DNA of 30,062 bases from a virus. Positions 1-30,062 of this stretch are shown one piece after another. Position 1 is the stretch's first letter. Each line of letters opens with the position of its first letter. The position numbers were made by a program, and so were the translations under genes. Below the pieces are notes generated by a model. It was not told the origin of the DNA. It searched no databases and saw nothing but the letters and a program-made list of their open reading frames with translations. The stretch is taken from the IMG/VR virus record IMGVR_UViG_3300032665_000140, positions 1-30,062 of that record; one strand, written 5' to 3'.

Positions 1-9
1 ATTCTAACA

Positions 10-615
10 TTGATGTTTGGAATAAATCCAGATGTTTCTCATGCAATAACAGCACCAACTATATCGTACAGCAGCGATGTATTGTATATCAACAAGTACA
101 TGAACTTGGTTACAATCAAGGATATGATAACAATTGATATCAGTAAAAAGAAGAACCTAGCATACCGAGTCGTAGACTTGGCAACTAATTCAACTTTTAC
201 AATGCCCTCATATAGCACAAAGCTAAATCTAAACCAAAGAGTAGACAACAGGGTAATAATCTCAAGACTTGCAAATGCAATCTTGAGTCAAGAGACTGGC
301 GGAGTAGATGCCTACTATCGCAAGTCTTATTCCAGCAGTGCATGTGGAGCTTTCCAATACATGTCAACATCATGGAATAACTTTATGGGATATAAGAGTG
401 CATGCGATGCACCAGAATGGGTACAGGACTCAAGAATGATTGATGAACTAAAAAGTTCTTACGCAACCTACCATGACTGGAGAAAAGCTGTAGCAGCACA
501 TCTATACCCATCAAGAGCAGGCAATATGGCTACTTGGAATCTTAGGGTTCGAGGAAATCCAACTGTCCGTGAATACGTCATATCTGTATTTCAGAAGGCG
601 AACATAGCATACTGA
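10..615 (+). CDS. Lytic transglycosylase-like protein (possibly 5'-partial)
   Basis: Probable peptidoglycan-cleaving muramidase of the SLT/lysozyme-like fold. Residues 93-98 read SQETGG, with E95 in the place of the catalytic glutamate, followed by GAFQYM (113-118) and a Trp/Asn-rich stretch, the usual E-S-GG...GAFQ pattern of transglycosylases. The N-terminal 75 residues are not recognised. The frame is open to the left edge; TTG at 10 and ATG at 13 are possible starts, so the true start may lie upstream. The stop overlaps the next start (TGATG). It sits beside a second wall-active gene, suggesting lysis or a tail-associated role (inference). Confidence 0.75.
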   Translation: MMFGINPDVSHAITAPTISYSSDVLYINKYMNLVTIKDMITIDISKKKNLAYRVVDLATNSTFTMPSYSTKLNLNQRVDNRVIISRLANAILSQETGGVDAYYRKSYSSSACGAFQYMSTSWNNFMGYKSACDAPEWVQDSRMIDELKSSYATYHDWRKAVAAHLYPSRAGNMATWNLRVRGNPTVREYVISVFQKANIAY

Positions 616-845
616 TGAAAATTCAAGTATTCTCTCAGTATTACAACATGGCTAGGGCAGGCAAAGTACAACCTTTGTTCTGTCCGAACCATAAAAGCGA
701 TCAGACATTTAGCGATGTCAGTTATTGGCTAACACACAAGATGGTGGAAGACGATATCGTGTTATACTGTACAGCATGCGGGTACGAGCAAAAAGCTGGC
801 TTGCAGCTTTACGAAAACATCTTGAAGGAGATAAAGAATGCCTAA
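615..845 (+). CDS. Small zinc-ribbon-like protein
   Basis: Unrecognised 76-aa protein. C23, H26 and the pair C52-x2-C55 (in YCTACGY) could bind one zinc ion. It overlaps the upstream stop by one base and the downstream start by 8 bases, so it is translationally coupled to both neighbours in one operon with the transglycosylase-like and NlpC/P60-like genes. Function unknown. Confidence 0.75.
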   Translation: MKIQVFSQYYNMARAGKVQPLFCPNHKSDQTFSDVSYWLTHKMVEDDIVLYCTACGYEQKAGLQLYENILKEIKNA

Positions 846-1311
846 TATTGGCGATTATTTTGTAGTAAGAACAAATGGCTGGGCTGGTTGGCTAATCAGA
901 ATTGGTACTGGCTCAAAATGGAACCATGCTGGTATCTATATTGGCGATGGCAAAATTGTAGAAGCAAGACCAGTCGGAGTAACAATCAGTGATCTCTCTA
1001 AGTATGACGGAATGCCAATCATGTGGAATACCGTTGTAGATACAATTTCTTCAGAAGACCGTGAAATTATTGTGAATAGAGCAAAAGCTTTCGTCGGAGA
1101 CAAGTATGGGTTTTGGTCAATCATCAATTTATCCCTAAAGATTCTATTTTTAGGCTTTTTCCCAAATATGATGCGAGCAGAAAATGAGAATAGCGTAATT
1201 TGCTCTCAACTGGTGGCATGGTGCTATTCAGTAGGTCATATTAAGGTATCAAATAAACAACATGCTCTTGTTACACCTAAAATTCTTGCTTATCGCTTGA
1301 CTGAAAAGTGA
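838..1311 (+). CDS. Permuted NlpC/P60 (YiiX/YebB-like) papain-fold peptidase
   Basis: 157-aa protein with the circularly permuted papain-like order. H30 lies in NHAGIYIGDG, the acidic partner is probably E42 (VEARP), and the nucleophile is probably C122 in ICSQL, after Y90 (DKYGFWS). The family includes YiiX-type hydrolases acting on peptides or lipids. In a phage it may trim peptidoglycan peptides or serve as a virion-associated hydrolase. The ATG is preceded by GGAG. Residues 97-110 are hydrophobic. Neighbour of the transglycosylase-like gene. Fold call fairly sure, substrate unknown. Confidence 0.8.
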   Translation: MPNIGDYFVVRTNGWAGWLIRIGTGSKWNHAGIYIGDGKIVEARPVGVTISDLSKYDGMPIMWNTVVDTISSEDREIIVNRAKAFVGDKYGFWSIINLSLKILFLGFFPNMMRAENENSVICSQLVAWCYSVGHIKVSNKQHALVTPKILAYRLTEK

Positions 1312-1325
1312 GTCGGAAGTAGGAA

Positions 1326-1841
1326 ATGGATCTTTTGCCTATTGTAAACAATCGCTCATGTGGCGAATGTACAAAATGCTGTGATGGACATCTTAGAGGA
1401 GAAATTAAGCTTACAGATGGTCGAGAATCATGGATTGGGCAAGAAGAAGATGGAACTTTGCATCCATGCGAGTTTCTTAAAGCAGGTGTAGGATGTGGGG
1501 TATACGAAAATCGCCCTACAATTCCTTGTAAGGTCTTTAAATGCGACTGGTTAACTAATCCTGATATGCCAGAATCATTCAAGCCTAGCAACTCTGGAGC
1601 CATATTCTCTACTCGTACTGTAAATGGACAGACATATACCAAAATTATTGAGGCGGGACGGAAGTTGGACTCAGAAGTTTTGTCTTGGGCCATTCAATAT
1701 TATATGTCAAGAGGTGAAAACTTCTCCTGGAGAGTATTAGAGAACATTTTTTGGCTTGGAGATGAAGAATTTAACAATATGATGGATAAGGGTTATCCAC
1801 TTTTATCAGAAACACATGCAGATGGCGAAAATAATCACTGA
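1326..1841 (+). CDS. YkgJ-family cysteine-cluster protein
   Basis: Contains the YkgJ/FliB-type signature: C12-x2-C15-x2-C18-C19 followed by C48 (PCEFL), C57 (GCGVYENRP), C68 and C73. These Cys are proposed in the family to chelate iron or zinc. The Y-x-x-RP segment between the later cysteines is typical. The C-terminal half (residues 80-171) is unrecognised. The first in-frame ATG, 14 bases after the previous stop, is used with a close AGGAAA. YkgJ proteins are annotated as putative metal chelators or methylase-related; the biochemical role is not settled. Confidence 0.8.
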   Translation: MDLLPIVNNRSCGECTKCCDGHLRGEIKLTDGRESWIGQEEDGTLHPCEFLKAGVGCGVYENRPTIPCKVFKCDWLTNPDMPESFKPSNSGAIFSTRTVNGQTYTKIIEAGRKLDSEVLSWAIQYYMSRGENFSWRVLENIFWLGDEEFNNMMDKGYPLLSETHADGENNH

Positions 1842-2079
1842 AAGGGCGTACATTGAGCCGTTCGGGGAGAATGAATCAGACAATTTTGCTATTTTGATAC
1901 ATATCAAGCAGGGGAATGATCATATTTATGCTGGAAATGTAGAATTAGATAGGCAAATCTCATGGATTTATCTCGAAAATACGCCAGAAGGCCATTTAGA
2001 GATAAACAGTTCGGCGGGAATGGAGAATAACAAATGGGATTACATAACAGAGGAGATATTAAGAGATGAACATAGCTGA
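1822..2079 (+). CDS. Hypothetical protein, 85 aa
   Basis: Not recognised. Starts inside the end of the YkgJ gene; ATG at 1816 and at 1822 are both possible (MQMAKII or MAKIITE). The later one is preferred because GCAGATGG gives no better ribosome site for the first. Compact alpha/beta composition with no Cys clusters. Same-strand overlap of about 20 bases suggests coupling. Confidence 0.65.
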   Translation: MAKIITERAYIEPFGENESDNFAILIHIKQGNDHIYAGNVELDRQISWIYLENTPEGHLEINSSAGMENNKWDYITEEILRDEHS

Positions 2080-2134
2080 ATATATATTTATAGTAATAAC
2101 AGCAGTATTTATAGTAGAATTTCTAAGGAGATAA
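2066..2134 (+). CDS. Single-span membrane micropeptide, 22 aa
   Basis: ATG at 2066 opens a 22-codon frame that is almost entirely one hydrophobic helix (IFIVITAVFIVEF) ending in two arginines. A GGAG lies 11 bases upstream, the start overlaps the previous gene, and the stop codon lies within the ribosome site of the next gene (AAGGAGATAATATG). The size is below usual gene-caller limits, but the arrangement matches the other tiny membrane peptides of this arm (4699, 7286, 9916). Confidence 0.5.
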   Translation: MNIAEYIFIVITAVFIVEFLRR

Positions 2135-2135
2135 T

Positions 2136-2369
2136 ATGAGTGAACTAAGAGTAAATACGCCAGAGGTAGATCCTATTTTAGAGAATATACGAGAATTGCT
2201 AGGAGCTATATTTATCCAAGAGCAACGTAATTATGATATGTTGATGATTATTGCAGATAAGCTAGGTGCTGATGCTAATAAGCTATTATCTATGCATGAA
2301 CTTGGAGAAGTTCTAGCTCCCGCCCCATCCTTTAAGTTTGATGAAAATGATGATAAACTAGATATATGA
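2136..2369 (+). CDS. Hypothetical protein, 77 aa
   Basis: Not recognised. Start fixed by a perfect AAGGAG 7 bases upstream of ATG. Predicted mostly helical (residues 12-55) with an acidic tail. The stop overlaps the next start (ATGATG), forming a coupled pair. Confidence 0.75.
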   Translation: MSELRVNTPEVDPILENIRELLGAIFIQEQRNYDMLMIIADKLGADANKLLSMHELGEVLAPAPSFKFDENDDKLDI

Positions 2370-2521
2370 TGGTACCAAGACACCAAGCTAAAAGTCAATT
2401 TAAATCTCCTCACTTCGGAGTACCTCATGATAACCCAAAGTCTAAAGAAGAACAATGGGAAAAAGCTATTGAAGAATTTTTCTCCCGCTTTTTTTCAAAA
2501 CTTAAATTTTGGAAGAAATAA
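2366..2521 (+). CDS. Basic small protein, 51 aa
   Basis: Reads from ATGATG overlapping the preceding stop to TAA at 2519. The C-terminal third is amphipathic and basic (FFSRFFSKLKFWKK), as in membrane- or nucleic-acid-binding helices. Last + strand gene before the first regulatory region. Function unknown. Confidence 0.55.
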   Translation: MMVPRHQAKSQFKSPHFGVPHDNPKSKEEQWEKAIEEFFSRFFSKLKFWKK

Positions 2522-2529
2522 GTTACTCG

Positions 2530-2658
2530 CTAGTAATATAAACTAGGATCTAGAGATTCCTTTAATTGCTTTGCATGAAATCCACAATAGTGAAATATAC
2601 CTATATCTGTAGAGATAGTCTCTTTGTATTCCCGCCAACATTTATCACAGCTTCTCAT
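2530..2658 (-). CDS. 42-aa zinc-finger miniprotein, opposite strand, leaderless
   Basis: Minus-strand frame with C4-x2-C7 near the N-terminus and C25-x2-H28 later (CDKC... YCGFH), a plausible single zinc site. TATAAT (2665-2670, minus sense, preceded by TGA) ends exactly 6 bases before the ATG. That is the same geometry as the other leaderless genes here, which supports expression. It is the only minus-strand gene candidate in the left arm and converges on the 2366-2521 gene. Function unknown; could be a chance frame, but the Cys/His spacing and promoter argue otherwise. Confidence 0.5.
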   Translation of the reverse strand: MRSCDKCWREYKETISTDIGIFHYCGFHAKQLKESLDPSLYY

Positions 2659-2962
2659 AATGTAATTATATCATCTTCCCCGTTCTCAGCATTTTCACAG
2701 TTTCAAATTTGATCAAAATGTTAATGGGCATTTATTTTGTATGATACATAAATTTTTTTTCAAAAGCAAAAAATAATAGTCCGCCCGAAATGTCCGAATT
2801 GTAAGCATTCTGCCCTCAAAATGTGGTGTACATCACAAAAATAAATTAAAAAATGTCCAATTTGTGTGCATTTTGGAGTTGAAAATGTCAGTGGGTTCTG
2901 TTATACTTACAGTATTGAAAGTTAATAAAGGTTATTAACTAGAAAAAAGAAAGGACAATAAA
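2659..2962 (+). promoter_or_regulatory. Intergenic regulatory cassette A with TGTCAGTGG promoter
   Basis: 304-base gene-free stretch. Holds TGTCCGAAT at 2791 and TGTCCAATT at 2854 (9-bp repeat module), a CRP-like palindrome TGTGGTGTACATCACA at 2822-2837, and a promoter: TTGAAA (2879-2884), TGTCAGTGG from 2886, and extended -10 TGT-TATACT (2902-2907). Transcription would start near 2914 and read the 2963 gene. The left part (2659-2700) carries the minus-strand promoter of the 42-aa gene. Confidence 0.65.
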
Positions 2963-3148
2963 ATGTCACTAGTAGTAAAAAACGAAATCTGTTCAGTACA
3001 CACAGAATGTCAAAACGAGTTCTACCTAGAGTTCGCTAACTGCGAAACTTGCGGAATTAAAATCCTCGTAGACTATGAGTTCAATACAGGTGAACAAATC
3101 AAGTTCAACTGTCATAACTGCGGAGATGGAAATACTCTCCAAATGTGA
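2963..3148 (+). CDS. Zinc-ribbon protein, 61 aa
   Basis: C27-x2-C30 (CETC) and C50-x2-C53 (CHNC) form a classic two-knuckle zinc ribbon; C10, H13 and C16 are extra. Ribosome site AAAGGA upstream of ATG. First gene behind cassette A. A CRP-like palindrome (3144-3159) overlaps its stop codon. Possibly a transcription or nuclease accessory factor, but zinc ribbons this small are not diagnostic. Confidence 0.75.
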   Translation: MSLVVKNEICSVHTECQNEFYLEFANCETCGIKILVDYEFNTGEQIKFNCHNCGDGNTLQM

Positions 3149-3209
3149 GTCAAATCACACAGACACAACGGCGTGTCGAGTTGATTTTCTCGAAATAGTG
3201 TGATAGTAT
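3144..3209 (+). promoter_or_regulatory. CRP-like palindrome plus TTGATT/TAGTAT promoter
   Basis: TGTGAGTCAAATCACA (3144-3159) is a full TGTGA-N6-TCACA palindrome overlapping the stop codon of the zinc-ribbon gene. It is followed by CGGCGTGTCG (3169-3178) and, two bases on, TTGATT (3181-3186)-N17-TAGTAT (3204-3209) with an extended TGA. The block CGGCGTGTCG-N2-TTGATTTTCT recurs at 4221 with the same spacing. Likely promoter for the 3349 operon. Confidence 0.6.
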
Positions 3210-3249
3210 TTCACCATAAAATTAAATAAAGAAAAATCCTAGTGAGCCT

Positions 3250-3293
3250 GTGAGCCTTAGCAAATAATCCGAAAGGTGAGCCTAAGCAAATAA
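3250..3293 (+). repeat. Direct repeat, 18 bp, period 26
   Basis: GTGAGCCTTAGCAAATAA (3250-3267) and GTGAGCCTAAGCAAATAA (3276-3293) differ at one base; a partial copy GTGAGCCT begins at 3242. They lie in the long leader between the 3204 promoter and the 3349 gene. Role unknown. Confidence 0.7.
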
Positions 3294-3348
3294 CAGCAAA
3301 TAATCTAGCCAACAAAAGAAAAAGAAAGTATCTTGAAAGGATAACTAA

Positions 3349-3585
3349 ATGAATATAAATGAATACTATGAAACAGTTCGCAACGATATTGCGAAAGAGT
3401 TCGGCTTAGAGGCTGGCGGTTATGCTCCCGCTCCCCGCTATGCGTTACCTATAACTATCGCACAGCGTATTAACGCTAAATATCCTAGCGAGTTTAGCGT
3501 AAGTCGTTTTGATAGAAAGTTAAACCCTAAGGCTGTGTATATCGCACAGCGTTACATCTCTCTAGTAATGAAAGGTGGCAACTAA
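3349..3585 (+). CDS. Hypothetical protein, 78 aa
   Basis: Not recognised. Start chosen for the GAAAGGA upstream. Basic, with a proline-rich turn (APAPRYALP) and a helical C-terminal half, compatible with a small DNA-binding protein but without a firm motif. Followed at one base by the 3587 gene through AAAGGTGGCAACTAATATG, the same leader found again before the 6114 gene. Confidence 0.7.
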   Translation: MNINEYYETVRNDIAKEFGLEAGGYAPAPRYALPITIAQRINAKYPSEFSVSRFDRKLNPKAVYIAQRYISLVMKGGN

Positions 3586-3586
3586 T

Positions 3587-3745
3587 ATGTCATACTCTTT
3601 CGATAAATCTTATTCCCGTTGGGATAACCTAGCAGATGAATACCAATCTATGCTAGATGAATTGAATAGTGAAAAATTAACCGAGCAAGAATTGCAATCG
3701 GTATTAGTTGCAGTTGATGACTTTGACTTAGATGAGGTGCTTTAA
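3587..3745 (+). CDS. Acidic small protein, 52 aa
   Basis: ATG at 3587 directly after the previous stop, ribosome site AAAGGTGG at proper spacing. Strongly acidic (many D/E, residues 15-52), a composition common in phage inhibitor or DNA-mimic proteins, though nothing specific is seen. Stop and next start overlap (TAATG). Confidence 0.6.
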   Translation: MSYSFDKSYSRWDNLADEYQSMLDELNSEKLTEQELQSVLVAVDDFDLDEVL

Positions 3746-3846
3746 TGAATGACCCGTGGCTTCTATTTGCAGGTGCAGTACAACTAGATCACCTAACAGA
3801 TGAACAACTTGAAATCGTAAACGATATTTTTAAAGATTGGAAATAA
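3745..3846 (+). CDS. Small protein, 33 aa
   Basis: Starts on the last base of the previous stop (TAATG) and ends 6 bases before the RKDY gene. Sequence LTDEQLEIVNDIFKDW is helical and amphipathic. Unrecognised; coupling on both sides is the main support. Confidence 0.5.
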   Translation: MNDPWLLFAGAVQLDHLTDEQLEIVNDIFKDWK

Positions 3847-3852
3847 AATAAA

Positions 3853-4035
3853 ATGATGAGCCGTAAAGACTATGTAAAAGTAGCAGATATTCTCGCTAGT
3901 GTCCGCAATGATTTGGATCGTGAAACTATGTCGCATTTAATTGAAAAGTTTAGCGATTTATTTTTTGCTGATAATCATAACTTCTCACCTACAAGATTTG
4001 AATCTGCTTGTTATAAAGAGACTACCTTAGTGTAG
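3853..4035 (+). CDS. RKDY-family small protein, paralogue 1
   Basis: 60 aa. One of three paralogues in the window (others at 5381 and 5553) sharing RKDY-x3-A-x-I/V near the N-terminus, a central E/D-x-L-V-x2-F block, and a C-terminal DN-x-R/N-F-x4-RF-x4-C. This layout is familiar from hypothetical proteins of actinobacterial phages; function unknown. Starts MMSRKDY; the second Met is equally possible. Its stop lies inside the arm of a hairpin (4018-4039). Confidence 0.75.
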   Translation: MMSRKDYVKVADILASVRNDLDRETMSHLIEKFSDLFFADNHNFSPTRFESACYKETTLV

Positions 4036-4039
4036 TCTC
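4018..4039 (+). terminator. Hairpin overlapping a stop codon, abutting TTGACA
   Basis: GAGACTAC (4018-4025) pairs perfectly with GTAGTCTC (4032-4039), 6-base loop. No T-tract follows; instead TTGACATTCCC begins at 4040. A copy of TTGACATTCCC, also leading into CCTGGGC-TGTCCGA, occurs at 7388. Terminator or RNA-processing hairpin. Confidence 0.5.
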
Positions 4040-4178
4040 TTGACATTCCCCGATTTTTTGCCCTGGGCTGTGTCCGATATGTCCGAATTGTACTGTGGTG
4101 TAGTTCACAAATGCCACGCTCCACATAGTGATACTACTGGCGGGTATACTAGACAGTAGCGATTTTATGTGTTATACT
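4040..4178 (+). promoter_or_regulatory. Regulatory cassette B
   Basis: In order: TTGACATTCCC, CCTGGGC (4062), TGTCCGATATGTCCGAATTG (4071-4090; two 9-bp TGTCCGANN repeats), CRP-like TGTGGTGTAGTTCACA (4094-4109), and a promoter TAGACA (4150-4155)-N17-TATACT (4173-4178) with TG one base ahead of the -10. The TGTCAGTGG block is missing here. Confidence 0.6.
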
Positions 4179-4220
4179 TCCAGTATTGAAAAATTAAATA
4201 AAAAAAATATTGGCAACACA

Positions 4221-4261
4221 CGGCGTGTCGCCTTGATTTTCTAGCAAATGTCTGCTAGAAT
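4221..4261 (+). promoter_or_regulatory. Promoter TTGATT-N17-TAGAAT behind CGGCGTGTCG
   Basis: CGGCGTGTCG (4221-4230), two bases, TTGATT (4233-4238), 17-base spacer ending TGC, TAGAAT (4256-4261). Same block and spacing as at 3169-3209. Would drive the 4295-5006 genes from a start near 4268. Confidence 0.65.
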
Positions 4262-4294
4262 ACTCGTATTAAACAATAAAGAAAGGTGGTCAAA

Positions 4295-4492
4295 ATGACT
4301 ACACTAACAAATGAAGTAAATCTAGGCAAAATGCTTGGAATTTCTGCTCAACTAGAAAATCGTATGATTCACGATTTTAACAATGGTGGATTAGTTTCCA
4401 CTTATGGATTAAATACTCGTCAGCGTATTATCGCTCTAAAAGTTTTCTTAGGTGGAAATGCCCCTAAGTGTACTTGTATCAAGTGTCTCTAA
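4295..4492 (+). CDS. Small protein with C-terminal CTCIKC motif, 65 aa
   Basis: ATG at 4295 follows GAAAGG with good spacing; an upstream GTG at 4286 would add three residues but overlaps the ribosome site. Predicted helical, ending in C-x-C-x2-C, a possible half metal site. Unrecognised. First gene behind the 4256 promoter. Confidence 0.7.
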   Translation: MTTLTNEVNLGKMLGISAQLENRMIHDFNNGGLVSTYGLNTRQRIIALKVFLGGNAPKCTCIKCL

Positions 4493-4507
4493 AGAAAGGA
4501 CTATAAA

Positions 4508-4702
4508 ATGTCACTTAGTTTAATTAACAAAATTTATCAAGGTAAGACTATCACTTGGAAAGGTGAATTCTTTACCATAACAAAAGTAACTGCTGTAAAT
4601 GATGAGCAGGAAATTTTTAACGCAATTATCACAGGTTTAGTTGATAATAAAGATTATGGCTTGACTTGTTCTTATCAAGAATTGTGGGAGGCTGCTAAGT
4701 GA
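4508..4702 (+). CDS. Hypothetical protein, 64 aa
   Basis: Ribosome site AAAGGA before ATG. Short beta-rich protein (residues 10-50) with a WKGEFFTITKV stretch. Not recognised. Its last codon provides the start of the next gene (GTGA overlap). Confidence 0.7.
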   Translation: MSLSLINKIYQGKTITWKGEFFTITKVTAVNDEQEIFNAIITGLVDNKDYGLTCSYQELWEAAK

Positions 4703-4812
4703 TTATTCTAACATACTTAACTCGTGCTGCACTATTGCTAATGTCAGTGCCTCTTGGTATAATAATGACACAAATTGTAAAAGAACTAATGAATGATGAG
4801 GCTTGGAAATAA
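4699..4812 (+). CDS. Single-span membrane micropeptide, 37 aa
   Basis: GTG at 4699 overlaps the previous stop (GTGA). One hydrophobic segment (about residues 9-27) followed by a charged tail; ends TAATG into the next gene. Its codons for LMSVPLGIIM contain a full copy of the TGTCAGTG/TATAAT promoter (4742-4763). Confidence 0.55.
   Translation: MIILTYLTRAALLLMSVPLGIIMTQIVKELMNDEAWK
4742..4763 (+). promoter_or_regulatory. Intragenic promoter, TGTCAGTG type
   Basis: TGTCAGTG begins at 4742 and TATAAT lies at 4758-4763, the same 16-base offset as in the other nine copies. It is inside the 37-aa membrane gene, reading toward the signal-peptide gene at 4812. Confidence 0.55.
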
Positions 4813-5006
4813 TGAAAAAATTATTGTTCGCTCTAGTAGTTTTGGCTCTATTGGTAACAACTCAAAATGCTAATGCGAAAACTTATCGCACACCCGCCGT
4901 TCATACACTAAGTATCTCAAAATCGTATCACTACGGATACACTTATCATAGATTAACTCGTATTCGCTGTGCTTATTCGGGCTGTCGCTCAAAAAGCCAG
5001 CCTTGA
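4812..5006 (+). CDS. Secreted small protein with signal peptide
   Basis: 64 aa. Residues 1-22 (MKKLLFALVVLALLVTTQNANA) form a clear Sec signal ending in a consensus ANA cleavage site. The mature part is about 42 residues, rich in Tyr/His/Arg, with two Cys (CAYSGC) that could form a disulfide outside. ATG at 4812 overlaps the previous stop; an upstream TTG would spoil the signal peptide. A secreted phage microprotein may act on the envelope (inference). Confidence 0.7.
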   Translation: MKKLLFALVVLALLVTTQNANAKTYRTPAVHTLSISKSYHYGYTYHRLTRIRCAYSGCRSKSQP

Positions 5007-5031
5007 CAAAGTTTCTGCCGTATGGTAGGAT
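5003..5031 (+). promoter_or_regulatory. Promoter TTGACA-N17-TAGGAT
   Basis: Consensus -35 TTGACA (5003-5008), 17-base spacer ending TGG, -10 TAGGAT (5026-5031). The -35 overlaps the end of the signal-peptide gene. Drives the 5067 gene. Confidence 0.7.
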
Positions 5032-5066
5032 TAGACACTAACAACAACAAAAGAAAAGGATAGAAA

Positions 5067-5240
5067 ATGACAAACGAAACAACAGGCAAGCAGTACCAAA
5101 TTGGCGACTTGTTCACAACACAACGCTCAAAGGTAACAGGTGTAATCAAGGAGATTGTGCCAACATCATCACCAAAGCGTACTCGTGTTAAGTTGTCGGT
5201 AGACGGAAAAGACCGTTGGACAACTTTCTCCGCTAAGTAA
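5067..5240 (+). CDS. Conserved-looking phage protein, 57 aa
   Basis: ATG follows AAAAGGATAG. Compact beta-rich protein: F/T-TTQRSKVTGVIKEIVP, then RTRVKLSVDGKDRWTTF. The arrangement resembles short SH3-like hypothetical proteins seen in actinobacteriophages; function unknown. Monocistronic behind a strong promoter and followed by an inverted repeat. Confidence 0.7.
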   Translation: MTNETTGKQYQIGDLFTTQRSKVTGVIKEIVPTSSPKRTRVKLSVDGKDRWTTFSAK

Positions 5241-5241
5241 G

Positions 5242-5259
5242 TTTGGTTAAATAACCAAA
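5242..5259 (+). repeat. Perfect inverted repeat after the 57-aa gene
   Basis: TTTGGTTA-AA-TAACCAAA, 18 bases, directly after the stop at 5240. The 2-base centre suits a protein-binding palindrome better than a terminator hairpin, and no T-tract follows. Confidence 0.5.
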
Positions 5260-5302
5260 TGTCCCGAGCAAGACATAAAAAGGCTCAACACAACCCAAAT
5301 AA

Positions 5303-5354
5303 TGATATAATGTTAAGGCGGGATTGCCGAATAATATCTCACACTCCCGCCTTA
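5303..5354 (+). promoter_or_regulatory. Promoter with 5'-terminal mRNA hairpin
   Basis: Extended -10 TGA-TATAAT (5303-5311), no good -35. The predicted start is near 5318, so the transcript would begin inside TAAGGCGGGA (5314-5323), which pairs with TCCCGCCTTA (5345-5354). A GC-rich stem at the 5' end just before the ribosome site (AAAGGATAG) could stabilise the mRNA or act as an operator. Confidence 0.5.
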
Positions 5355-5380
5355 CACTTAACAAAAGGATAGAAAATAAA

Positions 5381-5551
5381 ATGACAAGAAAAGACTACAT
5401 TGTAATCGCAGAAGTTTTGAGAAAATTTTCAACCTCTTTAGAAATTACAGAGTTTGAAGATTTGGTAAGCGAATTTTCTGAAGTAATGAAAAAAGATAAT
5501 GATAGGTTTGACACAGAAAGATTTTCTCGTGCTTGCTGGGGGAGAAAATAA
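5381..5551 (+). CDS. RKDY-family small protein, paralogue 2
   Basis: 56 aa, MTRKDYIVIAEVL...EFEDLVSEF...DNDRFDTERF. The start at 5381 matches the two paralogues and follows AAAGGATAG; a longer frame from 5324 runs through the leader hairpin and is rejected. Ends one base before the next paralogue begins. Tandem arrangement implies local duplication. Confidence 0.8.
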   Translation: MTRKDYIVIAEVLRKFSTSLEITEFEDLVSEFSEVMKKDNDRFDTERFSRACWGRK

Positions 5552-5552
5552 A

Positions 5553-5732
5553 ATGATGACAAGAAAAGACTATGTAGCAACCGCAGAAATTATTAACTCA
5601 TACGCAGACGAAATTAAATTAAATGTGTTGGAAGATTTGGTAAATGATTTTATTGAAATGTTTGCTACTGATAATGAAAGATTTGACTCGGATAGATTTT
5701 GGGAAGAATGTTTCAAGAATACAAATCACTAA
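5553..5732 (+). CDS. RKDY-family small protein, paralogue 3
   Basis: 59 aa, MMTRKDYVATAEII...LEDLVNDF...DNERFDSDRF...EC. Start set by similarity to paralogues 1 and 2 and by GGGGAG upstream; frame upstream of 5553 is not part of the gene. Function unknown; acidic in its C-terminal half. Confidence 0.8.
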   Translation: MMTRKDYVATAEIINSYADEIKLNVLEDLVNDFIEMFATDNERFDSDRFWEECFKNTNH

Positions 5733-5845
5733 TGGAAAAAGTAAAACGCATACAAGAGCTTAGGCGTAGCAATGCTGCTACGCCTTTGCGAAATAAAAAA
5801 AAATATAATCGCAAACAAAAATATAAAAATAAATTTGACAACTGA
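5732..5845 (+). CDS. Very basic peptide, 37 aa (doubtful)
   Basis: ATG shares a base with the previous stop (TAATG) and the frame gives a Lys/Arg-rich peptide with about 15 basic residues. However, it contains the terminator-like hairpin at 5762-5785 and the A-rich stretch after it encodes the Lys run. Either a genuine basic tail gene or a chance frame through a terminator. Confidence 0.35.
   Translation: MEKVKRIQELRRSNAATPLRNKKKYNRKQKYKNKFDN
5762..5788 (+). terminator. Terminator-like hairpin after RKDY pair
   Basis: AGGCGTAGC (5762-5770) pairs with GCTACGCCT (5777-5785), 6-base loop, followed by TTG. Perfect 9-bp GC-rich stem with a short U run. Ends the 5381-5732 operon ahead of cassette C. 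Confidence 0.6.
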
Positions 5846-5852
5846 TCCGTTT

Positions 5853-5970
5853 TGGGCCCAGGGAATGTCCGATTTGCACCATTTGTCTGTCAATAGCAAC
5901 ACGCCGTATTAAGATGTGTTTTTTATCACAGTGTTTTAAGTAGACAGATGTCAGTGGGGTATGCTATACT
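5853..5970 (+). promoter_or_regulatory. Regulatory cassette C with TGTCAGTGG promoter
   Basis: GGGCCCAGGG (5854), TGTCCGATT (5866) followed in 9-bp steps by TGCACCATT and TGTCTGTCA, ACACGCCG (5901), CRP-like TGTGTTTTTTATCACA (5915-5930), then promoter TAGACA (5941-5946), TGTCAGTGG (5949) and TGC-TATACT (5965-5970). Reads into the 5999 gene. Confidence 0.65.
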
Positions 5971-5998
5971 TACGGCATAGAAAGAAAGAAGGTCTTAA

Positions 5999-6112
5999 AT
6001 GAACCTAGAAGAATACAAGGCGTATGTCCTTGCTACCCGCCAACAGTCCACGATGTCAGTGGTCAATGATATAATCAACTCAACAAAGAAAGAAAAGGAA
6101 GGTGGCAACTAA
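5999..6112 (+). CDS. Small protein, 37 aa, hosting an internal promoter
   Basis: ATG follows GAAGG. Unrecognised helical peptide. Codons 19-26 (MSVVNDII) are exactly the TGTCAGTGG...TATAAT promoter of the next gene, so the protein sequence is constrained by the promoter. The Ser/Lys/Glu-rich end carries the ribosome site AAGGAAGGTGG. Confidence 0.5.
   Translation: MNLEEYKAYVLATRQQSTMSVVNDIINSTKKEKEGGN
6054..6075 (+). promoter_or_regulatory. Intragenic TGTCAGTGG promoter
   Basis: TGTCAGTGG from 6054, TGA-TATAAT with TATAAT at 6070-6075, lying in frame in the 37-aa gene. Would give a separate mRNA for the 6114-6598 genes. Confidence 0.6.
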
Positions 6113-6113
6113 T

Positions 6114-6335
6114 ATGCTAATCTCGGAAGCCTTACAAGGCAAATATGTAAAGTCCTCACAAGGACAAGGAATTATCCAATTCGCAGATTTTCGTAAAGAT
6201 ATGCACCACTCTACCCCCGAGGGTTATCTTGCTTATGCTTGCAAGGTTCGCCCACACTGGAACGGAACGGGATTTCCAAAGCCCGATTTCTATACAACAG
6301 TGTATGTCGGATTGGATAGTGAACTAATTGACTAA
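6114..6335 (+). CDS. Hypothetical protein, 73 aa
   Basis: ATG at 6114 with AAGGAAGG upstream; the GTG at 6102 lies in the ribosome site and is rejected. Contains aromatic and basic residues (RPHWNGTGFPKPDFYTTVYVG), beta-rich. Unrecognised. Confidence 0.7.
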   Translation: MLISEALQGKYVKSSQGQGIIQFADFRKDMHHSTPEGYLAYACKVRPHWNGTGFPKPDFYTTVYVGLDSELID

Positions 6336-6474
6336 GTTTATTTTTTATACTTCTATTGGGGTGGAGGCTGATACTCAAGACGAAGCCGTCCAATGGTTCG
6401 ATTATCAAATGGGATTAACCCAATTAAATAATGATATTTATGTCGAAGAGATTTTAGGAGATTATAATGGGTAA
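6328..6474 (+). CDS. Small protein, 48 aa, TTG start
   Basis: TTG at 6328 overlaps the previous gene by 8 bases; GGATAG lies upstream. The protein (MTKFIFYTSIGVEADTQDEAVQWF...) has a normal alpha/beta composition with no rare-residue bias. It ends 8 bases inside the next gene, so the region between two accepted genes is filled exactly. Confidence 0.5.
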   Translation: MTKFIFYTSIGVEADTQDEAVQWFDYQMGLTQLNNDIYVEEILGDYNG

Positions 6475-6598
6475 TCTTGCTGATGAACTAAATATTTTTA
6501 TCTGCGATGAATGCGACACGCTGGCAGAAATGTCAGTGGTCGGTGATACAATATCTATAACAAAATGTAAGTGCTTAACTCTAGATTGGAATAACTAA
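6467..6598 (+). CDS. Zinc-knuckle miniprotein, 43 aa, hosting a promoter
   Basis: AGGAG 8 bases before ATG. C13-x2-C16 and C34-x-C36 could bind one zinc. Codons 22-29 (MSVVGDTI) encode the TGTCAGTGG promoter copy at 6531. Stop and next start overlap (TAATG). Confidence 0.6.
   Translation: MGNLADELNIFICDECDTLAEMSVVGDTISITKCKCLTLDWNN
6531..6552 (+). promoter_or_regulatory. Intragenic TGTCAGTGG promoter
   Basis: TGTCAGTGG from 6531; TACAAT at 6547-6552 preceded by TGA; offset 16 as elsewhere. Reads into the 6598 gene. Confidence 0.55.
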
Positions 6599-6792
6599 TG
6601 TATACACTAACAACTGCCTATGATGGCGAGAAGCCATTCCATAGTTTTCAATTCGCTGACGCACTAGCAGCGTTTGAGACTTTCGTTAAAATTAACGACT
6701 GGGGTATGGCTAAAGAATATGCAACTTATAATCTATCGCTACCCGACGGCAAAATGTACACAAAGAACTTCTACCGACCAACTGGCAAGTAA
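6598..6792 (+). CDS. Hypothetical protein, 64 aa
   Basis: Starts on the last base of the preceding stop. Alpha/beta protein (FQFADALAAFETFVKIND...). Not recognised. The next promoter begins at the first base after its stop codon. Confidence 0.7.
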   Translation: MYTLTTAYDGEKPFHSFQFADALAAFETFVKINDWGMAKEYATYNLSLPDGKMYTKNFYRPTGK

Positions 6793-6814
6793 TGTCAGTG
6801 GCCTCTGCTATAAT
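6793..6814 (+). promoter_or_regulatory. TGTCAGTGG promoter directly after a stop codon
   Basis: TGTCAGTGG 6793-6801, TGC-TATAAT with TATAAT at 6809-6814, a perfect -10. Leader of about 22 bases to the ATG at 6844 containing AAAGGA. Confidence 0.65.
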
Positions 6815-6843
6815 ACTCTAACCCAACTAACAAAGGACAAAAA

Positions 6844-7053
6844 ATGACAGTAGCAATTGAACACAACCTAAAGTTTGTAACTGAACTTGATGAAAATCAT
6901 CCAACAGCAAAGCGTTTGCTTGCATTACCCTATGAAGCACAAGTGCAAATGCTTGAAAGCATGTTGCGAGACTTGGTAGGCCCTGCAGTATTGCCACGCA
7001 TTAATGAACTTAATGAAGGCAACACTTATGCAAAATTGGTGGTATGTCTTTAA
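6844..7053 (+). CDS. Hypothetical protein, 69 aa
   Basis: Mostly helical (MTVAIEHNLKFVTELDENHPTAKRLLALPYEAQVQMLESMLRDL). Unrecognised. AAAGGA ribosome site. Its stop overlaps the next start. Confidence 0.75.
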   Translation: MTVAIEHNLKFVTELDENHPTAKRLLALPYEAQVQMLESMLRDLVGPAVLPRINELNEGNTYAKLVVCL

Positions 7054-7268
7054 TGGCTAAACACCCACCAGTCGGGAGTGCCTCATGGCACTCCGTTTTT
7101 GCAAATGATGAATGCAAAGTTTGGCAGGACGGCAATGATGATATCTTCTTCAAGGTAGCTATCAAAGGTCAACGTGTAAAATATTTTTACAATGAAACTG
7201 CACACAGTGACGTTGCACGTTATTGCTCGGACGAATTAGGAATTTCTTATTGGTCCGTATTAAACTAA
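7053..7268 (+). CDS. Hypothetical protein, 71 aa
   Basis: ATG at 7053 (TAATG overlap) is preferred over the in-frame ATG at 7044 because GGTGG sits 10 bases upstream of 7053. Beta-rich start, one Cys in each half, Tyr/Trp-rich. Unrecognised. Confidence 0.65.
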   Translation: MAKHPPVGSASWHSVFANDECKVWQDGNDDIFFKVAIKGQRVKYFYNETAHSDVARYCSDELGISYWSVLN

Positions 7269-7285
7269 TTTAGAAAGGTTAGTGA

Positions 7286-7375
7286 ATGCAAGTTATCGCT
7301 TATATTTTTGTCTACGCATACTTAATGGGTATCTATGCATTCATTCACTTCCTAATAGATATTATTAAAAAATAA
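7286..7375 (+). CDS. Single-span membrane micropeptide, 29 aa
   Basis: GAAAGG before ATG. One hydrophobic helix (VIAYIFVYAYLMGIYAFIHFLIDII) ending KK. Last gene of its operon, followed 10-15 bases later by cassette D. Fits the recurring class of tiny membrane peptides here. Confidence 0.55.
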   Translation: MQVIAYIFVYAYLMGIYAFIHFLIDIIKK

Positions 7376-7387
7376 TTGTTTTGCACT

Positions 7388-7541
7388 TGACATTCCCGCA
7401 AAATTTTCCTGGGCCGTGTCCGATATGTCCGAATTGTCTGTCAAGACAACACGCCGATTACGGCGTGTGTTTTTTATCACATTACAATGTTAGTATAATT
7501 GGGTTTACGGATGGACAAATGTCAGTCCTGTATGCTAGAAT
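7388..7541 (+). promoter_or_regulatory. Regulatory cassette D with TGTCAGT promoter
   Basis: TTGACATTCCC (7388), CCTGGGC (7409), TGTCCGATATGTCCGAATTG (7417-7436), TTGTCTGTCAAGACAA, the hairpin terminator at 7450-7476, CRP-like TGTGTTTTTTATCACA (7466-7481), a possible -10 TATAAT (7494), then TGGACA, TGTCAGTCC (7520) and TGC-TAGAAT (7536-7541). Drives the DUF932 gene. Confidence 0.65.
7450..7476 (+). terminator. Rho-independent terminator inside cassette D
   Basis: ACACGCCG-ATTA-CGGCGTGT (7450-7469) followed by GTTTTTTA. Perfect 8-bp GC-rich stem with T-tract. The T-tract is shared with the CRP-like palindrome, so termination and the operator overlap. Confidence 0.75.
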
Positions 7542-7573
7542 AGGACTACATTCAAAAAAGAAAGAAGGCTCAA

Positions 7574-8608
7574 ATGACCAATGTCATGTCACAAGTTCAC
7601 AAGTCCGAAGTAGAAACTGGCGAGGTTTCTCTTGCTGTATCTACCCGCAATAATCCTGCTTGGCATAGTTTTGCTAACAAGGTTTTCACAAAAGATGAGG
7701 AAGTCACCACCGCACAAATGCTTGATGGTGCTAAGTTGTCAAATTGGAATGTTCAACTTGAATCTGTTAGTGATTTACTCGCAGATAACTACACTACTGT
7801 ATCCGACAATTTCCTAGTTGTTCGTGATAATCCTTATACAGCAGGACAGAAAGATGTTCTATCTGTTGTAGGTTCTCGCTACAAGACTGTACAGAATGAA
7901 GATTTATTCTCATTCGCAGATAATCTACATGACGGCAATCAAGATGTTTATTGGGAATCAGCAGGTTCTCTAAAGAATGGTCGTGTCGTGTTCGGTACAA
8001 TGTCAATTCCCCGCACAATGGTGCTTGACCCTAATGGTGCTAACGATACAACTAATCTTTATCTAGTTGTCTATACATCACACGATGGTTCTGTTGCTGT
8101 TCAATCTGCAATCACACCTGTGCGTGTTATGTGTCAAAATACACTTAATTTCGCTATGAAAAAGGCTAAGCAATCTTTCAAGATTCGCCACACTCAAACT
8201 GTGGACGGAAAAATTGCTGCTGCTCGTGAGGCTCTAGGTCTTACATTCAACTACATGGACGAATTCGAAAAGCAAGCACAAGAGTTGTTTGCCATCGAGG
8301 TAAACAATTCTAAGTTTAACGAAATCATCAACAAGATGTACCCAAAGCCCGAAGCAGATGTTAAGGGTTCAATTAAAAAGTGGGAGAATAAAATTATCAC
8401 CATCGGTGATTTATACAATGCTCCACACAATGCGAACATCAAGAACACCGCATGGGGTGTTGTTAATACTCTCACCGAGCGTATTGACTACCATCGCACA
8501 GCCCGCAAGGGTGGCGATTCGCTAATGGCGGGTGCTAGTGGTTTTGACCCCGTTGTTACAGCGGAAAAAAATAAAATTGTTAAGCAGGTTTTAGCACTTG
8601 CGAAATAA
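7574..8608 (+). CDS. DUF932 / phage-plasmid-like protein (TIGR03299 type)
   Basis: 344 aa, the largest protein of the left arm. Typical family marks: AWHSFANKVF near residue 29, then the block YLVVYTSHDGS...SAITPVRVMCQNTL (about residues 163-192) that defines DUF932, and a helical C-terminal half. The length matches the family (about 300-370). The family occurs in phages, plasmids and mobile elements; its biochemical role is unknown. Own promoter (7536) and own terminator (8616), so a one-gene unit. Confidence 0.9.
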   Translation: MTNVMSQVHKSEVETGEVSLAVSTRNNPAWHSFANKVFTKDEEVTTAQMLDGAKLSNWNVQLESVSDLLADNYTTVSDNFLVVRDNPYTAGQKDVLSVVGSRYKTVQNEDLFSFADNLHDGNQDVYWESAGSLKNGRVVFGTMSIPRTMVLDPNGANDTTNLYLVVYTSHDGSVAVQSAITPVRVMCQNTLNFAMKKAKQSFKIRHTQTVDGKIAAAREALGLTFNYMDEFEKQAQELFAIEVNNSKFNEIINKMYPKPEADVKGSIKKWENKIITIGDLYNAPHNANIKNTAWGVVNTLTERIDYHRTARKGGDSLMAGASGFDPVVTAEKNKIVKQVLALAK

Positions 8609-8615
8609 TTAAAAG

Positions 8616-8647
8616 GTGGGGGGCGAAAGCTCCCCACTATTTTTTTG
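8616..8647 (+). terminator. Strong rho-independent terminator
   Basis: GTGGGGGGC-GAAA-GCTCCCCAC (9-bp stem with one G-T, GNRA tetraloop) followed by TATTTTTTTG. Ends the DUF932 transcript. Confidence 0.9.
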
Positions 8648-8691
8648 ATCTGTTGCAATGTATAAATATTCATAATGATGTATAAATATGC

Positions 8692-8800
8692 AGGGGCCCA
8701 GGGATTTTTTCTCAGGCGGCGTCGGGCGTGTCGTGTGATATTAAACACATTTACGATTACGGCGTGTCGTGTTTACGATGTCAGTGGCTTCTGCTATACT
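8692..8800 (+). promoter_or_regulatory. Regulatory cassette E with TGTCAGTGG promoter
   Basis: GGGGCCCAGGG (8692), CRP-like TGTGATATTAAACACA (8733-8748), TTTACGA at 8749 and 8772 (23 bp apart) with CGGCGTGTCG between them, then TGTCAGTGG (8779) and TGC-TATACT (8795-8800). No TGTCCGA repeat here. ATGTATAAATAT occurs twice just upstream (8658 and 8679). Confidence 0.65.
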
Positions 8801-8824
8801 GATGTCCTCATGAAAGGAAAACTA

Positions 8825-8989
8825 ATGAACTGGATGAAATGGGATTATGTATGCCCACAATGTGATGCCAATATTGAAATGACTCTCAAGTCTGATGGAC
8901 AAGATGGGCATATTTCTTTATGTCCAAAATGTAGGGGTCATATGACTCTAATGTCAGTGGTAGATGCTACTATAGGGGAGAATAAATAA
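8825..8989 (+). CDS. Zinc-ribbon protein, 54 aa, hosting a promoter
   Basis: C10-x2-C13 (CPQC) and C33-x2-C36 (CPKC), a standard zinc ribbon. ATG at 8825 follows AAAGGA; an upstream in-frame ATG at 8810 lacks a ribosome site. Codons 43-50 (MSVVDATI) contain another promoter copy. Stop overlaps next start. Confidence 0.75.
   Translation: MNWMKWDYVCPQCDANIEMTLKSDGQDGHISLCPKCRGHMTLMSVVDATIGENK
8952..8973 (+). promoter_or_regulatory. Intragenic TGTCAGTGG promoter
   Basis: TGTCAGTGG from 8952, TGC-TACTAT with -10 at 8968-8973. Reads into the 8989 and 9096 genes. Confidence 0.5.
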
Positions 8990-9096
8990 TGACTTTTTGT
9001 AAATCCCCCGCCTGTTATAATGAACGGGAACTTGACAAGAGTAATAGTTATAGGCTAGAATACTGCCTTCAATGTCGTATAGATAGGAATAAATAA
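8989..9096 (+). CDS. Zinc-binding miniprotein, 35 aa
   Basis: C4-x4-C9 and C26-x2-C29. Coupled on both sides by TAATG overlaps (8989 and 9096). Unrecognised but the four-Cys layout and exact overlaps support it. Confidence 0.6.
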   Translation: MTFCKSPACYNERELDKSNSYRLEYCLQCRIDRNK

Positions 9097-9362
9097 TGAT
9101 AGTTAAACTACAAGTACCTAATAATGCCCAAATGGGCTATGGGTTGGGCAAATGTATTCAGTATGGCATTGAATACAATGTGTTGGATAATTTACAAGTT
9201 GAATTAACTGGCACAGATGAAATTAAACTAACAAAGATGTGTGTGGCATTTATGGGCAAAGTCCTAGAAGTATCTAAAACTAAGCCTACACTTGGTGATT
9301 TGCCAAAGCATGAGGTTCAGTATGCTAGAACTAATAGACCTATTCAGACCCGCCGAAAATAG
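9096..9362 (+). CDS. Hypothetical protein, 88 aa
   Basis: Starts on the last base of the previous stop. Basic C-terminus (RTNRPIQTRRK). Alpha/beta composition, not recognised. Confidence 0.75.
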   Translation: MIVKLQVPNNAQMGYGLGKCIQYGIEYNVLDNLQVELTGTDEIKLTKMCVAFMGKVLEVSKTKPTLGDLPKHEVQYARTNRPIQTRRK

Positions 9363-9364
9363 AA

Positions 9365-9394
9365 TTGACACGGCATACTGCCGTGTGATAGAAT
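9365..9394 (+). promoter_or_regulatory. Promoter with palindromic operator in the spacer
   Basis: TTGACA (9365-9370)-N18-TAGAAT (9389-9394) with extended TGA. CACGGCATACTGCCGTG (9369-9385) is a perfect 7-bp inverted repeat around TAC that fills the spacer, so a bound repressor would block polymerase. Drives the 9432 gene. Confidence 0.7.
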
Positions 9395-9431
9395 ACCACT
9401 AATAACCCAACAAAAGAAAAGGAAAAAAATA

Positions 9432-9854
9432 ATGGCTTCAAGAGCAATTTCAGTAAAGGTAGCAACACCAAAAGTAATCGCAGCACTACAAGCAAAGTTG
9501 GCAGAGGTTCAATCTAACTATGCTAATCAAGGCAAGTTACAGGCAGAGTATGATGAGGCTTACAAGCAGTATCAAGCAGACCTAACTGCTTATGCTATCA
9601 AGCACATTGACTTGGCAACTAACTTCCGCACAAGCCTTCGTGGATACAATGGTAATTGTGTGAACATTGACTATGATGTACCACTAGACCTAGAAGGTTA
9701 TCCAACAGCACCCGAGCGTGGCTATACTCCAATGTATGAAAGAGACTACAATTCTACTGTTGAGGAAATTGGCAACGCAATCCGTATTCTGCAAATGACA
9801 GATGAGGAAACTGTTTCTACTTCTACCTTCAAGACTATCGCACAGTATCTCTAA
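9432..9854 (+). CDS. Coiled-coil-like protein, 140 aa
   Basis: Residues 14-55 form a Gln/Glu/Lys-rich helix (VIAALQAKLAEVQSNYANQGKLQ), then a Tyr-rich middle and an acidic helix. Not recognised; similar small proteins are frequent in actinophages. Single-gene unit between a regulated promoter and a hairpin terminator, suggesting high or conditional expression. Confidence 0.8.
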   Translation: MASRAISVKVATPKVIAALQAKLAEVQSNYANQGKLQAEYDEAYKQYQADLTAYAIKHIDLATNFRTSLRGYNGNCVNIDYDVPLDLEGYPTAPERGYTPMYERDYNSTVEEIGNAIRILQMTDEETVSTSTFKTIAQYL

Positions 9855-9868
9855 TCAAATAAACAACT

Positions 9869-9897
9869 GGGTGGGGAGTCTTGACTTCCCACCCCTT
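9869..9897 (+). terminator. Terminator whose loop holds the next -35 box
   Basis: GGGTGGGGAGTC (9869-9880) pairs with GACTTCCCACCC (9883-9894), one G-T pair, then CCTTATC. TTGACT (9881-9886), the -35 of the next promoter, lies across the loop and right arm. Confidence 0.7.
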
Positions 9898-9909
9898 ATC
9901 TGATAGGAT
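9881..9909 (+). promoter_or_regulatory. Leaderless promoter for the 23-aa peptide
   Basis: TTGACT-N17-TAGGAT (9904-9909) with extended TGA. The -10 box ends exactly 6 bases before the ATG at 9916, so transcription should start on the start codon. Confidence 0.65.
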
Positions 9910-9915
9910 ACCGCT

Positions 9916-9987
9916 ATGCTTACCAACTTCTATTTATTCTGCTTAACTATAATTGTATTTCTATTCGTGATTGGACAAATACTATAA
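9916..9987 (+). CDS. Single-span membrane micropeptide, 23 aa, leaderless
   Basis: One hydrophobic helix (FYLFCLTIIVFLFVIG). No ribosome site; -10 box placed for a leaderless mRNA. Ends TAATG into the 9987 gene. Confidence 0.55.
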   Translation: MLTNFYLFCLTIIVFLFVIGQIL

Positions 9988-10364
9988 TGGGTGCAAGAGT
10001 TAATTTCGTATTCAAGACTGAGTTAGATAAACCTAACATTGTTCTTTATAGCCATTGGGGCGCAACTTCTTGGCGTGAGGATTTGGCTATTGCTATTGAC
10101 AAAGCAAAACCTCGTATCGCATTGGGTGACATTCCTTATGCTACCCGCATCATCATTGACCAACTAACTAAAGATGGACGGGATTCCGAAACAGGCTACG
10201 GTATCTCTCTAGCCACAGATGAAGAGATTCTAAAAGGCTTATTTGATTTTCCAGTTGAAATTGACATGACAACTCAAATGGTTAATGATGAAGGTCATTG
10301 GCATTCGTTTGAATCATTCGTAGAATATATCTCGGAGGTTATCAACTATCATGATGGGGTATAG
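9987..10364 (+). CDS. Conserved-looking phage protein, 125 aa
   Basis: Begins MGARVNFVF, then LYSHWGATSWREDLAIAIDKAKPRIALGDIPYATRIIIDQL. This pattern is familiar from uncharacterised actinobacteriophage proteins; no catalytic motif is evident. Coupled to the membrane micropeptide upstream and overlapping the 48-aa gene downstream. Confidence 0.8.
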   Translation: MGARVNFVFKTELDKPNIVLYSHWGATSWREDLAIAIDKAKPRIALGDIPYATRIIIDQLTKDGRDSETGYGISLATDEEILKGLFDFPVEIDMTTQMVNDEGHWHSFESFVEYISEVINYHDGV

Positions 10365-10497
10365 TGCTGCTGATGTAGTTAAAATGATTAACGGATTAGA
10401 TGAAGCGTATAATTCTAATCTACCGCCAAAGCTTGAAGAAAATATTGGAACAACAATAAATTTTCTTGAAGGCTTATTGGCAGAAAATCGGATCTAA
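10351..10497 (+). CDS. Small helical protein, 48 aa
   Basis: ATGATG at 10351 inside the previous gene's end, GGAGG 12 bases upstream. All-helical (AADVVKMINGLDEAYNS...ENIGTTINFLEGLLAEN). Unrecognised. Last gene before a 325-base gene-free stretch. Confidence 0.6.
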   Translation: MMGYSAADVVKMINGLDEAYNSNLPPKLEENIGTTINFLEGLLAENRI

Positions 10498-10503
10498 AAT
10501 ACA

Positions 10504-10540
10504 ACTGTTATAGTCGTCAAATGACTGTTATAGTCGTCAA
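10504..10540 (+). repeat. Tandem direct repeat, 17 bp, period 20
   Basis: ACTGTTATAGTCGTCAA occurs identically at 10504-10520 and 10524-10540, just after the stop of the 48-aa gene. Not seen elsewhere in the window. Confidence 0.85.
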
Positions 10541-10550
10541 GAGGACATAA

Positions 10551-10612
10551 CCTTACTATAAAATGAGGTTTTATGAGGGTTAGATTTAAAATTATCTTAT
10601 TTTATAGTTAGG
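10551..10612 (+). repeat. Imperfect inverted repeat, 17 bp arms
   Basis: CCTTACTATAAAATGAG (10551-10567) and CTTATTTTATAGTTAGG (10596-10612) are inverted copies matching at 15 of 17 positions with a 28-base spacer. Could be paired binding sites or a long weak hairpin. Confidence 0.65.
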
Positions 10613-10618
10613 TTTCAT

Positions 10619-10665
10619 GGTAGTAATCATACACACCCCCCATGGGGGTGTAAAGGATTACTACC
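10619..10665 (+). other. Large two-tier stem-loop
   Basis: Outer stem GGTAGTAATC/GATTACTACC (10 bp, perfect), 4x4 internal loop ATAC/AAAG, inner stem ACACCCCC/GGGGGTGT (8 bp, perfect), loop CAT. Followed on + by six A, not T, so it is not a normal terminator in that direction. The symmetric internal loop looks like a folded RNA or single-stranded DNA element. Confidence 0.8.
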
Positions 10666-10680
10666 AAAAAAGGCTACAGC

Positions 10681-10816
10681 GTGTCCCACTTGACAAAGTG
10701 GGCACGATGCCCCCAGGGAAACGGACATTTCGGACATATAGTATTTAACCCATTTACGAAGTGATGTAAATCACCTTTACGATGACTTGACGCCAACATT
10801 TACGATGTGGTAGAAT
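10681..10816 (+). promoter_or_regulatory. Regulatory cassette F and leaderless promoter
   Basis: Hairpin CCCACTT-GACA-AAGTGGG (10685-10702), GCCCCCAGGG, then the TGTCCGA repeat in reverse orientation (CGGACATTTCGGACA, 10722-10736). Next a CRP-like GTGATGTAAATCAC (10761-10774) and TTTACGA at 10753, 10776 and 10799 (23 bp apart). Promoter TTGACG (10787-10792)-N18-TAGAAT (10811-10816), extended TGG. The -10 ends 6 bases before the ATG at 10823. Together with the three repeats upstream it fills the gene-free stretch 10498-10822. Confidence 0.65.
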
Positions 10817-10822
10817 TTCGCT

Positions 10823-11044
10823 ATGACACTAGACATATATGAAATAGATTATTCAGTCTCTCCATTTGGTATCAATATGTGGGAGATTTATGATGAAACT
10901 GGGCAATATCTAATGGATTTTGATAATATGATTGATGCCCATAATTGGTGTAATAGCCAAGGTGAAGATTATACTATGCATCTATTATCAACCTATCATA
11001 GACAATTTGAGAAAGATATTTTTAACACACCCGCCAATTCTTGA
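10823..11044 (+). CDS. Hypothetical protein, 73 aa, leaderless
   Basis: Acidic alpha/beta protein (MTLDIYEIDYSVSPFGINMWEIYDETG...DAHNWCNSQGEDY). No ribosome site; promoter geometry predicts a leaderless mRNA. Its stop lies in a hairpin with the next -35 (11031-11050). Unrecognised. Confidence 0.75.
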   Translation: MTLDIYEIDYSVSPFGINMWEIYDETGQYLMDFDNMIDAHNWCNSQGEDYTMHLLSTYHRQFEKDIFNTPANS

Positions 11045-11070
11045 CGGGTGTCAGTGGTCAATGCTATAAT
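11041..11070 (+). promoter_or_regulatory. TTGACG / TGTCAGTGG / TATAAT promoter
   Basis: The clearest copy: TTGACG (11041-11046), TGTCAGTGG (11049-11057), TGC-TATAAT (11065-11070), N18 spacer. TTGACG falls in the right half of a hairpin ACACCCG...CGGGTGT that includes the preceding stop. Confidence 0.75.
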
Positions 11071-11100
11071 TCTATTCTACCCAACGAAAGGACACAAATT

Positions 11101-11313
11101 ATGCCAAAGTATGATAACGAAGGCAACGAGTTGTTTTTGTATACAGTTATGAAAAATGTCGAGCAAACTTTTGTTCAACAGATTTGGGCACAAGATTCCG
11201 AGGAAGCGGAACTATTTGCCGAAACTCTAATTGCCCTTGATGACAAGTGGAAATTAACCAACGAGGAAGTTTATTACATTACTCCCAACATCGCTTTTGA
11301 TGAGGAGGAGTAA
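11101..11313 (+). CDS. Acidic small protein, 70 aa
   Basis: Starts MPKYDNEG after GAAAGGA; a longer frame from 11041 would include the promoter and is rejected. Acidic (DSEEAELFAETLIALDD; ends DEEE), no motif. Followed after 2 bases by the Api92-like gene. Confidence 0.75.
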   Translation: MPKYDNEGNELFLYTVMKNVEQTFVQQIWAQDSEEAELFAETLIALDDKWKLTNEEVYYITPNIAFDEEE

Positions 11314-11315
11314 TA

Positions 11316-12020
11316 ATGCCAAACTGGGTATATAATGGATTAACCGCACAAGGTCCAAAAGAATCTATCGAGAAAATGAAAGCCCAATTAAATAAACCAT
11401 TTGTTGATTATATCGAGGCCAATGGTGATTTGGCTTATGATGTCAAACAAACTAAGTATTCTAATCCTGTATTTAGTTTTAGAAACATCATTGCTCCCAC
11501 CGACCTTGAGGCATATAAGCAACAGCCTGTACGTTCAGATAAAGATATATCTGACCCTTATTGGTGGGCAGATAATCAACGCTTATCTCAAACTGATAAT
11601 TCATGGTATAACTGGAATATCCGTAACTGGGGTGTTAAATGGGATGTTGCTGTATCTAGCGAAGATAAACATCCCGATACATATATGGAAGAAACTGAGG
11701 ATGAATGGACTGCTTCTGTATATTATAACTTTAATACTGCATGGGGAATTCCCGAACAAGCATTAATTACACTCTCATCTCAATATCCCGACCTTCTCTT
11801 CACATTATCATATGAAGAAGAAACAGGCTGGGGTGGTGAAATGGAAATCTTAAGTGGTGTAGTTATTAGCCATGGTCAATATGATTCCAAGTGTAGAGAC
11901 TGTGATTCAACAGACACATTAGAGTATTGCGAAGATTGCGAAAATGAGGTATGCTCTGCTTGTGGTTTTGGAGCAGAAGAAGCCTGCGATATACATAGGG
12001 AGGTTGCACATGTCGGATGA
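11316..12020 (+). CDS. Api92/DUF1281-like ferredoxin-fold protein with C-terminal zinc finger
   Basis: 234 aa. Starts MPNWVYNGLTAQGP, the usual opening of DUF1281/Api92-like proteins, with the family marks WNIRNWGVKWDV (about 100-111), FNTAWGIPEQAL and a late SYEEETGWGG. The C-terminal 45 residues add a Cys-rich module (C-x2-C...C-x2-C...C-x2-C) that resembles a treble-clef or B-box-like zinc finger and is unusual for the family. Family role unknown; found on plasmids and phages. Short leader with GGAGG. Confidence 0.8.
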   Translation: MPNWVYNGLTAQGPKESIEKMKAQLNKPFVDYIEANGDLAYDVKQTKYSNPVFSFRNIIAPTDLEAYKQQPVRSDKDISDPYWWADNQRLSQTDNSWYNWNIRNWGVKWDVAVSSEDKHPDTYMEETEDEWTASVYYNFNTAWGIPEQALITLSSQYPDLLFTLSYEEETGWGGEMEILSGVVISHGQYDSKCRDCDSTDTLEYCEDCENEVCSACGFGAEEACDIHREVAHVG

Positions 12021-12285
12021 ATTAGACCCATATCTACAGCGTATGGTCGAAGCAGGTATGGACGGTGCAGATATTTTGCATGGTCATCTTAAATCGCTTA
12101 TGCTTGAGGCGGAAAATAATATGCTGACTAGAAACAAAGATGAGCACAAGAAGTATTGGGCTGGACAACTAGACGCACTAACAGAACTATATCAATTAAC
12201 TTATGCCATTGCTTTTGCAAAGGGGGAACAGAATTCAAACAATCAGATTTTTCGAGGGATTGTAACAACCCCTAAAAATGGCTAA
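12010..12285 (+). CDS. Hypothetical helical protein, 91 aa
   Basis: ATG at 12010 behind GGGAGG, overlapping the previous gene by 11 bases; longer frame from 11944 rejected. Helical, with an N-terminal acidic segment and a middle of KDEHKKYWAGQLDALTELYQL. Unrecognised. Confidence 0.75.
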   Translation: MSDELDPYLQRMVEAGMDGADILHGHLKSLMLEAENNMLTRNKDEHKKYWAGQLDALTELYQLTYAIAFAKGEQNSNNQIFRGIVTTPKNG

Positions 12286-12292
12286 AAAGCCC

Positions 12293-12322
12293 TTGACGGA
12301 CCTATACCGTATGTGTTATAAT
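12293..12322 (+). promoter_or_regulatory. Promoter TTGACG-N18-TATAAT
   Basis: TTGACG (12293-12298), 18-base spacer ending TGT, TATAAT (12317-12322). Leader of about 30 bases with AAGGAG before ATG 12361. Confidence 0.75.
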
Positions 12323-12360
12323 ATCACGTTCTATATCCAAGATCTTAAGGAGATTAACTA

Positions 12361-12663
12361 ATGTCAGTATCGGAAGCAATGTTTACTCAAACTAACTCTT
12401 ATCTAGATAATTTAAAGCGTGATTACCAATTTGGAGGTATTGCCTTTCTATACATGTGGGATATCATCCGTGATACATTTGAGGAGATTGAACAGGATCC
12501 TAGTGCCTATGATTGCATTCCCGTCCCAAGCACAGATCTATATAAAGTTTGGCAAGCATACCAAAACAATCCATGGGGCGGATTTGACGTAGAGCAGGCG
12601 GATGTAGTAAACTGGCTATCGGCAGAAGACCTAATTCAAGAATGGGTAGAGGAGGATAACTAA
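12361..12663 (+). CDS. Hypothetical acidic protein, 100 aa
   Basis: AAGGAG ribosome site. Trp/Asp/Glu-rich (WGGFDVEQADVVNWLSAEDLIQEWVEEDN at the end), helical start. Unrecognised. Stop overlaps next start (TAATG). Confidence 0.8.
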   Translation: MSVSEAMFTQTNSYLDNLKRDYQFGGIAFLYMWDIIRDTFEEIEQDPSAYDCIPVPSTDLYKVWQAYQNNPWGGFDVEQADVVNWLSAEDLIQEWVEEDN

Positions 12664-12950
12664 TGATATATGACAAAGAACAAAAACAGATTGTTAAGAT
12701 ATTTGGCAACAGCGAAATATCACCAGCAGGCTTGGCATACAAAATGTTGGGGGAATCTAGATATGTTAATGAGTCTATCATACAATACATGGTTAATTAC
12801 ATTATCATAATGGGTACCCGTAATCCCGACAAACTGCCACCATATCTACAGAATGTCCACGCTTGGGCAAATGAGATGTATCAAATGTTAGATAAAATGG
12901 ATATGACCTCAAGAACTAATAGCCGAAGTGCATTAAACCATAAAGATTGA
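12663..12950 (+). CDS. Hypothetical protein, 95 aa, last gene of the + arm
   Basis: Coupled to the previous gene. Helical, with a hydrophobic stretch (IIQYMVNYIIIMG) and Met-rich C-terminal half. Unrecognised. Followed 39 bases later by a strong terminator. Confidence 0.75.
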   Translation: MIYDKEQKQIVKIFGNSEISPAGLAYKMLGESRYVNESIIQYMVNYIIIMGTRNPDKLPPYLQNVHAWANEMYQMLDKMDMTSRTNSRSALNHKD

Positions 12951-12989
12951 CTGAGCCAATATATAGGGGGTTGGGCCTTATATATCACA

Positions 12990-13024
12990 AACCCGTTAGG
13001 CATCGCCTAGCGGGTTTTCTTTTT
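12990..13024 (+). terminator. Strong terminator closing the + arm
   Basis: AACCCGTTAGGC (12990-13001) pairs with GCCTAGCGGGTT (13005-13016) with one G-T pair and a 3-base loop, followed by TTCTTTTTG. A smaller inverted repeat ATATATAGG/CCTTATATAT lies just ahead (12960-12985). Confidence 0.9.
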
Positions 13025-13032
13025 GTACAAAA

Positions 13033-13079
13033 TGTCCGATTTGTCCATTTTTAACAGGGACAATGTGATTTGCATCACA
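13033..13079 (+). promoter_or_regulatory. Operator cassette G without promoter
   Basis: TGTCCGATT-TGTCCATTT (9-bp repeats from 13033) and a perfect CRP-like palindrome TGTGATTTGCATCACA (13064-13079). No gene follows on +, so here the sites are not simple promoter controls; they lead into the repeat array. Confidence 0.6.
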
Positions 13080-13096
13080 TATAAAAAATTTTGAGG

Positions 13097-13667
13097 CCCT
13101 TTACGAATGGATCAAAATTCACCTTTACGAAGGGCGGGAAATTCACATTTACCCCTAGCTAATAATAATATACTCCTTTACGAATAGATAAATAATCACC
13201 TTTACGAATAGCCTAATATTCACATTTTGTCAATATAAATAAAATGTGATTAATATCACATAAAATAAATGTAAAATAGAATCATTTTACATAAAATATT
13301 ACACAAAATATCTAATTTTGTATAGAAAATATCGTGTTTTATACATGTTTATTTTGATATACCTTTACGAATGTGATGAAATTCACAGTTATGATGGGCA
13401 ATATGACTTGACATTTACAGAATTTTGTGAAATGCTGCCCTTTATGTTATGCTTTATAACTAACTATACATAAATCAATAATATCGGGGGATATTAATCT
13501 TTTACGAATGATTTTATTCTCCACTTTACTCCACTATAAACCACTTTAAACCCTATTTAAAGGTCATATAAGGCGGGATATCCGCTAGGATGATATTAGG
13601 GTATGTCTTTACGAATAGGATTATATTCACATTTAGGGCTGTTGTAATCTAGCACCTTTACGAATAT
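13097..13667 (+). repeat. Iteron-like TTTACGAAT array in the gene-free convergence region (candidate origin)
   Basis: Exact TTTACGA occurs at 13100, 13124, 13177, 13201, 13364, 13501, 13608 and 13657, all on the same strand, consensus CYTTTACGAAT. Most are followed 24 bp later by a second exact or degenerate copy (13148, 13225, 13388, 13525, 13632), with ATTCAC or AATCAC filling the second half of each unit. Two further CRP-like palindromes lie inside (13245-13260 and 13372-13387). Bases 13260-13350 are extremely AT-rich. A TTGACA at 13408 has no convincing -10. The layout matches a replication origin with iterons and an unwinding element, or an operator array. No gene is seen from 12951 to 13632. 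Confidence 0.65.
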
Positions 13668-13815
13668 TGCATATGCCATGTGTAGGTCTTATATTATCTA
13701 TAGTATCATATCCACCTTTTGATAATGGTATTACATGATCTAGGTGTAATCCTAATTCCCATCCCTCAATCCCGACCCTTCTTGGTGCATTAAGATCTAT
13801 GGGCTTTTGGCTCAT
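13633..13815 (-). pseudogene. HNH endonuclease remnant, 60 aa
   Basis: HNH core is clear: D26-H27 in LDHVIPLSKGG, N41 in DNIRPTH, H46 and N50 in GICNIRKG. Phage HNH nucleases normally carry a C-x2-C zinc knuckle just before KPID; here the protein begins MSQKPID directly after a stop, so the first knuckle is missing and only C49 remains. The core may still fold, but it is probably an N-terminally truncated nuclease. The iteron copy at 13657 lies in the codons for the IRKG motif. Starts 4 bases after the upstream gene's stop, weak ribosome site. Confidence 0.65.
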
Positions 13816-13819
13816 TCAT

Positions 13820-14464
13820 TTAATTAACCTGAACGTTTCCGTTCTTCATCTCATATTGTGGAGATGTATTACGAAGCATGATTTTATCCTGCTTTGTGAG
13901 GTTTCCTTCATCAAGATTCATGATCTTGTAATAATCTTTATTTGTAACCAAAAACTGGCTGCTAATTATTCTTGTACCAGAAGTAACTGGTGTTACTCCA
14001 TGCTGAACCTTATGCCCAAATATAAGCATGCTTCCCTTAGCAGGTTTAAGATATATATCGTAATCATCAAAATATATCTCACCGCCCTCGAAATCATCTG
14101 GATTTGCAAAATATCCTAGTATTGTAGCCTGAACATCCTCAAAAGTATCATCATTTGGATTTCTAGCATAGTCAGAATGTGGTCCATAGCCAGCACCAGC
14201 ACCTCTCCTAAAGTATGCTGTATATGGCAAAAGCTTATAATCAAGATTGTTTAAATCTGGATTTTCTCTGTACCAATAGTCTAAAACCCTAAAAGTGGCA
14301 TTATCAGTCGCCTTTAAAAAGTCTGCCGTTGAATTTCTAGTAGTTTCCATATAGTCTTGATTTACATTTGGCTCCCAATTTTTCAAGCCATCAATTATTT
14401 CATCAGGATTTTCAATGATATCTTCAAAGTACCATATCTTGTCTTCTAATCTAGTTGCTTTCAT
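13820..14464 (-). CDS. 2OG-Fe(II) oxygenase (prolyl-4-hydroxylase-like) 1
   Basis: 214-aa double-stranded beta-helix dioxygenase. Metal triad H96-x-D98 (GPHSDYA) and H155 (VQHGV), 2-oxoglutarate-binding R165 (SGTRII), with the GGEIYFDD strand and KPAKGSMLIF between. It would use Fe(II), 2-oxoglutarate and O2 to hydroxylate a protein or small substrate; substrate unknown. GGAGAA ribosome site; overlaps the upstream oxygenase stop by 4 bases, so the two are co-translated. Confidence 0.9.
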   Translation of the reverse strand: MKATRLEDKIWYFEDIIENPDEIIDGLKNWEPNVNQDYMETTRNSTADFLKATDNATFRVLDYWYRENPDLNNLDYKLLPYTAYFRRGAGAGYGPHSDYARNPNDDTFEDVQATILGYFANPDDFEGGEIYFDDYDIYLKPAKGSMLIFGHKVQHGVTPVTSGTRIISSQFLVTNKDYYKIMNLDEGNLTKQDKIMLRNTSPQYEMKNGNVQVN

Positions 14465-15021
14465 TTTTTCTCCTTATATTTTGATACATCACCATCATGA
14501 ATGTATGTTTGTGTCATGTATCTAACGCCATAATTAACCATTTCTACTTTATGCATCTCAGAACTAGGAAATATAACTACTGATCCAGCCTTTGGTTTTA
14601 TAGATATGCCTACATTTGGAAATACAATTTCTCCACCGTTGTAGTCATCATTTAGATAATATATTATAGTGAATACTGGCATAACCTCTTTATCTCCATC
14701 TACCACATAACTATATCCATCAGCATGCTCAGTCATATAAGATCCCGCCCCATATTCACGGACTAAAAACCTATTTGTATCTATACAGGATAGACTTATT
14801 TCACCATTATATTCTTTTAGGCATGTTTCAAATACATTCAAGATATCTAAATATTCTGGCATAGATTTGTTTATTATTGTGCCTCTGCCAATTAATGTTT
14901 CTCCACCGCCACAATTATTATATGACCACCAATCTTTGGAGATTATATTGTTTAGTAAATTAGGTTTAACTATATCTTCCCACACCCAAATTTTATCTGT
15001 TAGTTCCTGTTTTTTGCTCAT
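14461..15021 (-). CDS. 2OG-Fe(II) oxygenase (prolyl-4-hydroxylase-like) 2
   Basis: 186 aa from ATG 15021 (ATGA overlap with the upstream gene; a longer frame from 15075 is rejected). H99-x-D101 (TEHADGY), YYLNDDYNGGEIVFPN, KPKAGSVVIF, H157 (EMHKV) and R167 (GVRYMT) give a complete active site. Closely similar in layout to the oxygenase at 29249. Part of a three-gene dioxygenase run 13820-15620. Confidence 0.9.
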   Translation of the reverse strand: MSKKQELTDKIWVWEDIVKPNLLNNIISKDWWSYNNCGGGETLIGRGTIINKSMPEYLDILNVFETCLKEYNGEISLSCIDTNRFLVREYGAGSYMTEHADGYSYVVDGDKEVMPVFTIIYYLNDDYNGGEIVFPNVGISIKPKAGSVVIFPSSEMHKVEMVNYGVRYMTQTYIHDGDVSKYKEKK

Positions 15022-15620
15022 TTTTGCTCCACGTAGTCTGTATATAGACCAGTTAAACCATTTGGTATAGCACAAGATATTGATAGTCTGGGTGTATTTG
15101 CAGATACCTGATGAATTATTCCACGATCAAATAAAGCTATATCACCTGGGTTCATTGTAAATTCCTGCACGATGCTATCAGACTCAACATCTTCGTAAAT
15201 TTTCCAACCAGTTTTTCCTATTACCTGTATATAAATAACGCCCCAGTTATCCTGATGTTTTGATGATGAATAGTTAGTTCCAGTTATATTTGCAAATACT
15301 TGTTGATTTAATGGCAAATCTTTTGTGTGACCTAGATCACTATATATATTATTAATTACTGTGTTAATATCGTCATACTCAGATGGCATTGGTAGTATGG
15401 ATTGGTAATAGCCAACCGTTCTAGTGGCTAAAGAACCTAGTGTTTTAAAGCCTATATTTTCAAAAGATGACATGACCTCGTAATTATCTTTATTTAAAGA
15501 TGCTTTATTTAAAATATCTATTCCATCATCCCAATTAAAATTAGATTTAAAATAGTTTGATATTAATAAAGCTCTTTTATTTTCTTTTGCTTGATCAAAA
15601 TCATCTTTTATTAATGTCAT
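15018..15620 (-). CDS. Cupin/JmjC-like 2OG-Fe(II) oxygenase A
   Basis: 200 aa. H122-x-D124 (KHQDNWGVIYIQVIGKTGWKIY), then a long loop, PGDIALFDRGIIHQV with H170, and R178. The spacing and the G-x-WKIY strand point to the cupin_8/JmjC branch rather than the prolyl-hydroxylase branch. The homologue at 20417 shares these positions within two residues. Substrate unknown; the branch hydroxylates or demethylates proteins and tRNA in other organisms. Confidence 0.8.
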   Translation of the reverse strand: MTLIKDDFDQAKENKRALLISNYFKSNFNWDDGIDILNKASLNKDNYEVMSSFENIGFKTLGSLATRTVGYYQSILPMPSEYDDINTVINNIYSDLGHTKDLPLNQQVFANITGTNYSSSKHQDNWGVIYIQVIGKTGWKIYEDVESDSIVQEFTMNPGDIALFDRGIIHQVSANTPRLSISCAIPNGLTGLYTDYVEQK

Positions 15621-15805
15621 GTAGAGAAATCACCCAAATGTTTAAAGCACACCGATATCTCTTGCGAGTATTTAAAATCTGTATAAATGCCATCATTAGG
15701 GCAATAATAACATTTGTCATCATTGACCTTATTGCAGCATGAGCATATCATTTTGGCATCCTGGATTTTCCACTTATGCTTATCACTTTTACATTGTTTT
15801 ATCAT
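15617..15805 (-). CDS. Multi-zinc-finger miniprotein, 62 aa
   Basis: C5, H10, C21-x-C23-C24, C32-x2-C35 and C53-x2-H56: enough ligands for two zinc ions. Overlaps the next gene by 4 bases (ATGA). TATAAT (15814-15819, minus sense, TGA-extended) lies 8 bases upstream of the ATG, so the leader is at most a few bases. Likely starts the transcript of the three-oxygenase run. Confidence 0.7.
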   Translation of the reverse strand: MIKQCKSDKHKWKIQDAKMICSCCNKVNDDKCYYCPNDGIYTDFKYSQEISVCFKHLGDFST

Positions 15806-15819
15806 ATATGAATATTATA

Positions 15820-16254
15820 TCACTGATCTAGATCTAATTCTTCTTGCCAAATAGACTGATTTTTATATGATGAATTAAAGTTAGATGGCTGCCATGATGC
15901 ATAGTTATATTCAATAGGTCTGCTGAGTTCGTAGGCTCTTTGCCAATCCCCCGCCGTTGATCGCAGTTCAGCATTTTCTAGCTTCAATGCCTTCACCTGA
16001 GATTGCAGAATACGATTTTGCTGATCAAGTATCTCATTTATCTCCATTTGATGATGAATGGCGTTATGCTCAGAATTATAAGCATTTTCATGTAAACCTG
16101 CTTTATCTTCTGCTTTTATAGCTAGTTCATTATATTGACGAGCAAGTTCAGATACATTACAATATGCATTGTATGTTTCTTGAAAGCCTGTTTTTAATTC
16201 TTCATAATCATTCAATAATTCATTATACTTCTTAAGTAGCTTTTTCTTTTTCAT
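15820..16254 (-). CDS. Coiled-coil protein, 144 aa
   Basis: Starts MKKKKLLKKYNELLNDYEELK, with heptad-like helices through about residue 100 (EILDQQNRILQSQVKALKLENAELR), then a Trp/Asn/Ser-rich tail. GGAG ribosome site. Sits between two dioxygenase groups; could be a scaffold or partner (inference). Confidence 0.8.
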   Translation of the reverse strand: MKKKKLLKKYNELLNDYEELKTGFQETYNAYCNVSELARQYNELAIKAEDKAGLHENAYNSEHNAIHHQMEINEILDQQNRILQSQVKALKLENAELRSTAGDWQRAYELSRPIEYNYASWQPSNFNSSYKNQSIWQEELDLDQ

Positions 16255-16263
16255 GTTATCTCC

Positions 16264-16824
16264 TTATACAAAGTTAATGTTAAGTGTTGCTCTTGTTTTA
16301 TTACGCTTAGGTGATGAGGATGCGTGGTAAATAGAACCATCAAACACAACCGCCCTGCCAGCTTTTGGCTCTACTCCAAAAGATTCTTCTGTACCGTTTT
16401 TGTCAAAAAATATAGTTTCTCCATCAGAATCATTAATAAAATAAAGAAACACATAGTGTGGGCTATAAAAATCAACGTGTGGGGTGTGATGACCATTATT
16501 TTCTGATTTAAAATAAAGGTTTACTTTTGTTCTAACTATTTGGTTTAAGTTTATTTTATGTTTAGATACAAATGCATCAAGCAAAGCTTTTGTTTTTTCA
16601 TAATGTGGGTAGTTTGGCTCTACCTGAGTAACAAGCAGCATGTCCTCTTCTGTGTTTTTATTCTTTGCGACATGACCTTGATGTAATTCTGGGGATGATG
16701 TGTATGGCAAGTAAACCCAATAAACCCAAGGCCCAACACTTGGATCTGCTGGTACATCTAAGAATGCTGATTTCATAGAATTAATTTGATCTGCTGTGGC
16801 AAAGTTATCATCAACAATAAACAT
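16264..16824 (-). CDS. 2OG-Fe(II) oxygenase 3
   Basis: 186 aa. H116-x-D118 (TPHVDFY), FLYFINDSDGETIFFDKNG, EPKAGRAVVFDGSIYHASS with H167, and R178 (TRATLNINFV). Complete metal and 2OG sites; the DGETIFF variant resembles the P4H-like proteins common in cyanophages and freshwater phages. Start overlaps the upstream 54-aa gene stop (TAATG). Confidence 0.9.
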   Translation of the reverse strand: MFIVDDNFATADQINSMKSAFLDVPADPSVGPWVYWVYLPYTSSPELHQGHVAKNKNTEEDMLLVTQVEPNYPHYEKTKALLDAFVSKHKINLNQIVRTKVNLYFKSENNGHHTPHVDFYSPHYVFLYFINDSDGETIFFDKNGTEESFGVEPKAGRAVVFDGSIYHASSSPKRNKTRATLNINFV

Positions 16825-16988
16825 TACTTTTTGTTATCTCTAGATACTAATTTATCAACAATCACCTTATCTTGAATAAAATCTGGATTAAGCTGAACTC
16901 CAGCCTTATGCATAGTTTCTAGCCACACCACATGGTTTGCCAGTTTCTTTCTCTTACGACGCTTTCTCGCCTCTTTATTGCTCATCAT
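16824..16988 (-). CDS. Basic small protein, 54 aa
   Basis: Begins MMSNKEARKRRKRKKLANHV, a strongly basic N-terminus suited to nucleic-acid binding, then a helical domain. GAGGAAAA before the tandem ATGs. Overlaps the upstream gene by 14 bases and the downstream start by 1. Confidence 0.65.
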   Translation of the reverse strand: MMSNKEARKRRKRKKLANHVVWLETMHKAGVQLNPDFIQDKVIVDKLVSRDNKK

Positions 16989-17130
16989 TTTCCTCATTCT
17001 CTTTTGTGTCTTGCCAATATTTTATTGAAAGTATACTGTATTTATGGTACAATTCTTGATACTCATGCTTAAGTGTATAGTATTTTGGTAAATAAATCAA
17101 TAACAGAGTGATTGGTATGGCTATAATCAT
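16975..17130 (-). CDS. Membrane-anchored small protein, 51 aa
   Basis: N-terminal hydrophobic helix (MIIAIPITLLLIYLP) followed by a Tyr/Lys/Glu-rich soluble tail. Coupled upstream by an ATGA overlap. Unrecognised. Confidence 0.6.
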   Translation of the reverse strand: MIIAIPITLLLIYLPKYYTLKHEYQELYHKYSILSIKYWQDTKENEENDEQ

Positions 17131-17243
17131 TCGAAATTAAACCCTACCCCTTGATTATTTGTGCCAAAAAATGCTTTTATAAATACTTCAAAATCTTCAT
17201 CTGTAATTTCATCTTCATAAAAAAAGTTGTTGTTTTCCGTCAT
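17127..17243 (-). CDS. Acidic small protein, 38 aa
   Basis: MTENNNFFYEDEITDEDFEVF..., acidic then Gly/Phe-rich. ATGA overlaps at both ends (17243 with the oxygenase stop, 17130 with the next start), which strongly supports translation despite its size. Confidence 0.6.
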   Translation of the reverse strand: MTENNNFFYEDEITDEDFEVFIKAFFGTNNQGVGFNFE

Positions 17244-17872
17244 ATCATCAAAACTCCTGGGTCATTGTATATGTAATTAATGTATGAGTATCTTGTTCCA
17301 GATTTAACTTCATTAATTGAACTTAAATATGATGCATCAAAAATAATCAATTCATCTGGTTCCACCTTATAATGTAAATCAATATGCTTAAAACTAATTT
17401 CACCACCTGTAAAATCTCCACAAAAATAAGCAATCTTATATTTTGGGCTGATTATATTTTCTCTAAATGTTTGTGCTGGAAATGACTGTCCAGACTGTAG
17501 CCTAAATAGTTCTGTATAATAAAATAAACAGTATTGTGGAGAAAAAAGATTTCTAATAGAAAGCAGCAGTTCTTGTGCATGTATATGCCTTGTTAATGCT
17601 GATATTATTTTTCCATGAAGATGTGGATCATGATTGACCATATCTCCTGGATTATAATTATAATGATCTATTTCATATTCTTCTTCAGTAAATTCATCAC
17701 AAATTTCTTTTATAAAATTGTTAAATGATTTTCCCATAAAGTTTTTATATGAATAAATCCCATCAGAAATTTCTTTTACATCTGAAAAAGTTTTAAACTT
17801 ATCTACACCCACTACTTCATCAATCTTATTAAATCTTTTGAAATCATAGCCTGAGCTATTCCATGGTCCCAT
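17240..17872 (-). CDS. Degenerate 2OG-oxygenase-like protein lacking metal ligands
   Basis: 210 aa. The C-terminal half aligns by eye with the neighbouring dioxygenases: a strand with CGDFTGGEISF, then VEPDELIIFDASYLSSINEV and SGTRYSYINY with R194 at the 2OG position. The H-x-D site is replaced (SGQSFPAQTFRENI) and the distal His position reads SSINEV, so Fe binding appears lost. H81/H84/H86 near residue 85 (HDPHLHG) are probably outside the barrel. Possibly a catalytically dead paralogue with a binding role. Frame intact. Confidence 0.75.
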   Translation of the reverse strand: MGPWNSSGYDFKRFNKIDEVVGVDKFKTFSDVKEISDGIYSYKNFMGKSFNNFIKEICDEFTEEEYEIDHYNYNPGDMVNHDPHLHGKIISALTRHIHAQELLLSIRNLFSPQYCLFYYTELFRLQSGQSFPAQTFRENIISPKYKIAYFCGDFTGGEISFKHIDLHYKVEPDELIIFDASYLSSINEVKSGTRYSYINYIYNDPGVLMI

Positions 17873-17875
17873 TAT

Positions 17876-17977
17876 TTACCATAAACCTTTCTTGATATTC
17901 CAACGAATTGTCTCCTTATCATACCACTTATATACCTGTATATGCAAGGCCTTAAACCATTGACCATTTAATCCCAC
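17876..17977 (-). CDS. Possible 33-aa basic peptide (uncertain)
   Basis: The 95 bases between the 17968 and 17872 genes have two candidate frames. A GTG start at 17977 gives a Trp/Lys-rich peptide ending KKGLW just before the next ATG. An ATG start at 17966 in another frame gives a 31-aa Arg-rich peptide ending TAATG. Codon composition favours the first, spacing the second; neither has a good ribosome site. Confidence 0.3.
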   Translation of the reverse strand: MGLNGQWFKALHIQVYKWYDKETIRWNIKKGLW

Positions 17978-18453
17978 AATCCTTGATAGATATTTGCGAA
18001 CCACTTCATTGTATCTTTGTATTGCTTTTCTGTCAACCCGCCAAAATCTTTTTGCCATTTTTTATTTAAGGCAATGCCATTATTACTTAACTCATCAAAC
18101 ATTTTTGCATACTTCTCATAATCTAAATCTCTGAAATATGCTGCTTCATCTACTGTTGATTCACGATTGGCATATGGGTGACCTACACCATGAGAGTTTT
18201 TAATATGCCATCTTAAAAGCCCCGCAATTTGACCAGCTAAATAACTATCACCATTCCATGCATCTTGATCGCTAAATCCACGTGTTAATCTTTGATATGG
18301 ATACTTAATAAACTTATTAAACAAACGTGCAGGCTTTAATTTATTAAAAAATCGGGATACTGAATTAATTGTTTTTCTAGCTCGTGATGGCCTTATATTT
18401 TTGAATTCTTCCCATGATATTGATACAGTATTCATTGTTGATTTAGTTTTCAT
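17968..18453 (-). CDS. Conserved phage protein with RGFSDQDAW motif, 161 aa
   Basis: ATG at 18453 behind AGGGGAAAG. Basic N-terminal half (residues 20-55), then YQRLTRGFSDQDAWNGDSYLAGQIAGLLRWHIKNSHGVGHPY, a block (RG-F/W/Y-SD-x-D-x-W...LA..I..GL) I associate with uncharacterised phage proteins, then a helical C-terminus. Function unknown. Overlaps the upstream gene by 11 bases. Confidence 0.75.
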   Translation of the reverse strand: MKTKSTMNTVSISWEEFKNIRPSRARKTINSVSRFFNKLKPARLFNKFIKYPYQRLTRGFSDQDAWNGDSYLAGQIAGLLRWHIKNSHGVGHPYANRESTVDEAAYFRDLDYEKYAKMFDELSNNGIALNKKWQKDFGGLTEKQYKDTMKWFANIYQGLWD

Positions 18454-18616
18454 TATAATGCTTTCCCCTAACAATCATTGCATCTTCAACATGTGTGCAA
18501 TCTTCTCTTAGACAATGATTTGATACACCTTTAGGATTACTAAAATCTACTAAATGTTTATCTAAGATTAAATCAGCTAACTTATTCCTTAGCTGGTATT
18601 CTTCATCTTCAGTCAT
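18443..18616 (-). CDS. Small Cys/His protein, 57 aa
   Basis: Helical N-terminal half (MTEDEEYQLRNKLADLIL), then H34-C35-x4-C40-x-H42 (NHCLREDCTH), a compact potential zinc site. GGAGC ribosome site inside the upstream gene's end; overlaps it by 8 bases. Confidence 0.65.
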   Translation of the reverse strand: MTEDEEYQLRNKLADLILDKHLVDFSNPKGVSNHCLREDCTHVEDAMIVRGKHYNEN

Positions 18617-18752
18617 TTTCTTTTTGCTCCTTTACCCAAGCATCTCCCGCAAATTCTTCATAGCAATCAACACATATATTCTTGCCATTAAATGGCATGT
18701 AACGCTTTCTTAGGCTATTGCAGTATGGACATCTATTATAAGTTCCCGCCAT
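18609..18752 (-). CDS. Zinc-ribbon protein, 47 aa
   Basis: C8-x2-C11 (CPYC) and C27-x2-C30 (CVDC) form a two-knuckle ribbon, followed by an acidic helix. Starts on the last base of the upstream stop (TAATG). Confidence 0.7.
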   Translation of the reverse strand: MAGTYNRCPYCNSLRKRYMPFNGKNICVDCYEEFAGDAWVKEQKEND

Positions 18753-19030
18753 TATACTAACAACTCCTTTTCAATTGCCTGCATAGTATCGCAAGGATAT
18801 AAAGGATGGCAATCACAATCACATTTAGGCCATTCACAACCCCATTCTCCACAACCCCAACATTCACCATCACATGCTTCGCATATTCCATTTGAATCTG
18901 GCTTATGCAATTCAACTACTGCAAGAAGAGCTTTAGCACCAGCAAGCCATCCACCTTGATTAAAAAGTTCTGCTGTTCCAGTATATCTAACTGCTTCTTT
19001 AATTTCTACCAGCAATTCATCGTGTGTCAT
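18752..19030 (-). CDS. Cys-rich protein, 92 aa
   Basis: Helical N-terminal 42 residues, then nine Cys between residues 50 and 80 (CEACDGECWGCGEWGC..., CDCDCH), reminiscent of metallothionein-like or DnaJ-type zinc modules found in actinophage proteins. ATG 19030 shares a base with the upstream stop; a frame starting at 19075 is a read-through of the upstream gene. Confidence 0.75.
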   Translation of the reverse strand: MTHDELLVEIKEAVRYTGTAELFNQGGWLAGAKALLAVVELHKPDSNGICEACDGECWGCGEWGCEWPKCDCDCHPLYPCDTMQAIEKELLV

Positions 19031-19518
19031 TATTTTTTCTTTCGTAGTGGGTGTGTAGGCCAAAAGTACTGGCAACCTTCACAACATGGCTGATTATATT
19101 GATCATTAACTGCAGAAGCATATTCTGCATAGTATTCTGGATCTTTGCGATATAGATTTGCTTTGTGTGTAGTGGTTACACGCTTGATAGTTGTAGCATT
19201 AGTACGCCACATCGGTTCATCGTCACCCCAATATTTAGCAGCTTTACTGGCTAGTGATTTCATATTAGCAAGATTGTTTTCAGTCTTGATGCCACGCATA
19301 TTGGCAACTGCAATAGCAGTCATACCATAACGCCATAGTTCATTCTCAGCACCCGCCCACATAAGTACAGCGGGATGATTACGCCAAGCACCAGACTTGG
19401 ACTGACCAGACAATACATTTAGAATTTGATATGTCTCTAGGATTTGCTTGTTAAGACGCTTGTTGTCCAATGCATCTAAACTGTCCCGCATGGCGGGGTA
19501 TGGAAGGAATGTTTGCAT
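19030..19518 (-). CDS. Pyrimidine-dimer DNA glycosylase-like protein
   Basis: 162 aa. Opens MQTFLPYPAMRDSLDALDNKRLNKQILETYQIL, then GAWRNHPAVLMWAGAENELWRYGMTAIA, the pattern of the MSMEG_6728-type / endonuclease V-related family (LD-x2-RL-x2-Q, NHP-x3-MW) annotated as pyrimidine dimer DNA glycosylases in actinobacteria and phages. It would repair UV lesions. C-terminus adds CCEGC. Leaderless: TTGACA-N18-TAGAAT-N6-ATG. Confidence 0.8.
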   Translation of the reverse strand: MQTFLPYPAMRDSLDALDNKRLNKQILETYQILNVLSGQSKSGAWRNHPAVLMWAGAENELWRYGMTAIAVANMRGIKTENNLANMKSLASKAAKYWGDDEPMWRTNATTIKRVTTTHKANLYRKDPEYYAEYASAVNDQYNQPCCEGCQYFWPTHPLRKKK

Positions 19519-19524
19519 GACCTT

Positions 19525-19554
19525 ATTCTATCAGTTAGTGTTGTGTCTTGTCAA
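19525..19554 (-). promoter_or_regulatory. Leaderless promoter of the glycosylase gene
   Basis: Minus sense TTGACA (19554-19549), N18, TAGAAT (19530-19525), then 6 bases to the ATG at 19518. The whole promoter lies in or just after the end of the 53-aa gene. ACTAACTGATAGAAT is shared with the thyX promoter. Confidence 0.8.
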
Positions 19555-19696
19555 CAGGGAATTCATCATCAAATTTAGCTTCACTGCCCCATTTTTCCCA
19601 ATATGAAATACCTTCTTCATCAAAGTCAGATCCAAGATTCTTTAACAACTCTTCATCTTCTTTCACGATTCTCCTAATGTAATCATCAAATGACAT
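19535..19696 (-). CDS. Acidic small protein, 53 aa
   Basis: Acidic throughout (MSFDDYIRRIVKEDEELLKNLGSDFDEEG...), overlaps the end of thyX by 11 bases and fills the gap before the glycosylase promoter. Its PVDK codons contain that promoter's TTGACA. Unrecognised. Confidence 0.6.
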   Translation of the reverse strand: MSFDDYIRRIVKEDEELLKNLGSDFDEEGISYWEKWGSEAKFDDEFPVDKTQH

Positions 19697-20384
19697 TTTT
19701 ATCCCAACTTACAAATGTTTTAGGGAATGCGTTTGCAGATAAATCTTTAACTGCTTTAGCATATTCTTGAATTTCTACCTGTGCATCATTAGGTAGTCTT
19801 TGATCTAGGAAGGTTAAGACTCCCTGCAAACTTACAGTCCACCGCCATCTGACATACATTCCGTAAGCTGGTAAAAACAATCTAGCCAGCTCTGGTGCTA
19901 CATTTAGCTCTAATGCTTTTTCATATTTATATATTGAACTATTTACATGTTCCATAAGCTCATGAGTCAAGCTTTCTCCCATAGCATAGCCTATTGGTTC
20001 TCCCGACCCTTGCTTAGAATTTTCTGGCTTAGAACGCCACTCAAAGGCTGCTGGAACATAGAATTCTTCATCTTCCGTTATGTATCGTCGGGAAGATTCA
20101 TTCCACCCATTTTGGTCATCAATATGTGTAGATGCAACCGCATACTTCCACCATTGACGGGCTACCATTAGTGGTGCATAGATTTCAAATGTAAGTGCTG
20201 CGTGACGAAGTGGTGAAGTGTGGCCTTCTCTAATTAAGAAATCAATTAGCTTTTCATCTTTAAGCCCAAATTCTGTGGATTCCTTGTCATATGAAACACG
20301 GGCTGCGTTTACAACTGAAAGGTCGGAACCCAAAACATCTACTAGGCGTGCATAGCCTTTATCTAATACATTAATTTTTGTCAT
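19686..20384 (-). CDS. thyX: Flavin-dependent thymidylate synthase ThyX
   Basis: 232 aa, normal family length. Makes dTMP from dUMP with FAD, NADPH and methylene-THF. Marks: NAARVSYDKES near 26-36, EGHTSPLRHAALTFEIYAPLMVARQWWKY (53-81), NESSRRYI (95-102), and a late RLFLPAYGMYVRWRWTVSLQGVLTFLDQRLPNDAQ. The usual RHR-x7-S box appears as RQWWKY...NESSRRY, with RHR replaced by RQW and a longer stretch before NESSRRY. Leaderless promoter. Typical phage nucleotide-supply gene. Confidence 0.93.
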   Translation of the reverse strand: MTKINVLDKGYARLVDVLGSDLSVVNAARVSYDKESTEFGLKDEKLIDFLIREGHTSPLRHAALTFEIYAPLMVARQWWKYAVASTHIDDQNGWNESSRRYITEDEEFYVPAAFEWRSKPENSKQGSGEPIGYAMGESLTHELMEHVNSSIYKYEKALELNVAPELARLFLPAYGMYVRWRWTVSLQGVLTFLDQRLPNDAQVEIQEYAKAVKDLSANAFPKTFVSWDKNVI

Positions 20385-20390
20385 GCCGAT

Positions 20391-20420
20391 ATTCTATCAG
20401 TTAGTAGTGGTATATGTCAA
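20391..20420 (-). promoter_or_regulatory. Leaderless thyX promoter
   Basis: Minus sense TTGACA (20420-20415), N18 ending ACTAACTGA, TAGAAT (20396-20391), 6 bases, ATG at 20384. The -35 overlaps the TGA stop of the upstream oxygenase gene. Confidence 0.8.
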
Positions 20421-21007
20421 TTGTGTCTTTGCATATTTAAATCATTGATATAACCTAAAGATATGCTAGCCCTAGGTTTTAATGGTATTACATTATGATG
20501 TAATCCTTGTGGAATTATAACTATATCTCCTGGATTTGATATATAAGTTTTATATTCAAAATCTGATGGTATAGGCCAACTTTGAGAATATATTCTAAAT
20601 TCTATTTGTCCAACGCATGTCCATACAACAGCATCCCAAGGATCATTGTGTGGTTGCTCTGGTTTTCTTCTACTCTTAAGATTGAAGTAAGCTTCACCAA
20701 ATAAACATTCTTTATCAAATATTTGATCGCAAAAATAAACCAAATCATCTAGACCTGGCATTATTCCTTTTATGTTTTTTTTATTAACTGGATCAATTAC
20801 ATCAGCTATTCTGTAATATAAATCTGTATTTACACCCAAAGACTCTTCTCGTATCCCGCTTGATTGCCATTCATCTGAATCAGCATATTCAATCAAATCA
20901 ACAAATGATTGCCAGTTTGGTGTGATTGGAAAAGCATTTTTTAAAAAAAGAATTTCTCCTTTATTTCTTGCTTCCAGCAGCTTTTCTTTTAAATCATTTA
21001 TATCCAT
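20417..21007 (-). CDS. Cupin/JmjC-like 2OG-Fe(II) oxygenase B
   Basis: 196 aa. H120-x-D122 (PHNDPWDAVVWTCVGQIEFRIY), PGDIVIIPQGLHHNV with H170 or H171, R179 (PRASISLGY). Matches the 15018 gene in ligand positions, so these two form one subfamily in the window. N-terminus with KNAFPITPNWQSFVDLI. Substrate unknown. Confidence 0.8.
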   Translation of the reverse strand: MDINDLKEKLLEARNKGEILFLKNAFPITPNWQSFVDLIEYADSDEWQSSGIREESLGVNTDLYYRIADVIDPVNKKNIKGIMPGLDDLVYFCDQIFDKECLFGEAYFNLKSRRKPEQPHNDPWDAVVWTCVGQIEFRIYSQSWPIPSDFEYKTYISNPGDIVIIPQGLHHNVIPLKPRASISLGYINDLNMQRHN

Positions 21008-21010
21008 AAT

Positions 21011-21097
21011 CTACTTTCTATGATATTTCTTAACATGACAACGCATAGATGAGGCTAAAATAACAGCCATTGCCAGCAATAGCATAAAGCAATGCAT
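21011..21097 (-). CDS. Membrane micropeptide, 28 aa
   Basis: MHCFMLLLAMAVILASSMRCHVKKYHRK: one hydrophobic span then a basic tail with H/C residues. GGGGGA ribosome site in the end of the upstream gene. Looks like a holin-sized or regulatory micropeptide; unrecognised. Confidence 0.5.
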   Translation of the reverse strand: MHCFMLLLAMAVILASSMRCHVKKYHRK

Positions 21098-21098
21098 A

Positions 21099-21377
21099 CT
21101 ATTCCCCCTCATCTTGAAGAATACGAACATCTTCTTGTAGATCACGAATCATATCATGAATTTCTTCTACCATTATATTAGTTTCTGTACTCAAACGCAA
21201 GTCTTTACGGGCTATTTTCTTCTCCTGCTCGCCTTCACGGTTTCCCGATGCTAATAGTAGGCAGGACAGTATAATAGCCTCTAAGGACACTATAAGGGTC
21301 AATAAGCCGTAAGGAAAAGGCTCTACCTTAAATGCTACCCAAAGCCCCCACCATATTATATGGACAATAAGGAACAT
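21099..21377 (-). CDS. DUF1003-like membrane protein (start uncertain)
   Basis: Two membrane spans joined by the family block EPFPYGLLTLIVSLEAIILSCLLLASGNR, then a charged helical tail. Family marks F-PFxLL-SLEAI and NR are present. The first ATG (21377) lies inside the first predicted span, and the same frame continues upstream to about 21460 with sensible residues (KKVEALSDWTAEVSAHP) but no ATG, GTG or TTG. An ATT at 21455 behind GGGGGT is the best candidate start, giving 118 aa. Confidence 0.7.
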   Translation of the reverse strand: MFLIVHIIWWGLWVAFKVEPFPYGLLTLIVSLEAIILSCLLLASGNREGEQEKKIARKDLRLSTETNIMVEEIHDMIRDLQEDVRILQDEGE

Positions 21378-21470
21378 TGGATGTGCTGAAACTTCTGCGG
21401 TCCAGTCAGATAAAGCTTCTACTTTTTTATTGAATATCCTAAAATAATGTTTAATGATAAATACCCCCGT

Positions 21471-21498
21471 GTAGTGCTAGCACTACTTTTATATTATA
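21471..21498 (-). promoter_or_regulatory. Promoter with +1 palindrome before the DUF1003-like gene
   Basis: Minus-sense TATAAT at 21498-21493. Six bases later the transcript would begin at GTAGTGCTAGCACTAC (21471-21486), a perfect 16-bp palindrome. It may be an operator at the start site or a 5' mRNA hairpin. Confidence 0.5.
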
Positions 21499-21508
21499 TC
21501 ATTAATGT

Positions 21509-21739
21509 TTAAATAATTAAACTTTTTTGATTTGCTTGCTCTGTAAGTAATGCTTCATTAAAGTAATTCATAAAACTATTAATTACAAATACTGTGTCAT
21601 CAAGTGCATCAAGCTTAGTTTCTTCAATTTTATCTTCTGTAAAACGATCATCAATTGCCCATTGTTCTAGCAATTCTGTTGCTACAACTTCAACAATCTT
21701 TTCCAAACTATTTACTGATAGTGGAATATCTCCAGCCAT
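21509..21739 (-). CDS. Acidic helical protein, 76 aa
   Basis: MAGDIPLSVNSLEKIVEVVATELLEQWAIDDRF..., helical and acidic. GGAAAA ribosome site; begins at the base next to the upstream stop. Unrecognised. Confidence 0.75.
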   Translation of the reverse strand: MAGDIPLSVNSLEKIVEVVATELLEQWAIDDRFTEDKIEETKLDALDDTVFVINSFMNYFNEALLTEQANQKSLII

Positions 21740-22024
21740 TTATTTTCCTTTTCTGTATATATGTAATGGATTAATTGTAAACATATTCTTAATTTTATTT
21801 CTTCTTACTTCATCAAGCCACTTGCTTATGTTTAGGCAATATGCTGATATGTATATGGTCGAACCAAATATAAATCCCCATTGCTTAGTGTCTATACTAT
21901 ATGCTACCCATGCTATTTCTGTCAAGATACCTACAAGATATCCCCGCCAATTTTTGTGGCCTACTAGCAAGATACCGATAACGCCAAATATTGACAATCC
22001 CCATGACCAAAGTTCGTTATTCAA
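21740..22024 (-). CDS. PnuC-like small membrane protein, 94 aa
   Basis: Three predicted spans (about 7-23, 28-43, 49-66). The segment WRGYLVGILTEIAWVAYSIDTKQWGFIFG resembles one repeat of PnuC-type nicotinamide riboside transporters, but the protein is under half the usual length. May be a reduced transporter or an unrelated phage membrane protein. Confidence 0.65.
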   Translation of the reverse strand: MNNELWSWGLSIFGVIGILLVGHKNWRGYLVGILTEIAWVAYSIDTKQWGFIFGSTIYISAYCLNISKWLDEVRRNKIKNMFTINPLHIYRKGK

Positions 22025-22225
22025 TTACTTTATCTTCTTTCCCCATCTTAGCCAGCCTCTTTCATGTATATAAAACAAAACTGTTTCCCAAATTACTTCT
22101 GCTGATACAACTTCTGCTGCCATTTCTAGGCTATGTGTGATAAAGAAGGCTATGGATACACCTGCAACTGTGTGTACGGCTCTCCATGTGAGTGTTTTTA
22201 GTAATGATTTTTTATGTGATTCCAT
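22025..22225 (-). CDS. DUF2061 membrane protein
   Basis: 66 aa. ESHKKSLLKTLTWRAVHT, a hydrophobic span (VAGVSIAFFITHSLEMA), then ETVLFYIHERGWLRWG: the DUF2061 pattern KT-x-TWR...YY-HER-x-W. Two short spans. Role unknown. TATAAT (22240-22235) lies 9 bases upstream of the ATG. Confidence 0.85.
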   Translation of the reverse strand: MESHKKSLLKTLTWRAVHTVAGVSIAFFITHSLEMAAEVVSAEVIWETVLFYIHERGWLRWGKKIK

Positions 22226-22247
22226 AATAAATTAATTATACTACAAA

Positions 22248-22274
22248 GGACGGGTTAGTTCATAACCCGCCCAA
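22248..22274 (-). terminator. Terminator after the Ig-like gene
   Basis: Minus sense GGGCGGGTTA-TGAAC-TAACCCGTCC followed by TTTG. A GC-rich 10-bp stem with one mismatch, weak U run, between the Ig-like gene stop and the DUF2061 promoter. Confidence 0.65.
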
Positions 22275-22285
22275 TGTGATATTAG

Positions 22286-24031
22286 TTACTTAGTTGCTGA
22301 GAAGTGGTACTTCTTAGCCTGTGCGTTATACTTCTTTACAAGTGCATTGTACGATGTTGTACTTGCGACTAGTTGTGCTTGAAGTTGTGCAATTTGCATA
22401 TTAAGTGCAGTTACTTGTGCTTGAATGCTTGCTTGCAAAGTCTGAACTGTTGTAGTTAGAGTTTGAATAGCAGATGCATTTGCTGCATTTTGTGATGCAT
22501 TTGGATCTGCAACTGATGCGGATGCAGTCAATACTACCTTTTGTGCTGAAGTTGCAAGACCTGTTGCAGTACCAGTTGTACCTGTTACTGTAAATGGACC
22601 AGCTGACAACGGGGCATACAAGTTCCAAGTAGCGACACCATTTGTAAATGTAGGTGTTGCAGAACCTGTTAGCGTGGCTCCACCAAGTGCGACTGATGAC
22701 ACAAAATCTGCACTAAGGAAGTTTGTGTATGAGTAACCAACTGCAGCAACATCTGAAATTGGGTTACCATTTGCATCAAGTGCGGTAAGCTTTAGCTTAA
22801 CTGCTGAACCATTTGCATATGAAGTATTATCAAATGAAAGTGTTACCTTTGAAACAACTGATGAACCTACAGTTACGCTATCATTTGCTGTTGCTGTAGG
22901 AGTAGTTCCTGTTGGCTGATTATTAAATGTGAATGAAGCAGTTCCAACTGAAACTCCCGTCACACCAAAGTAAGCGATTCCGCCTGCTGTTGTTGCAGAT
23001 GAAGATACGGTTGCTACTGTAGGAGTATTTGATACTGCATAAACAACTGTACCATTTGGTACTGGGTTGCCATTAGCATCAGTTACTGTTACTGCAATAC
23101 CTGAACCAAGAGTTGTTGCTACCCCGTCAGAACCATTAGAACCAACACGATAAACACCAAACTCATTAGAAGCAGAAAACTTTGCAGCAGTTCCACCAAA
23201 GATCAAAGTCTTTGTAGCAAGAACTGTTGTTCCGTCAGTGATTGTAATAGTTGATGTGCCAGCGGTTCCATCACCAAATACATTTACATTGTAGTTGCCA
23301 GCAGTGCCTGTTACAGCACGTCCCTGCATTCCTACTGAACCAGCAGAGGCACCAATACCAATAAGTCCTGGACCAGAGACGGTTACTGTCAAAGCATCGT
23401 TAGCAATTGAATTGCCATTTGAATCCTTTGGTTGAACTTGAATATTTGCTACTTCTGTACCAGCAGTTGTTCCTGCATTATCTACAGCAATAATTGGTGT
23501 AGCATCAGTTGTTGATGTAGGTGTTGTTGAACCTGATGCAATATATGCAGTTGAATAACCAGCATTTGCAGCAAGTGAACCAGTTGATGTCCAAGTGACA
23601 GTCTTTGTAACAGCAGTACCAGCAACGCCAGTTCCTGCATTAATTGGTGTAACTGTTAGTGTTGATGTGCCAAGATTTTGACTGTAAAGAATTACAGTAG
23701 CAGAACCTGCACCACCTGCACCATTTGTTAGCTGGAACCAGTTGTTTACTCCACCAGTAATTGTTGGAGCTGGGTTGATTGTAACTGTATCATTTGAACC
23801 AGCAGTAACCTGTAGGATACTTCCTACACCAGTTAGAACTACGTTGTCAACAGTTGATGTATCAGTATGGACAGTCAAAGTTGCTAGGCCATTAACAGCT
23901 TGAATACCATTTGTTGTGTCATACATTGTTGTGTAAGCGACTGTAGGGGCAGCTTGTGACGGGAGTGCAGCAATACCTGCAAACGCCAATGCACCAACTA
24001 CGGCTACAGCGATCTTCTTATTTAGCTTCAT
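22286..24031 (-). CDS. Large secreted Ig-like (Big-domain) surface protein
   Basis: 581 aa, the biggest gene here. Residues 1-27 form a Sec signal (MKLNKKIAVAVVGALAFAGIAA...SQA). Then Thr/Ser/Val/Gly-rich beta repeats with invasin/bacterial-Ig marks: VQPKDSNGNSIANDALTVTVSG, VTVTDANGNPVPNGTVVYAV and LTALDANGNPISDVAAVGYSY, about three tandem domains. The last 70 residues are a Gln/Ala-rich coiled coil (IQTLTTTVQTLQASIQAQVTAL) ending AKKYHFSATK. It is probably exported and displayed on the host surface, for example to alter adsorption or superinfection (inference). Codon use resembles its neighbours. Confidence 0.85.
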   Translation of the reverse strand: MKLNKKIAVAVVGALAFAGIAALPSQAAPTVAYTTMYDTTNGIQAVNGLATLTVHTDTSTVDNVVLTGVGSILQVTAGSNDTVTINPAPTITGGVNNWFQLTNGAGGAGSATVILYSQNLGTSTLTVTPINAGTGVAGTAVTKTVTWTSTGSLAANAGYSTAYIASGSTTPTSTTDATPIIAVDNAGTTAGTEVANIQVQPKDSNGNSIANDALTVTVSGPGLIGIGASAGSVGMQGRAVTGTAGNYNVNVFGDGTAGTSTITITDGTTVLATKTLIFGGTAAKFSASNEFGVYRVGSNGSDGVATTLGSGIAVTVTDANGNPVPNGTVVYAVSNTPTVATVSSSATTAGGIAYFGVTGVSVGTASFTFNNQPTGTTPTATANDSVTVGSSVVSKVTLSFDNTSYANGSAVKLKLTALDANGNPISDVAAVGYSYTNFLSADFVSSVALGGATLTGSATPTFTNGVATWNLYAPLSAGPFTVTGTTGTATGLATSAQKVVLTASASVADPNASQNAANASAIQTLTTTVQTLQASIQAQVTALNMQIAQLQAQLVASTTSYNALVKKYNAQAKKYHFSATK

Positions 24032-24128
24032 TTATACCTTTCCGTATATACGTTATTATCCCTGTACAGGATATCGTGTCATTTGAACACGAATACTCTA
24101 TTCTATCTTATGTGATTGCTTATGTCAA
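24032..24128 (-). promoter_or_regulatory. Promoter and structured leader of the Ig-like gene
   Basis: Minus sense TTGACA (24128-24123)-N17-TAGAAT (24105-24100). The 60-base leader can form TCGTGT/ACACGA and ATCC-TGTACA-GGAT hairpins before the ribosome site GGAAAGG. Confidence 0.7.
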
Positions 24129-24144
24129 GGCAACTCAGAAAACT

Positions 24145-24690
24145 CTAAGGTTTCTTAGCTTGCTTTTGCTGTTTTACAATCTGCATTGGTCCAGATGTGT
24201 AAATATCATTGTTAGCAGCAATTCTTAGGGCATCCTCTACAGATGCCCCAGCATACAACGCACCAATAGCGAAGTGTGCTCCATTACCAACTCCGTATAT
24301 GCCGTCGCTATTCAGCAATACACTGAAATCATTACCAATATCAAAAACTTCTCCGTCAAATGCAAAAAGCATACTGAATCCAGAATCCTTATCATTTTGA
24401 TCTGGCTTCCAATTATTTTCTTCCAAGCACTCTTGCATTGCAGGAACAAACTTGGTTATCATGAAGCGATAAAGATTATCCCTTTCCTTTACTGTAGGAA
24501 CTGGGGGAATAAAAATATGCTGTAGGATATCGCATGGGGTTGAATCACCACTACCAGCAATTAACCAGCCATTGTTCTTGGTAATCTTTTCCATTTTAGA
24601 ATGGCGATTAGGCCTTGAACCATCTGTAACTTGTGAGTCTGCACCCATGGTTACATTACCATTTTTACAAACTGCAACGATTGTTGTCAC
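24145..24690 (-). CDS. HslV/proteasome-like Ntn hydrolase
   Basis: 181 aa. Begins MTTIVAVCKNGNVTMGADSQVTDG, so Met removal would expose T2 as the catalytic N-terminal threonine, with D18 and a Lys near 35 (KMEKI) completing the usual set, then GWLIAGSGD. The late GVGNGAHFAIGALYAGASVEDALRIA is the conserved proteasome/HslV helix with GSG-x2-A. Acts on peptides if assembled as rings. No HslU/ATPase is seen nearby. Start overlaps the thioredoxin stop (ATGA). Confidence 0.88.
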   Translation of the reverse strand: MTTIVAVCKNGNVTMGADSQVTDGSRPNRHSKMEKITKNNGWLIAGSGDSTPCDILQHIFIPPVPTVKERDNLYRFMITKFVPAMQECLEENNWKPDQNDKDSGFSMLFAFDGEVFDIGNDFSVLLNSDGIYGVGNGAHFAIGALYAGASVEDALRIAANNDIYTSGPMQIVKQQKQAKKP

Positions 24691-24989
24691 TCTACAGAAC
24701 TCTTTTCTAATATAATTCCATCGGCTGTTCTAGATTTGATTGTTTTTGCAATTTCACCCTTTTTCATTACAAAAACTTGCGGGATGCTTTGAATACCATA
24801 GTATGATAACTTATCTGTAGGTATCTTATCAACATCTAACATGTAGTAATTTGTGTCGGGGTCAGATACTGATGCCTTACCATATTGTGGCTTTAATTGC
24901 TTACATGGACCACACCATTCTGCAGTAAAATATACTACACATGAATCTTCATCTTTAAATTCATTTACATCGTTTGTTATCTTAAGCAA
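24687..24989 (-). CDS. Thioredoxin
   Basis: 100 aa, full single-domain thioredoxin. Active site WCGPC (C26/C29), FTAEW before it, cis-Pro in SIPQVFVMKKGE (about residue 69). Reduces disulfides in host or phage proteins; phage thioredoxins may support polymerase or ribonucleotide reductase. Overlaps both neighbours by 4-8 bases. Confidence 0.93.
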   Translation of the reverse strand: MLKITNDVNEFKDEDSCVVYFTAEWCGPCKQLKPQYGKASVSDPDTNYYMLDVDKIPTDKLSYYGIQSIPQVFVMKKGEIAKTIKSRTADGIILEKSSVE

Positions 24990-25212
24990 TTATTTCCTCC
25001 GCCGATATCTTGTTTCCTACATATAGATTTTTTACTATATGTTCTCTTACATAATCTGCACCCTTTTGTCTACCCGCCAAAATAATAACCCATCTTGGCT
25101 CAAACTTTAAATCAATACATGATTGACAAAGAAAAAGCTGAATACCAGACAAAAGGCTAGACTTAACTGGAGTTAAGGTTTGCTTAGGCTTGCTGCAACT
25201 AAAACAAAGCAT
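24982..25212 (-). CDS. Zinc-ribbon phage protein, 76 aa
   Basis: C3-x2-C6 (CFSC) and C29-x2-C32 (CQSC) followed by DLKFEPRWVIILAGRQKG and VREHIVKNLYVGNKISAEEI. This EPRW-x-IIL-x-GR layout recurs in uncharacterised actinophage zinc proteins, as I remember them. Coupled to thioredoxin. Confidence 0.8.
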   Translation of the reverse strand: MLCFSCSKPKQTLTPVKSSLLSGIQLFLCQSCIDLKFEPRWVIILAGRQKGADYVREHIVKNLYVGNKISAEEIIA

Positions 25213-25433
25213 TAAAGATCTTCCTCACTTATATAACCAATACCTATCTCATTTACTTCTATAAACTCATCATTTGGCACTTCTACAACATACCCTACAC
25301 CACCATCAAAATACTCAATCATTGATGCCCAAGCTCCATGACTAATGATGGTTCCATAGATGCCTTCATCAGGAATATAAACATATGTTACTGTTCCTTC
25401 ATTTAGATCTTCTTCTTCTTCTGAGTTGCTCAT
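25212..25433 (-). CDS. Acidic beta-rich protein, 73 aa
   Basis: Acidic N-terminus (SNSEEEEDLNEG) then a beta domain with many Gly/Tyr (YVYIPDEGIYGTIISHG...GVGYVVEVP), SH3-like in character. Overlaps the upstream gene by 35 bases and shares one base with the downstream start. Confidence 0.75.
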   Translation of the reverse strand: MSNSEEEEDLNEGTVTYVYIPDEGIYGTIISHGAWASMIEYFDGGVGYVVEVPNDEFIEVNEIGIGYISEEDL

Positions 25434-25677
25434 CAGTGTATTTCATCCCCTCTAGCTCGCATGGTACTCCAAATGATTGAATAAGCTTTCTAACTAAAAG
25501 CAGATAGTTCATGATTGCCATTCTATCTGATTCATTATACTCCATGATATTACTTTCATATACAGTCAAAGCAAGATAGTTAGGTCTATCCCTAATATCT
25601 AGGAGCAAATTTCTTACGGGAGGTTTAATTTCTCGTATTTTTTTTGCCATTTCTTTTGTATAATTAATTTTTGCCAT
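25399..25677 (-). CDS. Basic helical protein, 92 aa
   Basis: MAKINYTKEMAKKIREIKPPVRNLLLDIRDRPNYLALTVYESNI..., ends RRRRRSK. Basic at both ends, likely nucleic-acid-associated. Unrecognised. Overlaps the WhiB gene by 14 bases. Confidence 0.75.
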   Translation of the reverse strand: MAKINYTKEMAKKIREIKPPVRNLLLDIRDRPNYLALTVYESNIMEYNESDRMAIMNYLLLVRKLIQSFGVPCELEGMKYTDEQLRRRRRSK

Positions 25678-25990
25678 GAAGCTTTTTTAGTTTCTTCCAA
25701 ACTTCTGGTGTTTTATGATCGTTGTATTGCTTATCTGGTCTTCCCAAATCCATATACACACCTCCCCAAACACCCTTTTCTTTATTTTTTACGCCTTCAT
25801 AATAACAAATTTTTATTACTGGGCAGTTAATACATATTTGATCAACTTGCTTAGCAACTTCTTTATCTGTCTCATAAAGATCATAAAACCAATCATACTC
25901 GCTAGTGGTAGTCATACCGTTACAAGATGCAAGATGATACCATTCTGCATCTTGATCATCAATACCTAAAAAATTAAATAAATTTTCCAT
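25664..25990 (-). CDS. WhiB-family Fe-S transcription factor
   Basis: 108 aa. Four-Cys cluster: C23, C53-x2-C56-x5-C62, with WY-x4-C ahead of the first Cys, and the GVWGG turn at 73-77 followed by a short basic tail. WhiB proteins occur only in actinobacteria and their phages; phage versions can hijack the primary sigma factor. Start overlaps the upstream gene by 17 bases. A good candidate regulator of the phage promoters (inference). Confidence 0.93.
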   Translation of the reverse strand: MENLFNFLGIDDQDAEWYHLASCNGMTTTSEYDWFYDLYETDKEVAKQVDQICINCPVIKICYYEGVKNKEKGVWGGVYMDLGRPDKQYNDHKTPEVWKKLKKLHGKN

Positions 25991-26216
25991 AAACTTCTGG
26001 AATCACCCATTCTCCCTTTTCATTCATAGGATTAATGAATAATTCACCCCACTGATTGTTTTTAAATGAACCATTTGTTTGCATGTAGCCTTTGGGACTT
26101 GGGAACCATCGCATGATGTTGTAACCATCCCAATAAAAGCCATTAGATTTATTTTTAGCAACAAAATCATGAGCTTCCTCATAATTAAATTTAGCTACTT
26201 TAGTAATTTCAGACAT
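25974..26216 (-). CDS. Hypothetical protein, 80 aa
   Basis: MSEITKVAKFNYEEAHDFVAKNKSNGFYWDGYNIMRWFPSPKGYMQTNG..., aromatic-rich alpha/beta domain. Start at 26216 is chosen for GGAAAACA and an 8-base overlap with groES; a longer frame from 26270 is a shadow. Unrecognised. Confidence 0.75.
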   Translation of the reverse strand: MSEITKVAKFNYEEAHDFVAKNKSNGFYWDGYNIMRWFPSPKGYMQTNGSFKNNQWGELFINPMNEKGEWVIPEVYGKFI

Positions 26217-26514
26217 TGTTTTCCGTTCCAAATAGGTTTCTCCAACTAATAAAATGATACTTGTCTCCAAGATTATCAGTTATTTCAGTTGCTTGCATTC
26301 CGTTGTAAATGATTATATCCCCAACACTTAATGGTAGTGGATGCACTACTCCATTTTGATCACGTTCTCCTGGACCAATCTTAATGATTTGACCTTTTGA
26401 TAGTTGTGATTCTTTTGCAGATGCAGTAATAATAAGACCAGATGCTGTTTGCGTGTCTTTTTCTGCAATTTCCTTGATTAAGACAAGACCACCTAGTGGC
26501 TCAATATTAGTCAT
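26209..26514 (-). CDS. groES: GroES-like co-chaperonin
   Basis: 101 aa, normal length. IEPLGGLVLIKEIAEKDTQTASGLIITASAKESQLSKGQIIKIGPGERDQNGVVHPLPLSVGDIIIYN: the beta-barrel core with mobile loop (TQTASGLIIT, hydrophobic GLI tripeptide that docks on GroEL) and IGPGERD. It would cap host GroEL for folding phage proteins. No groEL nearby. Own promoter TTGACA-N17-TACAAT (26571-26543, minus sense). Confidence 0.93.
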   Translation of the reverse strand: MTNIEPLGGLVLIKEIAEKDTQTASGLIITASAKESQLSKGQIIKIGPGERDQNGVVHPLPLSVGDIIIYNGMQATEITDNLGDKYHFISWRNLFGTENNV

Positions 26515-26542
26515 TATTTTCCTTTTATAGTAGTTATATTAT

Positions 26543-26571
26543 ATTGTATCAGCGTTATTATTATCTGTCAA
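26543..26571 (-). promoter_or_regulatory. groES operon promoter
   Basis: Minus sense TTGACA (26571-26566), N17 ending TGA, TACAAT (26548-26543). Leader about 25 bases with AAAGGAAAA. Probably transcribes groES through the Ntn hydrolase, as genes 26514 to 24145 all overlap. Confidence 0.75.
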
Positions 26572-26573
26572 GC

Positions 26574-26942
26574 TTATTCTTTAAAATATCTATATGGGAT
26601 TCCATATGTTTTAAGTAAGCTAATAGCCTGCTTGTTTCTGGAAGATTCCCCAAAAACTAATGCGATGCTTGGCTCTGATTCAATCATGGTTACATCAGAA
26701 AATGAAGATTTATCTCTAACTAATTCTTCTTTAATCTTGTAACCCTTTTGCTTCAGAAGCTTTTCTACCTTACCGATATACTCTGTAATCATGTTTTCTG
26801 CACCCTGATTTCCTTTATGTACAAATACAAATTCTTTATCATCTGGATAATGATGTTTGTTATCTTCCAAAAGGAGAGTGACTTGACGAACTAAATCGTT
26901 ATAATCAGTCCACTCTTTACTACCAAAAACTAATGCTCTCAT
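26574..26942 (-). CDS. DUF2493 / YspA-type SLOG protein
   Basis: 122 aa from ATG 26942 (GAAAGGAAAT upstream). MRALVFGSKEWTDYNDLVRQVTLLL, then FVHKGNQGAENMITEYI and a late SIALVFGESSRNKQAISLLKTYGIPYRYF: the Rossmann-like SLOG layout with a GS-x-E/DW start and G-x2-G-A-E/D in the middle. SLOG proteins bind nucleotides or ligands; DUF2493 members are common in phages, role unknown. Confidence 0.8.
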   Translation of the reverse strand: MRALVFGSKEWTDYNDLVRQVTLLLEDNKHHYPDDKEFVFVHKGNQGAENMITEYIGKVEKLLKQKGYKIKEELVRDKSSFSDVTMIESEPSIALVFGESSRNKQAISLLKTYGIPYRYFKE

Positions 26943-26957
26943 GATTTCCTTTCTAAA

Positions 26958-26989
26958 ACACATAAGAACGGTTTCCCGTCCTTATGTGT
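26958..26989 (-). terminator. Terminator with 14-bp stem
   Basis: Minus sense ACACATAAGGACGG-GAAA-CCGTTCTTATGTGT with one mismatch, followed by TTTTAG. Ends transcripts of the disordered-protein genes before the SLOG gene. Confidence 0.85.
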
Positions 26990-27011
26990 ATATATACGTA
27001 TATATAATTAA

Positions 27012-27635
27012 TTACTTACGTGGTGAAAATGCTCCACCCCAAAGAGACTTTTTAAGCTGTGGTTCTGTTGCAACTGGTGCATCAGCAGCCTTCTCTACAG
27101 GTTGATCATTATCGTTTTCTTCTGTAACTTCATCTGCTCCCGCAGCCTTGTTTACATTTGAAGAATCTCCCCAGCACTCGTGTACCATATCGGCACCGCA
27201 GTCTGGGCAAGTTGTTGACTTTGTAATCTTTGTTGGTTGGTTCATCTCATCTGAACGAGATGGTGCAACTGAAGATGTTGCTGAGCTATCAAATGTAGCT
27301 TCTGTAGGTACTGGACCTTCAGGTGCTGCTGATACTGATGTGTTGCCATTAGGATTAGTTTCATTACCAATCAATGGTCCACCTGATGTTGTTGGAAAAT
27401 CTTTTTGAACAGCAATATTTCCCTTTGGATCTGGCTCTGTTGTTTGATCTGACATTGTGTTTCCTCCAATCGTGTAGTCTTTAGGTTGTGCTGCAATTAC
27501 ATTAGTATTTGCAGTTTGTCTTACATAGTTCTCAACGCTTCTTTCGTCACGCTCTTGATCTACTGACGAAGAAGTTCCAATTGCTTTAGAAAAAGCATCT
27601 TTAACGTCTTCGAAAAATTTTTCCACGCTATTCAT
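27012..27635 (-). CDS. Disordered protein with single CPDC zinc motif, 207 aa
   Basis: N-terminal helix (MNSVEKFFEDVKDAFSKAIG), then about 120 low-complexity Thr/Ser/Pro/Asn/Gly residues, a CPDCGADMVHECWG knuckle (C, C, H, C) near residue 143-156, an acidic stretch, and a C-terminal LKKSLWGGAFSPRK. Looks like a structural or scaffold-type accessory; not recognised. Overlaps the upstream stop by one base. Confidence 0.75.
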   Translation of the reverse strand: MNSVEKFFEDVKDAFSKAIGTSSSVDQERDERSVENYVRQTANTNVIAAQPKDYTIGGNTMSDQTTEPDPKGNIAVQKDFPTTSGGPLIGNETNPNGNTSVSAAPEGPVPTEATFDSSATSSVAPSRSDEMNQPTKITKSTTCPDCGADMVHECWGDSSNVNKAAGADEVTEENDNDQPVEKAADAPVATEPQLKKSLWGGAFSPRK

Positions 27636-27874
27636 TATGCGTGAGATCCTGCTTCAGTTGTTGCAATTGGTCCACCTGCATACTGAGGAGTTGTCATTGA
27701 AACATCTTTTCCTGTAAAAGCACCTTGTGTAGTAGCTTTTCCTGGGTTGTTAACACCCAAATCTTTTACTGATGGTGACGTTGAGTCACCGTTAGGTCCT
27801 GCTTGCTCTGTTACTGGAGTAGCGGATGCTGGTTGCTGTGTTCCGCCATCTTTACCTTGCTGATTATTGTCCAT
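27635..27874 (-). CDS. Disordered Gln/Pro/Gly-rich protein, 79 aa
   Basis: MDNNQQGKDGGTQQPASATPVTEQAGPNGDSTS..., no hydrophobic core. Start 27874 is fixed by GGTGGTG; a frame from 27919 is longer but lacks a ribosome site. TATAAT (27904-27899) gives a short leader. Composition resembles the next gene, suggesting a common origin or shared partner. Confidence 0.7.
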   Translation of the reverse strand: MDNNQQGKDGGTQQPASATPVTEQAGPNGDSTSPSVKDLGVNNPGKATTQGAFTGKDVSMTTPQYAGGPIATTEAGSHA

Positions 27875-27928
27875 ATTTAAATCACCACCTTTACGTTTAT
27901 TATACCTTATTAATGCCAAAATTAGAAG

Positions 27929-28264
27929 TTAGTTTTCTGGAAAATCCATCCCCATTTGCTTAAGAATAGCTTCTCCTTCTTCTGTTAGGCTAATAGTTGC
28001 CTCTAAGTTCTCATCATACTCAACATTTGCCAAGCCAGCCTCGAATAGCTCAATTAGAGTATTATCAACATCTGCCATTACTTGCTCCCAAAGTTCTGGC
28101 ATAACTTCGGCTAAGATATCCATATTAAACTTGAACATTCTTTCACCGTACTCATCCATGCCATCCCATTCGGCAGCACCACGATCAACTAAATACTGAA
28201 TCACAAACTCTGTTTCTTCATCAGTCATGCCATCAAAAAACTCATCAAAATCTGGCTCATCCAT
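27929..28264 (-). CDS. Acidic winged-helix-like phage protein, 111 aa, leaderless
   Basis: MDEPDFDEFFDGMTDEETEFVIQYLVDRGAAEWDG..., ending ATISLTEEGEAILKQMG. Helix-strand order with the S-x-TEEG-x-A/E-x-L close of winged-helix domains, very acidic. Similar small proteins are frequent in actinophages. Promoter CTGACA-N17-TATAAT-N6-ATG, no ribosome site. Confidence 0.75.
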   Translation of the reverse strand: MDEPDFDEFFDGMTDEETEFVIQYLVDRGAAEWDGMDEYGERMFKFNMDILAEVMPELWEQVMADVDNTLIELFEAGLANVEYDENLEATISLTEEGEAILKQMGMDFPEN

Positions 28265-28270
28265 ATATTA

Positions 28271-28299
28271 ATTATACCTTATTTCAAGGCTGCTGTCAG
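28271..28299 (-). promoter_or_regulatory. Leaderless promoter of the acidic protein
   Basis: Minus sense CTGACA (28299-28294), N17, TATAAT (28276-28271), 6 bases to ATG 28264. The -35 lies inside the end of the subtilisin gene. Confidence 0.7.
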
Positions 28300-29196
28300 A
28301 TTTAACGTAGGCACATTCTTGGCATAAGTAGCATTTGAAATGCTTGCCGTATTTTTAATTAAAGAGTAAATCTGCTGATAATTAAGGCTAGGCTTTGCTT
28401 GCTTAATAGCAACCCAAGATGCTGCTGAAATTTGAGTAGCAATAGAAGTTCCAATTGAGACTACTGGCTTATTACCTACCGAATTAACAGTCAATGTTCC
28501 AAGAGCATCCCAACCAATGTTAGGGCTATAGTTACTCCAATAAGCAGGAACATTATTCATTTCACCGCCCACTGAGATAATCCCAGTGTTGCATGCTGGG
28601 AAATCAATACTTGATTCATTACCCTCGTTGCCTGCACCAGCGAATACTGGAATATTTAATGATGTTAGTTTTGCAGTAGATGCTGCAATTGCTGAATTAA
28701 TTGGGCATGCACCAGTTACTGGTCTTGCAAAACTCATAGCAACTGCCTGAATATTATAAGTTGATGCGTTAGCTGCAATCCAATTCAAGATAATTGGCAA
28801 ATCAGTATCAAATGGTGCAACCATTAAAGATGGTTTTGTTTCAATTGAAAACGCACGAATGTATACAAAATTAATATTTGGGTTTGTTGCAATTTCTCCA
28901 GCCATCATTTCGCTTCCATGGCCTGTGCCTACTACAGCAAGTTGTGATGGAGTTAACGCTGCAGATCCTGCACCCGTCATTGTTTTTTGACCATTAGGAC
29001 ACGATGCAAAAAATGTTGTATAGCACTGCTCTGCCACAATTTTATTGGCAAACTGTGTAATTGATGGGTCATATCCAGTATCAATGATTGCTACAGTAGG
29101 AGCTGTTGCTGCAAATGTTTTGTTGACTGTAAAAATTGTAATGCCAATTAAGGCTACAATTACTGCAATTATTGTTAAAGCTTTACGTGAATTCAT
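28279..29196 (-). CDS. Secreted subtilisin-like (S8) serine peptidase
   Basis: 305 aa. N-terminal hydrophobic segment (TIIAVIVALIGITIFTV, residues 8-24) as signal or anchor. Catalytic triad D39 (AIIDTGYD), H93 (GTGHGSEMMAGEIA) and S251 (GTSIATQISAA); oxyanion N190 in GAGNEG. No propeptide domain is visible, unlike most exported subtilisins. Cys pairs at 58/66 and 164/202 could form disulfides, consistent with an exported enzyme. Targets could be host surface proteins or the Ig-like protein (inference). RBS AAAGGAAAAG. Confidence 0.9.
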   Translation of the reverse strand: MNSRKALTIIAVIVALIGITIFTVNKTFAATAPTVAIIDTGYDPSITQFANKIVAEQCYTTFFASCPNGQKTMTGAGSAALTPSQLAVVGTGHGSEMMAGEIATNPNINFVYIRAFSIETKPSLMVAPFDTDLPIILNWIAANASTYNIQAVAMSFARPVTGACPINSAIAASTAKLTSLNIPVFAGAGNEGNESSIDFPACNTGIISVGGEMNNVPAYWSNYSPNIGWDALGTLTVNSVGNKPVVSIGTSIATQISAASWVAIKQAKPSLNYQQIYSLIKNTASISNATYAKNVPTLNLTAALK

Positions 29197-29248
29197 TACT
29201 TTTCCTTTTTTAGTAGTATAATTGTATTATACATTAGTGAGGTGTAAT

Positions 29249-29980
29249 ATGTCAATTCTTTCTGAACACATGAATATAAAATTAAGTAACAAATTTGAAA
29301 AGCTTCATGACGAAGCGTTTATTTTTCGCAACTTTTTATCTCAAGATGAGCTTAAAGAAATTATTGATGAAATACATAATATCACCAAAGATACTAAATT
29401 TCAACATTGTGTAAAAATACCTAAGCTTGCTGAATATGAAGATAGATTTAAAAGCCTTTTTTATGGAGAAAAAATATTTATAGAAGATATGTCAGAAGTT
29501 CAAATAAGAGAATCTGGAGTAGGTCAAAGAGTTCATATTGATTTTACTAACCATATGAATCCCTTTTTAGACATGCTTGTAAAAGAAGATTTTTCTGGAG
29601 AAAAAAAACAAATTTTACTAAATCCTCTGGCTTTTATTATTTATTTAAACGATGATTATGAAGGTGGAGAAATATCCTACCCAGAATACTTTTTAAAATA
29701 TAAGCCTAAAGCTGGAGATCTTATTGTTCATTGCGTTGAAGTTCCTCATGGAGTTTTATTAGTAAAATCTGGAATTAGATATACGCATTCTAATGTAATA
29801 AGGTCTAAGTTTTATGTTAATTCAAATATGCTTAAAGAATACACCCCCGATGATAGTCCATATAATCCAGAACTACCGTCGCATCATTCATATTATCATC
29901 AAGAATCTACAAATAAAAGAATGCAAAAGTTGCAAAAAACATATATAGATGAAAGCAAATATACTTTACAGCACCCCTGA
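29249..29980 (+). CDS. 2OG-Fe(II) oxygenase 4
   Basis: 243 aa from ATG 29249 behind GAGGTG; a frame from 29222 runs through the divergent promoter and is rejected. H96-x-D98 (VHIDF), FIIYLNDDYEGGEISYPEYF, KPKAGDLIVH, H167 (VPHGV) and R177 (SGIRYTHS): complete site. Close to the 14461 gene in motif detail. C-terminal 45 residues are extra and His/Tyr-rich. Last 9 bases overlap the opposite-strand tRNA. Confidence 0.9.
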   Translation: MSILSEHMNIKLSNKFEKLHDEAFIFRNFLSQDELKEIIDEIHNITKDTKFQHCVKIPKLAEYEDRFKSLFYGEKIFIEDMSEVQIRESGVGQRVHIDFTNHMNPFLDMLVKEDFSGEKKQILLNPLAFIIYLNDDYEGGEISYPEYFLKYKPKAGDLIVHCVEVPHGVLLVKSGIRYTHSNVIRSKFYVNSNMLKEYTPDDSPYNPELPSHHSYYHQESTNKRMQKLQKTYIDESKYTLQHP

Positions 29981-30044
29981 AGAGATTTGAACTCCCGACC
30001 TGATGGGTAGAAACCATATGCTCTATCCGCTGAGCTACAGGGGC
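29972..30044 (-). tRNA. tRNA-Arg (anticodon TCT)
   Basis: 73-base cloverleaf on the minus strand: acceptor GCCCCTG/CAGGGGT (one G-T), D arm GCTC...GAGC, anticodon loop TTTCTAC with TCT reading AGA, T arm with loop TTCAAAT, discriminator G. CCA is not encoded. AGA is a frequent codon in these AT-rich genes, so it may top up host decoding. Its 3' end overlaps the end of oxygenase 4. tRNA 3' ends are common attachment sites, but no second copy is visible here. Confidence 0.93.
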
Positions 30045-30062
30045 TTATTACTACATTATAGT

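Follow-up and report, generated by a model that had tools for sequence, protein, structure and literature searches.

Layout of the early arm and its intergenic elements

The DNA analysed here (the window) is a viral record of 30,062 bases, in which short genes occupy the plus strand from about 0 to 12.95 kb and genes lie mostly on the minus strand thereafter. The best explanation is that the window belongs to a large actinobacteriophage and carries its early genes, which make up one arm. Most of the early proteins have no match to any known family, Rfam recovered a tRNA alone from the window, and a megablast comparison of the left 15 kb with named phages gave no match. A WhiB gene is present in the window and in 14 other records; it marks an actinobacterial virus and supports an actinobacterial host. 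A search for the host by means of DUF932 in genome contigs returned two MAG contigs only (labelled Methylophilaceae and cyanobacterium), which are probably mis-binned viral contigs and so point to no host.

The preliminary description of this DNA had proposed that at least seven intergenic gaps of the arm reuse one composite cassette. The named parts are indeed present in these gaps (Table 1), and all of those tested exceed chance. When eight gaps were subjected to 200 dinucleotide shuffles, every listed part was commoner in the real gaps than in any of the shuffles: exact TGTCCGA occurred 8 times against 0.20 expected, CGGCGTGTCG and GTGANNTNNATCAC, each with 1 mismatch, 6 times against 0.04 and 13 times against 0.20, TTTACGA 13 times against 0.47, CCTGGGC 4 times against 0.10, and CCCAGGG 4 times against 0.15. 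The reversal of the TGTCCGA block in the 10.7 kb copy was also found to be real. The shared parts are therefore genuine, but the sets differ between gaps: the 2.8 kb gap lacks CCTGGGC and CGGCGTGTCG, the 8.7 kb gap lacks TGTCCGA, and TTTACGA is found only at 8.7, 10.7 and 13.1-13.7 kb. The block at 13.05 kb does not stand between operons as had been supposed, since a strong terminator-like hairpin comes between it and the arm and it falls in a noncoding gap of the convergent kind, where a promoter role is not evident.

Table 1. Features of the window discussed in the text
Feature	Position	Strand	Remarks
TGTCCGA	2791..2797	+	
CRP-like palindrome TGTGGTGTACATCACA	2822..2837	.	centre 72.5 bp before -10
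PafBC/RecA-NDp type promoter TGTCAGTG-N8-TATACT	2886..2907	+	2.8 kb cassette, before gene 2963-3148; exact match
CRP-like palindrome TGTGAGTCAAATCACA	3144..3159	.	
CGGCGTGTCG abutting -35/-10 promoter	3169..3209	+	TTGATT 3181, TAGTAT 3204; promoter read from sequence; pattern in relatives
TGTCCGA x2	4071..4086	+	9-bp period
CRP-like palindrome	4094..4109	.	centre 43.5 or 71.5 bp before a TATACT
CGGCGTGTCG abutting -35/-10 promoter	4221..4261	+	TTGATT 4233, TAGAAT 4256; pattern in relatives
PafBC-type promoter	4742..4763	+	within operon, before gene 4803 or 4812; exact match
TGTCCGA	5866..5872	+	
CGGCGTGTTG	5897..5906	-	inverted CGGCGTGTCG element
CRP-like palindrome	5915..5930	.	centre 42.5 bp before -10
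PafBC-type promoter	5949..5970	+	5.9 kb cassette; exact match
PafBC-type promoter	6054..6075	+	within operon, before gene 6102 or 6114; exact match
PafBC-type promoter	6531..6552	+	within operon, upstream of gene 6598-6792; exact match
PafBC-type promoter	6793..6814	+	before gene 6844-7053; exact match
TGTCCGA x2	7417..7432	+	9-bp period
Terminator-like inverted repeat	7449..7475	+	ACACGCCG-ATTA-CGGCGTGT, then T run
CRP-like palindrome	7466..7481	.	centre 62.5 bp before -10
PafBC-type promoter TGTCAGTC	7520..7541	+	before DUF932 gene; one mismatch
DUF932 protein gene	7574..8608	+	early, 344 aa; PF06067 2e-54; query for finding relatives
GGGCGTGTCG and CGGCGTGTCG elements	8724..8769	+	
CRP-like palindrome	8734..8749	.	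centre 53.5 bp before -10
PafBC-type promoter	8779..8800	+	8.7 kb cassette; TTTACG as -35, 17-bp spacer; exact match
PafBC-type promoter	8952..8973	+	within operon; exact match
TGTCCGA x2, reversed	10721..10736	-	one unit with mismatch
CRP-like palindrome AGTGATGTAAATCACC	10760..10775	.	centre 43.5 bp before TAGAAT at 10811
-35/-10 promoter TTGACG-18-TAGAAT	10787..10816	+	10.7 kb cassette
PafBC-type promoter	11049..11070	+	TTGACG -35 at 11041, before gene 11101; exact match
Terminator-like hairpin	12989..13017	+	close of early arm
Noncoding arm end	13064..13670	.	CRP-like palindromes at 13064, 13245, 13372; eight TTTACGA in ~24-bp units
WhiB-like gene	25664..25990	-	matches 1.5e-9 and 6e-13

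PafBC-type promoters in the window

The part that had been described as a TG-extended -10 promoter takes the form TGTCAGTG-N5-TG-N-TANNNT, and the promoter as a whole follows the pattern TGTCRGTG, exactly 8 bp, and TANNNT. The published consensus of the RecA-NDp promoters, the class that PafBC activates, is tTGTCRgtg-8-TannnT (PMC5656591), and PafBC, activated by ssDNA, is reported to act at a -26 motif, adapting the RNA polymerase that carries sigma-A (PMC11804915). Because the letters, the 8-bp spacer and the TANNNT element all agree with this consensus, the part is, by sequence and spacing, a promoter of the RecA-NDp (PafBC) type. Of the ten copies in the window, nine are exact and the tenth has one mismatch; all are on the plus strand and none on the minus strand, whereas shuffled sequence gave a mean of 1.1 copies against these ten when two mismatches were allowed. 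For most of the ten, a start codon with a plausible ribosome-binding site follows the -10 element at a distance of about 20-60 bp. The earlier reading was thus correct as to the presence of this promoter, but its distribution differs from that of a part of every cassette: the box is found in the 2.8, 5.9, 7.4 and 8.7 kb gaps and also within operons (4742, 6054, 6531, 6793, 8952 and 11049), while ordinary -35/-10 promoters take its place in the 4.05 and 10.7 kb gaps. Furthermore, -35-like hexamers are common at these promoters, unlike the published PafBC promoters, which show no dependence on a -35 element, and the box may therefore merely boost basal sigma-A promoters. As for the other bacterial damage response, the LexA (SOS) box GAAC-N4-GTTC has no exact copy in the arm and one at 23.2 kb, the total not being above chance, and control of the arm by a LexA regulon was rejected because the box is not enriched.

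Conservation of the box in relatives

Relatives were gathered through the DUF932 early protein, which gave 49 viral loci. All 44 of the low-GC related records carry the box, in 277 exact copies, against one hit for the reversed-pattern control, and five distant 50%-GC records among the DUF932 loci have no copies. The copies occupy a single strand in each record, with the sole exception of one copy in the record G041. The spacing is equally strict: with N8 there were 242 forward and 0 reverse matches, and with N7 or N9 there were none. A strict-motif scan of all IMG/VR (2.9 million viral contigs) returned 41 stretches, all of which belong to this lineage by translated comparison, and a single contig can hold up to 23 copies. 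In three relatives of 107-116 kb, in which nearly all genes are on one strand apart from a divergent island of 13-16 kb made up of small genes, every box lies in that island and none outside it. An unbiased count of 8-mers in the islands ranked TGTCAGTG first (199 against 8.2 expected, its reverse complement 0), followed by words of CGGCGTGTCG, with TGTCCGA words also ranking high.

The blocks described for the window are kept in the same arm of its relatives, and shuffled controls failed to reproduce the motif set, so that neither of the outcomes named in the preliminary description as refuting it was observed. Of the 38 non-redundant relatives, 36-38 carry the CRP-like, TGTCCGA and CGGCGTGTC parts, and the orthologue of the promoter before the DUF932 gene is kept in most relatives. 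Exact CCCAGGG and CCTGGGC words are rare there; by eye, a GC-rich palindrome of other sequence stands at that place.

Helical phasing of upstream sites

The CRP-like palindrome aTGTGAT-N4-ATCACAt, which has the TGTGA-N6-TCACA form of CRP-family sites, was found at 359 distinct sites. Measured to the first base of the -10 element, its centre lies 42.5, 52.5, 62.5, 72.5 or 84.5 bp upstream, and among the periods tested 10.5 bp fitted these distances best (n=161, R=0.757). Orthologous promoters are not independent, and a second analysis therefore took the modal distance in each of 17 downstream-gene clusters; it gave R=0.895 (p about 1e-6). The phasing was seen again in a separate set of contigs (n=73), with peaks at 42.5, 52.5, 62.5 and 72.5 bp and with 10.0 bp a marginally better fit. 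TTTACG flanks the palindrome at a fixed distance and in one orientation. TGTCCGA is placed in a similar manner, with centres 35-36, 44-47, 98 and 107-109 bp before the -10 element, for which R=0.86; TCGGACA lies at 64 bp. As internal controls, TTTACGR and DnaA boxes had no phasing (R about 0.35). DnaA boxes, of which there are 69 in 26 of the 38 loci of the relatives' islands, are absent from the window, and were for both reasons ruled out as shared promoter logic.

Placement of CRP-like and TGTCCGA sites at helical-turn steps from the -10 element is what would be expected if the bound proteins act on the same RNA polymerase. It could be argued that these are plain sigma-A promoters with extended -10 elements, whose shared letters and flanks were spread by copying of linker DNA and recombination and have no regulatory role; such phages have mosaic early regions, and a usable -35 and a TGN -10 element are present in many of the promoters. 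We regard this as very improbable, because the CRP-like distances shift by about 10 bp at a time from one related promoter to the next, which is neither copied nor random, because TGTCRGTG is conserved while the 8 bp that follow vary, and because the TTTACGA and DnaA boxes of the same gaps are unphased. The suggestion of a modular operator system for the whole arm with several regulators stacked on each promoter is supported by the conserved blocks, the shuffled controls and the phased sites, to which several proteins would bind.

In E. coli, class I CRP sites are centred at -61.5, -71.5, -82.5 and -92.5. The viral sites resemble those of CRP/FNR class I promoters (E. coli lac type; GlxR/CRP in Actinobacteria) in sequence and in having centres every helical turn, but their spacings, measured from the -10 element, appear to be about 3 bp off the E. 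coli set, and a -26 activator box accompanies them.

The remaining elements have less definite assignments. CGGCGTGTCG, which often adjoins the -35 element, is probably another activator or operator site, and GCGTGTC is frequently found immediately ahead of the -35, at 30 bp. The five letters of the WhiA motif GACAC fit CGGCGTGTCG/CGACACGCCG (PMC3781837); a 5-mer is too weak to assign WhiA as the binder, and it is kept as a lead only. TGTCCGA-N2-TGTCCGA was discarded as a probe for viral contigs, being too short and giving mostly chance matches in unrelated contigs.

Discussion

The predicted promoters described here form an array that is lineage-specific, strand-specific and fixed in spacing, is confined to the early arm, and has two types of sites placed by helical turn. 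We consider it likely, with a probability of roughly 70%, that this is an early-promoter array using host PafBC together with a CRP-family activator and a TGTCCGA-binding protein, and boosted by ssDNA. The host sigma-A RNA polymerase, adapted at the -26 box by host PafBC activated by ssDNA, would start the early genes, and a host CRP-family protein on the upstream palindrome and a further protein on the TGTCCGA repeats would act on the same polymerase from helical-turn positions. Entry of phage DNA, replication or breakdown of the host DNA would expose ssDNA, which would activate PafBC and thereby boost the early genes.

No WYL gene was detected in 23 records, and neither a Crp HTH in 20 virus records nor a tyrosine integrase (PF00589) in 20 records, many viral records being fragments. 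With none detected, phage-borne PafBC or Crp was set aside, and the binders are taken to be host proteins; we infer that PafBC and a CRP-family protein are these binders, that both are activating, and that ssDNA is the signal. Alternatively, the TGTCAGTG box might be read by a phage factor, such as a WhiB-like or an unrecognised small DNA-binding protein working with the host polymerase, its likeness to RecA-NDp promoters being due to convergence or mimicry. Such a factor could account for the confinement of the array to one virus lineage, and candidates are at hand in the WhiB-like genes and in the many early proteins of no known family. It is nonetheless unlikely, because the letters, the spacing and the distance to the -10 element agree with a documented host promoter class, and because the WhiB gene, outside the early arm and on the other strand at 25.7 kb, would not obviously be there first.

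Repeated sites are known from mycobacteriophages, as the stoperators of cluster A, which are spread over the whole genome, and the start-associated sequences of cluster K. The viral array likewise places one sequence class before many phage genes; however, those are single-repressor or translation-linked sites, whereas here several phased site types are stacked on a host stress promoter. TGTCCGA and CGGCGTGTCG, short asymmetric sites repeated in many gaps and in both orientations, might by analogy be operators of a phage repressor, with the arm mainly repressed. This we hold to be quite improbable, since nearly all of the sites fall within the early island instead of being genome-wide, lysogeny is unlikely with no tyrosine integrase detected in 20 records, and a phased TGTCCGA centred 45 bp before the -10 element is more in keeping with an activator than with a blocker.

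The nearest named phages are those of Samistivirus, in which the DUF932 early protein has 51-53% amino acid identity. The viruses described here resemble the Samistivirus-like phages in having a divergent early island with a DUF932 gene, and also WhiB, DnaE polymerase and RNR. In Samisti12 and LilMartin, too, short early genes are transcribed against the rest of the genome, with TCGGACAT in the promoter gaps. Those of Samisti12 that are homologous occupy a direct terminal repeat of 10,666 bp and run opposite to the structural genes, with six TCGGACAT copies in the repeat and three in the 112-kb core. By synteny, thioredoxin and WhiB lying beyond the convergent noncoding gap, the noncoding stretch of the window at 12.95-13.8 kb probably holds the genome end. 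The regulatory sequences are different, however. The exact box is absent in 10 of the 11 named actinophage relatives tested, and the Samistivirus phages, which have Streptomyces hosts, lack exact TGTCRGTG-N8-TANNNT and CRP-like palindromes and have other GC-rich operators. Only a degenerate form of the promoter, TGTC-N12-TAGANT, is kept: in Samisti12 one copy of the repeat has five of these on its early strand, one more lies elsewhere, and LilMartin is alike.

When compared with the RecA-NDp/PafBC promoters of Actinobacteria (PMC5656591, PMC6789036, PMC11804915), the viral copies share the TGTCRgtg core, the 8-bp spacer, the TANNNT -10 element and the correct orientation upstream of genes. They differ in that they would serve the early genes of a phage and not repair genes, their link to PafBC being one of sequence, and in that they usually keep a -35-like hexamer and phased upstream CRP-like and TGTCCGA sites. 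In the library searched, the papers on PafBC with phage or prophage concern WYL regulators of defence systems and repair, and by title and abstract none of them deals with phage promoters.

That temperate phages read the SOS alarm of the host through LexA is known. We judge that phage use of a host damage regulator is therefore known in principle and that the PafBC-type form is new. It is even possible, and we offer this tentatively, that the early program is a copy of the host PafBC damage regulon, in which ssDNA from infection or from prior UV fires up to about 20 promoters, gated by cAMP/CRP, with no phage regulator; this would amount to a damage- and nutrition-sensing lytic switch in a virus lineage without a detectable tyrosine integrase. 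If the preferred reading holds, a virus lineage would be growing lytically by hijacking the damage pathway of Actinobacteria that senses ssDNA, their second one, and there would be a testable timer of early transcription in actinobacterial viruses, mostly without cultured hosts. The phased promoter set is, in addition, a natural library of promoters that bears on the way in which PafBC, CRP-like proteins and sigma-A work in combination.

Noncoding end of the early arm and minus-strand genes

The eight TTTACGA copies in the noncoding stretch that ends the early arm are arranged in units of about 24 bp (TTTACGAATnGATnnnATTCAC), and this stretch probably lies close to the genome terminus. On the minus strand, window 13820-21007 holds at least two closely spaced genes for putative 2-oxoglutarate-Fe(II)/JmjC-type oxygenases, together with further uncharacterised genes.

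Features of the window (nucleotide positions)
Feature	Position	Strand	Remarks
Direct repeat ACTGTTATAGTCGTCAA, two copies	10505-10540		immediately upstream of the 10.7 kb cassette
Noncoding end of early arm	13064-13670		3 near-perfect CRP-like palindromes, 8 TTTACGA
Putative oxygenase gene	13820-14464	-	PF13640
Putative oxygenase gene	15018-15620	-	PF08007
ThyX gene	19686-20384	-	
Proteasome-subunit-like protein in phage	24145-24690	-	weak likeness
Subtilase-family protease gene in phage	28279-29196	-	

Related viruses

DnaA boxes (TTATCCACA), of which the window contains none, numbered 69 in 26 of the 38 loci of relatives (L127-L170, islands), and in the full-length contigs they were almost restricted to the early island. 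Two closely related viral contigs, L176 and L177, were found within MAGs labelled Methylophilaceae and cyanobacterium, into which they were likely mis-binned. Within this virus lineage, the contigs of a second, distant group (loci L248-L256; contigs G053, G077, G074, and G063) carry 16-23 PafBC-type promoters each, and in these promoters no TG precedes the -10 element.
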